64,000 bases of DNA from positions 1 through 64,000 of the forward strand of contig WLWZ01000002.1 of assembly GCA_012103315.1 (NCBI GenBank), read 5' to 3'. Made by a program: the position numbers and the translations under genes. Numbering within the stretch: the first letter of the stretch is position 1; every line of letters begins with the position of its first letter. This document shows positions 1 through 64,000 of this stretch, in pieces. Under the pieces are notes generated by a model. It made no database searches, had not been told where the DNA came from, and worked only from the letters and a program-made list of their open reading frames with translations. This DNA comes from Alphaproteobacteria bacterium (GTDB taxonomy: Bacteria > Pseudomonadota > Alphaproteobacteria > MPNO01 > UBA2964).

Positions 1-737
1 GCCTTTGTTCCGATTTCAATCGCTGGACCCGAGACCGCCCACGGACCTAGCCGCGCAACCAGCCGATTGATCAACATTTCCGGACCGACCGCAAAGCCCA
101 ACCTCAATCCCGCCAGACCAAAAAACTTACCAAAAGAGCGCAGGACCAAAAGCCCTTCTGATCCGGCATGGGGTGTCATACTGATCTCGGGCGTGACATC
201 CGCAAAAGCCTCATCGACGATCAGCAATCCACCTGAACGATCAAGCTTTCGCCGTAATGCGTCGAGGGTCTCGACATCACACTTTCGCCCATCGGGATTA
301 TTCGGGTTAACAACGATCACGACCACCGCATCGCCAACAGATTTCACATCATCGACTTCAAGGACGGGGTAACCGCTGACGCGCCAAAGATGAGCATGTT
401 CACTATAGGTCGGCGACACCACCGCCACAGGTCCTTTCGAGACAACCAAATCCGGTAGGATTTGGAGAAACGCCTGCGTCCCAGGGGCCGCACAGAGCGC
501 CGCCTCATTCGGAATGGTATAGGCCTTTCTCGCCGCTTCCAACAAACCTGTCAGCGCCGAACCCGTCGGCAGGTCAGATAGCGCGGCGGATGAGAGTTCG
601 AAGTCAGAATAAGGGTTCGGGTTGATGCCGGTTGATAGGTCGAGCCATTCGTTCTCAGGGACACCAAAGCGCGCCTCCGCGACAGATATTTCACCGCCAT
701 GGTTAGGCGCTAAAAATTCGGATTCGACCATCTTCAT
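1..737 (-). CDS. cobC: Threonine-phosphate decarboxylase / CobC (partial, C-terminus outside window)
   Basis: The gene runs off the left edge. The visible ~245 residues read from ATG at 737 (a second ATG lies at 731). They show the fold-type I aminotransferase features of the CobC/CobD family: an early HGG motif, LSTGINP near residue 35, NPNNPDG around residue 145, and the PLP-lysine region RSFGKFFGLAGLR near residue 205. Family knowledge: this PLP enzyme decarboxylates L-threonine-O-3-phosphate to (R)-1-amino-2-propanol phosphate, the linker of the cobalamin nucleotide loop. Cytosolic. It diverges from the TolC-like gene, with 118 bp between them as shared promoter space. Histidinol-phosphate aminotransferase is the nearest alternative, but the HGG and STGINP motifs favour CobC. 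Confidence 0.85.
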   Translation of the reverse strand, partial: MKMVESEFLAPNHGGEISVAEARFGVPENEWLDLSTGINPNPYSDFELSSAALSDLPTGSALTGLLEAARKAYTIPNEAALCAAPGTQAFLQILPDLVVSKGPVAVVSPTYSEHAHLWRVSGYPVLEVDDVKSVGDAVVVIVVNPNNPDGRKCDVETLDALRRKLDRSGGLLIVDEAFADVTPEISMTPHAGSEGLLVLRSFGKFFGLAGLRLGFAVGPEMLINRLVARLGPWAVSGPAIEIGTK

Positions 738-855
738 TCCGAAATAATAGGCGGAGTACTGCCCCGGAACCAGCGGTGTAAACTGTTTTAAGGCCGTCCA
801 AACTTGATTTACCGGATTTTTACTAAAATGCCGGTATTTTGGGAGCTATTCGTTC

Positions 856-2877
856 GTGAAATCAGTTAGTCGATACGTGTCTCGACTGGGTCAAAGGAAA
901 ACTGTGGTTCAAACGACCATTTCAAGAGGTCTTTTGTGTAGCACCCTGTGCGGCGTGCTGCTCGGTTGTGCTGTCGAACCTAAGCCTATTGCGCCAAAGA
1001 AAATCACCGAAAGAACCCAATCAGATATACAGAAATTACGGGCAACGGCCTATATTCCAACCGGGCCCATTAGCCTGGAAAAAGCAATCGCCCGTGCCAT
1101 CGCCTTCAATATGCAGGGCCGCGTCAAACAGATCGAGCGCGAAATTGCCGATGCCGAGCTTCGCACCAAAAGTTTCGAAATGCTGCCACCCTTGCAGCTC
1201 GATGCCTCCCGAAAACGCAAGGATAAAGCCCTCTCCTCTAGTGACGAAAGAGTAACCACCACAGCAAGTGCCGGGCTCACCTGGAATATTCTCGACCTTG
1301 GGGTCAGCTACGCCCGCGCAAAACAGCAGGCCAATAACGTCCTGATCGCCCACGAAAATCAACGTAAGGCACTCCAAGATATTATTCGGGAGGTGCGTAC
1401 AGCCTATTGGCGTGCCGCTGGTGCTGAGCGATTAATGGGACGAATCCAGACAATTGCTGAAAACATAAAGATCGCGATGCGCGAGTCGCGTGCGATGGAA
1501 CTGTCCGGTGCAAACGATATCGCGACGTCGGTAGCCTATCGTCGCGAGATTGTCGATTCCGTCAGGCAGGCGCTGACTTTCCAACGTGATTTGCGGGAGT
1601 CTCGTGCCCGGCTCGCAGAGTTATTGAATATAAAACCGGGAACACGATTCCAACTCGCCAATACGCAGTTGGCCGCTGCAATGCCATCCTTGCCGATGAC
1701 ATTGGCGCAAATGGAACAGCATGCATTGGAAAGCCGACCCGAGCTTCGTATCGAAGATTACAACGATCGCATCAGCCAATGGCAGGCCCGAGAAGCCTTG
1801 TTCGACATGTTGCCTGGCGTAAATCTATCGGCCGGCGGAAATTATGATAGTGATCGCTTCAACCTGACCCCTAACTGGATCAACACCGGGTTCCAACTGG
1901 GTATGAACCTGTTTGGCCTGTTTGCCGGCAGTAGTAAAATTGACACTGCGGAAAAATCCGGAGAGCTGGCCCGCCGTCAACGATTAGCAGTGACCTTAGC
2001 GGTCATGACCCAGACGCATATGGCTTACATTCAGTTTCGAGGCGCGTCACAGCAGATGCGCCTGGCACGGGAAGTCGCCCGCGCCGACCGACGCCTCTCA
2101 CAGCTGGTGGCCTCCGACAAAGATTTTGTGAACACCAATTACTTCGAAGCCGTTCGGCTCAAAACCCGTCGCCTCCTCGCCGAGATCGATGAGCATCAGG
2201 CACAAGTAGAGTTAGTAACCGCTCATAGTGATGTGATGCATGCGATTGGGTTAGATGTTTTTCCACCCTCTATCCCAACAAATGATCTCGATGCCTTGAC
2301 CGGTGCCGTTCGTAAGATCACGGCAAGGTGGGAAACCAAAGGCACCGATATCGAATCTCCGGCAGACACACCGCTGGATCTTCTGGTGAATGCCATGCTG
2401 AAAAATGGTGAAGGGCCGTCAAACAGAAGAAAGAGTAAAAACAGAACTTTTGAGGTCAAGCTCAAGCCAAAATCAGATAGACCAGCGCAGAAAGCCAAGA
2501 CATTAAACAATATTTTGCCCGCCGCAGGACCGCCGGAAAAACAGTCGGTCGCAAAACAAATAGCAGCGATCAAACCAAAGCAGGCCAAACCCTCTGTAAA
2601 GTTGGGCCCGTTTCATGTCGTGCAGCTCGGAGCTTTCCGGAGCGCCCCCAAGGCTAAGACCCTGCATCGCGTTCTAACGGCATCATCGGAAGCAACTTTG
2701 CATGGTGTTGATGTCCGTATCATCGAGCGACAGGGAAACGGCGGTGATGCCCTGCATTATGTCGAGACGGCGTCGATCCCGGATAGAACCTCCGCGTTAG
2801 AACTTTGCCAAACTCTAAAAGGGTTGGGTCATGATTGCGTCGCGATAACAAGACAATCAACCAAGACAAAAAAATAG
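856..2877 (+). CDS. TolC-family outer membrane efflux lipoprotein with C-terminal SPOR-like domain
   Basis: The protein has 673 residues and a GTG start at 856. The N-terminus has a hydrophobic stretch ending in a lipobox (LLGC, Cys near residue 38), so it is probably a lipoprotein. Residues ~70-480 resemble two outer membrane efflux (TolC) repeats: long amphipathic helices, and paired strands such as the segment near NLSAGGNYDSD. Residues ~585-670 contain GPFHVVQLGAFRS followed by A..L...L, the pattern of SPOR peptidoglycan-binding domains. A Lys/Pro-rich linker separates the two parts. Family knowledge: TolC proteins form the outer-membrane duct of type I secretion. The neighbouring ABC, HlyD and RTX genes fit that role. 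The SPOR tail is unusual for TolC and may tether the channel to denuded septal glycan (inference). Confidence 0.8.
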   Translation: MKSVSRYVSRLGQRKTVVQTTISRGLLCSTLCGVLLGCAVEPKPIAPKKITERTQSDIQKLRATAYIPTGPISLEKAIARAIAFNMQGRVKQIEREIADAELRTKSFEMLPPLQLDASRKRKDKALSSSDERVTTTASAGLTWNILDLGVSYARAKQQANNVLIAHENQRKALQDIIREVRTAYWRAAGAERLMGRIQTIAENIKIAMRESRAMELSGANDIATSVAYRREIVDSVRQALTFQRDLRESRARLAELLNIKPGTRFQLANTQLAAAMPSLPMTLAQMEQHALESRPELRIEDYNDRISQWQAREALFDMLPGVNLSAGGNYDSDRFNLTPNWINTGFQLGMNLFGLFAGSSKIDTAEKSGELARRQRLAVTLAVMTQTHMAYIQFRGASQQMRLAREVARADRRLSQLVASDKDFVNTNYFEAVRLKTRRLLAEIDEHQAQVELVTAHSDVMHAIGLDVFPPSIPTNDLDALTGAVRKITARWETKGTDIESPADTPLDLLVNAMLKNGEGPSNRRKSKNRTFEVKLKPKSDRPAQKAKTLNNILPAAGPPEKQSVAKQIAAIKPKQAKPSVKLGPFHVVQLGAFRSAPKAKTLHRVLTASSEATLHGVDVRIIERQGNGGDALHYVETASIPDRTSALELCQTLKGLGHDCVAITRQSTKTKK

Positions 2878-2917
2878 GCCGCCAGTCTGCTTCTTCCTAG
2901 CAGACCGACGGCCTTTT
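2877..2917. terminator. Bidirectional Rho-independent terminator between convergent tolC-like and RTX genes
   Basis: A GGCCG...GTCTGC / GCAGAC...CGGCC hairpin (14-bp stem with two mismatches, 9-nt loop) is followed by TTTT on the plus strand. On the minus strand it is followed by TATTTTTTT, supplied by the A-run just before it. It sits exactly between the stop codons of the two convergent genes. Confidence 0.8.
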
Positions 2918-2948
2918 CCTCATCCACAATCCCGTTTATGTCGGGCGC

Positions 2949-5912
2949 CTAATATTCAATCCTCTCCATACCTTCAAAGGCAATCTGGGTGCCATCATCC
3001 AGCGTAATCGTACCGGCTGCATCGTCGCTCAAGGACATTGTGTCACCATCATCTGAATGCACCGTGCCCGTGGTCAGGGTAACCGTCCAGCCGTCGGTCG
3101 CATCACCGCCTGACGCCGTGCCAGCGGCCATGTCCACTGTCACACCAGCTGAGGAATCTGCGTAGGACAGCGTATCCGTCCCGGTGCCACCATTCATCGT
3201 ATCAGCACCAGCACCACCCTGGACGATATCGTTACCAGCACCAGCGTCAATAACATCATTGCCAGCGCCGCCATTAATGGTGTTTGCGGTAGAACTGCCG
3301 GTTAATGTATCGGCGTTTGCTGACCCGGTAAGGTTTTCAAAGTTCGAGAAGGTATCGCCCGCGGCATCTCCGCCCGAAGCTGCACCCGTACCGAGATTTA
3401 CATTCACGCCGGAAGATGATTCTGAATAGGACAGAGTATCCGTCCCTGTCCCGCCATTCATCGTGTCAGATCCAGCACCGCCTTCGACAGTGTCGTCACC
3501 TGCATCGCCATAAATTTTGTCATTGCCAGTGCCACCATAGATGGTGTCATCACCATCAGCTGTCCACAAAATATCGTTCCCCTCTCCCCCCTTAGCGACG
3601 ATATCATCAGTCGACGTATAGGTTGGATGATTCATATCGAGGACGTCATCACCGGCGCCGAGATCTATCTCTTCAATCCCTTGAATTCGCGCTTCGGCGC
3701 CGCTGTAATAACCGGAATTGGTATCGCCTAAAAAGAGCGTATCAGCGCCAGAAGTTCCCAAGATCGTGTCATACCCGTCACCACCAATGAAAACATCATC
3801 ACTCTGGTTTTTACCGGTGATGGATTCCCAATCGTCGGTATCACCATTCACGGCATACCAATCAGAGCCCCAGGTACCGTCGGCGTTAAACTGGAGCGTA
3901 TCATCACCAGCGCCACCAGACATGCGATCCGCGCCTAACCCACCAGTGATCGTATCTTCACCAGTACCCCCGGTAAGAGCATCATTGCCAGTGGTCCCGT
4001 TCAGCGTACTTCCCGTTTCGGATACATCTGTCACATTGACCGTGAAAGTTTCGGTATAGGTGCGACCGCCAGAATCGGTCGCCACGACGGTGACATCCAC
4101 CGAGCTTGCCGTTTCGTAATCAAGGCTCTGTCCAGATTTTAGTTTGAGCTGACCACCAACAACCTCAAAACGACTGTCATCAACCGAGTAAGTGTGCGTA
4201 TCACCATCATCGATATCCGTGGTCGTAACAGTGCCAATTGTTGCACCAGCGCTGTTCTCCGCGACCGAACTTGAACTCAGAGACATATCGGTCGGACGTT
4301 CAGAAATATCGGACACGTTGACCGTCATTGCCTCTGTATAGCTATTTCCCTGGGCATCCGTTGAGGTAATATTCATGGTCACCGTCGGTTCAGTCTCATG
4401 ATCCAGGCTTTGGCCTTCTTTCAATTTGAGCTGACCACCAACCACCTCGAAACGCGCATCATCGACAGAATAGGTATGGGACCCGCCTTCATCATCTGTC
4501 GAGCTAAGAGTGCCGACGACGCGATCATGCCAGTTCTCGGAAACACTCGAATTGCTAAGCGATATATCTGTTGCTGCCTCCTGAACATCCGTCACAGAGA
4601 TATCAAACGCTTCGGTGCGTGTCAGACCACCGCTATCCGTTGTTGTCACATTAACCGTCACGCTATCGGCGGCTTCGTGATCTAAAGACACGCCGGATTT
4701 AAGCTTCAACTGACCACCGACCACCTCGAACCGGCTGTCATCAACTGAATATGTATGACTATCGCCAGCGTCCGAATCAGTCTTAGATAAGGTCCCGATT
4801 GTCGCACCGACACTGTTCTCAGCAACGGAAGAGGCTGATAACGAGATATCCGACGCCACTTCATTAACGTCCGCAACATCGACTGTCATCGCTTCAGAAT
4901 ATGTATTGCCGGCTGAATCTGTGACCTGAATGGAAATGCCGTGACTGGCTGCATCCTCATAGTCCAAAGAGGCGCCATCCGCGACTGAGATCTCGCCAGT
5001 AGACGGGTTAATTGTGAAGCGCCCGCCAGCATCGTCGCTCAGGCTATAAGTAAATGTTTCTCCGGAATCAGAGTCCACTGCAGATGCTATACCGACGACA
5101 GTCCCAGCAGCGCTGTTTTCCTGCACACTCAACCCTGAAACCGAAATATCGGTCGGGGCCCCGTTAGTGACCACCGCCCCTCCGCCATTATCATCGACAT
5201 CGTCATGCGTGACTTCCTGACCCCCGGAGTCTAGAAAATCGTGTGTGACACTCGTGTTAACCGTCTCTGCAAGAGGTTTGATGGCCTGATTTGAAACATC
5301 AATGTTGTTGTCGCTATCGGCAAGAGCCGTTGCCGCATCTAGGTCTGGGGACTGCTCTGAAAACTCTTCTAAGCCCGAAAAGTCGGGATTTTGCGAAATT
5401 ACCTCTTCCGGTTGTTCGTGTCGATTGAGAGAAATATTTTCCGGAATGGGCGTATCCAGCTCTGTTAACACGACGTCATCAGAAACAATCTCTTCCGCTA
5501 CGCCACCTGCATTCTCCTGAATTTCAGAACCAACGGGCTGAATGGTAATCGTTGCGCGATCGCCGCTAAAACTATTTAGATCAACCTCACCCCTATTGAC
5601 CCTTTCACCGGTACTAATATCGATGACATCGAAGGTCATCGCTTCAGCCAGGTTGCTTATTGAACCGATCGTTTCGACGGCGACAGTGACACCAGTTGTC
5701 TGCGCCATCGTCAGACTCCAGTTGCGATCACTATCGAGTTTACCCTTCGAGGGTGTCACACCATCCGGCAATCCCGCGACAAAAATCTTGTACTCTGCAT
5801 CATCTGCGCTGTTTGGAACCAGATAGGAAAGGTCAAGACCAAGTGTCGTTGCGCCGTCGAGCGCTGGTCCCAATGGATTATTAAAAGCATCTGTTTCTTT
5901 ATCATCAGCCAT
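2949..5912 (-). CDS. Large cadherin-like / RTX calcium-binding protein, probable T1SS cargo
   Basis: The protein has 987 residues, is very acidic and has no N-terminal signal peptide. Residues ~250-640 hold four cadherin-like repeats, each opening with TDISLS or a close variant plus SVAEN and containing HTYSVDDSRFEVVGGQLKLK. Repeats 2-4 are closely similar at DNA level too. Residues ~645-930 carry scattered glycine/aspartate nonapeptides of the RTX type (GGTGNDKIYGDAGDD and similar). The C-terminus ends in a hydrophobic/aromatic segment (AFEGMERIEY), as in type I secreted proteins. Family knowledge: RTX repeats bind calcium and fold outside the cell, and cadherin-like repeats occur in adhesins. 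The adjacent TolC-like, ABC and HlyD genes are its probable exporter. No enzymatic domain is evident, so adhesin or matrix protein is the best guess. Confidence 0.8.
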   Translation of the reverse strand: MADDKETDAFNNPLGPALDGATTLGLDLSYLVPNSADDAEYKIFVAGLPDGVTPSKGKLDSDRNWSLTMAQTTGVTVAVETIGSISNLAEAMTFDVIDISTGERVNRGEVDLNSFSGDRATITIQPVGSEIQENAGGVAEEIVSDDVVLTELDTPIPENISLNRHEQPEEVISQNPDFSGLEEFSEQSPDLDAATALADSDNNIDVSNQAIKPLAETVNTSVTHDFLDSGGQEVTHDDVDDNGGGAVVTNGAPTDISVSGLSVQENSAAGTVVGIASAVDSDSGETFTYSLSDDAGGRFTINPSTGEISVADGASLDYEDAASHGISIQVTDSAGNTYSEAMTVDVADVNEVASDISLSASSVAENSVGATIGTLSKTDSDAGDSHTYSVDDSRFEVVGGQLKLKSGVSLDHEAADSVTVNVTTTDSGGLTRTEAFDISVTDVQEAATDISLSNSSVSENWHDRVVGTLSSTDDEGGSHTYSVDDARFEVVGGQLKLKEGQSLDHETEPTVTMNITSTDAQGNSYTEAMTVNVSDISERPTDMSLSSSSVAENSAGATIGTVTTTDIDDGDTHTYSVDDSRFEVVGGQLKLKSGQSLDYETASSVDVTVVATDSGGRTYTETFTVNVTDVSETGSTLNGTTGNDALTGGTGEDTITGGLGADRMSGGAGDDTLQFNADGTWGSDWYAVNGDTDDWESITGKNQSDDVFIGGDGYDTILGTSGADTLFLGDTNSGYYSGAEARIQGIEEIDLGAGDDVLDMNHPTYTSTDDIVAKGGEGNDILWTADGDDTIYGGTGNDKIYGDAGDDTVEGGAGSDTMNGGTGTDTLSYSESSSGVNVNLGTGAASGGDAAGDTFSNFENLTGSANADTLTGSSTANTINGGAGNDVIDAGAGNDIVQGGAGADTMNGGTGTDTLSYADSSAGVTVDMAAGTASGGDATDGWTVTLTTGTVHSDDGDTMSLSDDAAGTITLDDGTQIAFEGMERIEY

Positions 5913-6324
5913 TTTCTCGACCTCATCTATTCCGCGGAAAAAATCATTTCCGTGTACAGAATGATGTCGGAAACTGGTGACTGAGCTATGAAGTTTTATG
6001 CTTAACAGGTCGGGTTTCGGTCCAAAATTAGCGCGATTTTCTCTAAAATTTTCGATAAATTTCTCAACCCCAGGAACGCCAATATTGAGCCGATTCTGGT
6101 GTCAAAATTACCCGCAACCATCGCGATATAATCTTGTTTGAGATGGTTCTAAAAACATCTACCGATTAACCAATCTTTCAATCATTTGCGCGATCATCCT
6201 TCTGGTCGCAAGGGATTGATTTGCCTAATTTTTATTCACTTCTTTGTGATTCAGACTGATTGGCCGCAATGCGCGGGGCATATTTTTTCGGCAATCAGAT
6301 GATTATGATCGGTGCGGAATTAGA
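5913..6324. other. Divergent intergenic region between RTX gene and T1SS ABC gene
   Basis: These 412 bp are AT-rich and contain no ORF that looks coding. They must carry promoters for the RTX gene (minus) and the secretion operon (plus). I could not identify a convincing -35/-10 pair, operator or small RNA. The ABC start at 6325 has only a weak purine stretch upstream. Confidence 0.5.
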
Positions 6325-8019
6325 ATGAGCTTTGTGCTTCCAAAGTTTGATGCGATGCGCGGCTATCGTGCCGAATTGCTTATTGCGTCTTGCGCCCAAA
6401 ACCTCTTGGGGCTGGCTCTCCCCATTACCATCCTTCAAGTCTATGACCGGATAATTCCTAATCAAGCTGTACACACGCTGAGTGTATTTATGATCGCCCT
6501 TAGCATTGTTCTGGCCCTCGACCTGCTTCTCAGTCTGAGTCGAAACTATATCACCAGCTGGACGGGCGCGCGCTTGCAGCACCGGCTCGGTTGTCACTCC
6601 GTTGACCACATATTTCGGTCCGACCTGAAGGCCTTTGAGGAAGTGCCACCCGGCGTTCACCTGCAACGCCTCAAAGGAACAGATACGGTCAAGAATTTTT
6701 TCGCCGGTCAAGGACTGCTGCTTTTTGTCGATTTACCTTTTGCCTTTCTATTCTTTGGCCTAATCGCGCTTATTGCCGGGCCGTTAGCGACCGTTCCGAT
6801 CTGCATCATGGTCCTGCTCGCTATTACCGGCAAAATCGCTGGTGACAAGATGAGTCTCGCCCTACAGGGGCGACGTGAAACTGATAACCGTCGCTACAAC
6901 TTTATGATCGAGGTCCTTGGCGCGATCCGCACAGTCAAGGGGCTCGGCATGGAGTCCATGATGGTACGGCGTTATGAAAAACTTCAGAGCACCTCCGCCG
7001 CCGCTAGCTACGATGTCGCCGAGAGCGGTACCTGGGCGCGCTCTACTGGACAGTAATTCTCACAACTCACCGCCATCCTGGTCGGCGCTTATGGCTGCAC
7101 ACTCGTCATCGATGGGGTTCTCTCAATAGGCGGTCTCGCGGCGTGCACCCTATTGGCCAGTCGATCATCACAACCAATGATGCGGGCCTTAGGAACATGG
7201 ACTCAATTCCAGAACGCCCGCGAGTCGCGGGACCAAGTCGAAAACATATTCTCCATGCCGCTGGAGTCGAGTCCCGAGGCTCCTACAATTCACAATATCC
7301 TCGGCAATGTGCAACTCAAAAAAGTCTCGTTCACCTATACCGGTTTTGATCAAAACCTATTTAGTGAAGTCGACCTATCTATCGATGCGGGCGAAACAAT
7401 TTCCATTGCTGGTACCAATGGTTCCGGAAAATCTACGTTGCTTGGGCTCATGATGGGGGTCCTGGTGCCAAATGACGGTCAGGTCCTTATCGATGGCGAG
7501 AATGCGTGGGACTTTGATGCAGTAAGCTTACGGGCGCAGGTCGTCTACCTCCCACAAAAGCCGACGCTGTTTCAAGGGACGATCCTGGACAACATGACAA
7601 TGTTTCGCGGCAATGATCACATTGATGCCGCGATGCTTATGGCTGAGCGATTAGGGCTGCATGATGCGATTGGACGTATGCCCCATGGATACAACACAAT
7701 CGTCGAGCACGCTGCAAATGACGGTCTGCCTGGCGGCGTACGCCAACGTATTGCTCTCGTCCGGGCCCTAACCCTAGTCGAAGAGCCTAAACTTATCCTG
7801 TTCGATGAAGCTAACACATTTTTGGATCAGAAAAGCGACGCCCTACTCCACGACGTATTGCGAGAATATAAAGAAAGCAGTGCGATCGCTATCGTCAGTC
7901 ATCGCCCATCCTTCCTAGCTTTGGCTGAACGCTCTTATCGAATAGAAGGCCACAAGGTTGTTGGCGTCAAGAACGCCGCCCGTGAATCCCTAAATCAACT
8001 CGAGAAGGAATTCGCGTAA
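6325..8019 (+). pseudogene. Type I secretion ABC transporter (permease/ATPase), interrupted by one in-frame TAA
   Basis: Codons 1-243 encode the N-terminal membrane part of a PrtD/LapB-like T1SS ABC protein (typical VYDRIIPNQA near residue 45). A TAA at 7054-7056 interrupts it. The same frame continues without further damage to 8019: FSQLTAILVGAYG resumes the last membrane helices, then the ATPase follows with Walker A GTNGSGKST, Q-loop PQKPTLF, C-loop LPGGVRQRI, Walker B LILFDEA and H-loop SHRP. Full length would be 564 codons. The downstream half has only TTG 7153 or ATG 7177 as internal starts. The stop overlaps the next gene (TAATG). The lesion may be a real nonsense mutation (a single substitution), a sequencing error, or a read-through site. 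Without the stop this would be one half of a paired ABC exporter with the next gene. Confidence 0.85.
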
Positions 8020-10220
8020 TGGCAACGGCGACCGCAGAAGCGCTGGGATTACCACCCCCCCGCATGGGGTTACCGGAATTTGGCACCAGTACCGAAGAAG
8101 GGCTATTGGTGATCCCCAACCTTCGGCGTCATAGCAAGCTGGCCCAATCGGAGTATGCCGCCTGCCTTCCGGTCTTGCTCGACGCTCTTAAATGGACAGG
8201 TCGTCCGCGCCACCTGTCAGAAGCGATCCCGCATTTTGTTGATAACATCAGCATCGATGATTTCCGGGAAACATTGGCAAATCTAAACCTCGCGACAGCG
8301 CCGATAAGAACGAGCCAGAATAGAATAAATCCCGGCCTTCTGCCATGTCTGTTTGTGCCTGACAAAGGCTCCGCCCGCATTGTCCTAGAGCACACAGAAC
8401 AAGACGGAAAAGCGGCTTCGCGCATTTTTGATGGCTTTACACGTTCAACCAGAACCTCCGTTACAAAAGGAATTCGTGGCACCGCATATCCTGCACGCGC
8501 TATCGACAGCGCAGATGTCGAACGTGATGAAGGTACATGGATAGCTGAACTTCTGACCCGTTTCCGCAAGCTGGTGGTACAGGTCCTGATCGCCACCTTT
8601 ATGATCAATATCCTCAGCTTGGCGATGCCTCTTTTCATGATGTCGATATACGACACCGTCATTCCTTCGGCATCGATCCAACAGCTCCTCTTCTTGGTTT
8701 CAGGGGTGGGGTTGGCGATCGGTATCGAATGGTTGTTCCGGCGAATGCGATCGGCCGTTATGGCGCACGCCGCCGGCCGGATCGATTATATGATCGGTGT
8801 CGCTGGCTTCCGGCAAGTCTTGATGCTGCCAATTCCGATGAGCGAGAACGAACCAATCGGGGCCCAGATATCCCACCTCCAGGAATTTGAATCCGTTCGC
8901 GAGTTTTTCGCGGGACCGCTCGCCGAAACAATTGTCGACTTACCTTTTGTCCTTATAACGATTGGATTGATAGCTCTTCTATCTGGCTGGTTGGTCATGG
9001 TCCCCATCACAGCGGCGGCTTTGTTAATCCTAATAGCATTAACGGTAGCGCCCTTCATTAAACGCACCTTTGCGAATTCTGGCGGCAGCAAGTCTCGGCA
9101 ACAACGTTTCCTGATCGAAGCTGTTTCAGGCATGCGGGCGATAAAATTTGCCGGCGCCGAAAGTGTTTGGATTGACCGGTTCCGTACTTTCTCCGCCGGG
9201 TCAGCGATCAATGATTTTCGAATTGCCATGCTTAACCATCTGGTCCAGACCTTTGGCAAAATTGTCATGATGGGCGCAGGCGTTGCTGTCGTTGGATTTG
9301 GCGCAATCATGGTTATGGACAATGCCCTGTCAATCGGCGCCATGGTCGCGACGATGGCCCTTGGCTGGCGCGTACTCGGACCATTTCAATCCGTTATCAT
9401 GTTACTCAACCGAGCCACCCAAATTCGTTCCTCTCTGCGGCAGATCAACCATTTGATGCGTCTCAACCCGGAACGCGCCTCAGGGGAGGTTCCGCCAAAG
9501 CGGACGGTCAAAGGGCGAATAACCTTCAACGGTGTCGGTTATCGTCATACACCTGACGCAGATCCTGCCCTCAACGGTGTCAGTTTCGAGTGTGCCGCTG
9601 GAGAAGTGCTTGCCATTACCGGACCCAACGGCGCCGGCAAAACAACCGTCGCCAACCTGGCCAGTGGATTGTACAAACCCCAAATCGGGTCTGTCTTGCT
9701 GGATGGCGTAGATTTCCGCCAGATTGACCCCGTCGATATCCGTCAAAAAATTGGTTTGGTTCCGCAGAATAGCGAACTTCTCTATGGCACGGTGGCACAG
9801 AACCTTCGCCTATCTGTGGTAACGGCGAGCGACGAAGATATCAAACATGCCGCGCGACTAGCGGATATTCATGAGGCGGTTATAGGCCTCCCAGAAGGCT
9901 ACGATACCCGTTTGACCGAACGGGTTCTCAGTGAATTACCCGAAGGGTTTAAGCAGAAGCTGTCGATAGCCCGCGCCTTGCTCCGCCGCCCACCGATTCT
10001 GATCTTCGATGAACCCGGCCAAATGCTGGACGAACGCGGTGACAAGGCATTTATTCAGGCCGTAAAGAGCCTAAAAGGCGAATGCACAATTATCATCATT
10101 ACGCATCGCCCAAGCCACATGCGAGTCGCTGACCGGTTGGTCGCTCTGCACAATGGACGGCTGGTTTTTGACGGCGACCCCGAAGAAGCCCTTACCAAAA
10201 TGGAAGGGTCTGAATCATGA
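8019..10220 (+). CDS. Type I secretion system ABC transporter with degenerate N-terminal C39-like domain
   Basis: The protein has 733 residues. Residues ~45-150 resemble the catalytically dead C39-like domain of RTX exporters and lack a catalytic Cys/His pair. Residues ~180-470 form the transmembrane domain (SIYDTVIPSAS is the family signature at the first loop). Residues ~500-725 form the ATPase: Walker A GPNGAGKTT, Q-loop VPQNSELL, Walker B ILIFDEP and H-loop THRPSH. The ABC signature is unusual, LPEGFKQKL in place of LSGGQxQR. Family knowledge: such proteins power export of RTX substrates through HlyD and TolC partners. It overlaps the preceding ABC gene (TAATG) and the following HlyD gene (ATGA), so the three are translationally coupled. 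Two consecutive ABC genes suggest a heterodimer (inference). Confidence 0.88.
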   Translation: MATATAEALGLPPPRMGLPEFGTSTEEGLLVIPNLRRHSKLAQSEYAACLPVLLDALKWTGRPRHLSEAIPHFVDNISIDDFRETLANLNLATAPIRTSQNRINPGLLPCLFVPDKGSARIVLEHTEQDGKAASRIFDGFTRSTRTSVTKGIRGTAYPARAIDSADVERDEGTWIAELLTRFRKLVVQVLIATFMINILSLAMPLFMMSIYDTVIPSASIQQLLFLVSGVGLAIGIEWLFRRMRSAVMAHAAGRIDYMIGVAGFRQVLMLPIPMSENEPIGAQISHLQEFESVREFFAGPLAETIVDLPFVLITIGLIALLSGWLVMVPITAAALLILIALTVAPFIKRTFANSGGSKSRQQRFLIEAVSGMRAIKFAGAESVWIDRFRTFSAGSAINDFRIAMLNHLVQTFGKIVMMGAGVAVVGFGAIMVMDNALSIGAMVATMALGWRVLGPFQSVIMLLNRATQIRSSLRQINHLMRLNPERASGEVPPKRTVKGRITFNGVGYRHTPDADPALNGVSFECAAGEVLAITGPNGAGKTTVANLASGLYKPQIGSVLLDGVDFRQIDPVDIRQKIGLVPQNSELLYGTVAQNLRLSVVTASDEDIKHAARLADIHEAVIGLPEGYDTRLTERVLSELPEGFKQKLSIARALLRRPPILIFDEPGQMLDERGDKAFIQAVKSLKGECTIIIITHRPSHMRVADRLVALHNGRLVFDGDPEEALTKMEGSES

Positions 10221-11584
10221 CTGAAAGTTCCACCAACAAGACTGCTAAAGCACAACCCAAGCCGTGGCGTCCGAAGGATGCACGGCAGATGCGGCAATTG
10301 TCACAGCCGGCAATCCTGGAGGAGCTGGGTCCACCCCATATCGTCAGAGCCCTGATGCTTTTGCTATCCCTGTCGGTCTTCGGTTTTATTGGTTGGTCAG
10401 CCGTAACGACGCTTACCCAATCAACCAAAGCAGCGGGCGAGGTCGTTCCCAGCGGTTCCGTCATGGCGGTGCAACATCTAGAAGGCGGTATTATCAAGCG
10501 TCTGTTCGTTCGCGACGGCGATGTCGTGAACAAGGGTGATAGGCTGATCCGGCTAAACCCAACCGCCGCGCAAGCCCAACTGGAGGAAATCAAGGCCAAG
10601 GCAGTATCAGCGCATATCCGTCGTGAACGGCTGTTGGCCTATGCCGAAGATCGCGACCCCAATTTTTCATCGGTGCCGTCTCGCTTTGCCACTTTGGCCA
10701 AAGGCGAGCGCGATGTTCTTCGTCAACAAAAAGAAGCATTGGCCCAGGAGATTAATGTTCTGTTGTCGCAAACTGGACAACGTGAATCCGAGTTACAGGT
10801 TTTCCGCAGCCAAGCAAAAAAACTCGGGGCCAGAATCGACAACCTTAACACGCAAAAACAAATGCGCGAGCGGCTAGCCGCGAAAGGGTTAGTGTCAAAA
10901 CTGGTTTATCTACAAACCCTCGAACAGTTCCAGACGGCAGAAGGTGAACTGGCAGAGGTAAAAGGCAAAATCATCAGCGCCGAAAGTGCCATTGAAGAAG
11001 CCGGCAATAAAATTGCGCAACTCAAAGCCCAACGTCGCAATGAAGCCCTGGATGAGGCCGGTAAAGTTGCTGGCGACATCGCGAGCGCCCGCGAAACAAT
11101 CCGCCGCCTAAGTGATCGGGTCACGCGGCTCGACGTCGTAGCACCCGTCCACGGCATCATCAAAGGAATGGCTACCAATACAGTCGGTGGCGTCATTCAA
11201 CCTGGTGGACTGGTAACCGAGATTGTTCCAATCGACAAAGAACTCATTGTCGAAGCAAAGGTTCAGCCGATTGATATTGGACATATTTCCGTTGGTCAGA
11301 AGGCAAAGGTCAAAGTTACGACTTATGATGCATCTCGGTTTGGTTCGATAGAGGGTACGGTCACCAAGATATCGGCAACGACCTTCAAAGAGCGTAACGA
11401 CGAAGTCTTTTATAAGGCGAACATCAAGCTCGACAAAAACTATGTCGGAGACAAACCGACGGTTAATCGCGTTTTACCGGGTATGGTCACAGAGATCGAT
11501 ATCAACACCGGCGAACGTACCGTCCTACATTACCTACTGCGACCAATCTTCCAGTCACTCGACGTCGCCCTGAGTGAGCGATAG
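10217..11584 (+). CDS. HlyD-family periplasmic adaptor of type I secretion
   Basis: The protein has 455 residues. A single transmembrane segment lies at about residues 43-63, followed by the first half of a lipoyl-like domain (AVQHLEGGIIKRLFVRDGD), a long coiled-coil region (~110-300), the second lipoyl half (APVHGIIKGMATNTVGGV) and a C-terminal beta-barrel region. Family knowledge: HlyD proteins trimerise in the inner membrane and bridge the ABC exporter to TolC. The start overlaps the stop of the upstream ABC gene by 4 bp (ATGA). It closes the secretion operon. An inverted repeat of AAACTAT (11641-11661) lies 57 bp downstream but lacks a clear U-tract. Confidence 0.92.
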   Translation: MTESSTNKTAKAQPKPWRPKDARQMRQLSQPAILEELGPPHIVRALMLLLSLSVFGFIGWSAVTTLTQSTKAAGEVVPSGSVMAVQHLEGGIIKRLFVRDGDVVNKGDRLIRLNPTAAQAQLEEIKAKAVSAHIRRERLLAYAEDRDPNFSSVPSRFATLAKGERDVLRQQKEALAQEINVLLSQTGQRESELQVFRSQAKKLGARIDNLNTQKQMRERLAAKGLVSKLVYLQTLEQFQTAEGELAEVKGKIISAESAIEEAGNKIAQLKAQRRNEALDEAGKVAGDIASARETIRRLSDRVTRLDVVAPVHGIIKGMATNTVGGVIQPGGLVTEIVPIDKELIVEAKVQPIDIGHISVGQKAKVKVTTYDASRFGSIEGTVTKISATTFKERNDEVFYKANIKLDKNYVGDKPTVNRVLPGMVTEIDINTGERTVLHYLLRPIFQSLDVALSER

Positions 11585-11698
11585 TCAATCCACGAGTCTT
11601 ATGCCTTCCAAACATGCATTAAGAGCCCCTTGAAAATCTGAAACTATCTCTTTAATAGTTTACGAGAGCACTTGTCCAAAATCTGTTAGTGATTATTT

Positions 11699-11929
11699 AT
11701 GCCCCAATTTTTCTTTTTGGTATCATTTAGCTTAATCATTTTTCTAGGTGCCACATCCCCTGCATGGGCCTATCTCGACCCAGGGACTGGCAGCATGATG
11801 CTGCAATTGTTAGTTGCAGGCGTTGCGGGTGCTTTGGTTGTCATCAAGGCCTATTGGTACCGACTCAAAAATTTATTCTCCCGAGAAAAAAAATCTGCAC
11901 CAGAAGACAAGGATGACGCCAGCTCGTGA
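11699..11929 (+). CDS. Small membrane protein with YLDPGTGSMMLQ motif
   Basis: The product has 76 residues. A signal-like hydrophobic N-terminus ends at an AWA site near residue 24, then comes the conserved-looking segment AYLDPGTGSMMLQ, a second hydrophobic stretch with a glycine-rich turn, and a charged tail. I recognise the motif as belonging to a widespread family of tiny uncharacterised membrane proteins often found beside envelope polysaccharide or sulfatase-like genes, but no function is known to me. Its TGA overlaps the GTG of the next ORF (GTGA), suggesting coupling. Confidence 0.7.
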   Translation: MPQFFFLVSFSLIIFLGATSPAWAYLDPGTGSMMLQLLVAGVAGALVVIKAYWYRLKNLFSREKKSAPEDKDDASS

Positions 11930-12372
11930 GCTGTGCACCCGAGTCAGACGACATTCCCCGTATCACCGCTCAGAAGCAACCTTCAATGATACAGTCCGAT
12001 TCTGGTTCCTACCGCGACCCGAGGGGCAGAATCTTTTACGGCAATAGCAGCGTGTTCCGTACGGTCACGCCAACGGCAGTGGATGACTATGAATTTATCC
12101 GCGATAGCGGATTGCTGCGAGAATTGAAAAAAGAAGATCTAGTGATTGCTGCAAGAGAGGTCGTTCCAACAGTGATAGGGGCGGCACGTGAAGGCGCTGC
12201 CTACGTTTTGGAGCACTCATCAATACCATTCATCTCACATTCCAACGAAGAAACGCCAGCGAAGAGCGCCTCTATTAAAGCGTTTACGAGCGAAGTTAGG
12301 CCAAATCAATGCTCGGAGCTGGGCTGCGATACGGGTGAATTCAGCAAGGGTACACTCCTCGATGTCGGTTAA
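11926..12372 (+). CDS. Truncated class I SAM-methyltransferase-like protein (N-terminal leader region only)
   Basis: The ORF has 148 codons and a GTG start overlapping the upstream stop. Residues ~25-105 (DPRGRIFYGNSSVFRTV, then DYEFIRDSGLLRELKKE and PFISHSNE) match the pattern I associate with the N-terminal leader of ~450-residue SAM-dependent methyltransferases found in similar envelope clusters. The following ~40 residues are unlike it and the Rossmann SAM-binding core is absent. It overlaps the next gene by 11 bp. Most likely a remnant left after deletion of the rest of the gene. A genuine small protein is possible. Confidence 0.5.
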   Translation: MSCAPESDDIPRITAQKQPSMIQSDSGSYRDPRGRIFYGNSSVFRTVTPTAVDDYEFIRDSGLLRELKKEDLVIAAREVVPTVIGAAREGAAYVLEHSSIPFISHSNEETPAKSASIKAFTSEVRPNQCSELGCDTGEFSKGTLLDVG

Positions 12373-13885
12373 GTCTGTTGTGAAACTACTTGGTCCCTAT
12401 TTTCTGTTTTCGTCCTGGCCATTCATAAGCTTCTGGGACCATAACAAGCTCGAGATCGCTAAATTTGATGATTTGTTCGTGACAGCGTTCGCCGTCATTT
12501 CGGTTGGTCTACTATTAATTGGCGGGATGAGGCTTCTTTTCCCCGGCCTTGGTATCCAGCGGATAGGACTTGTGGTTGGCATCGGCATCGCAACATTGTT
12601 TTCGTACCAAGTCGTCGTCGCAATGGTTCAATTTAGCGGAGGCTGGTGGGGTATATATTATTTAGTTGGCTGGGTTCTCTCATTTTTAATTGCAGTTGCC
12701 ATTGGTCTGTATGTTGGGAAGGACCACCGAAAAACCCAGATAGCTGTAATAGTAGGCGCAACTCTGGTCACGATTCCGGTTCTGTCACTTGCTTGGAATG
12801 CGACAAAGACACAAGAAATCTTCCGAACTACCACAGTTAATACGCTTGGCACAGAAAGCGCACCAGATAATCAACAAGCCAATCTGCCAAATATATACTA
12901 CTTTATATTGGATGCCTATGCGCGCGCCGATGTCCTAAAAAAATATTTCACATACGACAACAAAGAATTCTTAGGTGCCCTCGAAAGTGAGGGGTTTCGG
13001 ATCGTCACACAAAGTCATTCCAACTATGCAGGGACGTTATATTCAGTTTCTACTACGCTCAATAATGCCTATTACTTGCCAAGTGGTCCTGGCTCTTTAG
13101 GGAGAGTGGACCCCCAATCCCCAATTTTTGACTCGATTAAAGGCAGACCTAGCGTGGTTTTTAACCGCCTGCGGGAACTTGGCTACACAATTTACTATGC
13201 CAACCACAAGGGCAGTACAGAGACAAACTGTAAACCCTACTGCCTAACTGGGAAGGCATTTCTATCGCCTTTGCAGTTTGAACTTTTACGCATGACGCCT
13301 GTCTATGGTGTCCTCAATGAGTGGCATAACGATGTCATGCGGAATTGGGGGTTGTTTAATCAAAAAAGTCTCGATCCTGTGATCGAAAGGCTGCCGTCAC
13401 TAAAACCTGACCCCGTTTTTCTTTTTGCCCATATTCTCTCCCCGCACTCCCCTCTGATTTACAAACAGGATTGTACAGAACGGCAAAAAGTAGAATTGCA
13501 GCTGGAAATAAAAGACAACAAGCTGCCCGCTGCCACAACCAAACAGCATTATGTCGAGGAAATAATGTGTCTCAATTCACGCGTTCGAGACGCCATACGC
13601 CGTATTGTCAAAATGAAACCAAACGCAATCATCATAGTGCAATCCGACCACGGCACAGTAATCCCTGGACAAGACACAAAAGGGGATGCGCAGTTAATAA
13701 AGCTCCGATTTGCAAACCTAAATGCTCTCAGGTTGCCAAATCGCTGCAAATCTTATGTTTATCCGACAATGAGTCTAGTGAACACCTTTCGCATTGTTCT
13801 CGGATGCATTGAACGAAATAAACCCAATTTGTTACCCGACCGCATTTTTCATATAGAGAATGACTCATTTGTCGAGTTGCCGTAA
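12362..13885 (+). CDS. Membrane-anchored alkaline-phosphatase-superfamily (sulfatase/phosphotransferase-like) protein
   Basis: I start at ATG 12362 (507 residues), because the reading frame upstream of it only shadows the methyltransferase-like ORF. About four transmembrane helices occupy residues ~10-150. The catalytic-like domain follows: IYYFILDAYARADVL with the metal-ligand Asp, SNYAGTLYSVSTTLNN at the expected nucleophile (Thr/Ser) position, FAHILSPHSPLIY, and VQSDHGT for the second metal site. The architecture resembles LTA-synthase or phosphoethanolamine-transferase relatives of the sulfatase fold. A role in modifying envelope glycans or lipids is an inference from topology. Substrate unknown. 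AT-richer than its neighbours. Confidence 0.75.
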   Translation: MSVKSVVKLLGPYFLFSSWPFISFWDHNKLEIAKFDDLFVTAFAVISVGLLLIGGMRLLFPGLGIQRIGLVVGIGIATLFSYQVVVAMVQFSGGWWGIYYLVGWVLSFLIAVAIGLYVGKDHRKTQIAVIVGATLVTIPVLSLAWNATKTQEIFRTTTVNTLGTESAPDNQQANLPNIYYFILDAYARADVLKKYFTYDNKEFLGALESEGFRIVTQSHSNYAGTLYSVSTTLNNAYYLPSGPGSLGRVDPQSPIFDSIKGRPSVVFNRLRELGYTIYYANHKGSTETNCKPYCLTGKAFLSPLQFELLRMTPVYGVLNEWHNDVMRNWGLFNQKSLDPVIERLPSLKPDPVFLFAHILSPHSPLIYKQDCTERQKVELQLEIKDNKLPAATTKQHYVEEIMCLNSRVRDAIRRIVKMKPNAIIIVQSDHGTVIPGQDTKGDAQLIKLRFANLNALRLPNRCKSYVYPTMSLVNTFRIVLGCIERNKPNLLPDRIFHIENDSFVELP

Positions 13886-14115
13886 GCACAGCATTCGCTT
13901 GTCAAATTTCACGACATCGCGCAATCGATTTTGGAAGAACCCCTTCGAAACCCATCATAACCCAATCTGAGATCGCGACAGATCATCCCCTTCATAGGAT
14001 TTAAGATTGAGATCGTTAGCATGTTTTGCCGCGGGTCGGCGCTAATATCGGGGTAACCGAAAAGCAAAGGTTCATAACCTGCCTTTCTAAGGTCGGCCAG
14101 CTGAGCAACACGTTT
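13886..14115. other. Intergenic region between convergent sulfatase-like gene and pit
   Basis: The 230 bp have no recognised gene. On the minus strand the pit reading frame stays open for 68 further codons after its TAG (to TGA at 13909). It starts plausibly (KRVAQLADLRKAGYEPLLFG) but matches no family I know. No clear terminator hairpin is visible. Confidence 0.4.
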
Positions 14116-15138
14116 CTATACCAGGTATAAACCCGCAAAAGAGATAAAGCCCGCGATGATCGGCGTGGTGATCCAACCCGAGGCTATCCCGGCCAGGACA
14201 CCATAATTCATCCCGCCGCCGCCTTTCAAAATCCACAGCCCCAGCATGGCACCGATAACGGCCTGGGTGCTCGAGACCGGCACTAACGGTATTGCCGGCA
14301 ACCCAACTCCGTGGAGCAGCGCCTCCAGATTTTGCGAGGCAAACAGGAACAAAACGATGGAATGCGACATTACCACGATCCATGCGGCAACCGGAGAGAG
14401 CGGCATCAAGCGGGCGCCGACCGTCAGCATGACCCTTTTTGAATAGGTGAACACACCCAGCGCGATTGCGATGCCTCCGAGAAGGAAAAGTTGTTGTACG
14501 CCGCTCAGGGTAAAGAGCCCACCAATATCGACGGGTGTCAGCGGATTAGCGGGAACGAAAACGCCCATGACATTGGCGATGTTGTTCGCGCCAAGGCTGT
14601 AGGCACCAAAGGCACCGGCAATGATTAAAGCGGTTCGGGTATAGGCATCCTGGCGAATGAGGTGAAGTTTTGCCGCTTTTAAAGCGGCCACCGTCGCTTT
14701 GTACAGAAGCATAGCGATTAGGCCGGCCAGAATCGGGCACGCAATCCAAGTGCCAACAATCTTGATTACGACGGATAGATCCGTGGGGGCTCCGTTGTGT
14801 AAGTTCCATCCAATAATCGCACCCACGATGGCCTGACTGGTGGATACGGGAAGCCCCAGGTGAGTCATCAATAAGACCGTAATCGCAGCCGCAACGGCAG
14901 CCACGAACGAACCTGAAAGCGTATCGATTGCGCCGAGCTTGCCCAACGTATCGGCGGCGCCCGCGCCACTGATAACCGCACCCAGTATAACGAAGACCGA
15001 ACAGATGACAGCCGCCCGGTTAAAACTCACCATACGGGAGCCCACCGCCGTGCCGAACACATTGGCTGCATCATTGGCGCCAAGCGACCACCCTAGGAAC
15101 AAGCCACCGGTCAGCAACAAGAGCACGGTCATATCCAT
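14116..15138 (-). CDS. pit: Inorganic phosphate transporter, Pit family
   Basis: The protein has 340 residues and is almost wholly hydrophobic (~10 helices). Duplicated PHO4 signatures are visible: GANDAANVFGTAVG near residue 20 with a partner GANNIANVMG near 185, and VSTSQAIVGA with VSSTQAVIGA. Family knowledge: Pit carriers move phosphate (often as metal-phosphate) with protons across the inner membrane. It lies 18 bp downstream of the DUF47 gene, a standard pairing, and both follow the phn operon on the same strand after only 65 bp. It could therefore handle phosphate released by PhnA (inference). Confidence 0.93.
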   Translation of the reverse strand: MDMTVLLLLTGGLFLGWSLGANDAANVFGTAVGSRMVSFNRAAVICSVFVILGAVISGAGAADTLGKLGAIDTLSGSFVAAVAAAITVLLMTHLGLPVSTSQAIVGAIIGWNLHNGAPTDLSVVIKIVGTWIACPILAGLIAMLLYKATVAALKAAKLHLIRQDAYTRTALIIAGAFGAYSLGANNIANVMGVFVPANPLTPVDIGGLFTLSGVQQLFLLGGIAIALGVFTYSKRVMLTVGARLMPLSPVAAWIVVMSHSIVLFLFASQNLEALLHGVGLPAIPLVPVSSTQAVIGAMLGLWILKGGGGMNYGVLAGIASGWITTPIIAGFISFAGLYLV

Positions 15139-15156
15139 AGCGGCTCTACCGTCAGC

Positions 15157-15819
15157 TCAAATTGCGCGCTTAATTGCGTAAATTCTCAACCGGTCGGCTA
15201 CATCTTCAGCGCCATCGGCCACATCGTCGATATATTCAGCAAAGCTCTTAATATGCATTTTGTGAGCAAGGTCGATTTCAGATTCGAAAATAGCCCGCTT
15301 CAGAATTGTACCGGCTCTGTCTGCTTCTTTCTCATAGAACATCACCTTATCTAGATCACCTGAAACGCTATCGACATTGGTGAAGAAGTCACGAGAAGCC
15401 CTAACCAGAAATTCGACACTTTGATTGCAAGCTTCCACGAGGTTTTGAAAGCCATCTACAAACTGGGTTGGGATGACAGGCTTCTCGATTGAAAACGCGT
15501 AAAGCCCACCTTCCATCAATCCATGAACCTGATCGAGAGTTTCCAATAATCCGAGCACATCACCACGTGATTCAGGGATCAACGTCTCACGATATATTTG
15601 GGCCTCAATGGATCGCCGCAATGCATCATCCCGGCTCTCCAACTCGGCAAGCCGCGCGACCATGTCGTTGAATTCCTGGGTCGGTCCATTACGCAGGTAG
15701 GTCAATATTGCGATCTGATAGGTCTTGGAAGATTCCGAAAGCTTGTCCAGAAATTCGCCAATTTCGGCTTCCAGAGACCGGCTTCGGGAGAACAGAGTTG
15801 TTTTTTTATTCATGAACAT
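15157..15819 (-). CDS. DUF47 / PhoU-like Pit accessory protein
   Basis: The protein has 220 residues, is all-helical and shows the PhoU-like DUF47 pattern: acidic metal-binding-like motifs EKEADR near residue 170 and EYIDDVADGAEDVADRL near 200. Family knowledge: DUF47 proteins are encoded with Pit carriers and modulate them. ATG 15819 is used here. ATG 15813 has a slightly better placed GGAA and could be the true start. Confidence 0.88.
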   Translation of the reverse strand: MFMNKKTTLFSRSRSLEAEIGEFLDKLSESSKTYQIAILTYLRNGPTQEFNDMVARLAELESRDDALRRSIEAQIYRETLIPESRGDVLGLLETLDQVHGLMEGGLYAFSIEKPVIPTQFVDGFQNLVEACNQSVEFLVRASRDFFTNVDSVSGDLDKVMFYEKEADRAGTILKRAIFESEIDLAHKMHIKSFAEYIDDVADGAEDVADRLRIYAIKRAI

Positions 15820-15884
15820 TTCCAGATTCCCAAGCTATTGCTCATTCGTCGGCGCGACCGGTTTCTTGACTGGCGGTCTGATCC

Positions 15885-17336
15885 TCAGCTGGGCCAAGGC
15901 ATCGAAAAAGTTTTTACATTGGTAAAACTCTTCATGGCTTCGACGACGCCTTCTTTGTATCCGAGTCCTGAATCCTTAATACCGCCAAACGGAGACATTT
16001 CGATACGAAAACCAGGCACCTCCCAAACATTGACCGTGCCCACCTTCAATTCATCAATAAACTGCGTGATGTAGTCCATGCGGTTCGTGCAAACGCCCGA
16101 AGAAAGACCATAGGCTGTCGAATTGGAAATCTTGATAACTTCGTCAATGTCGTCTGGACAACGAATAATCGGAACCACAGGGCCAAAGGTCTCCTGCTTA
16201 ACCAATTCACAATCATAGGGGACGCGATCCAGCAGGGTCGGTGAATAAGAAGCACCATTTCGAACATTGCCGTAGAGAAGTTCAGCGCCATTCTCGATGG
16301 CGTTATTGACCCGGCGCTCGAACAGCATGGCGGCTGTGTGGTCAATTACAGTGCCCACATCCACGTCGGGGTCCATGGGGTCACCGTGTTTCAGGTCTTT
16401 TACCTTCTCCTCAACTATCTTTACAAAGTCATCCCCAACGGCGTCCACGACCAGAATACGTTTTACCGCCGTACAACGCTGGCCGGAATTTTTTGTAGCA
16501 CCGGCCACTGCAAGGGTCGCTGCCCGTTCCAGATCCGCATCCTCCATGACAATTAACGGATCATTTCCGCCGAGTTCTAATACGGTTCGCCGATAGCCCG
16601 CTTTCTCTGCGATATATTTCCCTATTGGAACACCGCCGGTAAAAGTCACAAGTTCCACATGTTCATTGGTAATGAATTCGTCCGCAATGTCGGCAGGGTC
16701 ACCGGTGATGACCTGGAACATTTCTGCCGGCAACCCAGCTTCGTAAAGGACATCGGCCAGTAAGAGTGCTGTCAGCGGAGTCTTCTCGGTGGGCTTCAGG
16801 ACCATACAGTTGTTCGTCGCAATAGAGGGTGCGATCTTATGAGCGACCTGGTTCAAGGGGTGGTTGAATGGGGTAATGGCGCTTATCGCTGTTAACGGTT
16901 GGCGGTTTGTAAAAATTTTCCGTTTTGGTCCGGTCGGCGCAACATCACAGGAATAGATCTCGCCGTCGTCCATCAGTGTGAGGGCTGCAGCCAGATTAAA
17001 AACACTGTTGCACCGGGTAGATTCGTACAAAGAATCCTTTTTAGACAGCCCGGTCTCAGCGGTAATCAGATCAGAAACCTCGTCCTTTCGATCAAACAGA
17101 ATTCGTCCGGCCTTCTTAAGAATTTCGGACCGCTCAAACCTACTCAGAGAAGGCTGAAAGTCTGCCGCAGTCTGAAAAGCCCTGCGAACATCGGCAATCG
17201 TGGCTTTAGGCACCGTCCCAATAATAGCGTTGGTATATGGATTCAGAACTTCCAACCGTTCATCCCGGACACCGTCATCACCGACAAGCCGCAACGTTTC
17301 GTGAAGTATGTCGTTTCCTATATTAGAGGCATCCAT
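15885..17336 (-). CDS. phnY: Phosphonoacetaldehyde dehydrogenase (NAD-dependent)
   Basis: The protein has 483 residues and belongs to the aldehyde dehydrogenase superfamily. Catalytic Asn158 (TPFNHP), Glu254 (LELGGNDP) and Cys288 (SGQRCTA) are present. Family knowledge: PhnY oxidises phosphonoacetaldehyde to phosphonoacetate, the substrate of PhnA, and the assignment rests on the adjacent phnA and phn transporter. I chose ATG 17336 because GGAG lies 6 nt upstream. The longer start at 17357 would abut the phnA stop and has no ribosome binding site. A generic lactaldehyde/succinate-semialdehyde-type ALDH would look alike in sequence, so context is decisive. Confidence 0.9.
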
Positions 17337-17357
17337 TGTTTTCTCCAGTCCGACCAT

Positions 17358-18611
17358 TCAAGCAGCGTGATTCAGAGCAACATCAAAAATATCGAAATTG
17401 CGCAACCGTTGGTCTTTGGGCAGATCGGCCGCCCGCGTTAAAATCAGCGGCACCCTTTGTTCCGTCACACCTCCGTGAGACCGCAACGGCTTTTTCAGCT
17501 GGCTAAGATCATGGCGATCAGCGCTTGTACCCAGGACCTTATTTTTGTCGGATACAACGATTAGATCCCCCAGCCGATCTTCGGGCAATTCGAACTCGGC
17601 GCAACCACCTGCCCGGTCATAAACATTTGCGATGCCTGCAACCTCTGACAGTTTCGCAGCAATCTCCAACGGGTTGGTGTGATCGGGCAGATAAACCGTG
17701 GCAAAGGACCCCAAAGCCCCGTGATGGACTACGTAAGGATCGGTAATGGGCAGGATCACCCGAGCCACGGCCGCGCCGATCATATCGTCCAGCTCTTCCT
17801 GCAGATAGATAACGTCGGGTTCCCCATTGTCACCAAACTTGGCATTCATGCCATGATCGGCGGTCATCGCCAAATCCGCGCCCGCAGCATCCAGCTGAGA
17901 CCAGTACTTATCCATCATGGCGTAAAACTGATTGGCAATCGGCGTACCCGGCGCGTGTTTGTGCTGGATATAATCCGTCGTCGACAGATACATAATGTCC
18001 GGGCGCATGCGGCTCATCAACTTGACACCCGCATCAAAAATGAATTCAGAAAGTTCTGCGGAATACACGTCGGGGATGTCCCGGCCAACCATGGCTTGTG
18101 CGTCTTCGATACCGTTTTCCGCCATGGTTGTCTCATCCGCTTTTTCCGATGAGAACGAAATCGCCCGGCCCGATGCAAAATCCAAACCATGCCCCAAAAG
18201 GCGTCGCAACTTGTCTTTGGCCGTAACAATCGCCACCTTGGCACCGGCGTCATGAAACGCCTTGAATATGGTGTCGGCCCGCAGAAACTTGGGGTCGTTC
18301 ATCATCACCTCTTCCCCGCTATCTGGATCGAGAAAGAAATTGCCTGAAATACCGTGAACGCGGGGAGGTCTGCCGGTAACGATCGATAGATTGTTCGGAT
18401 TGGTAAAGCTGGGCACAACACAATCAGCACGGAGATCCGACCCTTTTTCTAGGGCCGCGGCTAGAAACGGCATGTGACCACCGGCAATGGCCTGCTCAAT
18501 ATAGTCTGGCTCAGAGCCATCAATGCAAACAACCACAAGCGGCCGCTTCGGCCAGGCATAAGTCCGGCCATTCACTTCGATAGAGTCTGGAATAGTCTGG
18601 GTTGACGTCAT
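17358..18611 (-). CDS. phnA: Phosphonoacetate hydrolase
   Basis: The protein has 417 residues and an alkaline-phosphatase-fold zinc hydrolase layout. Asp31 (CIDGSEPD), nucleophile Thr70 (SFTNPNN), Asp213 and His217 (STTDYIQHKH), Asp252/His253 (TADHGMN) and His379 (RSHGG) supply the two-zinc site. Family knowledge: PhnA cleaves phosphonoacetate to acetate and phosphate. It differs from the unrelated, misnamed PhnA of E. coli. Start ATG 18611 is preceded by GAGG at 8 nt. The longer start at 18629 has no ribosome binding site. It lies between the phnE genes and phnY in one operon. Confidence 0.93.
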   Translation of the reverse strand: MTSTQTIPDSIEVNGRTYAWPKRPLVVVCIDGSEPDYIEQAIAGGHMPFLAAALEKGSDLRADCVVPSFTNPNNLSIVTGRPPRVHGISGNFFLDPDSGEEVMMNDPKFLRADTIFKAFHDAGAKVAIVTAKDKLRRLLGHGLDFASGRAISFSSEKADETTMAENGIEDAQAMVGRDIPDVYSAELSEFIFDAGVKLMSRMRPDIMYLSTTDYIQHKHAPGTPIANQFYAMMDKYWSQLDAAGADLAMTADHGMNAKFGDNGEPDVIYLQEELDDMIGAAVARVILPITDPYVVHHGALGSFATVYLPDHTNPLEIAAKLSEVAGIANVYDRAGGCAEFELPEDRLGDLIVVSDKNKVLGTSADRHDLSQLKKPLRSHGGVTEQRVPLILTRAADLPKDQRLRNFDIFDVALNHAA

Positions 18612-18697
18612 TGCGATTACCTCATTCAAATTTCATTCGACCGATTTCCTCCACCCCCTTTGCCGCCGCTAACCCGCGCACATTGTGGGATAGGGAT

Positions 18698-19540
18698 TTA
18701 TTTCATTTTCATGACCCGGGCTCGGGCCCACGCGGAAACTATTTCAGATACAATCACCAGCGCGACGATAGATAAGAGGATAGCCGCAACCCGCTCCGTC
18801 TCTATCTGCTGCACGTTTCGTTTCAAGTACCACCCCATACCGCCCGCACCGAAAAATCCGACAACCGTTGCCGCGCGGAAAGCCACGTCCCAGGTGTATA
18901 TGCCGATTCCTGTAAAAGCGACACGGATCTGCGGATACACCCCCCAGATGACCACCTGAAACAAATTTGCCCCGGTCGCTTTCATAGCTTCCACAGGGCC
19001 CATATCAATAGCCTCTATTTCTTCGGCAAGTAGTTTGCCCGCGAAACCGGCGCAAAAGAACGTAAGCGCCAAGACGCCGGCTAACATACCGAAACCCAAT
19101 ATTGACACGAACAGGATCGCCCAAATCATCTCGTGAACCGCGCGGAATCCCATGGTCGCAAAACGGGCCACCGGATATACAAAGCGGCGGCTGGGAGTCA
19201 CGTTATAAGCGCCAAACCACCCCAACGGCAGTGTTAACGCGAGCCCGAATAACGCACCCAAGTAAGCCATCTGCACGGTTTCGATTACGTATTGAAAGTA
19301 ATCGGCATCGATTATGTATTCGATATCTGGCGGGTAATAACGATTGGCTAATGTGGACCCCATGCGTCCAAACATGCCGAACAGCCGATCCAACGGGATA
19401 TCCAGATATTCAATGCCCCAGACAATGAAAACGAACACGCCCATCCACGCGCTCCAGCTGATAGCCGTGTCGGGAAACTTGAAACGGCTCCACTCGTGCG
19501 TGGTGGATGAAGTCGGGCCCGGAGTTCCTGCAGGTTTCAT
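18698..19540 (-). CDS. phnE: Phosphonate ABC transporter permease (second PhnE)
   Basis: The protein has 280 residues and about six transmembrane helices. The permease coupling (EAA) loop reads EEIEAIDMGPVEAMKATGAN, the form typical of PhnE. It overlaps the upstream permease by 4 bp (ATGA). Two different permeases in one operon imply a PhnE1-PhnE2 heterodimer with one PhnC ATPase and one PhnD binding protein. Confidence 0.9.
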   Translation of the reverse strand: MKPAGTPGPTSSTTHEWSRFKFPDTAISWSAWMGVFVFIVWGIEYLDIPLDRLFGMFGRMGSTLANRYYPPDIEYIIDADYFQYVIETVQMAYLGALFGLALTLPLGWFGAYNVTPSRRFVYPVARFATMGFRAVHEMIWAILFVSILGFGMLAGVLALTFFCAGFAGKLLAEEIEAIDMGPVEAMKATGANLFQVVIWGVYPQIRVAFTGIGIYTWDVAFRAATVVGFFGAGGMGWYLKRNVQQIETERVAAILLSIVALVIVSEIVSAWARARVMKMK

Positions 19541-20376
19541 ATAATTGACTTCCGGACATAGTGAGACACCACTTCACCGATCAAGATCAGGGCTAGGATG
19601 GCGACGATAACCGACGTCACGCCGTGATAATTAAACGTGTGCATCTGGCGAAAAAAGACGAGGCCCAGACCGCCCGCACCAACGAGACCCAAAATCGCGG
19701 AGCGGCGAATATTGATCTCCCATTCGAAAATTACAGTCCCCAATATCTGCGGCAGTACCTGGGGCAGAATGGCGAAAATAACCACTTGGAGTGTATTAGC
19801 GCCGGTTGCCTTAATCGCCTCTACCGGTCCTGGATTGATGTCTTCTATCGCTTCAGCCGACATTTTGGCAATGAAGCCAACCGACCGGACTGCGATGGCG
19901 AAGATACCCGCCATGGCACCCAAGCCCACAGCGGCGACGAAAAACAGGGCCCAGACGATCTCATGAATTGAACGGCTGAGCGTCATCATCAGCCGAGCCA
20001 GAGGATAGGTCACGGATTTGAAAGGCGTGATATTCAGGGCTCCAAACCAGGTCGCCGGAAGGCAAATTACCACGCCCAGTATCGTTCCAAGGCTGGCAAT
20101 GACTAGTGTCTCAATCGCGGGTACAAGAAGGCTGGGAAACAGCCCTATATCAACACCGATAAAACGGCCCGCGGATTTCAGGACAGCACCCAACGATCCC
20201 ATCCGCTCCCAGTCGGTATCGTCAATAATTGTTACCTGGATACTCCAAACCACGAGAGCGAGGAGCACAAAATAGTATGCGGATCGCCGGACATTGCTTT
20301 TTCGGCGCAGCAGTAAAAGGCTCTCAAACGCTTGATCGCGTCGGGCCTGGTCAGAGGGGCTGGCGACCGAATTCAT
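19537..20376 (-). CDS. phnE: Phosphonate ABC transporter permease (first PhnE)
   Basis: The start ATG 20376 lies 2 bp after the phnC stop. A longer reading from 20397 would overlap phnC and has no support. The protein has ~279 residues, a hydrophilic N-terminus, about six membrane helices and the EAA-like loop EAIEDINPGPVEAIKATGAN, clearly related to the second permease's loop. Family knowledge: it forms the transmembrane path of the phosphonate importer. Inner membrane. Confidence 0.9.
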   Translation of the reverse strand: MNSVASPSDQARRDQAFESLLLLRRKSNVRRSAYYFVLLALVVWSIQVTIIDDTDWERMGSLGAVLKSAGRFIGVDIGLFPSLLVPAIETLVIASLGTILGVVICLPATWFGALNITPFKSVTYPLARLMMTLSRSIHEIVWALFFVAAVGLGAMAGIFAIAVRSVGFIAKMSAEAIEDINPGPVEAIKATGANTLQVVIFAILPQVLPQILGTVIFEWEINIRRSAILGLVGAGGLGLVFFRQMHTFNYHGVTSVIVAILALILIGEVVSHYVRKSII

Positions 20377-20377
20377 C

Positions 20378-21130
20378 CTATAGAACTTCCATGGCATAAA
20401 TCTCGTTGAGACGTTCTTCGTTCATATCTTCCGTCGGGCCGTCAAACATTTTGACGCCGTCTTGGAGCCCAATAATCTTGTTGCAGAATTCCATGGCTAA
20501 ATTGACATCGTGGATATTACACAGGCAGGGCACTTTAAGCTCACGCGCCATTTCGAGAATCAAGGCCATCACTTCCCGCGAAATTTTCGGGTCAAGCGCA
20601 GATGTAGGCTCATCAAGCAACAGTAACTTTGGATCTTGCATCAATGCGCGGGCGATACCTACACGCTGGCGCTGCCCTCCAGACAGCTCGTCGGCGCGTT
20701 TGTCCACATGATCAATTAGCCCAACACGGTCGAGCAGCGCCAAGGCGTGCTGGATATCGGTTTTCTTAAACGCGCGAAAAATACTGCGGATGGTGCCCGT
20801 ATAGCCAAGACGGCCGGACAGCACATTGTCCATAACGCTCATGCGGTCTATCAGGTTGAATTCCTGAAATATCATGCCGATGTCTCGACGGAGCGAACGT
20901 AACTCCCTGGAATTCAGTTTTGTTACGTCCTGCCCTTCAAAAAATATTTCGCCCGACACCGGTTCCACCAACCGGTTGATGCATCGGATTAAGGTCGATT
21001 TGCCTGCCCCGCTCGGCCCGATGATTGCGAAGAAGTCATCGTCTTCCACATCGAAAGAGACGGACTTAAGAATCTCGGGTCCACGGGCACTATATTTAGC
21101 GATCAGGTTGCGGACTTCCAGTATGGGCAC
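20378..21130 (-). CDS. phnC: Phosphonate ABC transporter ATP-binding protein
   Basis: The protein has 250 residues, with a GTG start and AGGA about 9 nt upstream. Complete ATPase motifs are present: Walker A GPSGAGKST, Q-loop FQEFNLIDRM, signature LSGGQRQRVGIARAL, Walker B LLLLDEPTSALD and His switch (CNIHDV). Family knowledge: it energises phosphonate uptake through PhnE. It is separated from phnD by 191 bp that include a probable attenuating hairpin. Confidence 0.93.
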   Translation of the reverse strand: MPILEVRNLIAKYSARGPEILKSVSFDVEDDDFFAIIGPSGAGKSTLIRCINRLVEPVSGEIFFEGQDVTKLNSRELRSLRRDIGMIFQEFNLIDRMSVMDNVLSGRLGYTGTIRSIFRAFKKTDIQHALALLDRVGLIDHVDKRADELSGGQRQRVGIARALMQDPKLLLLDEPTSALDPKISREVMALILEMARELKVPCLCNIHDVNLAMEFCNKIIGLQDGVKMFDGPTEDMNEERLNEIYAMEVL

Positions 21131-21199
21131 GATTGGTGTCCTATTTCAGATGTTGCTACTACCGTAAGGACATCCACGTAACAGCGTGTCTGCTCCTAC

Positions 21200-21227
21200 A
21201 AAACGAACTCAATCAAATTAGAGTTCG
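21200..21227 (-). terminator. Hairpin with short U-tract between phnD and phnC (possible attenuator)
   Basis: A perfect 7-bp inverted repeat (CGAACTC/GAGTTCG) with a 10-nt loop is followed on the minus strand by TTTT. It lies within the operon. Partial termination here would lower phnCEEAY expression relative to the binding protein gene phnD. Confidence 0.5.
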
Positions 21228-21321
21228 GAAGGAGATGTCAGCCGGGCAGAGATCAAGTGGGAAGAGTTCACACACAATCCTACCCGGCCGTTATCTGCTG
21301 AAGTTATAGTCTCTCGAACGA

Positions 21322-22254
21322 CTACTTTTTCTTCCGCTTGCGCGCGTCCTTGGCTTTCTTCAGATCACGGATGATATCGTAATCCTTGGACGCCATCGGC
21401 ACAAAGGTCTCAGATTTGACGTTGGACAGGAACTTCTTGGCTTCTGGCTGTCCCTTCAGGCCGAGAAATGTGTTGGCGATAGCTTTCTTGATAGGGTCAC
21501 ACAGCGTGTTGCGGTAGACAAACGGGTCCTGCGGGATCGGGTCGGACTGCCACAAAACGTTGACGCCTTCGAGACTGGCTTCGCCTTTGGCAACCACGTT
21601 GTCAAACCGATGAGAAGCGACAAAGGCGGCATCCACTTTACCCTTAACCACAGCGACGGAAGACAATTCATGGCTACCCGTATAAACGACCTTGCCAAAG
21701 TACTTCTCCAAATCCGAGCCAATAACCTTGGAAAATACTACACGCGGCATCAGGTTGCCTGATGTGCTCCCAGGGTCGGTCAGACCGACGGTAGCACCCT
21801 TCAAGGATTTTATTGTCGTAAACTTAGATCCTTTCTTGGAGATCAGAACGCCGCGGTAACCGGGGCCCTCTTCTTGAAGATGGCCCTTCTTTTTTGCATA
21901 CGTCGCAAAGACTTCGATTTTCGGGTCCTTATTGTTGGCAATTACGTAGGTATAGGGACCCAGAACGCCTACATGAACGAATCCACTCAGCATGCCTTCA
22001 ACCACGGAGGCATAAGAAGTGGGCATAAAGAAGGAGATCTTCTTGCCAGTCAGCTTAGCCATGCGGTCAGTTACCGGTTTATAGAGCTGAAGCTCCGCCA
22101 CGGTTTCTTCCGTTGGAATAATCGCAAAGGTAAGTGATTTTGGATTCTCGCAAGACGCCGCATTGGCCGTCGTTGGCGCGAGGCCTGTCATCGCAACGCC
22201 AAGGACGCCGGCAGCGACCATGGCGGTAATTGTGGTAGCTCTAAAACGCTTCAT
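21322..22254 (-). CDS. phnD: Phosphonate ABC transporter periplasmic binding protein
   Basis: The protein has 310 residues. A signal peptide ends near TANA (about residue 32). The PhnD core follows: FAIIPTEETVAE, YASVVEGMLSGFVHVGVLGPYTY, and DPGSTSGNLMPR for ligand contact. A Lys-rich C-terminal tail is unusual. GGGAGA stands 7 nt before the ATG. Family knowledge: it delivers phosphonates to PhnE. The exact ligand (2-aminoethylphosphonate or other) cannot be read from sequence alone. Confidence 0.92.
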   Translation of the reverse strand: MKRFRATTITAMVAAGVLGVAMTGLAPTTANAASCENPKSLTFAIIPTEETVAELQLYKPVTDRMAKLTGKKISFFMPTSYASVVEGMLSGFVHVGVLGPYTYVIANNKDPKIEVFATYAKKKGHLQEEGPGYRGVLISKKGSKFTTIKSLKGATVGLTDPGSTSGNLMPRVVFSKVIGSDLEKYFGKVVYTGSHELSSVAVVKGKVDAAFVASHRFDNVVAKGEASLEGVNVLWQSDPIPQDPFVYRNTLCDPIKKAIANTFLGLKGQPEAKKFLSNVKSETFVPMASKDYDIIRDLKKAKDARKRKKK

Positions 22255-22315
22255 TTCAAGTCTCCCTTTTCAAATGGTTTAAATTATCAAACGCCAATTT
22301 TACTAAACTACAACA

Positions 22316-23464
22316 CTATCCGGGCTCAGAGCCCACCTGGTTAAATACTGCGTGCACCTGCTCCCTGTGACCGATAAAATTTTTCCCGCGCGCGCCATCG
22401 ATTGCCGCATTTATCCAATTACCCCACTCTTCTGAGGCAACACCAAAAGACCCTGGATCACTGTTGACGCCTAGCTCCGTTAAGAACTCGGTTAGCCGGT
22501 CCGCTCCGGCCTCCAAATTTTCTCCGAAAACGCGCTTCAAGGTTTGATCGCATTCGACGCTTGCGCCAAGGGCACTGCGCATGACATCCGGTAACATAAA
22601 TGAGCAGGCAATACCGTGAGGTACGCCGTGGTGGAGGGTAACCGGGTAGGACAATGAATGCGCTAACGCCGTCCGCGTATTAGAAAACGCCAGCCCCGCT
22701 TTAATTGCCGCTTCTGCCATATGGCTCCGTAACGTCAAGTCATCCAAGTTTTTCGAAAGTGGTATCAAATTTTTCATAACCGACTTGGCGGCATCAACGG
22801 CGAAATTAGCCGATACAGGATTGAAGTTGACGTTCCAAATGCTTTCCAGCGCATGTGACAGAGCATCAAGCCCGGTGCTTATTGTTTGATCCAGCGGAAG
22901 GCTTCGCATGAGTTCAGGGTCAACAACCGCGTGGCTCGGATAAAGATCATTTCGAGCCAGAGAATATTTTTGGGCATTCTCCGTATCCCATACGGTTGCC
23001 CAGCTGGTGACCTCGCTACCGGTGCCAGCCGTGGTCGGTACCGCAATAAGAGGGATTGCCGCCACTGGCAGCGACTCTGAAGCGCCGTCGCTTTCCAAAT
23101 GCTCACGGACGGCGTCAAATCCCATCGCCCCCGTGGCAAGAACTTTAGCGGCATCCAAAACAGACCCACCCCCGATGGCGACGATGACTTCAGGCCGTCG
23201 AGCGGCTGCAGTCATGGCGCCACATGCGGCATCCAACATCACGAAATCAGGATTTGGGGCGATCGTATCGACGACGAAAACAGCCGATCCTGCAGTAAGC
23301 TCTAACTGTTGAAGTAGCCCGCGGAAATAGGCATCACCGTAAGTCACTACAGCATAGGCCCGATTATCAATCAGGGATGCGATCCGGCTAAACTCGCCGA
23401 CACCGAAATGGATTGAAACCGGATTGCAATAAGTCCACACAAGCGCCTCACCTGGATACTTCAC
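22316..23464 (-). CDS. Iron-containing alcohol dehydrogenase, phosphonoacetaldehyde reductase-like
   Basis: The protein has 382 residues and a GTG start. It is a group III metal-dependent ADH: nucleotide loop GGGSVLDAAK, TTAGTGSEVTSWATVWD, and metal ligands Asp and His in GLDALSHALES plus two further His in AHSLSYPVTLHHGVPHG. The TVWD...KYSLA pattern recalls phosphonoacetaldehyde reductases of phosphonate biosynthesis. As first gene of the phnDCEEAY operon it more probably works catabolically, oxidising 2-hydroxyethylphosphonate (or a similar phosphonate alcohol) to phosphonoacetaldehyde for PhnY (inference). A generic alcohol dehydrogenase remains possible. Confidence 0.75.
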   Translation of the reverse strand: MKYPGEALVWTYCNPVSIHFGVGEFSRIASLIDNRAYAVVTYGDAYFRGLLQQLELTAGSAVFVVDTIAPNPDFVMLDAACGAMTAAARRPEVIVAIGGGSVLDAAKVLATGAMGFDAVREHLESDGASESLPVAAIPLIAVPTTAGTGSEVTSWATVWDTENAQKYSLARNDLYPSHAVVDPELMRSLPLDQTISTGLDALSHALESIWNVNFNPVSANFAVDAAKSVMKNLIPLSKNLDDLTLRSHMAEAAIKAGLAFSNTRTALAHSLSYPVTLHHGVPHGIACSFMLPDVMRSALGASVECDQTLKRVFGENLEAGADRLTEFLTELGVNSDPGSFGVASEEWGNWINAAIDGARGKNFIGHREQVHAVFNQVGSEPG

Positions 23465-23510
23465 AGCATCGATTTGACGGTTATCTCCGCCTATTGACGT
23501 GACGTTTCCA

Positions 23511-23539
23511 CAATATTAATTATTGATCCAATATTAATT
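23511..23539. promoter_or_regulatory. Direct repeat CAATATTAATT x2, likely LysR operator
   Basis: Two identical 11-bp copies start 18 bp apart (23511-23521 and 23529-23539). Each is rich in the dyads AATATT and ATTAAT. They lie in the 101-bp gap between the divergent Fe-ADH operon and the LysR gene, where a LysR-type regulator would bind. Confidence 0.55.
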
Positions 23540-23565
23540 TTGTATACATCCCATTGATAAAATAA

Positions 23566-24450
23566 ATGATATACACATGGCTGCGTTCATTTCATGCTGT
23601 TGCTCAGACGGGCGGCTTCACGGCGGCTGCTCAGGCGATTAACGTCGGACAACCGACCATTACAAGTCAGGTCAAATCACTCGAAGAGTATTATTCCGTG
23701 GAACTGTTCCATCGGCGCGGGCGCAGCGTCGAACTAACCGATGCTGGCCAAGACCTTTTTGTAATCACCCGCAGTTTCATGAGTCGCGAAGAAGAAGCCC
23801 GGGACCTATTAAGCGCCTATGGGGGCTTCCAGACCGGTCAATTAAAGGTTGGCGCAGTTGGGCCCTATCATGCGACCGAGATGCTCAGCGCCTTTCATAA
23901 CAAATATCCAGAACTACGACTCACCGTGGCCATCGGCAATTCACGGGAAATGGTGGAACAACTAATAAATTATTCCGTCGACATCGGCGTACTAGCTCAT
24001 GTTGAGGACGATCCGAGAATTTTTGCGATGCCCTACAGCCGCCACCCTGTGGTCACTTTTATGCAAAAGGAGCATCCCTTGGCAAAAAGGAAATCGATAC
24101 GAATAGAAGAGCTGGAGGGGCAGTCCGTAGTTTTGCGGGAACACGGATCAACCACACGGTTGGCCTTTGAAGAGGCGTTGACGGCGGCGGGCGTTTCCAT
24201 CGAACCCGTAATGGAGATTGGTAGTAGGGAAGCTGTGTGGCTAGCCGTGGCGCGGGGTATTGGGATTGGCGTGGTATCGGATATCGAGTTTATCCCCCAT
24301 CGTGATTTACGCTGCGTTCCAATTTCCAACGCAAACATCTACACGACGGCCCACGTAAACTGTCTCGCAGAACGCAAGGAAACGCGGCTGATCGAGGCTT
24401 TCTTCGAAGTTTGCCGGGACCTAATTATCTCAAGGCCGGCAATAAATTGA
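23566..24450 (+). CDS. LysR-family transcriptional regulator (phosphonate operon)
   Basis: The protein has 294 residues. The N-terminal winged helix-turn-helix is at residues ~3-60 (FTAAAQAINVGQPTITSQVKSLE), with an effector-binding domain at ~90-290. It is divergent from the Fe-ADH-phnDCEEAY operon, the usual layout for a LysR activator of the neighbouring operon. It is clearly related to the second LysR at 33.3 kb. Effector unknown. Phosphonoacetaldehyde or 2-aminoethylphosphonate are reasonable guesses. Confidence 0.88.
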   Translation: MIYTWLRSFHAVAQTGGFTAAAQAINVGQPTITSQVKSLEEYYSVELFHRRGRSVELTDAGQDLFVITRSFMSREEEARDLLSAYGGFQTGQLKVGAVGPYHATEMLSAFHNKYPELRLTVAIGNSREMVEQLINYSVDIGVLAHVEDDPRIFAMPYSRHPVVTFMQKEHPLAKRKSIRIEELEGQSVVLREHGSTTRLAFEEALTAAGVSIEPVMEIGSREAVWLAVARGIGIGVVSDIEFIPHRDLRCVPISNANIYTTAHVNCLAERKETRLIEAFFEVCRDLIISRPAIN

Positions 24451-24547
24451 TAGCCTGCCTAAATCGGAGGCACCTTCGTCCAATACTCTCAGAGCACGTT
24501 TGCACAAATCCAGTGTCACAGCATTGGTTCGACGAGGGATTGAAACT

Positions 24548-26998
24548 TTACGCCCGAAAGCGTTCGCCTTTGGGGTCAAAAGCCGGGCGCAGGTGGGAAG
24601 TGGCGGCGAAGCGCTTGCCCGCAATGTCGATTTCGTAACGACCAGAATCAATATAGTCCCGATCAGCAATCCCATTCGAATTACTGACATAGCCCATAGC
24701 GACGGCACGGCCCAATGTGTGCCCATAGGCGGCGGACGAAACCTCGCCCACAGGCTCACCGTCACGCAGGATTAATTCCTTGCCCCAGGCGATAGGGTCG
24801 GGATCATCAAGGGTGAACTGGACAAGCCGGCGGGTTGCGCCTGTTTCCTTTTGGCGCAACAAGGCGTCGCGACCGATAAAGTCGGTACCCTTGTCCAATT
24901 TGACGGCAAAGCCGAGACCGGCTTCGTAGGGCGTATAATCGGGGGTCAGATCCGCGCCCCACGCCCGATAGCCCTTCTCCAGCCGGAGGGAGTCGATGGC
25001 GTAGTAACCGGCGGTGTGGATATCAAACGCGGCGCCAGCTTCAACTAGAGCGTGGTAGACCGAAACGGCGTCTTCCACTGAGATATAGAGTTCCCAGCCC
25101 AGCTCTCCCACATAAGTAATACGGTGGGCCCGCAAGGTTACTTCCCCGATGTCGATCTCGCGGCAGGTACCGAACGGAAAGGCATCATTGCTAAGATCGG
25201 CACCGCTGACCCCACCCAGCAGATCCCTTGCCCTTGGTCCCATGATTCCAATCACTGCATAAGTCGCGGTGACATCGGTGAGGTTGGCATCGAGGCCAAG
25301 ACCTATATTTCGGCGAATCCAATGGGCATCACGTGTGGACTGAGCGGTGCCGGAGACGATAAAATAGGTGTCCTCGGACAAACGTGTGATGGTCAAATCG
25401 CTTTCATACCCGCCGCGGTCGTTGAGCATACCCGTATAGATGAGCCGACCAGCTTCGACCGCCACATCGTTGGCGCAAAGACGCTGCATTACTGTCTCGG
25501 CATCGCGGCCCTCAAGCAGAAATTTGGAGAACGAGGTCTGGTCAAAAAGGGCAACGGCCTCACGGGCAGAACGGTGCTCCTCGGCGGCGTAGGGGAACCA
25601 GTTCTGACGGCCAAAGGAATAATCGGTTTGGGGTTCGACTCCCTCAGGTGCAAACCAGTTGGGCCGCTCCCATCCCATCTTTGACCCAAAGCAGGCACGG
25701 GCCTCTTTCAGATTCTCGTAGAGCGGCGACTGGCGCAGCGGCCTCGCCGATTCCATTTCGAGGTTGGGCCAGTTCATGGCGTAATGCTTGCCGAGCGCTT
25801 CGACGACACGGTCGGCCAGCCACGTCTCATCGGCATGGAATGGCGCAAAACGCCGAATATCCACCGGCCAGAGATCCATAGTCGGCTCCCCCGCGGCGAT
25901 CCATTCCGCCAGCGCCTTGCCGGCCCCGCCAGCGCTGGCGATACCCATGGAATTCATGCCAGCGCCAACGAAAAAATTCCGGACCTCGGGCGCTTCGCCC
26001 AGAATGAAGTTGGCATCCGGCGTGAAACTTTCCGGTCCGTTCACCATTTGGCGGACTTCAGCGGTTTCCAGCGCCGGCACCCGGATAAGGGCGTTGGTCA
26101 TCAGGATTTCGAACTGATCCCAATCATCTTCCAGCAGAGAGAATTCGAACTTGTCAGGAATTCCCTCCATGCCCCAGGGCTTGGCTTCCGGCTCGAACCC
26201 GCCCATGACCAAACCGCCAACATCCTCCTTGAAATAGATATAGCCGTCGGGATCTCGCAGCACCGGAAGATCGGGGCTAACGCCGTCGATTTCGTTGGTG
26301 ACGATATAGAGGTGTTCAGCGGAATAGAGCGGCACCGAGACACCGCAAAGGCGTCCCACCTGCCGGGCCCATTGGCCGGCGCAGTTGACTACAACGTCGC
26401 AGTTGATAGTTCCGCCATCAGTTGTCACCCCGGTGACGGCGCCGTCGGCAATGTCAAAACCAGTGACACTGACCCCTTCGAAAATTCTCACACCGTTCGC
26501 GCGTGCGCCCTTGGCCAGCGCCTGTGTCACGTCCGACGGGTTGACCTTGCCATCACCGGGAATCCAGACACCGCCGACAAGGTCATCGGTGCGCATCATG
26601 GGCCAGAGCCGCCCGGCCTCCTCAGCGCTAATTACCTCCGCGTCGACACCTTGGGCCCGGGCCGACGCCGCAGTTCGCCTGAGAAGCGTCATTCGCTCAG
26701 CTGTGCGGGCGACGGAAACGCTGCCGCAGCGCTTCCAGCCCGTGGCCTGGCCGGTTTCGGCTTCCAGATTTTCATAGAGGTCGCACGAGTAGCGGATGAG
26801 ACTGGTCAGATTGGAATGCGCCCGCAACTGTCCGACCAACCCGGCCGCGTGCCATGTGGTACCGCAACTTAGCTGCCCCTGTTCAACCAGCACGATGTCC
26901 CGCCAGCCGAGCTTCGCCAGATGATAGGCAACGGAACAACCGACAATGCCCCCTCCAATGATCACTGCGCGGGCATGTGTGGGGAGTGTTTTTTCCAT
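24548..26998 (-). CDS. FAD-dependent dimethylglycine/sarcosine dehydrogenase-like protein with GcvT domain
   Basis: The protein has 816 residues. An N-terminal DAO domain carries GGGIVGCSVAYHLAKLG, and TTWHAAGL whose His is the covalent FAD site in dimethylglycine dehydrogenases. A C-terminal aminomethyltransferase (GcvT-like) half from about residue 430 includes the folate-type segments YVGELGWELY and GYRAWGADLTPDYTPYEAGL. Family knowledge: these enzymes oxidatively demethylate N-methyl amines and hand the one-carbon unit to tetrahydrofolate. In this setting an N-methylated aminophosphonate is an attractive substrate (inference). Dimethylglycine or sarcosine is the default. It is divergent from the metallophosphoesterase operon. 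Confidence 0.82.
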   Translation of the reverse strand: MEKTLPTHARAVIIGGGIVGCSVAYHLAKLGWRDIVLVEQGQLSCGTTWHAAGLVGQLRAHSNLTSLIRYSCDLYENLEAETGQATGWKRCGSVSVARTAERMTLLRRTAASARAQGVDAEVISAEEAGRLWPMMRTDDLVGGVWIPGDGKVNPSDVTQALAKGARANGVRIFEGVSVTGFDIADGAVTGVTTDGGTINCDVVVNCAGQWARQVGRLCGVSVPLYSAEHLYIVTNEIDGVSPDLPVLRDPDGYIYFKEDVGGLVMGGFEPEAKPWGMEGIPDKFEFSLLEDDWDQFEILMTNALIRVPALETAEVRQMVNGPESFTPDANFILGEAPEVRNFFVGAGMNSMGIASAGGAGKALAEWIAAGEPTMDLWPVDIRRFAPFHADETWLADRVVEALGKHYAMNWPNLEMESARPLRQSPLYENLKEARACFGSKMGWERPNWFAPEGVEPQTDYSFGRQNWFPYAAEEHRSAREAVALFDQTSFSKFLLEGRDAETVMQRLCANDVAVEAGRLIYTGMLNDRGGYESDLTITRLSEDTYFIVSGTAQSTRDAHWIRRNIGLGLDANLTDVTATYAVIGIMGPRARDLLGGVSGADLSNDAFPFGTCREIDIGEVTLRAHRITYVGELGWELYISVEDAVSVYHALVEAGAAFDIHTAGYYAIDSLRLEKGYRAWGADLTPDYTPYEAGLGFAVKLDKGTDFIGRDALLRQKETGATRRLVQFTLDDPDPIAWGKELILRDGEPVGEVSSAAYGHTLGRAVAMGYVSNSNGIADRDYIDSGRYEIDIAGKRFAATSHLRPAFDPKGERFRA

Positions 26999-27054
26999 GG
27001 TTTAAGCTATGCTCAAAGAAGAGTTAAAGGCCAATTTTCGCGTATCACCGACTC

Positions 27055-27074
27055 GCAATTTCACTTTGAATTGC
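27055..27074. promoter_or_regulatory. Inverted repeat GCAATT-N8-AATTGC between divergent flavoprotein and phosphoesterase genes
   Basis: A perfect 6-bp dyad with an 8-bp spacer lies in the 159-bp divergent promoter region. Candidate operator for a nearby LysR or other dimeric regulator. No experimental or positional proof. Confidence 0.35.
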
Positions 27075-27157
27075 CAGGTCACCGCGAACCGGTAAGGTAT
27101 GCAGCAGTTACACAGTGGCGCAAAATCGCGATAGCGGCAAATAATGGGGCCCGGAAC

Positions 27158-29203
27158 ATGCCAAGAGACCTTGGAAAAAAACTGTTCACCTATGCGGTGA
27201 TCACGGACACCCACCTGAACCAGGGGGAAACCGATTCCAATTCGGAATTCGAAGTCAACAAGCTGTCCAACGGGCGCATGCGGTATGTGGTTCATGATCT
27301 CAACCGGCGCGATCTGGCGTTCGTCGTTCATCTGGGCGATCTGCTGCATCCGGTTCCTGCCGTTCCGCAGCTCTATGAACAAGCCGCCGAGCGTTTCAAG
27401 GAGCAGGTCGCCGATTTACGCCACCCGCTTCACGTTCTTCCCGGCAATCATGATATCGGTGACAAGCCCATCGATTGGGGGCCCATGGCCATCGTTGAGG
27501 AAAAGTTCATCGCCCTGTGGCGGGAGCATTTCGGCGCCAATTATCGGGCCTTCGATCACGAGGATTGCCGCTTCATTCTGTTCGATTCACAAATCATTAA
27601 TTCCGGCCTGGATGTGGAGGCGGAACAGCGGACCTGGCTTGAAGCCGAGCTGAAATCGGCCACTGGTCAGGGGAAACGGATTTTTCTGAATTGTCACTAT
27701 CCGCCCTTTCTCACCTATCCCGATGAGGAAGAGCATTACGACAATCTTGCTGATCCCGGCCGGGCCTGGCTCCTGGACCTGATTGAACGTCACAAGGTAG
27801 AGGCCCTGTTTGCCGGGCATGTGCACAATGTCTGGTACAACCATCACCGGGGAACGGACTTTTACCTTCTGCCGTCGACCGCCTTCGTGCGGCTGGATTA
27901 TTCCGAGATCTACCGGGTGGTGCCCACCACGGAAATGCAGTCGGGGCGGAACGACACCGGCAAGCTAGGATATTTTCTGGTCCATGTTTACGACAGCGGT
28001 CATATCTGCGAATGGATCAGGACCTACGGCGAAGTCTCGGAGCCCGAAAAGGCAGCGCTGGAAACACGGGATCGCGTGGCCACCATTCATCCGCGCCAGA
28101 ACTGGAATATCCGCTTCGGGCTCGATATGCGCCAGAACTGGCTTGAGGTGATCGAAGTCCCGCCGTCCGGCGCGCTGGATGAATTCGACCGCAAGCGAAC
28201 CCGCAATGATTATGCGCTGATGGCCTTGCTGGATATGGGGGTGAGACGGTTGCGAATCCCGCTGCGGGACCTGCTCGATCCGGCGCATCGCAAACGGTTG
28301 GAGGATTGCGCAAGGCAAGGCATTCGCTTCACCCTGTTCTCGTTCGGTGTTCCCAATAGCCAGGTCCTGGAAGCGGTCGGAAACGCCGGGCATTTAATCG
28401 ATATCTGGGAGATTGCCGACAGTTTCAAAAACCTGCCCAGAACCCTGCAAGCCATATCAAGCACGGCCGGTGCTGCAGGCATCGCACTGTTTGTGACCAA
28501 GTACCGTTCCGCCAATGACATTGTGCATGGCAGCAAGAGTTTTTATCACACGGGTAGTCACGGCTTTATCCCCGATGAAGTTGAACAATTCGCCACCGTC
28601 GCCGGTTGGGAGGACGCTTCCGGTGTCATCTTCCGTGTCCCGGGTGAAATTGCGCCGTGGGAGGCAGCGCAGGAGGTTGCCGCTAATTGCCTGACACACG
28701 GGCTCAAGGCGTCGCTCCATATCCAGATGACCAGCGGAAGCCCGGGGTCGGAACCGCCCGACGATTCCTGGGTGGCAAATCGTGTTGCGGAGGCTCTTGC
28801 CGTCTCTGCCGCCTATGGCGACCTGTATGTCTATCTGGATACATTTTCGGATGTGGATCGCGGTTACTACAGGCGTCATGGAGTCGTAGATCGATTCTTC
28901 AATCCGCGGCCCGCCTATCACGTGGTCCGGCATATGAATGGGATCCTTGCCGACGGTGTGAATGAACAGACCAACGACGTGTTCATGCCCGGTGCGGACG
29001 ACGGGGCAATTTCTTTCGTGGGTGAACAAAACCGACATTATTGTCTTGTCTCTCCTCAAAGTTCACCGACCATTGAGGGAACGTCGGAATCAGGCTGGTT
29101 AGTCGATCTCTTGTCTGGGGAACGCGTGTCAGCGAAACTGACTGAAGAGGGCTTTAATTCCAAGACACCGTCAGACCTATGCCTGTGGATGCCCGGTGAC
29201 TAG
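27158..29203 (+). CDS. Calcineurin-like metallophosphoesterase with additional ~350-residue C-terminal region
   Basis: I start at ATG 27158 (681 residues), because further upstream the frame only overlaps the opposite-strand flavoprotein gene. The dinuclear-metal phosphoesterase motifs are complete: Asp17/His19 (DTHL), Asp61 (GDLLH), Asn97/His98 (GNHD), His180 (CHYPP) and His221/His223 (GHVH). After residue ~330 the chain continues with an alpha/beta region (MGVRRLRIPLRDLL, IRFTLFSFGVPN) that suggests a TIM-barrel-like domain, although I do not recognise the family. It precedes the PbfA-like gene by 43 bp. A role in releasing a phosphonate from an ester, or otherwise preparing it for PhnW/PhnA, is an inference. 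Confidence 0.75.
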   Translation: MPRDLGKKLFTYAVITDTHLNQGETDSNSEFEVNKLSNGRMRYVVHDLNRRDLAFVVHLGDLLHPVPAVPQLYEQAAERFKEQVADLRHPLHVLPGNHDIGDKPIDWGPMAIVEEKFIALWREHFGANYRAFDHEDCRFILFDSQIINSGLDVEAEQRTWLEAELKSATGQGKRIFLNCHYPPFLTYPDEEEHYDNLADPGRAWLLDLIERHKVEALFAGHVHNVWYNHHRGTDFYLLPSTAFVRLDYSEIYRVVPTTEMQSGRNDTGKLGYFLVHVYDSGHICEWIRTYGEVSEPEKAALETRDRVATIHPRQNWNIRFGLDMRQNWLEVIEVPPSGALDEFDRKRTRNDYALMALLDMGVRRLRIPLRDLLDPAHRKRLEDCARQGIRFTLFSFGVPNSQVLEAVGNAGHLIDIWEIADSFKNLPRTLQAISSTAGAAGIALFVTKYRSANDIVHGSKSFYHTGSHGFIPDEVEQFATVAGWEDASGVIFRVPGEIAPWEAAQEVAANCLTHGLKASLHIQMTSGSPGSEPPDDSWVANRVAEALAVSAAYGDLYVYLDTFSDVDRGYYRRHGVVDRFFNPRPAYHVVRHMNGILADGVNEQTNDVFMPGADDGAISFVGEQNRHYCLVSPQSSPTIEGTSESGWLVDLLSGERVSAKLTEEGFNSKTPSDLCLWMPGD

Positions 29204-29246
29204 TGCAACACGCAGGGCAAATTAGCAATCCGGTGAGGTCAAGAAC

Positions 29247-30647
29247 ATGAACCATCCAAGCACCGAGGAAGCCCCGTTTCGTCCTTCCGAGTCGGAAGGC
29301 GAGGTAAACGACTCGCCGGTCAGATCGAGCTGGGCTGAGAATAATCACGGGCCCGCCACACGAGATCTGGTGGCCCGTGATGCGTCGTATTTCCTCCGTC
29401 AATCCCTGTCGACACCCTGCCTCAGCGCCATCCGCAAGGCGGAGAATATCTGGATCGAGGATATGGACGGCCACCGGTACAGAGATTTTCATGGCAACAA
29501 TGTCCACCATATCGGGTATGGCCATCCACGGCTCAAAGAAGCCATCAGCCGCCAAATGGATGAACTTCCTTTTTCGCCGCGGCGTTTCACCTGTGAACCG
29601 GCCGTTGCCCTGGCAGAGAAGCTTACTACCCTTGCGCCGGGTGAATTGAGCAAGGTGCTGTTCACAACGGGCGGGTCCGACGCCGTCGAAGTGGCACTCA
29701 AAGTCGCCCGCATCGCGACGGGCCGTTTCAAGACCGTATCCTTTTGGGATTCTTTTCACGGGGCGGGGTTTGGCGCGTCGTCAGTCGGCGGTGAACAGCT
29801 TTTTCGCTCGGGATCAATCGGGCCCTTACTGCCCGGCAACGAGCATATCCCGTCCTTTGGCGCCTATCGCAATCCCTTCGGTATCGATCACCGGAGAGAG
29901 AGCCCAAAGGACAATGAAGTGGGCGATCTGGTGGCCAATATCCTGCGCTATACGCTGGAGCGCGAAGGCGATGTGGCCGCAGTCATCGCCGAACCCAACC
30001 GGGCAGTGCCGTACATTCCGCCGCCTGGTTTCTGGCAGCAGATCCGGCAGGCCTGCGACGACTTCGGCACACTCCTGATCTTCGATGAAATTCCCACCGG
30101 GCTCGGCAAGACCGGTCGTATGTTTGCCTGTGATTATGATCAGGTCGTGCCGGATATTCTGGTCATGGGAAAGGCGCTGGGTGGTGGAATCCTCCCCATC
30201 GCTGCGGTCCTGTGCAAACCCGAGCTCGACGTTGCCGATCAATATGCGATTGGCCACTACACCCACGAGAAAAACCCGGTAACGACCCGGGCGGCCCTAA
30301 CCACGATTGAGATCATCGAGGACGAGGACCTTGTTGAGAACGCGGAAAAGGTCGGCGACTGGGCTCTGGAGCGCATGAACGACATGATGGACCGCCTCGC
30401 CCTGATCGGCGATGTAAGAGGCCGAGGCTTTCTTTTGGGACTCGAGCTCGTCACGGATCGGGACACCAAGGAACCGGCGAAGACGGCAGCCGAGCAGGTC
30501 TTTTACCGGGCACTTGATAAGGGACTAAGCTTCAAGATCTCCATGGGCTCGGTCCTCACCCTGACACCGCCGCTGGTCACCACCCAGGAGCAAATGGAAG
30601 AGGCGCTCGCGATCCTAGAGAGCGCAATCGCGGAGACGACACATTAA
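29247..30647 (+). CDS. Class III aminotransferase-fold PLP enzyme, PbfA-like (1-hydroxy-2-aminoethylphosphonate ammonia-lyase candidate)
   Basis: The protein has 466 residues, with GAGG 8 nt before the ATG. Class III signature residues: PLP-contacting Asp280 (LLIFDEIPTG) and Schiff-base Lys309 (VMGKALGGG). The N-terminal stretch, with ARDASYFLRQSLSTPCL and MDFHGNN-like DFHGNNVHHIGYGHP, is what I associate with PbfA, the enzyme of phosphonate clusters that eliminates ammonia from (R)-1-hydroxy-2-aminoethylphosphonate to give phosphonoacetaldehyde. That product feeds PhnY/PhnA nearby. An ordinary omega-transaminase is the alternative. It lies in an operon between the phosphoesterase and the DAO-type flavoprotein. 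Confidence 0.7.
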   Translation: MNHPSTEEAPFRPSESEGEVNDSPVRSSWAENNHGPATRDLVARDASYFLRQSLSTPCLSAIRKAENIWIEDMDGHRYRDFHGNNVHHIGYGHPRLKEAISRQMDELPFSPRRFTCEPAVALAEKLTTLAPGELSKVLFTTGGSDAVEVALKVARIATGRFKTVSFWDSFHGAGFGASSVGGEQLFRSGSIGPLLPGNEHIPSFGAYRNPFGIDHRRESPKDNEVGDLVANILRYTLEREGDVAAVIAEPNRAVPYIPPPGFWQQIRQACDDFGTLLIFDEIPTGLGKTGRMFACDYDQVVPDILVMGKALGGGILPIAAVLCKPELDVADQYAIGHYTHEKNPVTTRAALTTIEIIEDEDLVENAEKVGDWALERMNDMMDRLALIGDVRGRGFLLGLELVTDRDTKEPAKTAAEQVFYRALDKGLSFKISMGSVLTLTPPLVTTQEQMEEALAILESAIAETTH

Positions 30648-30671
30648 GCCGCACCAAGGGACACATGGATC

Positions 30672-31979
30672 ATGAGCGAGACCGCGCAATTCCAAGCGCC
30701 GTCGGTCGAGCCATATTGGTGGTCGGACGCTAAGCCATCCCCACGGCCGCCCTTCACACTTCCGAAGGCCGTCGACGTCGCAATCGTAGGAGCTGGCTAT
30801 ACTGGACTTTCGGCTGCGCTTGTCCTGGCGCGATCTGGGCGCAGTGTCCTTGTGCTCGACGCAGAAGATCCGGGCTGGGGGGCAAGCACAAGGAACGGGG
30901 GACAGGCATCGGGCGATGTTAAATCGGAATTCGTCGAACTCATCGAAAATTTCGGACTCACCTTTGCCAAAGACCTGTTCGCCGAAGGAAACCGCGCGCG
31001 CGAACACCTCAGCAGGCTTATCGATGACGAAGGCATCGACTGTGATCTCCGATGGTGCGGCCGCTTCAATGCCGCCAGCTCGGCGAAGGATTACGACGCC
31101 CTTGGACGCGAAACGGAAGCCCTCAACAAACATTTAGGGCTCGACGCCGAGATGGTGCCCAGGGAAGCGCAGCACCAAGAAATCGGCAGCGACCATTATT
31201 TCGGCGGACAGGTGCGGCCCGATGTTGGCGGGCTTCACCCGGCGCTCTTTCACAAGGGACTGCTCGACAGCGTGGAGAACGCAGGCGCATCAATCGCAAG
31301 CAACGCGCGGGTAACGGCGATCGAAACGGAAAGGGACCGATTCACCGTGACAACGGCACTTGGTCCCTTGTCTGCCCGTGACGTACTGGTTGCCACCAAC
31401 GGCTATACCGGTCCGGTGACGCCGTGGTTGCGCCGCCGTATTATTCCCATTCAGAGCCAAATCATTGCAACCGAGGAGCTTCCGTCGGAGACCATGGACC
31501 GGCTCATGCCAAAACGGCGAATGTTTCTCGACACTCATCGCCTGCACAATTATTTCCGGCCTTCGGCGGATGGCAGCCGGCTTCTATTCGGAGGGCGGGC
31601 GGGTGCAACCCAAAAGGACCCGCGCCGTAGCGGTGCCCACCTGTTCCGCCAAGTCACAACCGTGTTTCCCGAACTCGCGTCGACCGCCATTAGCCATTCC
31701 TGGTCGGGCCTCACCGGTTACACTTTCGATAAATTCCCGCATGTAGGCGTCCAGGACGGTATCCATTTCGCAACCGGTTTCTGCGGCCAGGGTGTGGTCT
31801 GGGGCCCTTACCTGGGTCACGTGGCAGCGCTTCGACTGCTGGGTGAACAGACGGCAGACACCGCGACCTGCCTGTTCGACGGGCGCGCGTTTCCATCCAG
31901 GCCGCTCTACTACGGCAAGCCCTGGTTTCTGCCCGCGGTGATCAATTGGTACGGATTGCTGGACCGGTTGCGTCTCTGA
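30672..31979 (+). CDS. FAD-dependent DAO-family oxidoreductase, probably acting on aminophosphonates
   Basis: The protein has 435 residues. A dinucleotide-binding loop VGAGYTGLSAALVLARSG begins near residue 38, followed by GWGASTRNGGQASG, a DAO fold, and a C-terminal FATGFCGQGVVWGPYLG FAD contact. Family knowledge: recurrent glycine-oxidase-like flavoproteins in phosphonate clusters (PbfC/PbfD types) oxidise 2-aminoethylphosphonate or its N-methyl derivative to phosphonoacetaldehyde. Context after a PbfA-like gene supports that role, but the substrate is inferred. Its 3' end overlaps the convergent MFS gene by 38 bp. Confidence 0.75.
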   Translation: MSETAQFQAPSVEPYWWSDAKPSPRPPFTLPKAVDVAIVGAGYTGLSAALVLARSGRSVLVLDAEDPGWGASTRNGGQASGDVKSEFVELIENFGLTFAKDLFAEGNRAREHLSRLIDDEGIDCDLRWCGRFNAASSAKDYDALGRETEALNKHLGLDAEMVPREAQHQEIGSDHYFGGQVRPDVGGLHPALFHKGLLDSVENAGASIASNARVTAIETERDRFTVTTALGPLSARDVLVATNGYTGPVTPWLRRRIIPIQSQIIATEELPSETMDRLMPKRRMFLDTHRLHNYFRPSADGSRLLFGGRAGATQKDPRRSGAHLFRQVTTVFPELASTAISHSWSGLTGYTFDKFPHVGVQDGIHFATGFCGQGVVWGPYLGHVAALRLLGEQTADTATCLFDGRAFPSRPLYYGKPWFLPAVINWYGLLDRLRL

Positions 31980-33153
31980 GCGAACGAGCCAATATTCCGC
32001 AGAGTGGAATGGTCAGCAAAACACCTGCCGCCATGACGATCATAGTCGTGACAACCCCGCTAAAATCAGCAAGTTGACCATAGATCAACGGGGCGACCAG
32101 CCCGGCGCCGGACACCGTTGTGTAAATCAGGCCGTAGGCGCGGGAGTGTTTTTTACCCTCTATAAGTTCGGGGACGGTTCCATAGATCGCTGACGACGTC
32201 CCGTTCAGGAACACACCCACAAACGGAAGCAAAAGGAACGCGAATAGGCTGGGTACAGCGACGACGATAACAATCAGCACCGCCGTCGCAATTTCCGTCA
32301 GCAGGATGCTGCGGGCGACACCGATCCGCGCGGCAATCAGACCGACGGCGTATTTGCCGCACATCCCGCCAAAGACAGTAACCACGACAGCCGACGCCGC
32401 CCATTCGGTCGCCACGCCTTTTTCAATCATGAGAAATGACACGAAGATTAGAAATCCGACCCGGGTGGCGTTGTCGAGCACCGCGATGACACTGAGCGCA
32501 TAGAAACCTTTGCGATGTTTTATGCCCCAGTCTCCAGCATTCTCCGCTTGTTCGGACTTGTCCGAGGCGCCGGGTGGTCCGCCCGCATTGGCGTAGTTCA
32601 GCAGGATCAAAGCGGCCATAGCTATAATGATCGCCGCGACGCCAAACCCTAGAACAGGCACCTGCCACGAATATCCCAACGACGCGGTGGCGAGAATGGT
32701 CGATCCCAGAAAAATGAATTTTCCCACATCGCCAGCGGCGTTGTAGATGCCAAGTGCTGTGCGCAAGGGGGCGCCGGAAAACGCCTGGCTGACGATCGAT
32801 GAAGACAGGGGATGACAGAACGCAGCGCCGAAACCCGCGACAAAGACGAATGCCAAAATGGCGCTGTATCCGTCGGCAAAACCTAGCGCCAGGAAAGCCC
32901 CGCCTACAATGAGGGTCCCTAAAATCAGTAAATTGCGCTCACCGGCCTTTTCCGCGGCAATGGCGATGGGAATTTGAAACGCGGCATCAGCGAACTGATG
33001 AACCGAACGAATGAGCGCGGTTTCGGTATAGGACAGACCCAATGCTTCGCGCAAAAGGGGCAACAGCGCGTAAAGCATATCGACCATGCCATCGTGAAGC
33101 GCGTGAACGCTGCAGCAGGTGCGCAGTGTCCATTTCCTGTCAGGTGTTGCCAT
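31942..33153 (-). CDS. MFS transporter
   Basis: The protein has about 403 residues from ATG 33153. A 36-residue N-terminal extension is possible, but it would run through the promoter region of the next gene. About twelve transmembrane helices are visible with a central hydrophilic loop near residue 195 (PPGASDKSEQAEN). Major facilitator layout, substrate unknown. It lies between phosphonate genes, so import or export of a pathway compound is an inference. Confidence 0.8.
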   Translation of the reverse strand: MATPDRKWTLRTCCSVHALHDGMVDMLYALLPLLREALGLSYTETALIRSVHQFADAAFQIPIAIAAEKAGERNLLILGTLIVGGAFLALGFADGYSAILAFVFVAGFGAAFCHPLSSSIVSQAFSGAPLRTALGIYNAAGDVGKFIFLGSTILATASLGYSWQVPVLGFGVAAIIIAMAALILLNYANAGGPPGASDKSEQAENAGDWGIKHRKGFYALSVIAVLDNATRVGFLIFVSFLMIEKGVATEWAASAVVVTVFGGMCGKYAVGLIAARIGVARSILLTEIATAVLIVIVVAVPSLFAFLLLPFVGVFLNGTSSAIYGTVPELIEGKKHSRAYGLIYTTVSGAGLVAPLIYGQLADFSGVVTTMIVMAAGVLLTIPLCGILARSLRDATGPAIRTN

Positions 33154-33272
33154 GAAAATTGTATGGCACGAAAGACCGGCCAGCACAATTTCGTGGGTTA
33201 CCGATGGCTTGAAACGGTATTTCTTAGTATAAATCCAATTAGGAATTTTTCTACATAACATCGGATTTACTT

Positions 33273-34154
33273 ATGTATTACTCCCAGCTTCGAGCCTTTC
33301 ATGCTGTGGCCTTCTATGGCGGGTTTACAAAAGCGGCCAAACAGTTGAACCGGACTCAACCGGCCATTTCTGATCAGGTCCGCAAGCTCGAAAAGGAGTT
33401 CGGCATCCTGCTCTTTGACCGTCATAGACGCTCTGTTCAACTGACCACCGTCGGCCATCGGCTGTTCGAGATTTCCCAACGAATGCTGGACATGGAAGAC
33501 GAAGCTGTGAAACTTCTTTCCGAAAGCCAGGCCCTCCAGACCGGTCATCTGAAGATGGCAGCCGATGCCTCACTCCATGTGGTACAGCTGGTGGGTGAGT
33601 TTCGACAACAATATCCTGGCATTTCGGTCTCTCTTACCATCGGCAATTCCGACGTCGTTCTGGGCCAGTTGCTGGACTATACCGCGGACGTGGGCGTTCT
33701 CGCGAACGTACCGGCGGACAATCGCTTTCATGACATCACCCTGCGACGCGATCCGCTGGTCGCTTTTGTCAACAAGAAGCACCCCTGGGCTGGCCGCCAA
33801 AGTGTTTCGCTTGCCGACTTCGCCTCCGAGCCGCTGGTCTTGCGCGAGGAAGGCTCCGTTACCCGCCGCATTGTGGAGGAAGAGTTCAACCGCATGGGCT
33901 TGGACTATAATTTAGCCATGGTGGTAGAAGGCCGGGAGGCGAACCACGAAGCGGTCGCCGCCGGCATCGGGGTCGGCATCGTCTCGTTGCCGGAATTCGG
34001 CTCCGACCCCCGCCTCAGAATCATCAGCCTGAAAAACTGCGACCGGACCATGACGGAATCTCTCGTCTGCCTGAAAGAACGCGCCGATCTCCGAACTATC
34101 CGCGCCTTCTGGACGTTAGCCATCGAGCACATCAAGCGGCAGACAAGCGGGTAA
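33273..34154 (+). CDS. LysR-family transcriptional regulator upstream of phnW
   Basis: The protein has 293 residues. The helix-turn-helix is at the N-terminus (FTKAAKQLNRTQPAISDQVRKLE), with an effector domain after residue 90 (TIGNSDVVLGQLLDYTADVGVLA). It resembles the LysR at 23.6 kb throughout, suggesting duplication inside the phosphonate region. It is co-directional with phnW, 170 bp away, and divergent from the MFS gene, so it could control both. Confidence 0.88.
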   Translation: MYYSQLRAFHAVAFYGGFTKAAKQLNRTQPAISDQVRKLEKEFGILLFDRHRRSVQLTTVGHRLFEISQRMLDMEDEAVKLLSESQALQTGHLKMAADASLHVVQLVGEFRQQYPGISVSLTIGNSDVVLGQLLDYTADVGVLANVPADNRFHDITLRRDPLVAFVNKKHPWAGRQSVSLADFASEPLVLREEGSVTRRIVEEEFNRMGLDYNLAMVVEGREANHEAVAAGIGVGIVSLPEFGSDPRLRIISLKNCDRTMTESLVCLKERADLRTIRAFWTLAIEHIKRQTSG

Positions 34155-34201
34155 AGATGCGTTAAGTCCATGAGACAGAGGACATTGCCGGAACTTCAAT
34201 A

Positions 34202-34254
34202 CATAAGAATTATCGATATATAATATCGTTTATATCTATTTGACTTATCTTATG
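34202..34254 (+). promoter_or_regulatory. Nested palindromes with TATAAT box upstream of phnW
   Basis: CGATAT-ATA-ATATCG (34214-34228) is a perfect 15-bp dyad containing the exact -10 hexamer TATAAT at 34219. An outer pair CATAAG (34202) / CTTATG (34249) flanks it. A weak -35 (TTCAAT) lies 18 bp upstream of the -10. Probable promoter and LysR operator for phnW. Confidence 0.45.
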
Positions 34255-34324
34255 GTGCTGTGAAGATGCCAGTGTCGACGGGGCTTTCCTGTTGGCAGAA
34301 GCCGGGAAAACAGGCCACAGAACC

Positions 34325-35506
34325 ATGCCGTCAAGCAACCAGAAACCCCAACTGAGGGAAACATCATCGGCCCGCGAACCGGCGCCGGCAGACCCTTATC
34401 TCTTAACCCCCGGACCGTTGACGACGTCGTTGCGCACCAAACAGGCCATGCTGCGCGATTGGGGATCCTGGGATCTTGATTTCAACCAGGTCACAGCGGA
34501 AATCAGACAACGATTGACAGCCATGGCGCAGGGTGGTGATGCGTATGACTGCGTGCCCATGCAGGGGAGCGGTACGTTCTCGGTGGAGGCCGCGCTGGGC
34601 AGTTTCATCCCCCGCGATGGCAAAGCGCTGGTGCTGATGAATGGCGCCTACGGGCAACGGGCTGCTAAGACTCTCGACTATATCTCACGCGACTATGTAA
34701 CTTTGGACAAGGGTGACTATCTGCCGCCACTGCCCGGCGAGGTGGATGAAATACTCACGGCAGACCCGCATATCACCGATGTTGTTCTGGTCCATTGCGA
34801 GACCAGCTCCGGAATCCTCAACCCCCTCAAGGACATATCCGATGTAGTTCAGCGCCACGGCAAGCGGCTGATCGTGGATGCCATGAGTTCCTTCGGCGCC
34901 GTGCCATTGCATACCACCGAAGTGCCCTTCGAGGTCATGGTTTCCTCCGCCAACAAATGTATAGAAGGCGTCCCCGGCTTCGGATTCATTATCGCCAAGA
35001 AAACCGCCCTCGAAGCGGCCAAGGGGCGCAGTTTCTCGCTTAGTCTCGACGTGCATGACCAGTGGGTGTCCATGAACAAGACGGGTCAATGGCGCTTCAC
35101 ACCCCCCACCCACACAGTGGTGGCTTTTTACGAAGCGTTGTTGCAGCACGAGGAAGAGGGCGGCGTTTCCGGCCGGTTGGCTAGATATAGCCGCAACCGG
35201 GATGTCCTGGTCGCTGGTATGCGGAAAATTGGATTTGAAACTTTGCTCGACGACGAATGGCTGTCGCCCATCATCACGACATTCATGTCCCCGGCGGATC
35301 CTAATTTCGAATTCAAGCGTTTTTACGACGAGATCAAATCCCACGGGTTCATCATTTATCCGGGCAAATTGACAGAAGTCGATAGTTTTCGGGTGGGATG
35401 TATCGGGCAGCTTGATGAGCAAGTGATGCAAGGGGTCGTTGAAGCGATTCACCAATCTCTCCGCGCCATGGGTGTAACAAGCCCTAAGCCAACTATCGTC
35501 CTATGA
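34325..35506 (+). CDS. phnW: 2-aminoethylphosphonate:pyruvate transaminase
   Basis: The protein has 393 residues from ATG 34325. An upstream TTG at 34292 would add 11 residues and is less likely. It is a class V aminotransferase with LLTPGPLTTS at the N-terminus, GSGTFSVEA phosphate-cup, PLP-Asp185 (IVDAMSSFG) and Schiff-base Lys211 (SSANKCIEGVPGFGF). Family knowledge: PhnW converts 2-aminoethylphosphonate plus pyruvate to phosphonoacetaldehyde plus alanine. PhnY and PhnA, encoded 17 kb away on the other strand, finish the pathway. An 8-bp inverted repeat (CCTAAGCC/GGCTTAGG, 35483-35515) straddles the stop codon. Confidence 0.93.
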   Translation: MPSSNQKPQLRETSSAREPAPADPYLLTPGPLTTSLRTKQAMLRDWGSWDLDFNQVTAEIRQRLTAMAQGGDAYDCVPMQGSGTFSVEAALGSFIPRDGKALVLMNGAYGQRAAKTLDYISRDYVTLDKGDYLPPLPGEVDEILTADPHITDVVLVHCETSSGILNPLKDISDVVQRHGKRLIVDAMSSFGAVPLHTTEVPFEVMVSSANKCIEGVPGFGFIIAKKTALEAAKGRSFSLSLDVHDQWVSMNKTGQWRFTPPTHTVVAFYEALLQHEEEGGVSGRLARYSRNRDVLVAGMRKIGFETLLDDEWLSPIITTFMSPADPNFEFKRFYDEIKSHGFIIYPGKLTEVDSFRVGCIGQLDEQVMQGVVEAIHQSLRAMGVTSPKPTIVL

Positions 35507-35680
35507 GGGCTTAGGTTGAACATCAATCAACAGCAGATTATTCATATCAACGAAAAATCACGATGATCGGCAACAGCAAAAGACATTTCAGTTTCCTGCG
35601 AGACAGCCTTTACAAAAGAGAGCGTTGGCGGAAAAATACTTCTGGTTTTTTCGGATATCCCTCCGGAATTGGATTTGGAG

Positions 35681-35699
35681 GAGTGACTAACTGTCACTC
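35681..35699. promoter_or_regulatory. Inverted repeat GAGTGAC-N5-GTCACTC upstream of tctB-like gene
   Basis: A perfect 7-bp dyad ends 13 bp before the ATG of the TctB-like gene. Candidate operator or translation-affecting hairpin. A GGAGGAG run just before it is too far from the ATG to act as its ribosome binding site. Confidence 0.4.
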
Positions 35700-35712
35700 A
35701 GTTGCCTAATTA

Positions 35713-36345
35713 ATGGCGAAGTCTGACAACATTCTCGCTTCGGCCTCTGATGACGATGCCGAAACCACCCTATCGGCGTCCGTGGATATGGATACACCGA
35801 CCCATCGAGGCGACAGCATTGCAGCGTTGCTTTGCCTGGTTGGCGGTCTTGTCGGATATTTCCTGATCGTTCCGGCGGCCGTTTACGTGCCTCCCCAGTT
35901 TGCCGGTACCGCTAATTCGCCAGCATTTCTGCCTAACGTTCTATTTCTTATACTCGCTGCGTTGGGTTTCATTTATTTGGTCTACAGCGTAGCCGCGCAA
36001 CTTCGGAATCCGACTCAGGGGTGGGCCCATCCTTCGGACTGGCTATTGGCTGGCGGCACCGCACTTATCTGCGTCGGCTATGTATTGTTCATTTTCGGTA
36101 TCGGAATGACACTCGGCTCAGCTCTCTGCGTTGCCGTTACGATGATTTATTTTGGTGAGCGCCGACCGTGGTTAATTGGCGCGATCACCGTCATTCTGCC
36201 GGCACTATTGTGGTATTTCTTTGTCAAGGTTGCCCATATCCTGCTGCCCCCCTCTTGGCTCGGCATTATGGACTGGTTAGAGGCAGGAATCACACACGAT
36301 GGAATGACAAGAATGGCGGGTTTCATCACCTCGCTCGGGACGTGA
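35713..36345 (+). CDS. Tripartite tricarboxylate transporter, small membrane subunit (TctB family)
   Basis: The protein has 210 residues. A hydrophilic ~35-residue N-terminus is followed by four to five transmembrane helices, as in TctB proteins. The start is uncertain: ATG 35713 lacks a ribosome binding site, and ATG 35788 is an alternative. Family knowledge: TctB pairs with TctA in the inner membrane to import organic anions delivered by a TctC protein. It is followed after 12 bp by the large subunit. Confidence 0.82.
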   Translation: MAKSDNILASASDDDAETTLSASVDMDTPTHRGDSIAALLCLVGGLVGYFLIVPAAVYVPPQFAGTANSPAFLPNVLFLILAALGFIYLVYSVAAQLRNPTQGWAHPSDWLLAGGTALICVGYVLFIFGIGMTLGSALCVAVTMIYFGERRPWLIGAITVILPALLWYFFVKVAHILLPPSWLGIMDWLEAGITHDGMTRMAGFITSLGT

Positions 36346-36357
36346 CGGGAGAATGTT

Positions 36358-37869
36358 GTGATTGAGTTCGACCAACTCCTTCAAAGTGTCCCATTGGTTC
36401 TCCGTTGGGAAGTGTTGGCAGCGTGCCTAGGTGGCGTTATCTGGGGGATGTTTGTTGGGGTCACGCCAGGCCTGACCGGAATTATGGCGGTTGTCATTGC
36501 CTTGCCACTTACATTTTTTATGGATCCGCAGACAGCCATTGCGCTGTTGCTTGGAATCTACGTGACGGCGATTTACGGAGGCTCGGTCACCGCCATAATG
36601 ATCGCGACTCCGGGCACCCCCAATGCCGCTGCGACAGTTTTGGATGGCTACCCGCTTGCACGCCAAGGCAAAGCCCGTCAGGCTCTTGAGATGGCGCTTT
36701 ACGCCTCATTCACCGCCGGCATTCTGTCAACTGTGGTTGCGCTGTTAATTTTCCCAATCGTCGCTAATGTCGCACTCGCCTTCGGCGCTGCTGAAGTCTT
36801 CGCAGTAATTGTGTTTTCAATTACCATCATTGCCGGTGTTTCGGGAGATTCCCTGCTTAAAGGAATGATTGCAGCGTGTTTCGGGTTCTTAGTGGCAACG
36901 ATTGGTCAGGATCCCATTCACGGATCCAGTCGTTTTACTTTTGGGGTTCACGATTTTCAGGCCGGCATGCACATTCTGACTCTTCTTGTGGGTTTGTTCA
37001 CGATACCTGAGATCATTGTCCGAGGTATTGAAGCGTACAAGGCGCGAAATACGGCGACAGTTGGCGATATGGGGGAGAGTATGACATTCCGCCAGTACCT
37101 CAGCTATTGGCGGACTTATATCAGATCCTGCATTGGCGGCTCGTTGCTCGGCGCCCTGCCAGGGCTTGGCGGCAGTCCGGCTGCCTTTCTGGGCTATTCG
37201 GTAGCTCAACGCTTTTCAAAAACCCCGGAGAAGTTTGGGAAAGGGTCTTTGGAAGGTATCGCTGGTGCTGAGGCTGGCAATAATTCGGTCTGTGGCCCAG
37301 CTCTCGTTCCTATGATGTCGCTCGGCATCCCGGGAGATACGACGACAGCAGTGCTGATGGGTGCACTGGTCATTCACGGGCTCAACCCGGGCCCAATGCT
37401 GTTCGAAGAGGCCCCGAACTTCGTATACAGCGTTTTCCTGCTGCTCTTCATCAGCCTAATCTTTCAATTGGGGGTTGGGTCTGGTGTTGTCCGTATGGCC
37501 AAGTACGTTGTACGCATGCCCACCCAAATCCTGTTTCCCGTGGTTCTGATTTTGGCGACGTATGGAACCTACGCCGTACGCGGCACGATGGTCGACGTCA
37601 TATCAATGTATGCCATCGGTTTTCTAGGTTTCTTGATGCGCATTCAAAAGATTCCAGCCGCGCCCTTTGCCATCGCTTTTATTCTCGGGCCCTTATTTGA
37701 GAATGAGTTGCGCAAGTCATTGATTATCTCCGGCGGTTCTCTTGAAATTTTCGTGGATAGTGGAATTTCGATAACATTCCTGACCCTCGCTGCGTTGAGT
37801 GCAGGCGCCTCGGTTTATTTTCATCGGCGTCTTAAGGGGTCGAATGCTGCAAAATTTATTACCAACTAA
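36358..37869 (+). CDS. Tripartite tricarboxylate transporter, large permease subunit (TctA family)
   Basis: The protein has 503 residues, starting at GTG 36358 with GGGAG 7-8 nt upstream. About eleven to twelve membrane helices are visible. TctA hallmarks: GVTPGLTGIMAVVIALPLTF near residue 32 and GALPGLGGSPAAFLGY, with IPGDTTTAVLMGAL, near residues 260-335. Inner-membrane sodium- or proton-coupled permease. Located directly after phnW, so its substrate may be a phosphonate or a carboxylate partner (inference). Confidence 0.92.
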   Translation: MIEFDQLLQSVPLVLRWEVLAACLGGVIWGMFVGVTPGLTGIMAVVIALPLTFFMDPQTAIALLLGIYVTAIYGGSVTAIMIATPGTPNAAATVLDGYPLARQGKARQALEMALYASFTAGILSTVVALLIFPIVANVALAFGAAEVFAVIVFSITIIAGVSGDSLLKGMIAACFGFLVATIGQDPIHGSSRFTFGVHDFQAGMHILTLLVGLFTIPEIIVRGIEAYKARNTATVGDMGESMTFRQYLSYWRTYIRSCIGGSLLGALPGLGGSPAAFLGYSVAQRFSKTPEKFGKGSLEGIAGAEAGNNSVCGPALVPMMSLGIPGDTTTAVLMGALVIHGLNPGPMLFEEAPNFVYSVFLLLFISLIFQLGVGSGVVRMAKYVVRMPTQILFPVVLILATYGTYAVRGTMVDVISMYAIGFLGFLMRIQKIPAAPFAIAFILGPLFENELRKSLIISGGSLEIFVDSGISITFLTLAALSAGASVYFHRRLKGSNAAKFITN

Positions 37870-37940
37870 AGCGAAGGGTAACATTCGCAAATACACCAAA
37901 AATAATTCACAATGAGAAATTGGAAAAAATGGAGGATTAA

Positions 37941-38930
37941 ATGCAACATAATGGAAAATTAGGATTGTTGACGACGGCGCTAGTAACCGCCGGATTGATG
38001 GCTGCGACATCGGCCGTCGCGGGTGAGTACCCCGATAAACCGATCAAGCTTGTCGTTGCATCAGGGGCCGGTGGCTCGACTGACACTGCGGCTCGGATTA
38101 TGGCAATCAATATTCAGGACCATTTGGGCCAGCCCATCATCGTCGTAAATAAAAAGGGTGCTTCCGGCGGCATCGGTATCAACTTCGCATTGAAAGGCAA
38201 GCCAGACGGCTATCTGTTGATGGAAGGGATGATTGGCGGCCACGTTCTTCACCCGGCCATGAACACATCGACCGGGTATACACCGGCAGATTATACGCCC
38301 ATCGCGATGACTCAGATGAATCCAAATGTTCTGATCGTCAAAGCGGACTCTCCGTACAAGAACCTCGGCGACCTGCTCGGCGCAATTAAAGCCAAGCCGG
38401 GCAAGCTGAAATTTTCTCACGCTGGAGCCGGCAGTATCCATTACTTTGGCATTCACCTTCTGTTAAAGACAGCGGGATTGGGCAAGAATTCTGCAGTTTC
38501 CATTCCGTACAAGGGTGGCAAGCGGTCCATGGCTGGTCTCCTCCGCGGCGAGGCTGACTTCCACCAGACCAATCTGGTGTCGGCCATTAGCTTCATCAGG
38601 GCTGGCAAGGTGCGTGCTCTGGCGGTAACAACTAAAAAGCGCCTAAAAGGCTTTCCCAAAGTGCCGACCTACGCGGAATTGGGATATCCCAAAGTGGACA
38701 TCTTTGGTTGGCGCGGCGTAATTGGACCAAAGAACCTGCCTCAGGCAATCGTCGATAAATGGGCGAAAGCTGTCCAGGCCACAATGAAGCGCAAGGGCTG
38801 GAAGAAGATGGTCAAGGCCGTAGGCGATGTTCCCCGCTACATGGGGCCTGAAGAGTTCACAAAGCACATCGCAAGCGACTTCAAGCGCTATCGCGCAATG
38901 GCGACGGACTTGGGTATCCTCGTCAAGTAA
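37941..38930 (+). CDS. Tripartite tricarboxylate transporter periplasmic binding protein (TctC/Bug family)
   Basis: The protein has 329 residues with a strong GGAGG ribosome binding site. The signal peptide ends near AVAG (residue ~28). The Bug-family core follows: YPDKPIKLVVASGAGGSTDTAAR, VVNKKGASGGIGI, and KPGKLKFSHAGAGS. Family knowledge: these proteins bind small carboxylated anions, and Bug proteins as a group are often redeployed to new ligands. It is the last gene of the TctB-TctA-TctC set, closed by a strong hairpin. Confidence 0.92.
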   Translation: MQHNGKLGLLTTALVTAGLMAATSAVAGEYPDKPIKLVVASGAGGSTDTAARIMAINIQDHLGQPIIVVNKKGASGGIGINFALKGKPDGYLLMEGMIGGHVLHPAMNTSTGYTPADYTPIAMTQMNPNVLIVKADSPYKNLGDLLGAIKAKPGKLKFSHAGAGSIHYFGIHLLLKTAGLGKNSAVSIPYKGGKRSMAGLLRGEADFHQTNLVSAISFIRAGKVRALAVTTKKRLKGFPKVPTYAELGYPKVDIFGWRGVIGPKNLPQAIVDKWAKAVQATMKRKGWKKMVKAVGDVPRYMGPEEFTKHIASDFKRYRAMATDLGILVK

Positions 38931-38948
38931 TTTAAGCACGTTAAATGG

Positions 38949-38971
38949 CGGGCGTCCGCGATGGACGCCCG
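38949..38971 (+). terminator. Strong hairpin after the tctC-like gene
   Basis: CGGGCGTCC / GGACGCCCG form a 9-bp perfect stem with a 5-nt loop 18 nt past the stop codon. No U-tract follows, so it may act as an mRNA-stabilising or Rho-assisted terminator. It also argues against translation of the next gene beginning this far upstream. Confidence 0.55.
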
Positions 38972-39077
38972 TCACCCTTATGGGCGTACCCGTTCGCGGG
39001 TCCCATGTACGACATTTCCTCAAGCTGAGCATAAATCCGTGGGCAAAATTACAGAGCGCAACACTGATCAATCCACC

Positions 39078-41258
39078 ATGGAGACATGGGGTTCGGTGAC
39101 CATTTCACCGACCGACGATGTTGTTGTTGGCAGTTTCTCCACCTGGACCCTGACCTTTACGGTAGGCGCCTACGCTATGGATGTAGGCGGCGGTCTCAAG
39201 ATCGGCACACGGCGTCAGGCCGATTTCGGCTCTCCCCAGTTCGATGACCCGACGGCTGATAACTATGCCTCCGTTAGCTGCTCCCGGGAGGGGACCCGGT
39301 TCGACTGTAAATTCGATCATCGTGGCCACAAGCGACCCTTCAACGCCGTTACTGTGATCCGGCTCGCTGCAGGCCCGCTTTATCCAGGCGATACCATCAC
39401 TGTCGTTCTGGGCGACACGTCAGGCGGCTCCCGCGGGCTCGCGGTCCAATCCTTTCCTGAGGCGGCCAGTGATTTCGCGGTTTTCATGGATCCGCTCAGT
39501 TCCGGCGAATACAAACGCGTGTATTGCGCCTCGCCTCATTTCCAGATTCTTACCGGCCCGTCCGAGTATTTCACCGTGGTCGCACCCACCCTTGTCCAGT
39601 CGGGCAAGCCGTTTCGCGTTCAACTGCGCGGCAATGACAGGTTCGGCAACCCGACGCCGGTTACCGCACCCAATCTTACCCTGGGCGCCGACCCGGCCGT
39701 TGACGTCAGCCTGTCCGAGAGCAATGTCCGGGCCACATGGGTCGACGGGATAATCCTGCATAAAGAGGGCGTGCACAGGCTGGAACTCAAGGATGGGGGC
39801 ACCGTCCTTGGCACGAGCAATCCCATCGTGGTGCGCGAGAGGACCGACGAGATAATCTGTTGGGGCGACACACAGGCACAGACGGCATCGACCGTCGGCG
39901 TGGGCACGCCCGATGAGTATTTTGCTTACGCCCGCGACCTGGCAGCTATCGATTTTACCACCCATCAAGGCAATGATTTCATTCTGTCAGATGCGGATTT
40001 GGAGGAGGTTCGCCAGGCGGCGAAGAAATACAATGAACCTGGCCGGTTCGCTGCCTTTTTCGGCTGGGAATGGTCCGGTCCAACCGGTACTGGCGGCGAT
40101 CGCAACGTGATGTTTCTCAATGATGAAGGCCCCATCTACCGAAGCAGCCACTGGCAGCTGTGGGACGAGGAACTGGCAGAAAACGCCAGCGAGACCGAAT
40201 GTCTCCACGCCCGCGATCTACAGGATAAGATGCGGGCGTACATCGCGGAGACAGGCCATAAGGTCATCATGGTGCCCCATATTGGCGGCCGGCGGTCCGA
40301 TTTCGAGGTCCAGGATCCGGAGCTCGAACCGGTTTTCGAAATCTGCTCCAACCATGGCGTGTTCGAGTGGCGCTTGCATGAATTTCTCGCAGCTGGCGTT
40401 CGGGTTGGTATCGTCGGCGCCAGTGATGACCACACCTGCAGGCCTGGCCTGGCTTACCCATCAACCCCGGAAATGACCATCCTCGGCGGACTCGGCGCCG
40501 TCTATGGCCGTGAAGTCAGTCGCAAAGGTATTTATGATGGAATGATGGCCAGACAATGCTATGGCACCACAGGTGCGCGCCTGTATCTTGACGTTTCCGT
40601 CAATAAGCACGCCATGGGACAGGCCTTCAAGGCGGACGGAACGCTACGCGTGAGCGGGACAGTCCACGGGACTGCACCCATCGAATCCATCAGTCTTTTC
40701 AACCGCAGCGAGGAGCTGAAACGCTTCCAGCCCAACCCCAAAACGCGGGATCCGGCCCGAATCAAGATCATCTGGTCCGGCGCCACCCATCAGGACCGAG
40801 GCCGCTTCATGACATGGGATGGCGGACTTGAGATGACCGGCGGCAGCATCACGGGAGCGGCGCCACTAAACATATTCACCGCCAAATACGGAATCGATGA
40901 TTGGGGGGAGCAGCATGTCCGCTGGCGGTCCGTCACCTCGGGTCAAGAGGAAGGCGTGCTCCTCGAAATCGATGCCCCCGATGATGCGGTGGTTTCATTC
41001 GACGCGGGCCCGGCGAAATTGGAGTTCACCCTAGGCCAGGCGCGATCCGAAGATTTGCGTTGGGACCTGGGCGGTCTCGAACAATATGTGACCGCCAGCA
41101 CCCTGCATACCGAAGACGGCACCTGCGACGCCGATTTCGAATTCGTGGACGAGGCACCGGGCAATGAGGAACAGGCCTATTGGGTACGGGTGGTGCAGAC
41201 CGATTTCCACCGCGCCTGGAGCAGCCCCATATATGTTGAACCGACGAAAGGGCCGTAA
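39078..41258 (+). CDS. DUF3604-like (PHP-related) protein of unknown function
   Basis: The protein has 726 residues from ATG 39078. The frame is open back to 38961, but that part overlaps the hairpin. The N-terminal ~230 residues look beta-rich (WGSVTISPTDD, WTLTFTVGAYAMD). From ~residue 250 the DUF3604 pattern appears: CWGDTQAQT where relatives have GDLHxHT, DFTTHQGND, FFGWEWSG, MVPHIGG, EICSNHG and GASDDHTCRPG. Family knowledge: DUF3604 proteins resemble PHP-domain metal hydrolases but are uncharacterised to my knowledge. It starts a tight operon with an FGly hydrolase (5-bp gap) and an aminotransferase, probably acting on one substrate (inference). Confidence 0.7.
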   Translation: METWGSVTISPTDDVVVGSFSTWTLTFTVGAYAMDVGGGLKIGTRRQADFGSPQFDDPTADNYASVSCSREGTRFDCKFDHRGHKRPFNAVTVIRLAAGPLYPGDTITVVLGDTSGGSRGLAVQSFPEAASDFAVFMDPLSSGEYKRVYCASPHFQILTGPSEYFTVVAPTLVQSGKPFRVQLRGNDRFGNPTPVTAPNLTLGADPAVDVSLSESNVRATWVDGIILHKEGVHRLELKDGGTVLGTSNPIVVRERTDEIICWGDTQAQTASTVGVGTPDEYFAYARDLAAIDFTTHQGNDFILSDADLEEVRQAAKKYNEPGRFAAFFGWEWSGPTGTGGDRNVMFLNDEGPIYRSSHWQLWDEELAENASETECLHARDLQDKMRAYIAETGHKVIMVPHIGGRRSDFEVQDPELEPVFEICSNHGVFEWRLHEFLAAGVRVGIVGASDDHTCRPGLAYPSTPEMTILGGLGAVYGREVSRKGIYDGMMARQCYGTTGARLYLDVSVNKHAMGQAFKADGTLRVSGTVHGTAPIESISLFNRSEELKRFQPNPKTRDPARIKIIWSGATHQDRGRFMTWDGGLEMTGGSITGAAPLNIFTAKYGIDDWGEQHVRWRSVTSGQEEGVLLEIDAPDDAVVSFDAGPAKLEFTLGQARSEDLRWDLGGLEQYVTASTLHTEDGTCDADFEFVDEAPGNEEQAYWVRVVQTDFHRAWSSPIYVEPTKGP

Positions 41259-41263
41259 CCGGT

Positions 41264-42649
41264 ATGAGCGGATCTAAACCAAACCTGATATTCGTATTCG
41301 CTGACCAGCTGCGCGCGTCCTCGGTCGGGTATGCTGGCCAGGAGGCCGTGCGGACGCCCAACATCGACGCATTTGCCGAATCCGGCGCCCAATATGCCAA
41401 CGCTGTCTCCATGTTGCCGGTCTGTGGCCCCTATCGCGGCTCTCTAATCACCGGCCGCACGCCGACCTCAACCGGTCAGGTCATCAACGATGTAAAGCTT
41501 AGAACCACAGAGGTGAGTATTGCGCATTGTTTCAAGGCGGCCGGTTACGACACGGCCTATGTGGGCAAGTGGCATCTGGATGGCCCGAACCGTCCCGCGC
41601 CGGTGCCGCCGGGGCCAAGGCGGCAGGGTTTCGAGTACTGGATGGGCGCCAATTTCGAGCACAATTACAACCGGTCCTACTTCACCGACAATGATGGCAA
41701 TTTGAAAATATGGCGGGATTGGGATGCCGAAGCCCAGACCAGCCATGCCATCGATTACTTGAAAGAGCGGGACAGCCAGAATCCGTTTTGCCTTTTCCTG
41801 TCCTGGGGGCCCCCACACCACCCGTACCGGCTTGTCCCGGAACGCTATCTGGACATGTATGATCCCGAGGCTATCCAAGGTAGACCCAACTGTCCGGACG
41901 TACCCAAAGAGGATTTGCAGGGCTACTACGCGCAGACCACTTTCCTCGACGATCAGTTCCAGCGTCTGCTCGATGCGCTGGATGACATGGGGATCGCCGA
42001 CAATACAATTGTCGTCTTCACCTCCGATCACGGTGACATGCACGGCTCCCACGGGGTCTACAAAAAACAGTGGCCCTGGAACGAGGCCATCAAGATACCG
42101 TTCGTCATCCGGTACAACGGCGTGGTGCCACAGGGCGCAAAAATAGAAGAACCGATCAACGTCATCGATGTTATGCCCACGCTTCTCGGGCTTGCCGACG
42201 TGCCCGTGCCAGATACGGTGGAAGGGGTCGATTTGTCACCCTATCTGACGGGCGCCCAGGAAGATCCGCCGGAATCGGTGTTGATCATGAATCCGTGTCC
42301 GTTTTCCATCGGCGATCCAAGGGGCGAAGACCAGTACCCCGATTACAAGGGCATGCGGTTCGAGTACCGGGGCGTCATTACCGCGCGCTACACCTATGTC
42401 CGGACCATCGATCAGCCCTGGCTGCTATACGACAATTTGGACGACCCCTACCAGATGACCAACCTTATCGACGATCCGAAACATTCTGATACGCGCGACC
42501 GTCTTGACGGGCTGATGCGGGCCCACATGGATCGTATCGGCGATGAGATGCATCCCCGGGATACTTACTACAAAAGATTTGGCATCGAGTTCGACCATCG
42601 GGGCAAAGTCGTCGATCTGGTGGAGAATATTTACAACCGATCGGGGTGA
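41264..42649 (+). CDS. FGly-dependent sulfatase-family hydrolase (sulfatase or phosphonate/phosphate esterase)
   Basis: The protein has 461 residues. Metal-site Asp14 (FADQLR) and the formylglycine motif CGPYR (Cys54-Arg58, C-x-P-x-R) followed by GSLITGR show a type I sulfatase catalytic centre. GKWHLDG, WGPPHHPY and TSDHGD complete the active site. Family knowledge: FGly enzymes of this fold cleave sulfate esters, but some are phosphonate monoester hydrolases. The phosphonate context makes the latter possible (inference). Cytoplasmic, with no signal peptide. Its stop overlaps an alternative GTG start of the next gene. Confidence 0.82.
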   Translation: MSGSKPNLIFVFADQLRASSVGYAGQEAVRTPNIDAFAESGAQYANAVSMLPVCGPYRGSLITGRTPTSTGQVINDVKLRTTEVSIAHCFKAAGYDTAYVGKWHLDGPNRPAPVPPGPRRQGFEYWMGANFEHNYNRSYFTDNDGNLKIWRDWDAEAQTSHAIDYLKERDSQNPFCLFLSWGPPHHPYRLVPERYLDMYDPEAIQGRPNCPDVPKEDLQGYYAQTTFLDDQFQRLLDALDDMGIADNTIVVFTSDHGDMHGSHGVYKKQWPWNEAIKIPFVIRYNGVVPQGAKIEEPINVIDVMPTLLGLADVPVPDTVEGVDLSPYLTGAQEDPPESVLIMNPCPFSIGDPRGEDQYPDYKGMRFEYRGVITARYTYVRTIDQPWLLYDNLDDPYQMTNLIDDPKHSDTRDRLDGLMRAHMDRIGDEMHPRDTYYKRFGIEFDHRGKVVDLVENIYNRSG

Positions 42650-42666
42650 GACAGGAGTCTGACGCA

Positions 42667-43944
42667 ATGAACCCGTTAATCGAACGCGCTGCTAAGGTAT
42701 TTCCCGGCGGGACGTCCAATGGCGAGTTTGGATTGCCACCTGAGCAGATCGTGGTCATGGAACGGGGCGAGGGATGCCGCCTTTGGGACAGCGATGGCCG
42801 CGAATTCCTGGATTTTTCCATGGGATGGGGATCGTGCCTCGTGGGTCATGCTAATCCCGACGTGGTCGAGGCCGTGGGCAAACAGGTGCCGCAGGGTTCC
42901 AACTTCTCGTACCTCAACCCACACGCGCTTGCAGTTGCCGAAGAAATCGCGCGCGTCGCGCCCGCCGCTGAGCGCCTGCGGTTCTGTGCATCGGGAACCG
43001 AGGCCAACATATACTGCCAAAGGCTGGCCAAGGGCTACACAGGCAAATCGAAGCTCCTGAAATTCGAAGGCGCTTACCATGGCGCGAACGAGCCGGGGGT
43101 GACCAGTTTGTTCCCGACCCAGCTCCTCGATTTCCCTGAACCGGAACTGACCAGCGCTGGCACCCCCATGGCGAAGTTCGACCTGCTGGTTGCGCCATAC
43201 AACGATTTGGAGATCGCACGGAAGATCGTCTCGGAACACGCCCATGAGCTGGCAGCCATCATCATGGAACCCCTGCAGCGATGCACGCCACCGAAAGAGG
43301 GTTACCTGGAAGGGATTCGGTCGCTGTGTGACGAATTTGGCCTGCTTTTGGTTTTTGACGAAGTGGTGACCGGTTTTCGCCTCGCCTATGGCGGCGCACA
43401 GGAATATTACGGCGTCATTCCCGACCTGGTCGCCTACGGTAAAGGGCTGGGCGGTGGATATCCCATCGGGGCGGTGGCCGGTCGCGCCGACATCATGAAC
43501 TGGTTCGACGAAGAGCGTATCGGGTCAGATAACTATGTCTGGATGGCGTCTACGTTGGGCGGCAATCCCATTTCCATGGCGGCCGCCAATGCTACCCTGA
43601 CAGTCCTTCGCACGCCCGGCACGTACGAAAGATTGCATGCGCTGGGCAAGTACTTCCGAAACTCACTTGCTCGGGTCCTGCGAGACCGACAGATTACGGG
43701 GCAGGTCATCGGCGATGGTCCCTTGGCCCAGATCGTTTTCTCACCGGACCCCGTCAACGATTATCGCTCGACGGCCAAGGGCGATAAGGAACGGGGCCGC
43801 CGGATGATGCTGGGATTATTCGAGCGCTGCGTGTTCCTGAACCCCATGGGGACAAAGCTTTATTTGTCCATCGCCCATGACGAAAACGTCTGCGATCAGT
43901 TTTGCGAACGGCTGGACGATATATTCTCGAAATCAGAAGACTGA
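42667..43944 (+). CDS. Class III aminotransferase, glutamate-1-semialdehyde aminotransferase-like
   Basis: The protein has 425 residues from ATG 42667, with AGGAG about 10 nt upstream. GTG 42646 would overlap the sulfatase stop. PLP residues: Asp231 (LLVFDEVVTGFR) and Schiff-base Lys259 (AYGKGLGGG). The N-terminus (FPGGTSNGEFG) resembles HemL-type aminomutases and related omega-transaminases, but the surrounding catabolic genes argue against a heme role. Probably removes or moves an amino group on the unknown substrate of this operon (inference). Confidence 0.8.
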   Translation: MNPLIERAAKVFPGGTSNGEFGLPPEQIVVMERGEGCRLWDSDGREFLDFSMGWGSCLVGHANPDVVEAVGKQVPQGSNFSYLNPHALAVAEEIARVAPAAERLRFCASGTEANIYCQRLAKGYTGKSKLLKFEGAYHGANEPGVTSLFPTQLLDFPEPELTSAGTPMAKFDLLVAPYNDLEIARKIVSEHAHELAAIIMEPLQRCTPPKEGYLEGIRSLCDEFGLLLVFDEVVTGFRLAYGGAQEYYGVIPDLVAYGKGLGGGYPIGAVAGRADIMNWFDEERIGSDNYVWMASTLGGNPISMAAANATLTVLRTPGTYERLHALGKYFRNSLARVLRDRQITGQVIGDGPLAQIVFSPDPVNDYRSTAKGDKERGRRMMLGLFERCVFLNPMGTKLYLSIAHDENVCDQFCERLDDIFSKSED

Positions 43945-44092
43945 ACTTAGAAATGATAACGCTCTCACTTAAATTTCTTCCATAAGACACAAGAGCTTGA
44001 ACCTCAAACTATTGTACATAATTGAAGGGCGGTCCGAGCACAGGAGATAAACAAACTCTGTTTTGTGCTCTCTTTTCCCCGCTAGCTAGAAC

Positions 44093-45343
44093 ATGTCTGC
44101 TGCGCGACTTATCGGTGTTGTCTTTATGGCGCAACTGTTGGCCCAGATCGGGGCGTTTACGGTGCCAGCGCTGCTGCCCATTTTTATAGATAGCTGGGAG
44201 CTGAGCCATACAAAAGCTGGCTGGCTAATTGGGGCCTGGGCCGGCGCCTATGTGTTGGCCGTCCCCATATTGGTGAGCTTAACTGATCGCGTAGATGCGA
44301 AAAAAATTTATTTGGTTTCGATTGCGCTGACGACCATGACCCACATTGGTTATGCGTTATTTGCAGATGGATTTTGGTCGGCATTTTTCTTGCGGGCGGT
44401 GGCAGGGATGTGTTGGGCGGGGACCTATATGCCGGGGCTCAAGGTGCTGTCCGACCGTTTGGAAGGAACGGCACAGACAAGGGGCGTGTCGTGGCATGCG
44501 GCTGGTGTAGGCCTTAGCGCCGCATTTTCATTCCTGATCTCCGGCCTAGTTTCTGACTGGCTTGGCTGGCACTGGGCTTTTGGCGTTGCCGGAATATGTA
44601 CGACAATCGCCTTCTTGATTATGTGGTTGGGTGTACCTGATCACGCACCTACGGTTATTCGGACCAAACACAAACGTCCAGCATTACTCGATTTTCGTCC
44701 AGTCCTGAGGAACCGTTCAGCGTTAGCCTATTCGCTGGCCTACTGCGCCCATGGGTGGGAAATGTTTGCGTTTGGATCCTGGGCGGTAACATTCCTGACA
44801 TTTACCGCAATTTCGTTCGGCGGGACATCGGACTTATTAGGGCCCACATCGGTGGCCTTTGTGATGGGATTGTTGGCGACCTGGTCAAGCGTTGCCGGCA
44901 ATGAATTATGCATCCGCTTCGGTCGTCAGCAGGTCGTCCTGTGGATTATGATCTCGACCATGATGGTAGCAGTGACTATTGGGTTGTTTTCCGCCATCGG
45001 ATATGGAGCGGCGGTAGTTTTGAGCATAATCTATAGCTCATTGATCTACGGCGATTCATCGGCGTTAACAGCGGGGGCATCCGGGAACGCCGAGCCGGGG
45101 CAACGGGGGGCAACCCTGGCAGTACACTCGACCTTCGGTCATTTAGGCGGATTCGTGGGGCCATTGGTAATAGGTATCATCCTTGATTTGGCTGGTAGCG
45201 AAAGCGTCCTTGGCTGGACGCTCGCGTTTGGTCATCTGGCAATTGTTATGATTGTTGGCATTGTCGCAATCGCCTATCTTAAACCTAAAGATCTGCCCGG
45301 CGATCATCCGGTGCATGGCAAAGTAAAGAGGCCTTGCCGATAA
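44093..45343 (+). CDS. MFS transporter
   Basis: The protein has 416 residues, about twelve transmembrane helices and the typical loop 2-3 motif region (SLTDRVDAKKIY). Only two bases separate its stop from the CCA end of the tRNA-Arg on the other strand. It is separated from the aminotransferase by 148 bp without an obvious terminator. Substrate unknown. Possible uptake or efflux carrier for the preceding operon. Confidence 0.82.
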   Translation: MSAARLIGVVFMAQLLAQIGAFTVPALLPIFIDSWELSHTKAGWLIGAWAGAYVLAVPILVSLTDRVDAKKIYLVSIALTTMTHIGYALFADGFWSAFFLRAVAGMCWAGTYMPGLKVLSDRLEGTAQTRGVSWHAAGVGLSAAFSFLISGLVSDWLGWHWAFGVAGICTTIAFLIMWLGVPDHAPTVIRTKHKRPALLDFRPVLRNRSALAYSLAYCAHGWEMFAFGSWAVTFLTFTAISFGGTSDLLGPTSVAFVMGLLATWSSVAGNELCIRFGRQQVVLWIMISTMMVAVTIGLFSAIGYGAAVVLSIIYSSLIYGDSSALTAGASGNAEPGQRGATLAVHSTFGHLGGFVGPLVIGIILDLAGSESVLGWTLAFGHLAIVMIVGIVAIAYLKPKDLPGDHPVHGKVKRPCR

Positions 45344-45345
45344 GA

Positions 45346-45422
45346 TGGTGCACCCGACAGGATTCGAACCTGTGACCCCAGGATTAGGAATCCTGTGCTC
45401 TATCCTACTGAGCTGCGGGTGC
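45346..45422 (-). tRNA. tRNA-Arg (anticodon CCT)
   Basis: Cloverleaf on the minus strand: acceptor GCACCCG/CGGGTGC, T-arm with GGTTCGAATCC, anticodon stem CAGGA/TCCTG enclosing loop TTCCTAA with anticodon CCT, discriminator A and encoded CCA. 77 nt including CCA. Reads AGG codons as arginine. Confidence 0.95.
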
Positions 45423-45472
45423 ACAATTGCCATATAACACACCCCACAAAGAGGCGCGATAGGGTAGGACCC

Positions 45473-46930
45473 CTAAACCTCGGGTGCCGGGGTGTAGGCC
45501 TGAGTGCCCATCTTGTCATTCAGAATCTTCTCGCGCCCACCGTGAAACTCGACAATCGCGTTCTGGTCATCCTTGGCTTGCCGGTCGGCCACCTCAGGAT
45601 CAACGATCTGGCGCAGTAAGACCTCGTACTCCTTACAGATATCAGCATAGGCAGGATCAGCACCGACATCGTTTTCTTCCTCGGGGTCAGCCTCCAGGTC
45701 GAACAACTCCGCTGGATAATCGACATAGTAATTAAACTTGTACTTGCCCTTACGGAGCATGAAGCCACCAGTTGGTGACGCGCTGGCATGATACTGACTA
45801 AACGCGATGCGCTCTGGATCAGACCCCTGAGCGGCAATCTCAAACAAGGAGCGTCCCGGCAGATCAGCCTCGGCATCAATCGGTGCGATACCGGTGGCAT
45901 GGGTGATCGTTGGATAGAGATCAACCAGCGATACAGGCGTATCACAGACCTCTCCCACTGGCACATCGGGCCCGCTAACCATCATCGGAATGCCGGTGCT
46001 TTCCTCGTACATTACCGACTTACCCCATAACCCACGGGCGCCCGCGTTCTCGCCATGGTCACTGGTATAGACAATACGGGTATTGTCGGTGAGCCCTGCG
46101 GCCTCAAGTGCGTCGAGCACGCGGCCGATCTGATGATCGATAAACGAGCACAGCCCAAGATAAGCCGCCATCGCGGCGCGTGACTTCTCTGGAGTTAGCC
46201 CGTTTGCGTGAGGCTGGCGCAACGCCACAACATCAACCCAGGGGTGCCGCTGATAGCCGCCTTCCGGATCGAGCTTGGGATCCGGCATATCCGCCGGGTC
46301 ATACATGCTAAAGAAAGGCTCCGGCACCGTCAGCGGGTAATGCGGTGACAGAAAACTGACATAGAGACACCACGGTTTTTCACCCTCCGTTGCGACATCG
46401 CCCGCCAGCCAGTCGCAAGCCAGGTCAGCAACCTTGAGATCATATTTGGTATAGTTCGATTCACCCTCGCAGGCTTTGGCAGCGAATCCTGGCTTCTCCT
46501 TGGAAGCAGGATCAAACGGCGGCATCGGGTCACGCAGCGCGGCAGAAATCGAGCCGACACCATCTTTGATATACATCGGCACCTGGCGCACATCGAGCCC
46601 AAGCGGATCTTCATCGCGGCGGTAATGTAGCTTGCCAATAGACTCAACCGTAACACCAGCATCCTGCAGACGATGTCCCCACCCCTTCACCCGCCCATCA
46701 TATGCCGTGGCATTGTCCCAATATCGAATGTCGTGATTATAGCGCCCGGTTGCAATCGAGGCGCGCGCCGGCACGCAGATCGGACAGTTGGTATAAGCGT
46801 TGGTAAAACGGGTACCGCGCGCAGCGAGTGCGTCAAGGTTCGGTGTTTTAACCAGCGGGTGGCCGCTGCAACTCATCATCGCCCGGTTATGTTCATCGGC
46901 CATTATGAAGAGCAGGTTAGTCGGTTTCAT
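45473..46930 (-). CDS. Sulfatase (choline-sulfatase-like)
   Basis: The protein has 485 residues. Formylglycine motif CVPAR at Cys52-Arg56 (CPICVPARASIATGR), metal Asp12 (MADEHNR), GKLHYR, FLSPHYPLTVP and TSDHGENAG are all present. Family knowledge: FGly sulfatase of the cytoplasmic type, and the SPHYPL and C-terminal pattern resemble choline-sulfatase relatives, but the full BetC signature is not clear. Substrate uncertain. It is only ~50 bp from the tRNA and beside the second end of the phosphonate region. Confidence 0.82.
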   Translation of the reverse strand: MKPTNLLFIMADEHNRAMMSCSGHPLVKTPNLDALAARGTRFTNAYTNCPICVPARASIATGRYNHDIRYWDNATAYDGRVKGWGHRLQDAGVTVESIGKLHYRRDEDPLGLDVRQVPMYIKDGVGSISAALRDPMPPFDPASKEKPGFAAKACEGESNYTKYDLKVADLACDWLAGDVATEGEKPWCLYVSFLSPHYPLTVPEPFFSMYDPADMPDPKLDPEGGYQRHPWVDVVALRQPHANGLTPEKSRAAMAAYLGLCSFIDHQIGRVLDALEAAGLTDNTRIVYTSDHGENAGARGLWGKSVMYEESTGIPMMVSGPDVPVGEVCDTPVSLVDLYPTITHATGIAPIDAEADLPGRSLFEIAAQGSDPERIAFSQYHASASPTGGFMLRKGKYKFNYYVDYPAELFDLEADPEEENDVGADPAYADICKEYEVLLRQIVDPEVADRQAKDDQNAIVEFHGGREKILNDKMGTQAYTPAPEV

Positions 46931-47014
46931 CGTAGTCTTCCGTTTGTTAAAGGCGTGATTCGTACCGGCTCAACAATACGGAACTCGTGTCAAAAATAAA
47001 CCCGTCCCTAATCC

Positions 47015-47596
47015 CTATTTACAGAAAAGGCGTGCGATATCCTCGCGACCTTTACGTTTGGCTATCAAACAGGCGCGCTTCTCTTGAACTGTCTTGCGGG
47101 TCACCTGCTTGCGCATTTTCTGCAGCTTCGCCTGGCAATGATGCGCCGCGCGTGTCAGCCGATTTAGCGCGGTGCTATACATTCGCGCCGATTGAGACGG
47201 CAGCTGGGCATGGTGTTTGCCTGGGCGATAGCGTCTCTTCTTACCGTCACAGGCGATAAGATCAAACTTGTCGCGTGGACGGCACCGACCAGCGGCGGGA
47301 TCCCAGCGGCTATAAGGCATATAGCGGTTCTTGCGCGGTAAACACATACGGGTCTTGGGATCGAGTTGATCTCCACCAACGCAAGGTTTGGTCTGCATCT
47401 TACGGAGCCGGGCAAAGATCAGCGAACAATGTTTGGTTTGTTGTCCAATAATTCGAGCACGGGTGGCATTGCGCTTTTGTTGCAAGGTCTGAGGTTTCTG
47501 CGCGTTGGTCACGCCGGACTGACTACCCGGGGCCGCAAAAGAAATCCCCGGGAGGAAAATTAGCCCACAAATGATTGTAAGATAGAGCTGCCGCAT
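47015..47596 (-). CDS. Small secreted basic, cysteine-containing protein of unknown function
   Basis: From ATG 47596 the product has 193 residues. A clear signal peptide (MRQLYLTIICGLIFLPGISFA) begins the chain, then a strongly basic mature part with about eight Cys residues, some in the order CVGG..CLPRKNRY..GRCRPRDKFDLIAC. I recognise no family. Periplasmic or extracellular location is likely. The frame is open further upstream (to 47644), but that would bury the signal peptide. Confidence 0.65.
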   Translation of the reverse strand: MRQLYLTIICGLIFLPGISFAAPGSQSGVTNAQKPQTLQQKRNATRARIIGQQTKHCSLIFARLRKMQTKPCVGGDQLDPKTRMCLPRKNRYMPYSRWDPAAGRCRPRDKFDLIACDGKKRRYRPGKHHAQLPSQSARMYSTALNRLTRAAHHCQAKLQKMRKQVTRKTVQEKRACLIAKRKGREDIARLFCK

Positions 47597-47693
47597 TGGA
47601 TAAAACCGGGTCGTTTCGCCTTCAGTCAGACGAAACCGTCGCATGAAAAGATGACGACAGGCTTAACGAACCACGGAACAGCTTCGGAAAGTA

Positions 47694-48448
47694 TTAGTCG
47701 AGCGGAACAGAAAGCCCAAGGCTGAGCACTTCAGTACCAGGGTTACGATCTCCAATACCGGCATTCGACAAATGATACAGCGTTAGACCTAAGCGCATCT
47801 GGTTATCAAACCGCCATGCCAGTTCAACGCCGGACCGAAACTCGATGGTATGACCGAGATCCTTACCCTTACTATCATCATAGGCGCCGACAGCAAAAGA
47901 AGGGGTCACGAGATCCTTTTGCCAAAGAAAAAATCAACAGCTGCCCCTACATATCCATATAGAGCACCGTCCCCCGTTCCCATCGCGCCAATGAGAGGAT
48001 GGAGATGCCAGAACATTTTTCTACCGCGCCATTCCGCCCGGATCTCCACAGCGCTCTCATTGTCATTAATGTCAAAATAACCGCCACCCATCGTCAGGAA
48101 GCTGGGATCATTAGACCGAGGTTTGACCTGGCTCAACTGAACCGATGGATTTGTCTTGGGTGCCCTGTTCGACGCTGAGACTTGTATTGGATTAAGAGCG
48201 TATGGAGAGCGCATATTGAGAGGGATCGCCGAACCACCCGGTATCGAATAGGTGGCCTTGCCAAATCGTTGTAGGGTTATAACTGCCGGTGGCTGCGGCG
48301 CTGACAGGGTGCTGGCAAACGGATGGGGTTCATTCAAAAGCCGCGACATATCATATGAGGACGTGCCGGAACGGACCGTTGATGACAAAGACATAATGGC
48401 TACTGGAATAGCCAATGCCAGAAGAATGTATTCTTTACATTTCAACAC
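47694..48448 (-). pseudogene. Lipid A deacylase (PagL-like) paralog, frameshifted
   Basis: Two frames meet near 47917-47920: codons up to VDFFFGK in one frame, then TPSFAVGAYDD to LSVPLD in another. The undisrupted paralog next door reads straight through the same region (LDWFLGKSWVITPSFAAGAY). One base missing from the A-run (TTTT at 47917-47920 on the plus strand) accounts for the break. The C-terminus still carries the catalytic-like YHLSNAG...NPGTE. The start is TTG or GTG near 48448 (LKCKEYILLALA..., a signal peptide). Probably inactive unless the deletion is a sequencing error. Confidence 0.75.
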
Positions 48449-48596
48449 AAATCACCACACAACAACTGTAGACAATATTAAGATATTACGGATTAGTTCC
48501 GACAGCGCAACTCGCGTACGCTATCGACAGCAATATACACCTAATCTTCACGCCCTAAATGCGAGAAACGGCGTCCGGCGGATCCGACAACCACAA

Positions 48597-49466
48597 TCAG
48601 TCAAACGGTATCGAATATCCCAAGGAAAGCACTTCAGTCCCCGGGTTGCTGTCTCCAATGCTGGCATTGGACAGATGGTAAATACTGATCCCAAGACGGT
48701 GATTGTTCTGGAATCGATAAGCAACTTCCAGTGACGACCGGAACTCAATTGTGTGACCAAGGTCCTTGCCATCACCATCACGATAAGCACCGGCAGCAAA
48801 AGAGGGGGTAATCACCCAACTTTTCCCGAGGAACCAGTCGAGGGCAATACCGCCATAGCCATAAACTGCTGAGTCGGTCGTTCCCATAATTCCAACAAAA
48901 GGATGAATTTTCCAAAACAGCTTCTTAAACCGCCATTCGGCCCGGAATTCGACCGCATCCTGATTATCATTGATATCGTAATAACCCACCCCAAACGTCA
49001 GAAGACTTGGATCGTCGGATCGCAAGCTGACCTGACTCAGCTGAACGGGCGGCTTCTTTGCAGGCGCTCTGATGATCGATGACGGATTGACGGAGTTCGA
49101 TGCCGGGATTGATGTTGGCATCGGAAATGCCAGCGGAGGCGGAAAAGGCCCGGGGACCGTCGCGCCAGTATTTTGACCCGCGGGCTGGGGTGAGCGGGCC
49201 CTGTTCGTTGCGCCAGCCCCATAAGGTTGCCCCTGTCCAACAACACCTGCCGCTGAACCCGGTATGGTATATGTTGCCGCCCCAGTTGGTTGCAACGTCA
49301 CAATCGGCGGCGGTACGTGCGCGGGTACAGTAGCGGCAAACGGATGTGGTTCAGCCAAAAGCCGCGACATATCATAAGCCGTCGTTCCGGAATGGGCTGA
49401 TGGGACTGAAAACAGCATCGCTAAGGGTGCTGCCAGTGCCAAAATAAAATGCCGGTTATGTTTCAC
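48597..49466 (-). CDS. PagL-like lipid A 3-O-deacylase / acyloxyacyl hydrolase family protein
   Basis: The start is set at GTG 49466 by alignment with the frameshifted paralog. A frame opening at 49532 is longer but its N-terminus does not look coding. 289 residues: signal peptide, a proline-rich segment (~residues 40-130), then an 8-strand-like beta-barrel portion ending in IYHLSNASIG and NPGTEVLSLGYSIPF. Family knowledge: PagL barrels in the outer membrane use His, Ser and Glu to remove the 3-O acyl chain of lipid A. Residues matching the H-x-S-N and Glu positions are visible. The Pro-rich insert is unusual. Confidence 0.75.
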   Translation of the reverse strand: MKHNRHFILALAAPLAMLFSVPSAHSGTTAYDMSRLLAEPHPFAATVPAHVPPPIVTLQPTGAATYTIPGSAAGVVGQGQPYGAGATNRARSPQPAGQNTGATVPGPFPPPLAFPMPTSIPASNSVNPSSIIRAPAKKPPVQLSQVSLRSDDPSLLTFGVGYYDINDNQDAVEFRAEWRFKKLFWKIHPFVGIMGTTDSAVYGYGGIALDWFLGKSWVITPSFAAGAYRDGDGKDLGHTIEFRSSLEVAYRFQNNHRLGISIYHLSNASIGDSNPGTEVLSLGYSIPFD

Positions 49467-49554
49467 GTCGGACCACCAAGTGACAAAGAATGAATATTTT
49501 TGTGATCTTAAGGGATAGCCCCGACAGCGCAACCGGCAAGCAAACGCCCGTCGT

Positions 49555-50505
49555 TTAACGACGATGCTTCAACCGTTCCGATGCCCGGATCAATGCGGCC
49601 CGAATACCAGGCTCCATCGCCGAATGACCGGCATCCGGCACAACGACATATTCAGCTTCAGGCCATGCCTCATGCAACGCATTAGCCGTCGTAATAGGAC
49701 AAACCATGTCATACCGGCCCTGGACAATGACACCGGGGATGTCGCGAATAATGTCGATTCCTTTGAGAAGCGCATCCTCTTCCATAAAGAGATCATTGAC
49801 GAAGTAATGCGTTTCAATCCGTGCCAACGCGTAGGCCAGAGCATCACTGCTAAACGCGGCGACGGTCTCGGGGCTCGGCAGCAAGGTTGAACAAGAACCC
49901 TCAAAAGCACTCCAGGCTCGCGCTGCTGGTAGGTGAACGCGAGGGTCAGCATTCATCAGACGCTGATGATAAGCAGCCAGAATATCTTTACGTTCGTCAC
50001 TCGATAGTTGTTCAACGAGCCGCTTCCAGTTTTCGGGAAACACCGTTTTCATGCCATAGAGAAACCAATCGAGCTCCTGTTGTCGGCCGAGAAATATACC
50101 CCGCAAAACAAACCCAATACAGCGATCAGGATGGGCCTGGCCGTAAGCCAATGCCAGCGTGCTCCCCCACGACCCACCAAAGACCATCCACCGGTCGATA
50201 CCGAGGTGAACCCGCAACGTTTCGATATCGCCCACCAGGTCCTGGGTTGTGTTGTTGGTGAGCTCACCCTGTGGCTCCGACCGACCTGCACCACGTTGAT
50301 CAAATATTATGACACGGTATACCGATGGATCGAAAAACCGACGATGGACAGGTGTCGCGCCAGCGCCTGGCCCGCCATGCAAAAACACCACCGGCACGCC
50401 GTGCGGATTTCCAGACTGTTCCCAATACATAATATGGGTGCCGTCCAGCGCCAAGCGGCCAGTTTCATAGGGGTTTATGGGTGGAAAAAGCTGTTCGCGG
50501 GTCAT
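49555..50505 (-). CDS. pip: Proline iminopeptidase
   Basis: The protein has 316 residues from ATG 50505 (TTG 50511 is the frame opening). Alpha/beta hydrolase of family S33: HGGPGAG oxyanion loop near residue 43, nucleophile in GGSWGS (Ser about residue 110), Asp/His in GRYDMVCP and AGHS. Typical length for Pip. Cytosolic enzyme releasing N-terminal proline from peptides. Confidence 0.93.
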   Translation of the reverse strand: MTREQLFPPINPYETGRLALDGTHIMYWEQSGNPHGVPVVFLHGGPGAGATPVHRRFFDPSVYRVIIFDQRGAGRSEPQGELTNNTTQDLVGDIETLRVHLGIDRWMVFGGSWGSTLALAYGQAHPDRCIGFVLRGIFLGRQQELDWFLYGMKTVFPENWKRLVEQLSSDERKDILAAYHQRLMNADPRVHLPAARAWSAFEGSCSTLLPSPETVAAFSSDALAYALARIETHYFVNDLFMEEDALLKGIDIIRDIPGVIVQGRYDMVCPITTANALHEAWPEAEYVVVPDAGHSAMEPGIRAALIRASERLKHRR

Positions 50506-50652
50506 TAACAAAGACTCTGGCCTCTACTTTACCAAGCACAGCCACCGGCTATCTGGTCACTGGGTAATTGATAGGATTGGCGCTATTCTATAGCCGACGA
50601 ATTAGCCCTTGGAAAGTCAGCCAGCGTACAGACTCAGGAAAAAAACCAATCA

Positions 50653-51456
50653 ATGCGTCATGCAGTTAACATAATCGTGCCATCGCTGATTCTTATTCTA
50701 ATGGTCAGCACGGCCAATCCAACTGTTGCCCGCAAACCCCCGGCGCAATGGCCAGAACCCGTCTCAAAGGGAACCGTCAAATCGGTCACCGATGGTGATA
50801 CCTTGGTTCTGCAAAACGGCACCGAAGTCCGCCTTGTGGGTATTCAGGCGCCTAAGCTGCCATTGGGTCGTAAGAATTTTTCAACTTGGCCGCTTGCACC
50901 AGAAGCCAAAACAGCCCTCGGCGAGCTATCCTTAGGGAAAGAGCTCACACTGAAATATGGCGGTCGCAAAATTGATCGCCATGGACGATTACTCGCGCAT
51001 CTGTATCTTGATGACGGAAAATGGATTCAAGGCGCTTTGCTACAAGCCGGAATGGCGCGGGTCTACAGCTTCCCAGATAACCGGTCGCGGATCGCTGAAA
51101 TGCTAAAACAGGAAACCGCCGCTCGCTCTGCAAAGCGTGGTATTTGGGGGCACCCCTATTACCGCATAATTAATCACCGCCAAACTGGGCGCCACCTCCG
51201 GACGTTCCAGCTGATCGAAGGCACCGTCGTCAAAGCCGTCATCGTCAGGGGGCGCGCCTATCTTAATTTTGACAAAAACTGGCGCAAAGATTTCACAATC
51301 ACGATGTCTCCAAGAACAATGCGACGATTCTGGCGTAAAGGACCGGCCATCGACAGTTACCAAGGTAAAACGATCCGCGTTCGGGGCTGGCTAAAAAAGT
51401 TTAACGGCCCCATGATTGAAGCATCCCATCCAGAGCAAATAGAGATTTTAGAGTGA
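50653..51456 (+). CDS. Secreted thermonuclease-like (SNase-fold) protein
   Basis: The protein has 267 residues, with a signal peptide ~residues 1-25 and an SNase domain ~35-165. The motifs VTDGDTLVL, EVRLVGIQAPK, DRHGRLLAHLY and SAKRGIWG match catalytic Arg/Asp/Glu regions of staphylococcal-nuclease-like domains, though the second catalytic Arg region is variant. The C-terminal ~90 residues form an additional OB-like region (FDKNWRKDFTI). It probably acts outside the cytoplasm on nucleic acids. The next gene starts in its stop codon (GTGA). Confidence 0.82.
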   Translation: MRHAVNIIVPSLILILMVSTANPTVARKPPAQWPEPVSKGTVKSVTDGDTLVLQNGTEVRLVGIQAPKLPLGRKNFSTWPLAPEAKTALGELSLGKELTLKYGGRKIDRHGRLLAHLYLDDGKWIQGALLQAGMARVYSFPDNRSRIAEMLKQETAARSAKRGIWGHPYYRIINHRQTGRHLRTFQLIEGTVVKAVIVRGRAYLNFDKNWRKDFTITMSPRTMRRFWRKGPAIDSYQGKTIRVRGWLKKFNGPMIEASHPEQIEILE

Positions 51457-52913
51457 AGAAGTCCCGACACATTATAGCCATCAGCGTAACTGCTAGCTTA
51501 TTTCTCTCCGCCTTGCCCGGCTGCACAACTAATCCAGCCACCGGCGAAAGTGTCTTTACCGGTATGTCCAGTGATGCTCAAGAGCTTCGCGTTGGACGCG
51601 AACAACATCCACAAATCATCAAAGCTTTTGGTGGCGAATTTGGATCGCCAGAACTGCGACGTTATGTCGATAGTATCGGACAATTGCTGGCCCGGACCGT
51701 CGAGCGCAAAACATTCAAATACACCTTCACATTGCTGAACTCGGAGGTCGTCAACGCCTTCGCACTACCCGGCGGCTACATCTATATCAGCCGCGGCTTG
51801 ATGGCCCTCGCCGAGAACGAAGCCGAGGTAGCGGGAGTATTGGCGCATGAGCTTGGCCATATTAACGCTCTCCATCACGGTCGCCGCGAAGGACAAGGCC
51901 TGCTGGCCAATATTCTTCTTACCGGGGTCGGGGTCGCTGTTGGCGGCCCGGCAGCAGATCTCGGCAGTCTCGTTGTCGGTGGTGCGCTGCGCGCCTATTC
52001 GCGCGAACATGAACTTGAGTCAGACAGCCTGGCGCTCCGCTATATGTCCCGCGCCGGATACGACCCCCAGGCGATGGTGAACTTCCTGCGCAAGATGCGG
52101 GCCTCTTCACGGCTGGAAGCAAGACGCCTCGGCAAATCACCTGATAAGGTCGATGAGTTTAATTATCTCGCGACCCATCCAGCGCCCGCCGAACGCGTGC
52201 GTTTGGCAAGCCAACAGGCAACAAAATATAAAGTCAAAAAACCGATGCGAGCGCGGAACATCTATTTGCGCAAAATAAATGGCATGCTGTTTGGCGACGA
52301 TCCTAATCAGGGCTTTATTAGAGGCCGGGTCTTTAGCCACCCCAAGTTAAAATTCCGGTTTGAGGTCCCAGAGGGATTCCGCTTGTTCAACACGCCCAAA
52401 GCAGTATTTGCCAAAGGACCAAATGACGCGACGATAATTTTTGATTCCGCCAAGCGATCCGCAGACGGACCCATCACCTATTACCTGCAGGAGATTTGGG
52501 GTCGCAATGCCGGATTGCGAAATGTTCAGCGCCTCGACATCAACGGATTGGATGCGGCAACCGGGGTAATCCGCCAACGCGGGCAAACCATCCGAGCGAT
52601 CGCCATCCGCAAAGATTTGCATACCATCTATCGCTTTATGTTCCGTACCAAATCCCAGGATACCAGAAAATTATCAAAACCGTTTCGCAGGACGACCCAT
52701 AGTTTTCGAATTCTTACCAAACGAGAAATCAGGGCTCTCAAGCCCTTGCGGGTCAGGGTTGTTCGGACACGCCGCGGCGATACAGTTGCTTCGATGGCCC
52801 GACGCATGGCGGGGGATGACGGTTTTTCAGAAGCGCGCTTTAGAGTGTTAAACGGGCTACACGACAATGCCCGACTGCGTCCTGGGCAACGGGTTAAGAT
52901 AGTCACCGAATAA
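51453..52913 (+). CDS. M48-family zinc metalloprotease lipoprotein with C-terminal LysM-like region
   Basis: The protein has 486 residues, GTG start. Lipobox LPGC (Cys24). Zinc motif HELGH at residues 132-136, third ligand in EHELESD, as in BepA/YfgC-type Zn proteases. Residues ~430-485 (RVVRTRRGDTVASMARRM...NGLHDNARLRPGQRVKIV) resemble a LysM peptidoglycan-binding module. Family knowledge: periplasmic M48 lipoproteins help outer-membrane protein and LPS-assembly quality control. Translationally coupled to the SNase-like gene. Confidence 0.88.
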   Translation: MKKSRHIIAISVTASLFLSALPGCTTNPATGESVFTGMSSDAQELRVGREQHPQIIKAFGGEFGSPELRRYVDSIGQLLARTVERKTFKYTFTLLNSEVVNAFALPGGYIYISRGLMALAENEAEVAGVLAHELGHINALHHGRREGQGLLANILLTGVGVAVGGPAADLGSLVVGGALRAYSREHELESDSLALRYMSRAGYDPQAMVNFLRKMRASSRLEARRLGKSPDKVDEFNYLATHPAPAERVRLASQQATKYKVKKPMRARNIYLRKINGMLFGDDPNQGFIRGRVFSHPKLKFRFEVPEGFRLFNTPKAVFAKGPNDATIIFDSAKRSADGPITYYLQEIWGRNAGLRNVQRLDINGLDAATGVIRQRGQTIRAIAIRKDLHTIYRFMFRTKSQDTRKLSKPFRRTTHSFRILTKREIRALKPLRVRVVRTRRGDTVASMARRMAGDDGFSEARFRVLNGLHDNARLRPGQRVKIVTE

Positions 52914-52961
52914 ACGACGACATTGTTTGAACTAAGTGCCCTGACTGCTTAGGTTGAAGGG

Positions 52962-54821
52962 GTGACTGAAACAGACACCAGCCTCCCAGACACCCCTGCG
53001 CCAGAAGCGCAATCCAGGCCACGTTTCCGGATGGCGATTGCCACCGCCCTAACGCTCGGGTTTGGGCTGCTGGTCTTTGTCGCTGCCGCAAGCGTTCTCG
53101 GCATCGGACTGTGGAGTGCCAGCACCAATACCATCAACTTGATCCGTGACCGTAATCAACTAACCGTCGATTTAATGGAACAACAGTTGCGCGGGCATAT
53201 CGGCCCGATGGTGCAGGCCAATGGCTTTGTCGCCAACCTGATCGCAACTGGCAAGATAGACCCCAATGACAAAAAGGCGTTGGGAGAACAAATGAGAAAT
53301 AGCCTCGCAGCGACACCACAAGTCATTAGTGCGGTATTTATTGGCGCGGATTTTCAAGCAACGTTGGTCAATCGAATCGGAGAAGAATTCCAGATAACGA
53401 CCGAAGATTGGCGTCAACGTGAGGGTATTCGCGAAGCAATTATTGAAGGACGCGGTGAGAAGCAGCCATTCTGGGGACCCCTTATTTGGGTGGATCGCCT
53501 CAAAGTCACATTGTTGAACAGACGCGCCCCAGTGTTTCGCGATGGCAAATTTATAGGGGCCTACACGACCAGCGTCGCTTTATCTGATCTGTCCCGCTAC
53601 CTCGCCAGGATTGACACAACAGAAAATGAGACCCGCAGCTTCCTGCTTTATGGCGACCAATATGTTCTGGCCCATGCTCACATGGCCGGGGGAAGTTATG
53701 CCCGTGACAAGAGCGAACCTATCCCCAACCTCAAAACCATCGGCGATCCGGTTCTCGAAAATATCTGGAACAATGACCTACAACGACCCGGTATCGGTAG
53801 CAAAAACAAAACCCAGGGACACTTGATCGATTATAAAAGCAATACCTATGCCTTTATGTATAGGCGCCTTGATCGCTTGTCCGCAGTACCTCTCTATGCC
53901 GGTCGCTACGTCAAATTAGAGAAATCCATCGGAGCTGACTTCATCCGTCTTTGGCGGGCCGGTGTCGCCGGACTCATCGTCACCCTACTCGCTGTCATCA
54001 CCGCGTTCTGGTTAGGCCGGAGAATGGCGCAACCGGTCCGTAATCTCGCCAAAGCTGCTGACCAGATTAGAACCTTAAATCTTGAGCCACCGCCACAGCT
54101 CAACCGAAGTCGTTTAAAAGAACTCGACGAGGCGGCAACCGCCTTTAATGCCATGACCACTGGTTTGAAATGGTTCGAGACTTATGTTCCCAAAACTCTC
54201 GTGCATCAGCTACTCAGCGACAAAAGCACCTCCTCACGGCTAACATCCGCCGAACGTGAAGTCACCGTGTTGTTTACAGATATTCGGAGCTTCACGATGC
54301 TTTCCGAGTCTTTGGCAGCGACAGAAGTCGCGAGCCTACTCAACGAGCATTTCGGATTAATCGCTGGCTGCGTAGAGGAAACCGAAGGCACAATTGACAA
54401 ATATATTGGCGATTCCGTCATGGCATTTTGGGGCGCGCCAACAGAGATGTCCGATCACGCCAATCGCGCTTGTCGCGCGGCTCTAGCAGTTAGAAACTTA
54501 ATCGATACTGATAACACGCGCCGTATTAAGGCTGGGCTACCGGCTATCAAAATGGGGATTGGCATTCATACCGGCAGCGCCATTGCAGGTAATATCGGAG
54601 CGCCGAGCAGAATCAATTACACCCTCGTTGGCGATACCGTGAATCTCGCGCAACGCATAGAACAGCTCTGCAAACCGTTTGCAGAAACCGATAGCGACGT
54701 CACTGTCTTGGTGAGTAACGTTGTCGCGCAACAAGTTACAAAAAACTTCGACCTGGAAGATTTAGGCTCTCAGCCAATAAGAGGCCGCAACGAACCAATT
54801 GATGTGTTCCGACTAAAATAA
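52962..54821 (+). CDS. Membrane receptor-type adenylate cyclase (sensor domain, HAMP, class III cyclase)
   Basis: The protein has 619 residues, GTG start. TM1 ~27-50, a periplasmic dCache-like sensor ~55-325, TM2 ~330-352, HAMP ~353-405, cyclase domain ~430-619. Catalytic elements: LFTDIRSF (metal Asp), TIDKYIGDSVMAFWG (Lys and second Asp), LVGDTVNLAQRIE (Asp/Asn/Arg). The Lys/Asp pair fits ATP as substrate (inference). Family knowledge: converts ATP to cAMP in response to an extracytoplasmic signal. Followed by a terminator shared with carD. Confidence 0.88.
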   Translation: MTETDTSLPDTPAPEAQSRPRFRMAIATALTLGFGLLVFVAAASVLGIGLWSASTNTINLIRDRNQLTVDLMEQQLRGHIGPMVQANGFVANLIATGKIDPNDKKALGEQMRNSLAATPQVISAVFIGADFQATLVNRIGEEFQITTEDWRQREGIREAIIEGRGEKQPFWGPLIWVDRLKVTLLNRRAPVFRDGKFIGAYTTSVALSDLSRYLARIDTTENETRSFLLYGDQYVLAHAHMAGGSYARDKSEPIPNLKTIGDPVLENIWNNDLQRPGIGSKNKTQGHLIDYKSNTYAFMYRRLDRLSAVPLYAGRYVKLEKSIGADFIRLWRAGVAGLIVTLLAVITAFWLGRRMAQPVRNLAKAADQIRTLNLEPPPQLNRSRLKELDEAATAFNAMTTGLKWFETYVPKTLVHQLLSDKSTSSRLTSAEREVTVLFTDIRSFTMLSESLAATEVASLLNEHFGLIAGCVEETEGTIDKYIGDSVMAFWGAPTEMSDHANRACRAALAVRNLIDTDNTRRIKAGLPAIKMGIGIHTGSAIAGNIGAPSRINYTLVGDTVNLAQRIEQLCKPFAETDSDVTVLVSNVVAQQVTKNFDLEDLGSQPIRGRNEPIDVFRLK

Positions 54822-54850
54822 AACGCCGCCTGGTTTCGCAGACGGCGTTT
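54821..54850. terminator. Bidirectional terminator between cyclase gene and carD
   Basis: AAACGCCG/CGGCGTTT 8-bp stem plus an inner CTG/CAG around GTTTCG, with A and T runs on either side. Lies between the cyclase stop and the convergent carD gene, ending transcription from both. Confidence 0.75.
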
Positions 54851-54870
54851 CAATTCAATGGTAAAAAAAC

Positions 54871-55503
54871 TTAGCTCTCTGGCGTAGCGGGCGTTTCAGC
54901 GGCAGCCGGCGGCGGAGCGGTTTTTATCAACATGGTTTCAAGCTTGGCCGTAGCAGCATCGAGATCAATCTTTTCAACAAGCGACAGTTCCAATGCCAAA
55001 CGGCTGATCGCAGCCTCATACATTTGCCGTTCACTATACGACTGATCTGGCTGATCCGGCGGCCGATGTAAATCACGGACCACTTCCGCAATTTGAATTG
55101 GGTCACCACTATTAATCTTGGCGTCATATTCCTGGGCGCGCCGACTCCACATAGTCCGCTTGGCCCGAGCGCGGCCTTTCAAAGTACCAACCGCTGTCTG
55201 CATCTTGTCCTTGCTGCTAATTTTGCGCAGGCCAGATTCCTGCGCTTTACCAACCGGCACGCGCAAAGTCATTTTTTCCGCCGCAAAAAGAATTACGTAG
55301 AGCTGCAATTCAAACCCGGCAACCTCTTCTGTCACAACATCGGTTACCTGCCCAACCCCATGGGTCGGGTAAACGACATAATCCTTTACCGCGTAAGGAA
55401 GCTTCTTAGCCTTGGTCTTGGTCTTGGCCTTGGCTTTAGGTTTCGCTTTAGTAGGTTTAACCTTCGGAGTAGCCTTAGGTTTAGGTTTAGCTTTGGTCGC
55501 CAT
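54871..55503 (-). CDS. CarD-family transcriptional regulator with Lys/Pro-rich N-terminal tail
   Basis: The protein has 210 residues. Residues ~1-34 are an alternating Lys/Pro/Ala run (KPKATPKVKPTKAKPKAKAK). The CarD RNA-polymerase-interaction domain starts at YAVKDYVVYPTHGVGQVTDV (~35), followed by an all-helical domain that contacts promoter DNA. A short acidic/Ala-Pro C-terminal tail ends the chain. Family knowledge: alphaproteobacterial CarD binds RNA polymerase beta and stabilises open complexes at rRNA and other promoters. The lysine-rich tail adds DNA-binding capacity (inference). Confidence 0.92.
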   Translation of the reverse strand: MATKAKPKPKATPKVKPTKAKPKAKAKTKTKAKKLPYAVKDYVVYPTHGVGQVTDVVTEEVAGFELQLYVILFAAEKMTLRVPVGKAQESGLRKISSKDKMQTAVGTLKGRARAKRTMWSRRAQEYDAKINSGDPIQIAEVVRDLHRPPDQPDQSYSERQMYEAAISRLALELSLVEKIDLDAATAKLETMLIKTAPPPAAAETPATPES

Positions 55504-55797
55504 AAATCTCTCTCGTTTGACACACAGATGCGGTCAAATTCTTCGTTAAAGTCACGAATTCGTCGATTCCCGAATTGCGGGTCCAGTTTCTGAATTCTAC
55601 CGACTATTTACCGGCCATATCGCCGATATAGGGTGCACCGCTCTTAAGTCCAACCCATTGCACTTAAGGTAGTGCTCGCACGTGCACCGTTAATGCTCAG
55701 TACTATAACACAAATTTCGCCTAAAGGACAGGCATACTTACCGAATTGCTCACGGGCCCGGAAAATATAGGCTCAACGGCGTTTTCAGAAGATTAAA
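55504..55797. other. Intergenic region upstream of carD
   Basis: About 290 bp containing the probable carD promoter on the minus strand. No ORF or RNA gene is recognised. I see no strong hairpin here. Confidence 0.4.
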
Positions 55798-56133
55798 TCA
55801 GCCGCCAGCTGGTTTTTCGCTGAAATGATCTTCGAACTTATTGGCGACATCCTTCCAGTCGTCGGCATCGGCGGGCGCATCACCTTTGCGAGTGATATTG
55901 GGCCATTCCTCCGCAAACTTTGCATTTGTTTCGAGGAATTTTTCAGCACCCGTCTCGGTATCAGGCTGAATCGCTTCGGCCGGGCATTCCGGCTCACATA
56001 CGCCACAATCGATGCATTCATCAGGATGAATAACCAACATGTTTTCGCCCTCGTAGAAGCAATCTACCGGGCATACCTCAACGCAATCCATAAATTTGCA
56101 CTTAATGCAGTTTTCCGTGACGACGTATGTCAT
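55798..56133 (-). CDS. fdxA: 7Fe ferredoxin (3Fe-4S / 4Fe-4S)
   Basis: The protein has 111 residues. Cys9, Cys12, Cys17 and Cys21 are followed by [11 protein letters not shown] (Cys40, 43, 46, 50), the order of Azotobacter-type ferredoxin I: one 3Fe-4S and one 4Fe-4S cluster. Family knowledge: cytosolic electron carrier. It sits in the helicase-S4-(TerB)-FdxA-CarD block common in alphaproteobacteria. Confidence 0.95.
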
Positions 56134-56316
56134 ACTTGTCTCCGATCAATCCCCGCTGCCAAAACCTAACGCGGCAGCCTTTATACCCCCAAAGAGGCGC
56201 TCAACTTCAATTTCTGTACTATTTCAGAGCGTCCGGTGCAACGCCGTTGTGAAACAATTTTACGTTTCCGGGTTCTTCGCGGCAAATTCACAGCATTTCT
56301 GAAATAAAATTACGTC

Positions 56317-56778
56317 CTAATCTCGCTTTATTTGCGCAATTGCCTTTTTTCGCGTCTCTCCGCGATCCCGATCCGTCACATAAATGAGTTCACCGATACG
56401 CCGCATCAACTGATCTTCAAACGGGTCAGCCTCACCGTCAGCATAGGCAACATGCCACAAACACCCCATCAACTCGACACGATCTTCATAGGATAACCCC
56501 TGCCGAATCGCGGAGGTTATCGCATACAGCTGGACCGAACCCTCAACTTCGGCCTCCGCTTTGGTCACGAGCTGCGCGGCTATATCTTCCTCAAGCGCGA
56601 ACCGTTGCCGGACAAAGGCCAGAATCCGAGCCCGTTCCGCGTCATCGAAGTCTCTATCCACTGTCGCAACCTCAACCAGCAAGGCTGCGGCCGCGAGCTG
56701 CACATCATCTCCGCCGTCACTCGCCTCGGATCCTGCGTTGTTTAAACCCAATAATTCCTGAATCTTTTTAATCACCAC
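56317..56778 (-). CDS. TerB-like protein
   Basis: The protein has 153 residues, GTG start overlapping the S4 gene by 7 bp. Helical, with the TerB-type acidic repeats VATVDRDFDDAERARI and HVAYADGEADPFEDQLM. Family knowledge: TerB-like domains bind metal ions in stress-response contexts. Function here is unknown. It separates fdxA from the S4/helicase pair. Confidence 0.82.
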   Translation of the reverse strand: MVIKKIQELLGLNNAGSEASDGGDDVQLAAAALLVEVATVDRDFDDAERARILAFVRQRFALEEDIAAQLVTKAEAEVEGSVQLYAITSAIRQGLSYEDRVELMGCLWHVAYADGEADPFEDQLMRRIGELIYVTDRDRGETRKKAIAQIKRD

Positions 56779-57131
56779 ACATCCTTATTTCGATCTCGTT
56801 TATCCCAACGGGCAACTGGAACCGGCCTGATACCTGGCACCCGGGGTACCTGTGGGACCTCAACTGATAAATCCTCATAAAGCAGTCGCGCCTCAGGAGC
56901 AGGCCCGCGGCGCGTACCCAACCCCAATACCTTAACCACCCGAATACGATGTGCTTGCGGAAAAGTCACGACCTGCCCAATCCGGACGCCATAATGCGCT
57001 TTTTCAACCGACGTTCCATCGACGCGAATGCGACCCGAGCCGCAAATCTTGCCTGCGAGGGATCGCGACTTGAAGAACCGCGCATGCCACAGCCACTTAT
57101 CGAGTCGGATCGCCGGATCGGGTTTCGTCAA
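56772..57131 (-). CDS. S4 RNA-binding domain protein (Hsp15-like)
   Basis: The protein has 119 residues starting at TTG 57131, which overlaps the helicase stop. The S4 domain is at residues ~8-70 (IRLDKWLWHARFFKSRSLA, GSGRIRVDG). Family knowledge: Hsp15-type proteins bind stalled or free 50S ribosomal subunits. No in-frame ATG is available before the S4 domain, so the TTG start is well supported. Confidence 0.85.
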   Translation of the reverse strand: MTKPDPAIRLDKWLWHARFFKSRSLAGKICGSGRIRVDGTSVEKAHYGVRIGQVVTFPQAHRIRVVKVLGLGTRRGPAPEARLLYEDLSVEVPQVPRVPGIRPVPVARWDKRDRNKDVW

Positions 57132-59638
57132 AGGCTCAATTCCGAAAGTTTGGCGAACGGAGAATCAGGCGCCGGTTCAGCGTTACGGCGTTTGCGTGAG
57201 GTATGGCGCGATGACACCCTTTTTTTGTACGTGCTGTTTTTGGGACCGCGTTTTCCTTTCTTCCGCACCACGACCCCGTCCGGACGAACCACGTAGCCCA
57301 ATTGACGAACCAGTGCTTGTGTCTCCAGCACATTCAGTCCTAGTAATGACGGTACATCGGCGGGCAACGCAAATTCCCCTGAGCGGGCCAGACGAATAAG
57401 TTTAGTCGCAACCCGGTCCAGAATATCCGCGCGGATCAGTCGGTTGCCTATTCCTATAAAACCTATCGCCTCATGGAAGCCCGCTATGACGTCAGCCTTT
57501 TTCGCCAGGGTCGTAATTCCCGGCGGCGGCACGTCGGGGACGTCCCGCTCATGCCAGATCGCCCACAAAAGAGCTCTAAGGGCCACAAGACGCGGCTTCA
57601 ACAACGACTCGATAAAGATCGTCTGCGGCCCGATCCGAACACGACACGACCGAAACGTGTTTTTATCTTGCGGCGAAAGAGCTGTGATCTGCGCCTGCGC
57701 ACTTGACCGGGCAATCGACCCCAACCCTTCGCGCAACTGAAAGGCAATACCGCGCGCCGGGCCGGTTAGTTTAGCAGCAGGGATCGTCACAAGCGGCATA
57801 AAGGCGCGTCGCAAAATTTCGTCGAACCAGCACGCCAAACGCACCTCAACCCGATCCCGCAACGCTGCTGGTAAAATCGTGCTGGTCGCCACTTGAGGCC
57901 GAGGCGACAGGATTTCTGCGCCACGCGTTAACTTACCAAGAGATTGATCCTGCCATTGGATCGTTCCGTCATCCAACAAGGTAAAGTCGTTATCTTTAGC
58001 ATTCTCGAGTGCCGCAACGCGCCGTCCCATTTCGCGCTGTAATCCACGATGTGCCGCTGCCGTTAGCAATCGCCGGTCGCCAGATGTCGCCGACAGATCG
58101 GTAATAAAGCGCAGCCCCTCAAGCCGCCCAACGAGCATTCCTTCGACAAACACATCATTATCCTCATTGACATCTGCTTCGACATCCTTGCCACGTGACC
58201 GAACAAGAACGGCGCTACGCCGATCAACAAACCGTTGCGTCAGTCGTTCATGTAAGGCATCCGACAATCGATCTTCGATCAACCGGGCCCGAGCCTGCCA
58301 GCTCTCGGCATCATCAATCCAGTCAGTGCGGTGCGAAATATAAGTCCAGGTTCGCGTATGGGCGATGCGCGCCATCAACGTATCGATATCACCATCAAAT
58401 CGTTCAAGACGAACCAGCTGGCTGGCCACCCAGTCCGTCGGCAAGCGTCCGTTAGCTGCCGCGAGATGCTGAAAAATTGTTCTGAGCAACCCGACATGCA
58501 CGTCAGGCATGGTCTTACGGAAGTCGGGGATCTGGCAAACCTCCCACAGCAGGCTCACCATGTCCCGATTTGCGGCAAGGTCTGTTATCGACTTGTCATG
58601 CGCCAGCCGGCGCAACGCACCGTGATCTTCCGCTTCGCGAACGCGGCGCAAAACTCGCGACGGCGGTGAAGCATCGAGGCTCTTGAGCAAAGCCGTCAAA
58701 TTCTTGAATTCGAGGTCACTATTGCGCCACCAGATCCCACGTATGTTCTGAAACTGGTGATTCTCAACCGCTTCCACAGTTTCAGGATCAAGTGCGCCCA
58801 ATTCTGCCAATGTTCCGAACGTGCCATCCTGCATATAGCGACCGGCGCGACCGGCGATCTGCGCGATCTCATCAACCGCCAAAGGCCGTCGCCGCAGACC
58901 ATCAAATTTATGAAGCCGCCAGAACGCAACATGATCGATATTCATGTTAAGTCCCATCCCGATCGCATCGGTCGCGACGAGATAATCAACCTCGCCTTCC
59001 TGATACATCTGAACCTGAGCATTGCGGGTTCGCGGGCTCAACGCGCCCAACACAACCGCTGCGCCCCCTGACGTTTGGCGAATTTGCTCTGCCAGCGCAT
59101 ACACATCACTTGCCGAAAACGCGACAATCGCGCTGCGCCGTTTCATCCGCGTCAGCTTCTTGGCACCACTATAGGTCAGCTTGGAAAAACGCGGCCGCGA
59201 GACAAACTCAGCCTCTGGCACCAGCTTGCGCAACACCGGTTTAATCGTCTCAGAACCGAGAAACATGGTCTCCGACTGGCCCCGTGCACGCAACAAACGA
59301 TCGGTAAATAGATGACCACGTTCAGGATCGGCACAGAGCTGAACTTCATCAACCGCCAAAAAATCAACCAGCCGGGCGACCGGCATCGATTCGACGGTAC
59401 ACAAGAAATACCGCGCTGTTTTGGGGATAATTTTTTCCTCGCCGGTGACCAAGGCGACATGACGCGAGCCGATGAGGCTCACGACCCGGTCATAATTCTC
59501 ACGCGCCAGCAATCGCAGCGGAAAGCCCATCATGCCGGTTCGGTGACCCAGCATGCGCTCAACCGCGAGATAGGTTTTCCCGGTATTGGTCGGGCCCAGA
59601 ACAGCCGTGATTTTCGGAGTATTTACCGGCGTGGACAT
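57128..59638 (-). CDS. SUV3-like DExH RNA helicase
   Basis: ATG 59638 gives 836 residues. A longer reading from 59710 would extend through the htpG promoter and is unlikely. Helicase motifs: I GPTNTGKT, II VDEVQL, III LGSETI, and VI AQIAGRAGRYMQDG. The order and spacing resemble mitochondrial SUV3 and alphaproteobacterial relatives. Followed by a long C-terminal region with a Lys-rich tail. Family knowledge: SUV3 unwinds RNA, in mitochondria with a ribonuclease. Role in RNA turnover here is an inference. Confidence 0.88.
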   Translation of the reverse strand: MSTPVNTPKITAVLGPTNTGKTYLAVERMLGHRTGMMGFPLRLLARENYDRVVSLIGSRHVALVTGEEKIIPKTARYFLCTVESMPVARLVDFLAVDEVQLCADPERGHLFTDRLLRARGQSETMFLGSETIKPVLRKLVPEAEFVSRPRFSKLTYSGAKKLTRMKRRSAIVAFSASDVYALAEQIRQTSGGAAVVLGALSPRTRNAQVQMYQEGEVDYLVATDAIGMGLNMNIDHVAFWRLHKFDGLRRRPLAVDEIAQIAGRAGRYMQDGTFGTLAELGALDPETVEAVENHQFQNIRGIWWRNSDLEFKNLTALLKSLDASPPSRVLRRVREAEDHGALRRLAHDKSITDLAANRDMVSLLWEVCQIPDFRKTMPDVHVGLLRTIFQHLAAANGRLPTDWVASQLVRLERFDGDIDTLMARIAHTRTWTYISHRTDWIDDAESWQARARLIEDRLSDALHERLTQRFVDRRSAVLVRSRGKDVEADVNEDNDVFVEGMLVGRLEGLRFITDLSATSGDRRLLTAAAHRGLQREMGRRVAALENAKDNDFTLLDDGTIQWQDQSLGKLTRGAEILSPRPQVATSTILPAALRDRVEVRLACWFDEILRRAFMPLVTIPAAKLTGPARGIAFQLREGLGSIARSSAQAQITALSPQDKNTFRSCRVRIGPQTIFIESLLKPRLVALRALLWAIWHERDVPDVPPPGITTLAKKADVIAGFHEAIGFIGIGNRLIRADILDRVATKLIRLARSGEFALPADVPSLLGLNVLETQALVRQLGYVVRPDGVVVRKKGKRGPKNSTYKKRVSSRHTSRKRRNAEPAPDSPFAKLSELSL

Positions 59639-59781
59639 AGATAAAGTGTGGCGATTCCACCAGCTAGAAACAAGGGCTGATTGCGATTCAAAAACCCTTG
59701 CAAAGGGCACTTGCAGAGATGGGCTTCAGGCCACATATTCTGCCCCATCAAACACAATTAGCAAAAGAGAGATTGCTGGGC

Positions 59782-61665
59782 ATGACCGCTGAAACCCTGA
59801 GCTTTCAAACCGAAGTCGGAAAGATTCTTAAAATCGTCGCCAACTCACTGTATAGCGACCGACAGATTTTCCTCCGCGAACTGATTTCAAACGCTTCCGA
59901 TGCTTGTGACAGGTTACGCTATCTAGCGATTACTGACCCCGCGCTGACAGCCGATGATCCCGAATTCCGTGTCGAGCTATCAGTCGACAAGAAAGCCAAG
60001 ACGCTGACGATCTCGGACAATGGCGTTGGCATGAACCGCGACGCGCTGATCGAAGATCTCGGCACGATTGCGCGCTCCGGCTCCTCTGCCTTTATCGATG
60101 CGCTGAGCAGCGAGAAAGACGACGATGTCGCGCTGATCGGCCAATTCGGTGTCGGGTTCTACTCCTGCTTTATGATCGCCGATTCGGTCGAGGTCACCAG
60201 CCGCCGGGCGGGTGAAGATCAGGCGTGGAAATGGACGTCTAACGGTGAAGGCGAATTCACCATCGAAGAAGCCGAACGTGAAGGTCGCGGCACCTCTATC
60301 GTCATGAAGCTGAAGAAAGACGCGAAAGAGTTTATGGACCCGACGCGGCTGCGCCATATCGTCTCGACCTATTCGGATCACATCTCTTTGCCGATCATGA
60401 TGGAGATTGAGGACAACAAAGAGACCCTTAATCAGGCGTCAGCTTTGTGGACCCGTCAGAAGAAAGATATCAAGGCCGACCAATATACTGAGTTCTATCG
60501 TCATATCGGCCATGCCTTCGACGAGCCCGCCCAGACCATCCATTGGCGAGCTGAAGGACGGGTGCAATATACTGGCCTGTTATTTGTTCCCTCTATGCGG
60601 CCGATGGACATCTTCTCCCCCGAGCGCAAGCACGGCATCAAGCTTTATGTCAAACGTGTGTTCATCACCGATGACTGCGCCGAGCTATGCCCGCCATGGC
60701 TGCGGTTCATGAAAGGGCTGATCGACTCCGAAGACCTGCCGCTCAATGTCAGCCGCGAAATGCTACAGAACAACCCGGCATTGGCGCGGATCAAATCAGC
60801 CCTCACCAAACGAGTGCTTAGCGAGCTCAAGAAACTGGCAGACAAGAAACCCGACGAATACGCAACTTTCTGGGAAAATTTTGGCGCCGTCCTCAAGGAG
60901 GGTATCTATGAAGATCAGGAAAACCGGGATGCTGTTCTCAAGCTCTCACGGTTTCACAGCACCCATGATGATGCACTAACGAGCCTCGAAGACTATATCG
61001 GCCGGATGAAAGAGGGTCAGGAAGCCATCTATTACATCTCCGGCGAAGATATCGGCGCCCTCGCCAAGAGCCCGCAACTCGAAGGCTTCCGGGCGCGTGG
61101 TATCGAAGTGTTGATGATGACCGATCCGGTCGACGAGTTCTGGCTCCCCGCCGTCGGCGAGCATGAGGAAAAGCCGCTGCGCTCCGCGACACGCTCCGGC
61201 AATGATCTCGACGCCATCAAAGAGGAAAGCGCCGACGATAGCGACAAGAAAGACGATAAGAAGCCTGCCGACGAGAATGTTCCCGGTCTCGATGCGCTGG
61301 TTGCCATGGTCAAGCTGGAGCTCGGCGATAAAATCAAAGACGTCCGACTCTCAAACCGGCTCACCGATAGTCCGGTGTGCCTTAGCGCTGATGAGGGCGA
61401 TATGGATATCCGCATGGAGCAGCTCTTGCGCCAGCATAATCAGCTCAATGAGCAGATCACCCGTGTGCTGGAGATTAATGGCAAGCATCCGCTGATCACA
61501 GCGCTCGCTGGTATTGCAGGGGCTGATGGCGCCGGGAGTAAGGTCAGTGATGCTGCCTGGTTGCTGCTCGATCAGGCGCGCATCCTTGAAGGCGAACCCC
61601 TACCTGACCCGACGGCCTTTGTCCGTCGCATGGCCGACCTGATGGCAAAAGGAGTAGCCGCCTAA
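59782..61665 (+). CDS. htpG: HSP90 chaperone HtpG
   Basis: The protein has 627 residues from ATG 59782. The frame is open upstream to 59698 but homology starts at TAETLSFQTEVGKI. The GHKL ATPase domain shows ELISNASDACDRLRYLA, DNGVGM, GTIARSG and GQFGVGFYS. The middle domain includes LNVSREMLQ. The C-terminal dimerisation domain ends the chain. ATP-dependent cytosolic chaperone. Its stop shares a base with the next start (TAATG). Confidence 0.95.
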   Translation: MTAETLSFQTEVGKILKIVANSLYSDRQIFLRELISNASDACDRLRYLAITDPALTADDPEFRVELSVDKKAKTLTISDNGVGMNRDALIEDLGTIARSGSSAFIDALSSEKDDDVALIGQFGVGFYSCFMIADSVEVTSRRAGEDQAWKWTSNGEGEFTIEEAEREGRGTSIVMKLKKDAKEFMDPTRLRHIVSTYSDHISLPIMMEIEDNKETLNQASALWTRQKKDIKADQYTEFYRHIGHAFDEPAQTIHWRAEGRVQYTGLLFVPSMRPMDIFSPERKHGIKLYVKRVFITDDCAELCPPWLRFMKGLIDSEDLPLNVSREMLQNNPALARIKSALTKRVLSELKKLADKKPDEYATFWENFGAVLKEGIYEDQENRDAVLKLSRFHSTHDDALTSLEDYIGRMKEGQEAIYYISGEDIGALAKSPQLEGFRARGIEVLMMTDPVDEFWLPAVGEHEEKPLRSATRSGNDLDAIKEESADDSDKKDDKKPADENVPGLDALVAMVKLELGDKIKDVRLSNRLTDSPVCLSADEGDMDIRMEQLLRQHNQLNEQITRVLEINGKHPLITALAGIAGADGAGSKVSDAAWLLLDQARILEGEPLPDPTAFVRRMADLMAKGVAA

Positions 61666-62576
61666 TGGCAGACTGGAACCACGAGACCGATAGCTGTTCG
61701 TTTGGTGCAATCGATATTGGCCGCGTGGTTGATATGGCGGCTGGTGGGTTTCCGGCGTCGATGCTTTATCCCGACGCAACACCGGAGGAAATAACCGCCC
61801 TGAGCCAGCGCTTCGGGCCAATGCATATAAACCCGGAGTCGTTGGAGCTCTATCTTAGTTTCCATGCCTATATCATCAAAACCGAAAACCATACGATCCT
61901 GGTCGATGCTTGCATCGGCGATGGCAAAGATCGTCCTGGGCGTGACATGTGGAACAATCGATCAGGGCCTTTCCTCGACAATCTCACACGGCAGGGTGTG
62001 ACGCCTGACGATATCGATTTCGTCATGTGTACCCATCTGCATGCCGACCATGTCGGCTGGAATACAAAAAAGGTGAACGGTGAGTGGGTACCGACCTTTG
62101 CCAATGCGCAGTATCTGTTTGCCGAGCGTGAATACAAGTTCTGGGAAGAGTGCCAGGCCAAGAGCGATGACCCAATTATGTATGGCTCCCATGCCGACAG
62201 TGTCTTGCCGGTTATGAAGTCGGGGCAGGCCCTGTTGATCGAGGGTAATCATGAAATTGCCACGGGTCTCAACACCGAACCCGCCTATGGTCATACGCCC
62301 GGTAATATGGTCCTGCATGTCGGAGAAGCAGCAAAGACCCATGCCGTCATTTGCGGCGATGTCATGCATCACCCCGTGCAGCTCGCGCACCCCGAATGGT
62401 CGACTTGCTTTTGCGAGGATGCGCAAGAGTCTCGTGAAACGCGTACTGGTTTGCTCGACCGTTTTGCTGGTAGCGATACGTTCATCTTACCCGCACACTT
62501 TCAGTCACCGGGCTATGGCCCTGTCGAAAAAGACGGCCATGGCTTCCGGATGAAAGACGGTATCGGCGAAAAATAA
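61665..62576 (+). CDS. MBL-fold metallo-hydrolase
   Basis: The protein has 303 residues. Zinc motif THLHADHVG (~residues 125-132) and further ligands in GHTPGNMV, CGDVMHH and LPAHF. Metallo-beta-lactamase superfamily, close in layout to the N-acyl homoserine lactonase/aryl-hydrolase type, but substrate is unknown. Translationally coupled to htpG. Confidence 0.85.
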   Translation: MADWNHETDSCSFGAIDIGRVVDMAAGGFPASMLYPDATPEEITALSQRFGPMHINPESLELYLSFHAYIIKTENHTILVDACIGDGKDRPGRDMWNNRSGPFLDNLTRQGVTPDDIDFVMCTHLHADHVGWNTKKVNGEWVPTFANAQYLFAEREYKFWEECQAKSDDPIMYGSHADSVLPVMKSGQALLIEGNHEIATGLNTEPAYGHTPGNMVLHVGEAAKTHAVICGDVMHHPVQLAHPEWSTCFCEDAQESRETRTGLLDRFAGSDTFILPAHFQSPGYGPVEKDGHGFRMKDGIGEK

Positions 62577-62609
62577 GTAAGCGGCGGTTTATAACCCTCT
62601 TCGTTCGTC

Positions 62610-62630
62610 ATCCCGCACTTGATGCGGGAT
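62610..62630. repeat. REP-like palindrome (ATCCCGCA-N5-TGCGGGAT)
   Basis: A perfect 8-bp stem with 5-nt loop, flanked by GTC and CCAGT. This is the kind of sequence commonly dispersed in intergenic regions of alphaproteobacteria. Only one copy was noticed here. Confidence 0.55.
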
Positions 62631-62680
62631 CCAGTAACCGTGCGTCAGCGCGGTCATAACGTAATTTTTTGAAGCCTCAT

Positions 62681-62708
62681 AAAAAAACGGCGGGGATTCC
62701 CCGCCGTT
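62681..62708 (-). terminator. Rho-independent terminator after the binding protein gene
   Basis: AACGGCGGGGA/TCCCCGCCGTT near-perfect stem, followed on the minus strand by TTTTTTT. It sits 22 nt past the stop of the LivJ-like gene. Confidence 0.85.
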
Positions 62709-62730
62709 CATCTCATAGAAGAAGAACCGC

Positions 62731-63915
62731 CTATTTTTTACAGGGCAGTGCCGGATGTGTGTCCAGCAATTCCCATTTTCTGTTTTTCATGGTCATGACG
62801 TAAGCCGGAAGCTGGGCATCACCAGTCTTTTCAAAACAAACCTTACCCTGAACCAGGTCGAAAGTGGTTGTAAGAAGCGCGTCACGGATCGCGGTGCGTT
62901 CGGATTTAAGGTTTTTCAGGTCACCTGTAACCTTGGCGACTTCCATCGCTTTCTTGAATACATACACGATATCATAGGCCGAGGCGTCAACGTGATGCGG
63001 CCAGGGCTTGTTGATACCGCGTTTTTTGACCTCTGCAGCGTATTTACGGCTGAAAGAACGTGTTCGTTCGTTTAGATCATAATAAAAGGACGCGGCGAAA
63101 ACGGCACCATCCGCATCGGTTCCCATTTTATCAACAATGTCAGGGTCTGCCCAAATCTGTGCGCCCAAGATCGGCACGTTGATCTTTTGGCGTTTCATCT
63201 CCTTAACCACACGAATAGCGATCGGTGCGATGCCGGCAAGACCGACATAATCAAGTTTCTTGCCTTTAAGCTGTGATACTTGCGGGGAAACATCGAACGC
63301 CTTGGTGGCAAAACTGATTGGGCCGGTAATCTTGACTTTCTCTTTCGTCAGGATCGGTTTCATGATGAACAAACCAACCGCCTTAGAAACGACATCGTCA
63401 GAGCCGTACAGAATCGCCACTGATTTCTTCATCGCGCCACGCTTTTTCATCGTCTTTACGACGCGGGCGAATTGCAGATATTCGCTTTCCGTCAACCGGT
63501 AAGCATATGAATACTTGTCCGCCAGTTTTGGCGCCGACGACGCATTCGGAATTTGAACGATCTTTTCGCGCTCACCGGCCGCAAACGCAACCCGTGCTTC
63601 ACTCGATGAGAATGGGCCAATCACACCGAGGGCTTTATCGTCGCGAGCAAACTTTCGAACCGCGACGACAGCCTGTTTCGGATCGCCAGCCGTATCAAAT
63701 TTAACGATCCGTATTTTTTTACCGTTTACACCACCAGCGGCGTTGATTTCAGACACCGCTATATCGACAGCGATCTCTGTCGTTTTGTTGGTTGTCGAAT
63801 AAAGCCCGGTTTTCCCGAAACTCAGCCCCAATACGAGTTCATTAGCCGATAGACCCGTACTGCCAATAGCCAAACCCGCAACAAATGCTGCAGGCGCCAA
63901 AGCCGCTATTTTCAT
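62731..63915 (-). CDS. Branched-chain amino acid-type ABC transporter substrate-binding protein
   Basis: The protein has 394 residues. The signal peptide ends near LSANE (residue ~25). The type I periplasmic-binding (LivJ-like) core follows: GKTGLYSTTNK, FDTAGDPKQAVVAVRKFARDDKALGVIGPFSSSEARVA and YGSDDVVSKAVGLF. Family knowledge: receptors for LIV-like ABC importers, with ligands from amino acids to aromatics. No permease or ATPase genes lie within the window. The rest of the operon could be beyond the right edge. Ligand unknown. Confidence 0.88.
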   Translation of the reverse strand: MKIAALAPAAFVAGLAIGSTGLSANELVLGLSFGKTGLYSTTNKTTEIAVDIAVSEINAAGGVNGKKIRIVKFDTAGDPKQAVVAVRKFARDDKALGVIGPFSSSEARVAFAAGEREKIVQIPNASSAPKLADKYSYAYRLTESEYLQFARVVKTMKKRGAMKKSVAILYGSDDVVSKAVGLFIMKPILTKEKVKITGPISFATKAFDVSPQVSQLKGKKLDYVGLAGIAPIAIRVVKEMKRQKINVPILGAQIWADPDIVDKMGTDADGAVFAASFYYDLNERTRSFSRKYAAEVKKRGINKPWPHHVDASAYDIVYVFKKAMEVAKVTGDLKNLKSERTAIRDALLTTTFDLVQGKVCFEKTGDAQLPAYVMTMKNRKWELLDTHPALPCKK

Positions 63916-64000
63916 CGTTCACTCCTGATCTTCAATGCGTTGTGATAACGAGCAAGAAATTTTCCTAAAGCCTAAGATAATTTGCTTCTGATCGCGAATC

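Follow-up and report, generated by a model that had tools for sequence, protein, structure and literature searches.

The region between positions 14,116 and 43,944 of the window (the whole stretch of 64,000 nucleotides that was analysed) carries a hydrolytic phosphonate pathway that was probably acquired laterally. With moderate confidence, and judging from sequence, we propose that a demethylase of the dimethylglycine dehydrogenase (DMGDH) type would widen entry into this pathway and that an accompanying gene module would open an ester-linked aminophosphonate. All genes named in a first-pass annotation of this DNA were recovered with curated family models and Pfam, at the coordinates it gave, and group into three blocks, the first an operon-like run on the minus strand (14116-23464), the second in the middle (24548-31979) and the third on the plus strand (33273-43944).

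14116-15138, minus: Pit/PHO4-family phosphate transporter, end of the phn operon (PF01384, E 6e-48)
15157-15819, minus: DUF47/PhoU_div, partner of the Pit transporter (PF01865, E 4e-17)
15885-17357, minus: PhnY, phosphonoacetaldehyde dehydrogenase (TIGR03250, 795 bits, cut-off 636)
17358-18629, minus: PhnA, phosphonoacetate hydrolase (TIGR02335, 552 bits, cut-off 408)
18698-19540 and 19537-20397, minus: two PhnE permeases (TIGR01097, 231 and 241 bits, cut-off 217)
20378-21130, minus: PhnC ATPase (TIGR02315, 313 bits, cut-off 266)
21322-22254, minus: PhnD-type binding protein (TIGR01098, 213 bits, cut-off 112; TIGR03431, 239 bits, cut-off 261)
22316-23464, minus: phosphonate-type Fe-ADH, head of the phn operon (TIGR03405, 458 bits, cut-off 424)
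23566-24450, plus: LysR1, phn_lysR type (TIGR03339, 319 bits, cut-off 341; next best family 167)
24548-26998, minus: DMGDH-type flavoprotein, 816 aa, with DAO, FAO_M, GCV_T and GCV_T_C (Pfam; PDB 4pab, E 4e-158)
27158-29203, plus: GpdQ-type metallophosphoesterase with a probable TIM-barrel domain (PF00149; alignment; PDB 2dxl/2zo9)
29247-30647, plus: PbfA (NF049939, 655 bits, cut-off 525)
30672-31979, plus: single-domain DAO-type flavoprotein, putative amine oxidase (PF01266)
31942-33261, minus: MFS transporter (PF07690)
33273-34154, plus: LysR2, phn_lysR family (TIGR03339, 341.2 bits, cut-off 341.1)
34292-35506, plus: PhnW, 2-aminoethylphosphonate:pyruvate aminotransferase (NF010006, 578 bits, cut-off 296)
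35713-36345, 36358-37869 and 37941-38930, plus: TctB, TctA and TctC importer (PF07331, PF01970, PF03401)
38961-41258, plus: DUF3604 (CehA/McbA-like) protein (PF12228, E 4e-15)
41264-42649, plus: FGly hydrolase, sulfatase/phosphonate-monoesterase superfamily (PF00884, E 3e-53; motif CGPYR)
42646-43944, plus: HemL-like class-III PLP enzyme (TIGR00713, 323 bits, cut-off 527)

The GCV_T half of the flavoprotein and the DUF3604, HemL-like and MFS genes had been omitted or under-described in that annotation.

PhnW, PhnY and PhnA each score above their curated cut-offs, so that the gene set of the PhnWYA hydrolytic pathway for 2-aminoethylphosphonate (AEP) is complete, and the PbfA ammonia-lyase satisfies its curated equivalog model. 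By family assignment, PhnW would convert AEP, and PbfA (R)-1-hydroxy-2-aminoethylphosphonate (HAEP), to phosphonoacetaldehyde, which PhnY would oxidise to phosphonoacetate for cleavage by PhnA to acetate and phosphate; for these four enzymes the proposed convergence on phosphonoacetaldehyde/phosphonoacetate is thus supported. PhnCDEE would serve uptake and Pit/DUF47 phosphate handling. PhnC and both PhnE exceed their NCBIfam cut-offs, PhnD satisfies the broader subfamily model but falls below the equivalog, and Pit and DUF47 lie above Pfam cut-offs and above no NCBIfam cut-off. The earlier statement that C-P lyase and phnX are missing extends to the whole assembly (98.4% complete), where PhnX (E<=1e-20), PhnJ (E<=1e-10) and Phn-HD oxygenases of the PhnZ/TmpB type (E<=1e-15) were not found; the route through phosphonoacetate is therefore the only one for C-P cleavage that was found. 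The suggestion that substrates extend beyond AEP is well supported for (R)-HAEP, through PbfA, and for N-methylated aminophosphonates, through the conserved linkage of the DMGDH-type protein, but only partially for the importer, DUF3604, FGly and phosphoesterase genes.

A close known counterpart, the PhnW-PhnY-PhnA pathway of Sinorhizobium meliloti pSymB (strain ml28, L067; read from its annotation), shares PhnW, PhnA, PhnY, a phosphate transporter, a LysR 48% identical to LysR2 and a DMGDH-type gene, with the relative layout preserved. The window differs in adding PbfA, the Fe-ADH and the TTT importer (TctBAC), DUF3604, FGly and phosphoesterase genes, in having PhnCDEE instead of an AEP-type ABC transporter, and in the separation of PhnW from PhnA-PhnY. 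PbfA surroundings on four plasmids are diverse: Ruegeria (L152) has phnW-phnA-phnY-pbfA, Azospirillum B510 (L146) has phnW, pbfA and a DAO-type gene, Ensifer (L151) has just a LysR beside PbfA, and A. thermophilum (L147) shows no phn gene as judged from annotation only. The four-domain protein, TctBAC, DUF3604 and the phosphoesterase were not seen in the three mapped loci (L152, L146, L151).

Together, the GpdQ-type phosphoesterase, TctBAC, DUF3604 and the FGly hydrolase form a conserved module of their own. The phosphoesterase reading frame opens at 26921, with a conserved start at about 27158, and heads a unit in which PbfA follows after 43 bases and the second flavoprotein comes next. It shares the metallophosphoesterase domain of the GpdQ glycerophosphodiesterase (PDB 2dxl, 2zo9), with probable metal-site residues invariant in the alignment, but is longer, lies next to PbfA, and has an extra domain, a probable match to the PslG TIM barrel. 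TctBAC starts 206 bases after PhnW and comprises all three TTT components, its substrate assignment being a prediction. DUF3604 has relatives of 72-83% identity in eight loci, while more distant DUF3604 genes lie among unrelated genes; its profile matched no PDB chain, and its predicted model (pLDDT 72) gave scattered Foldseek matches of low TM-score. The FGly protein carries the C-x-P-x-R motif (CGPYR, residue 54) and shares motif and superfamily with phosphonate monoester hydrolase/PehA (PDB 2w8s), but its sequence is closer to arylsulfatases; it scores far below the cut-off of every named sulfatase or PehA model, including NF045661 for PehA (143 bits against 900).

It is plausible, though a weaker case than that of the demethylase, that TctBAC would import an ester-linked aminophosphonate, for instance a deacylated phosphonolipid head group, and that the phosphoesterase, DUF3604 and FGly hydrolase would open it. 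A possible but somewhat doubtful alternative is that the module handles choline or ethanolamine esters (glycerophosphocholine, choline sulfate or similar) and landed beside the phosphonate genes. Phosphoesterase relatives in two loci (L168, L171) indeed lie near choline sulfatases scoring over cut-off, SoxA/SoxB (sarcosine oxidase) and TctA/TctC, and a sulfatase just outside the region (45473-46930) is choline-sulfatase-like, although under cut-off. Linkage of the extra genes to phn enzymes in relatives, on which the first-pass annotation had staked its proposal, holds for the DMGDH-type gene but fails for the module: phnW, phnY, phnA and pbfA were absent from its fetched flanks in all eight close relatives, three of them on contigs shorter than 10 kb. 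Against the choline reading, a LysR related to LysR1 and LysR2 adjoins the module in seven of the eight (in the two scanned, the best model was phn_lysR, under cut-off), PhnDCEE takes the place of TctBAC in one (L017), and an HpnZ-like dehydrogenase lies by the module in two (L016, L017). The spacing to PbfA and PhnW in the window argues in the same direction, as does the choline-sulfatase score of the FGly protein, 175 bits against a cut-off of 433, which shows that it is not such an enzyme. PhnW scores over cut-off elsewhere in the genome in 7/8 module carriers against 75/385 (Fisher 9e-5), a contrast confounded by lineage and genome size and taken as supporting evidence only.

Entry through N-methylated aminophosphonates is the stronger part of our proposal. 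The 816-aa protein combines an FAD half with a folate-binding GCV_T half in the domain order of DMGDH and dimethylglycine oxidase (DAO, FAO_M, GCV_T, GCV_T_C), and is co-linear over its full length with the solved members (PDB 4pab, 1pj5), from which it differs in its phosphonate gene context. Its WHAAG motif, also shared with them, contains a histidine, H50, which is conserved in 98% or more of the rows of a 52-row alignment and which we take to be the site of covalent FAD attachment. The genome holds no second protein of this type at E<=1e-20. Most likely it N-demethylates N-methyl-aminophosphonates, a putative function for which we found no published description. Judging from the conserved linkage, an N-methyl- or N,N-dimethyl-aminophosphonate would be oxidised at its N-methyl group by the FAD half, and the GCV_T half would hand the methyl carbon on to tetrahydrofolate; the AEP or HAEP so formed would go to PhnW or PbfA. 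Because GCV_T and GCV_T_C are present, demethylation to AEP is predicted rather than oxidation to phosphonoacetaldehyde and methylamine.

As described in PMC10590968, N-methyl-AEP is a common relative of AEP that PhnW is unable to process, marine organisms have yielded N,N-dimethyl-AEP, and PbfC and PbfD are entry enzymes that release methylamine. PbfB, PbfC and PbfD are likewise PF01266 FAD amine oxidoreductases recurring in AEP clusters; we rejected a PbfB/C/D-type oxidase for the window protein, which carries FAO_M, GCV_T and GCV_T_C, the absence of these domains from PbfB, PbfC and PbfD being deduced from the text of that paper. The terms 'folate' and 'GCV' do not occur in the main text of that paper.

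Linkage was assessed in a class sample of 385 genomes, a sample of 61 relatives and chosen genomes. The class sample contained 134 DMGDH-type matches in 101 genomes, and 42 genomes, the window's own included, had both this protein and PhnW; the two lay within 10 kb in 7 of the other 41 (five genera), compared with 0.35 expected (Poisson 9e-8). A layout in which the demethylase gene converges with a LysR that is itself divergent from phn or Na/Pi-phn genes recurs in the window, L049, L067 (Sinorhizobium pSymB) and L119, with gaps of 2-97 bases. In clades other than the window's, same-strand runs are found: PhnW-PhnA-PhnY-DMGDH in L117 and L118, where the tblastn edges lie 61 and 18 bases apart, and PbfA-DMGDH in L115, with a distance of 62 bases. 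The window protein itself branches within a clade of 11 (support 99/93).

Should the protein act instead on dimethylglycine or sarcosine, from choline/betaine catabolism or from betaine derived from trimethyl-AEP, it would be a mere neighbour of the phosphonate genes; we regard this as rather unlikely. Its best solved relatives are dimethylglycine dehydrogenases, and relatives of about 50% identity adjoin carnitine or ETF/FolD genes. One relative (G365) lies beside TmpA/TmpB, where its substrate could be dimethylglycine derived from betaine; trimethylglycine is the product of the two-oxygenase route for trimethyl-AEP described in PMC10590968. The window genome, however, lacks Phn-HD/TmpB at the threshold given above, nine of the 11 members of the clade (window counted) are phn-linked with the remaining two at contig ends, and the same-strand runs add linkage from other clades. 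One clade member (L104, G329; 82% identical) is flanked on one side by 7.9 kb in which no phn gene lies. Across the 52-row tree, 37 rows are without a phn link and the phn label requires seven changes; the fold therefore also serves other N-methyl substrates. A DeoR gene lies ahead of the DMGDH-type gene in Sinorhizobium and Aminobacter, directly or one gene away, and the DMGDH-type gene may therefore be under separate control.

None of the 26 further genomes sampled from the order yielded PhnA, and the hydrolytic route was therefore probably acquired laterally; integration at the tRNA-Arg gene (45346-45422) was rejected, as no direct repeat of at least 12 bases of its 3' part occurs elsewhere in the window. 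That the region is an ordinary phnWYA/pbfA cluster with functionally unrelated genes inserted by lateral transfer is improbable: the distribution of PhnA, the higher GC3 in 9/13 genes of 24.5-44 kb and the module's lack of direct phn-enzyme linkage in relatives would fit, but the tight spacing with PbfA and within TctC-DUF3604-FGly-HemL-like, and the independent linkage of the DMGDH-type gene to phn genes, speak against it.

A more ambitious version of our proposal, which we advance only tentatively, would make the whole region one route for aminophosphonates that are both ester-linked (phosphonolipid-type or other) and N-methylated, with TTT import, ester opening and folate-dependent N-demethylation. 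If so, the methyl carbon would be kept as methylene-folate and not lost as methylamine. The conserved DMGDH-type enzyme in phnWYA loci, that of S. meliloti included, is a candidate for a second logic of demethylation first and C1 recovery, and the module would make it possible to study genetically how esters of phosphonates, as opposed to free phosphonates, might enter hydrolytic pathways.

The remaining genes received more limited assignments. The Fe-ADH was rejected as the racemase PbfF, since it is a PF00465 protein matching TIGR03405 whereas PbfF is described as a PF02826 protein (PMC12366243); its name 'PsrA' is taken from NCBIfam, and no describing paper was found among titles and abstract openings. 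The DAO-type flavoprotein, 24 bases after PbfA, reaches 121 bits against the TIGR03329 cut-off of 633 (aminophosphonate oxidoreductase, a model not equated here with PbfB, PbfC or PbfD); its identification as PbfB was not supported, three homologues of 47-48% identity having no annotated phn genes around them. The HemL-like enzyme falls short of the glutamate-1-semialdehyde aminomutase (HemL) model, and a separate HemL candidate lies on contig C7. An Azospirillum B510 homologue (38% identity, 1.8 kb from PbfA, other strand) was too weak a link to phosphonates, and a Roseovarius homologue lies one gene from a DMGDH-type gene, with no phosphonate-annotated gene in the 22 kb read; in the window the HemL-like gene overlaps the FGly gene by 4 bases. 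LysR1 and the phn operon point away from each other, and LysR1 and the demethylase gene point towards each other. Against TIGR03339, LysR2 lies 0.1 bit above the cut-off and LysR1 below it, with the next best families at <=173 bits. In a search for a LysR-site motif common to five intergenic regions, pairwise comparison showed 2/10 pairs sharing 14 bases with two mismatches, against 4/100 shuffled pairs at <=2.

The phosphonate region proposed by the first-pass annotation is confirmed, and it is built around a known pathway whose enzymes PhnW, PbfA, PhnY and PhnA all pass curated cut-offs. Genome-wide searches found no PhnX, PhnJ or Phn-HD oxygenase, which bears out the earlier statement that C-P lyase and phnX are missing and leaves PhnY-PhnA as the only C-P cleavage route found. 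The region spans 30 kb of the window and carries 23 genes in three blocks, arranged as follows.

14116-23464, minus strand: operon-like block of Fe-ADH, PhnD, PhnC, PhnE, PhnE, PhnA, PhnY, DUF47 and Pit; widest gap 191 bases, between phnD and phnC
from 23566, plus strand: LysR1, divergent from the 14116-23464 block
24548-26998, minus strand: dimethylglycine dehydrogenase (DMGDH)-type gene, divergent from the phosphoesterase gene and 159 bases from it
27158-31979, plus strand: phosphoesterase, PbfA and second flavoprotein, with internal gaps of 43 and 24 bases
between the second flavoprotein and LysR2: MFS gene
33273-43944, plus strand: LysR2, PhnW, TctB, TctA, TctC, DUF3604, FGly hydrolase and HemL-like enzyme; 206 bases between PhnW and TctB, and gaps of 30, 5 and -4 bases downstream of TctC

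Three observations make lateral acquisition of the cluster probable, perhaps as two separate pieces. No PhnA match at E<=1e-60 turned up in any of the order's 26 other genomes in the relatives sample, eight of which share the genus of the window and several of which are incomplete. A distinct PhnW (44-50% identical) exceeds the cut-off in seven of the 11 genomes searched from the genus and family, and neither phnA nor phnY was found around it in the surroundings fetched for six genomes (6.6-19.9 kb). GC3 is 0.65-0.71 in nine of the 13 genes between 24.5 and 44 kb and 0.56-0.63 in the other four, compared with 0.47-0.65 in 25 genes elsewhere in the window. A search of the window for an attachment repeat found none.

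The product of 24548-26998 had been described as a DAO-fold protein, which holds for its DAO domain but omits the FAO_M, GCV_T and GCV_T_C domains that Pfam also assigns. Residues 8-805 align with dimethylglycine dehydrogenase (4pab, E 4e-158), and the protein is the sole one of its kind in the genome at E<=1e-20. Proteins of the DMGDH family oxidise an N-methyl group in their FAD half and pass it on to tetrahydrofolate by means of the GCV_T half. Here, the FAD half may oxidise the N-methyl group of an aminophosphonate, with the GCV_T half handing the carbon to tetrahydrofolate; given the surrounding phosphonate genes, the candidate substrates are N-methyl- and N,N-dimethyl-AEP or -HAEP. PMC10590968 reports that N-methyl-AEP is not processed by PhnW, that PbfB, PbfC and PbfD oxidise it, and that PbfC and PbfD yield phosphonoacetaldehyde and methylamine; a term search of its main text found neither ‘folate’ nor ‘GCV’. 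Among the papers listed in searches of the open-licence literature, none was seen to describe a DMGDH-type protein in phosphonate catabolism.

The recurrence of this folate-type flavoprotein in phn loci has good support as a new element. In the class sample of 385 genomes, with at most two candidates scored per genome, a DMGDH-type match at E<=1e-250 was present in 101 genomes; PhnW was matched at E<=1e-90 in 78 (75 over the cut-off), and 42 carried both. The two genes lie within 10 kb of each other in seven genomes besides that of the window, against 0.35 expected by chance (Poisson 9e-8, a value that ignores relatedness and assumes a flat 4 Mb genome). These seven (G381, G304, G070, G147, G365, G250, G257) fall into five genera and are not seven independent events.

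A tree of 52 DMGDH-type sequences combined the window, flanked loci from the best class-sample matches, the PhnW-linked loci, L049 (in G412) and plasmid loci; linked loci were added deliberately, so that their share is overstated and the class-sample count of PhnW distances is the unselected test. The window falls within a clade of 11 (bootstrap 99, SH-aLRT 93), of which nine, the window included, are phn-linked. The remaining two sit at the ends of contigs: the flanks of L104 are 218 bases and, with no phn gene, 7.9 kb, and the contig of L084 is 3.2 kb long. Over the whole tree, 37 of the 52 show no phn linkage in their flanks. The linkage label requires seven changes, versus 13.1 for shuffles (0/500 as low), indicating that phn linkage was gained or lost several times.

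In the window, L049, L119 (G070) and L067 (Sinorhizobium meliloti pSymB), the DMGDH-type gene and a LysR gene converge directly, and the LysR gene is in turn divergent from phn genes; in L067 a Na/Pi cotransporter gene comes first in the divergent set. The same order with intervening genes is seen in L068, L069, L107, L108 and L120, the last with TmpB and TmpA between LysR and the DMGDH-type gene. L117 and L118 have it in fourth place on one strand, after PhnW-PhnA-PhnY, and in L115 it lies 62 bases downstream of PbfA. In L120 (G365, 9733-13965), LysR, TmpB, TmpA, the DMGDH-type gene and a kinase-like gene directly adjoin PhnW-PhnA-PhnY, a single locus thus combining trimethyl-AEP oxygenases with the hydrolytic route. 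Four clade members (L104, L106, L107, L108) have a different iron alcohol dehydrogenase immediately next to the DMGDH-type gene; the three scanned (L104, L106, L107) are 4-hydroxybutyrate-dehydrogenase-like, under the cut-off.

The first-pass annotation took the extra enzymes to suggest the use of several phosphonates; this is supported for the DMGDH-type gene and only partly for the module of TctBAC, DUF3604, FGly hydrolase and phosphoesterase (the ester module). None of phnW, phnA, phnY and pbfA occurs in the fetched flanks of eight related DUF3604 loci. These loci (72-83% identity) came from a scan of one genome each for 84,980 species, which detects close relatives only, and all belong by title to Rhodospirillales, Magnetovibrio or other Alphaproteobacteria MAGs. 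TctA and TctC adjoin DUF3604 in seven, and PhnDCEE instead in the eighth (L017); the FGly hydrolase is nearby in five and the phosphoesterase in three. Seven (L015 is cut) have a LysR with 40-44% identity to LysR1 or LysR2, and for the two of seven scanned phn_lysR is by far the best model, under the cut-off (311 and 303 vs 341). A zinc dehydrogenase occurs in L016, where its best family is HpnZ (‘phosphonate catabolism associated’; under the cut-off, 284 vs 328), and in L017 (83% identical to it). PhnW exceeds its cut-off elsewhere in seven of the eight module-bearing genomes, versus 75/385 in the class sample. The ester module is a real conserved unit, but the evidence tying it to phosphonates is no more than suggestive; we found no open-licence paper mentioning DUF3604 together with phosphonate.

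DUF3604 is rare in the class sample (4/385 at E<=1e-100, own genome included). G329 holds TctBAC, two DUF3604 genes and an FGly gene together, with the closest DMGDH-type relative (82%) on a separate contig; its tandem DUF3604 pair (L051, 9366-13770; about 55% and 51% identical to that of the window) is flanked by TctBAC and the FGly hydrolase. No module partner was found for the DUF3604 genes of G113 and G403 (34% identical). In an 11-row alignment, Gln replaces the first His of the motif (D-x-H-x-Q) in the window (GDTQAQ) and eight of ten relatives, the two most distant rows having His there; this His is presumably a metal ligand, so that one expected ligand is replaced. Adjoining the module in L017, a large protein (2-1930), without an NCBIfam match, resembles an N,N-dimethylformamidase large subunit.

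The N-domain of the phosphoesterase matches GpdQ by profile, and GpdQ is also the top Foldseek match of its modest predicted model (pLDDT 62). The second match, the glycosyl hydrolase PslG, we read as reflecting the C-terminal half, predicted to alternate strands and helices. D17, H19, D61, N97, H98, H180, H221 and H223, which we take to be likely metal ligands, are invariant among four aligned sequences. Two plasmid relatives covering most of the protein (Variovorax, Cupriavidus) are followed by TctC. The class sample has six relatives besides the protein of the window's own genome: four (L168-L171, in G380, G210 and G303 of one genus, and G372) have TctA, TctC and sulfatase-type genes nearby, L167 shares no further gene with the window across 19.5 kb, and the contig of L166 measures 3.2 kb. 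Judging by these neighbours and the plasmid TctC, the phosphoesterase usually goes with a TTT importer and an FGly-type hydrolase. A link to phosphonates is specific to the window and, by way of PhnDCEE and LysR, to loci of the L016/L017/L022 type. Some of the sulfatase-type genes scanned in L168 and L171 are true choline sulfatases, and sarcosine oxidase parts are present in both.

The HemL-like PLP enzyme of the window (42646-43944) overlaps the FGly hydrolase by 4 bases and is under the HemL cut-off; no counterpart turned up in the related modules L015-L022. Immediately to the left of the region lies a sulfatase-fold protein (12188-13885) without the C-x-P-x-R motif and with low GC3 (0.47), and just outside it on the other side, beyond a tRNA-Arg, a second FGly sulfatase (45473-46930, motif CVPAR) that is choline-sulfatase-like, under the cut-off.

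Follow-up and report, generated by a model that had tools for sequence, protein, structure and literature searches.

Among the described systems closest to the locus analysed here, choline-O-sulfate catabolism in Sinorhizobium meliloti relies on import of a small sulfate ester that is then cleaved by the formylglycine (FGly) sulfatase BetC, for which eleven active-site residues have been described, nine of them stated, without more detail, to be shared with phosphonate monoester hydrolases (PMC5870055). The latter enzymes, including PehA, resemble the sulfatases in their alkaline phosphatase superfamily fold, CxPxR motif and DQ and DH metal motifs (SulfAtlas S1_0, PMC5066984). Hydrolytic phosphonate catabolism is represented by the PhnWAY and PbfA pathways (PMC8154272, PMC10590968, PMC12366243), and for marine dissolved organic matter it is still debated by what route its esterified phosphonates are hydrolysed (PMC5649143). 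CehA and McbA are PHP-like metallohydrolases of the Pfam family PF12228 (DUF3604), to which Pfam gives no function and which came up in a single paper of the literature searched.

The window (the whole 64-kb stretch of alphaproteobacterial DNA analysed, 64,000 nucleotides) contains a DUF3604 gene, a sulfatase gene and a class III aminotransferase gene (AT3), all intact. As the original prediction had stated, the three adjoin one another on the plus strand, separated by 5 bp and 17 bp, and the sulfatase carries a CGPYR motif; of its coordinates only the DUF3604 start, placed at ATG 39078, had to be changed. Because all orthologs open with MGKITERN, this start was moved 13 codons 5' to a GTG at 39039 (Table 1). 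We propose, with about even confidence, that the DUF3604 and sulfatase genes belong to a module for uptake and cytosolic hydrolysis of a candidate small anionic sulfate ester, and that this module was inserted next to genes for phosphonate catabolism.

Table 1. Features of the module and its surroundings (positions in the window)
Feature	Position	Strand	Evidence and remarks
phnY and phnA (phosphonoacetaldehyde dehydrogenase, phosphonoacetate hydrolase)	15885-18629	-	TIGR03250, TIGR02335 over cut-off
phnE, phnE, phnC, phnD (transporter) and psrA (iron alcohol dehydrogenase)	18698-23464	-	TIGR01097, TIGR02315, TIGR01098, TIGR03405 over cut-off; second phnE by context
MPE (GpdQ-like metallophosphoesterase)	26921-29203	+	PF00149; PDB matches are GpdQ-type phosphohydrolases; metal ligands intact
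pbfA	29247-30647	+	NF049939 655 bits (cut-off 525)
phnW (2-aminoethylphosphonate:pyruvate transaminase)	34292-35506	+	TIGR02326, TIGR03301, NF010006 over cut-off; directly upstream of tctB
TctB-like small membrane subunit	35713-36345	+	Module core; orthologs 44-64%, same position in 8 loci
TctA large permease subunit	36358-37869	+	Module core; 77-86% identity, same position in orthologous loci
TctC periplasmic binding protein	37941-38930	+	Module core; signal peptide by eye; orthologs 73-88% identical
Hairpin between tctC and DUF3604	38946-38974	+	12-bp perfect, no T-tract; z -3.4
DUF3604 protein	39039-41258	+	PF12228; 739 aa; start set from orthologs; PHP-like putative metallohydrolase
FGly sulfatase, family S1	41264-42649	+	PF00884; CGPYR; all class I sulfatase active-site residues; probably cytosolic
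AT3, HemL-like class III PLP aminotransferase	42667-43944	+	PF00202; catalytic Lys259; local addition to module
MFS transporter	44093-45343	+	PF07690; last gene before tRNA
tRNA-Arg (CCT)	45346-45422	-	ARAGORN; right edge of variable region; conserved in siblings

In ten other alphaproteobacterial loci, mostly from draft MAGs, a recurring set of genes was found that consists of a LysR regulator, the importer TctBAC (or PhnDCEE), DUF3604 and usually the same sulfatase; genes for a GpdQ-like metallophosphoesterase (MPE) and for a Zn-alcohol dehydrogenase are often present too. The importer lies immediately 5' of DUF3604 in all ten (in L033 only TctA and TctC are visible before the contig end), and of nine informative loci seven have the sulfatase inside the module or next to it. 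The DUF3604-sulfatase pair, directly neighbouring or at least within one module in 7/9 informative genomes (one pair at 57/64% identity), is linked more tightly than by chance, since it recurs in most orthologous loci. The expectation that the two proteins act together is borne out. That the three genes are unrelated neighbours without joint function is highly improbable, and for this pair the idea is refuted; its one point of support is AT3, which is absent from all ten other module loci. Two loci (L035 and L037) have TctBAC-DUF3604 but lack the sulfatase; this enzyme is therefore not strictly required in the module, an observation that counts against our main reading. Beyond the module the annotated loci hold unrelated genes, e.g. 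those for Hsp90, TPR and Sel1 proteins. DUF3604 and the sulfatase are part of a conserved, horizontally mobile gene module of marine bacteria, whose families are known but whose arrangement has not been described before; the original prediction had picked out these two members and left out the conserved partners TctBAC and MPE.

The importer was assigned as a tripartite tricarboxylate transporter by its TctC-type binding protein and, from gene order, the TctA and TctB genes alongside; the NCBIfam search brought no match for TctA or TctC. The PDB relatives of TctC are TctC/Bug proteins, several of them carboxylate-binding (phmmer scores up to 151 bits). Since ligands of such relatives include terephthalate and quinolinate, and the best PDB matches of the sulfatase are an arylsulfatase and glycosaminoglycan sulfatases, it might be argued that the module serves carbon supply by breaking down a common aromatic sulfate or a common sulfated carboxylic or sugar acid, and that it came to lie next to phosphonate genes by chance, through a tRNA-linked hotspot of integration. 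The module and the aminoethylphosphonate (AEP) genes do lie in a variable island that ends at tRNA-Arg and is absent from two sibling species; no exact copy of the tRNA 3' end of at least 14 bp, as an attachment site repeat, was found in the 64-kb window. However, such a pathway has no obvious need for MPE or for the exchange of TctBAC for PhnDCEE seen in locus L036 (PhnC and PhnE over cut-off), and we regard this explanation as rather unlikely.

The sulfatase (PF00884, 182 bits, cut-off 25; motif C54-G-P-Y-R58) retains the same eleven active-site residues as choline sulfatase, i.e., D14, Q15, C54, R58, N75, K102, H104, H185, D255, H256 and K268, which comprise the metal, FGly, Asn/Lys/His sulfate-binding and His-Lys general-acid residues of class I FGly sulfatases (S1). 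Neither it nor the DUF3604 protein has a signal peptide by eye, and both are probably cytosolic. The same contig also encodes a homolog of the formylglycine-generating enzyme (PF03781, 210 bits, C14:213635-214357), and two more matches were found to this family, which also takes in relatives of other function. Phosphonate monoester hydrolases are said, from work by Jonas in 2008, to carry Tyr/Thr instead of the sulfatase Lys/His pair; in the present enzyme this pair (K102 and H104) is invariant and not swapped, and the PehA model NF045661 gives 142.8 bits, far under its cut-off of 900. Identity with choline sulfatase was rejected as well (TIGR03417, 175 bits versus a cut-off of 433). Because all eleven class I residues are present and the scores fall far below the cut-offs for phosphoester hydrolases and choline sulfatase, sulfate would be the likelier leaving group. 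The prediction of a sulfate or phosphonate ester hydrolase holds for the sulfatase-type active site, and finds no backing for the phosphonate alternative in the hydrolase model or the residue swap. An AlphaFold2 model built with five orthologs in the input reached a pLDDT of 44.

The DUF3604 protein scored 56 bits against PF12228 (cut-off 20.4) and 38.5 bits against the CehA/McbA model NF038032 (cut-off 80). Like CehA and McbA it retains six residues (D305, H309, E344, H414, D463 and H465), but motif I, HxH in those enzymes, is QxQ in 11/11 members of its clade; 22 other sequences have HxQ and two divergent ones HxH. It also differs in having long stretches N-terminal and C-terminal to the part that bears the motifs. 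This clade has lost the PHP motif-I histidines, and the protein might be catalytically altered or dead, which counts against our main reading. A PDB profile search with 29 DUF3604 sequences gave no convincing relative, the AlphaFold2 model (seven close orthologs in the input) had a pLDDT of 45, and no further relatives were found in a scan of viral contigs. DUF3604 relatives of any kind occur in 34/385 sampled alphaproteobacterial genomes, and their association with PhnW is not significant (10/33, p 0.08).

The module directly follows phnW of a complete AEP pathway in the window, with PhnW, PhnA and PhnY over their curated cut-offs. MPE, a module member in other genomes, lies apart from the DUF3604-sulfatase pair here (26921 versus 39039); its true start is probably further in, at MPRDLGKK. 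Downstream, the MFS transporter is possibly co-transcribed. The adjacent PhnW/PhnA/PhnY/PbfA/PhnCDEE cluster, together with the PhnDCEE exchange in L036, makes the predicted phosphonate link plausible. It would fit a module in which the sulfatase-fold enzyme works as a phosphonate monoester hydrolase and MPE as a phosphodiesterase, so that a phosphonate ester yields an aminophosphonate or amino-alcohol, with AT3, PhnW and PbfA deaminating the product into the phosphonoacetaldehyde pathway. MPE orthologs (53-57%) stand beside TctB or PhnD in L034, L036, L040 and L076, and the nearest model of the alcohol dehydrogenase in L034 and L036 is the phosphonate-associated HpnZ. MPE and the transporter exchange point to phosphorus, not sulfur, and so speak against our main reading. 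Nevertheless, the sulfatase residue set and the low PehA score argue against phosphonate-ester cleavage, as do stand-alone copies in L076 and L078 without phosphonate genes in the annotated flanks, and we consider this alternative unlikely.

AT3 (PF00202, 213 bits) was confirmed as a class III aminotransferase by its catalytic K259 within a GKGLGGG motif. Its closest PDB relatives are glutamate-1-semialdehyde aminomutases (HemL); unlike HemL, its surroundings are unrelated to haem synthesis, and it scored 323 bits against TIGR00713 (cut-off 527). Identity with PbfA was rejected, as NF049939 (cut-off 525) is not among the 25 families that match AT3 best and that all score 323 bits or less. Six of the sampled genomes have orthologs (62-70%), and each of the six also has PhnW (6/6 versus 75/385, or 19%, overall); in two of them the ortholog lies beside PepM/Ppd. 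These figures favour phosphonate-ester cleavage, but the association may come from genome size or shared ancestry. Replacement of PhnW by AT3 in phosphonate-making genomes was also rejected, as three PepM-positive AT3 genomes have PhnW too. Because no other module locus contains AT3, whose orthologs are found at different sites, the trio is not one unit: as regards AT3 it is scattered in other genomes, which counts against the original prediction for that gene. AT3 has been recruited locally and independently of the module; it probably converts an amine into an aldehyde and back.

Under our main reading of sulfate ester uptake and hydrolysis, TctBAC or PhnDCEE would take in the small anionic ester intact, DUF3604 might cleave one linkage via a modified PHP metal centre, the sulfatase would release sulfate via the formylglycine-54 hydrate, and the freed alcohol or amine would pass to dehydrogenase or PLP steps, presumably in this order. 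More speculatively, and we think improbably, sulfate- and/or phosphonate-esters could be imported intact by TctBAC/PhnDCEE in a marine pathway not described so far and cleaved in the cytosol by DUF3604 with its remodelled (QxQ) metal centre, the sulfatase and the GpdQ-like phosphodiesterase, feeding sulfur and phosphonate metabolism jointly, with AT3 as second transaminase for a non-AEP aminophosphonate. The module is a candidate hydrolysis route for esterified phosphonates in marine dissolved organic matter, and the function of DUF3604 becomes testable through the conserved operon, in which one clade of the family is linked with a sulfatase and a particular importer.

As in the known PhnWAY/PbfA pathways, the genes adjoining the module include phnW, phnY, phnA, pbfA, psrA, PhnCDEE and a DAO-family FAD oxidase; the available portions of the papers on those pathways make no mention of DUF3604, the sulfatase, TctBAC or the metallophosphoesterase. 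The module shares with choline-O-sulfate catabolism the uptake of a putative small sulfate ester and its hydrolysis by an FGly sulfatase, and differs from it in that the sulfatase is about 50 residues shorter than BetC (512 residues) and DUF3604 and TctBAC are present here.

The original prediction had joined a DUF3604 protein, a sulfatase and a class III PLP aminotransferase (AT3) in one module. Gene coordinates and family matches confirmed three adjoining plus-strand genes, spaced 5 and 17 bp apart (PF12228, 56 bits against a cut-off of 20.4 in the profile search; PF00884, 182 bits, motif C54-G-P-Y-R58; PF00202, 213 bits). The DUF3604 start, formerly placed at ATG 39078, was reassigned to a GTG because the orthologs begin with MGKITERN and VGKITERN is encoded from GTG 39039. 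The module itself is real, but its edges were drawn wrongly: the conserved unit is TctBAC-DUF3604-sulfatase, and AT3 is a local addition, present in none of the ten other module loci (several on short contigs). A perfect 12-bp hairpin without a T-tract (fold z -3.4) separates tctC from the DUF3604 gene and is perhaps an mRNA-stabilising or attenuating element.

Features of the window discussed in the text
Feature	Position	Strand	Remark
Type I secretion ATPase-permease	6325-8019		seemingly two ORFs, 6325-7056 and 7153-8019; appears to be a frameshift or assembly error
Variable region	11524-45345		~34 kb
FAD enzyme	24548-26998		dimethylglycine/sarcosine-dehydrogenase-like; within phosphonate island
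Metallophosphoesterase (MPE)	26921-29203		adjoins pbfA
Hairpin	38946-38974		tctC/DUF3604 intergenic
DUF3604	39039-41258	plus	GTG start
Sulfatase	41264-42649	plus	
AT3	42667-43944	plus	
tRNA-Arg(CCT)	45346-45422	minus	closes the PhnW-to-MFS series
Second sulfatase	45473-46930		just past the tRNA; conserved backbone

One scan of 84,980 genomes yielded eight close DUF3604 orthologs (74-85%), and genome searches contributed two more, from genomes G306 (57%) and G628 (79%).

Gene content of loci with DUF3604 orthologs (ADH, Zn-alcohol dehydrogenase)
Locus	Genes
L033	4.4 kb fragment: TctA, TctC, DUF3604, sulfatase start
L034	LysR, MPE, TctBAC, DUF3604, sulfatase, ADH
L035, L037	LysR, TctBAC, DUF3604; without sulfatase
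L036	LysR, MPE, PhnDCEE, DUF3604, sulfatase, ADH
L038	TctBAC-DUF3604; sulfatase beyond LysR
L039	LysR, TctBAC, DUF3604, sulfatase
L040	LysR, MPE, TctBAC, DUF3604; cut by contig end
L041	TctBAC, DUF3604 x2, sulfatase
L076	LysR, MPE, TctBAC, DUF3604, sulfatase

Judged locus by locus, the importer is the most constant partner of DUF3604 and the sulfatase the second (7 of 9 informative loci; no match at E 1e-60 in the genomes of L035 and L037), and a phosphodiesterase and a dehydrogenase are the frequent further partners. The flanking genes differ from locus to locus (the annotated ones include genes for Hsp90, TPR and Sel1 proteins), and the module is therefore self-contained and mobile. Among 385 sampled alphaproteobacterial genomes, only G306 and the window's own hold DUF3604 relatives this close, consistent with a patchy spread by horizontal transfer. 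L036 has PhnD, PhnC and two PhnE in the transporter position (TIGR02315, TIGR01097 and, for the binding protein, TIGR01098 over cut-off); relatives of TctC with known structures belong to the TctC/Bug proteins, and several of these are carboxylate binders. Since a carboxylate-type importer is thus exchanged for a phosphonate-type one before the same enzymes, we infer that the substrate may be anionic and share features of both types.

MPE orthologs (53-57%) lie within the module in L034, L036, L040 and L076, and homologs from Cupriavidus and Variovorax (34-36%) are encoded next to a TctC gene. The metal ligands are intact, and the PDB matches are solely GpdQ-type phosphohydrolases (2zo9/3d03, GpdQ). 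The C-terminal half, TIM-barrel-like by eye, matched no Pfam family.

The active site of choline sulfatase includes Asp14, Gln15, Cys54, Asn75, Lys102, His104, His201, Asp296, His297 and Lys309 (PMC5870055). The window sulfatase has the counterparts D14, Q15, C54, N75, K102, H104, H185, D255, H256 and K268, and R58 of the CxPxR motif brings the set to eleven, of which the phosphonate monoester hydrolase RlPMH has nine in common (PMC5870055). The protein scores far below the cut-offs of the models of both choline sulfatase (175, cut-off 433) and PehA (143, cut-off 900). The two residues missing in phosphonate monoester hydrolase are reportedly the Lys/His pair (Jonas 2008). No signal peptide was seen by eye, and a formylglycine-generating-enzyme homolog is encoded on the same contig. 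The economical reading is a sulfatase of the cytosol whose substrate is a small ester taken up from outside, and of the two chemistries originally proposed, sulfate-ester hydrolysis is more likely than phosphonate-ester hydrolysis. The phosphonate setting offers a serious alternative, and the sulfatase may accept a phosphonate or diester because this enzyme group shows catalytic promiscuity (PMC5870055).

That setting is a complete hydrolytic phosphonate cluster 5' of the trio, in which PhnY, PhnA, PhnE, PhnC, a PhnD-family binding protein, PsrA, PbfA and PhnW all exceed curated cut-offs. After PhnW and a 206 bp gap, the genes for TctB, TctA, TctC, DUF3604, the sulfatase, AT3 and an MFS transporter continue the plus-strand series. 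At the DNA level, the similarity of two congeneric species to the window ends at ~11.5 kb or earlier and restarts at the tRNA; the siblings lack the phosphonate genes and module and carry about 7-12 kb of different DNA at this site. Cluster and trio thus both lie inside a tRNA-associated region that varies between species. None of the ORFs was recognised as an integrase, and the window has no exact repeat of the tRNA end. The FAD enzyme of the island possibly serves N-methylated substrates. PEP mutase (phosphonate synthesis) exceeds its cut-off in all four nearest sampled relatives (G210, G300, G104, G378); the window's genome, where the degradation cluster is found, has none over cut-off.

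AT3 is HemL-like, yet scores under the HemL cut-off. Orthologs (62-70%) occur in six of the 385 genomes, all six with PhnW over cut-off versus 75/385 overall (Fisher p 4e-5; per genus 4/4, p 9e-4; both ignoring genome size and relatedness). Two genomes that share a genus have pepM, ppd and a CDP-alcohol transferase-like gene at a distance of 5-6 kb from AT3; its nearest neighbours there encode a molybdopterin oxidoreductase and, both judged by eye, putative CoA-transferase subunits and a TauE-like protein. Three loci of one genus (L130, L131, L132) place AT3 orthologs among such genes, a setting that looks sulfur-metabolism-like. Homologs of 42-45% accompany dimethylglycine-dehydrogenase-like oxidoreductases and Rieske oxygenases, and one adjoins sulfatases and TctCA. 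The AT3 substrate is probably other than 2-aminoethylphosphonate, and the PbfA authors (PMC8154272) argued likewise for another class III enzyme that accompanies PhnW.

DUF3604 proteins keep D305, H309, E344, H414, E434, D463 and H465. Motif I reads QxQ in the window and in 10/10 clade mates, HxQ in 22 sequences and HxH in two divergent ones; the QxQ clade is monophyletic (support 1.0), and its metal site has probably been remodelled. PDB sequence and profile searches found no relative, and the structure prediction (pLDDT 45) was too low to show a fold. Distant relatives on plasmids (28-36% identity) have TctABC nearby in Sulfitobacter, genes annotated phosphosulfolactate synthase in the haloarchaeon Natrinema and Chelativorans (L093, L095), TauE in Natrinema and Agrobacterium vitis, and ssuD/sfnG in Azospirillum; these neighbours hint at organosulfur acids as substrates of the wider family. 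In L093 the TauE exporter stands alongside both the relative and the synthase annotation. No description of the module arrangement or the QxQ clade was found in the literature searched; the component families are already known.
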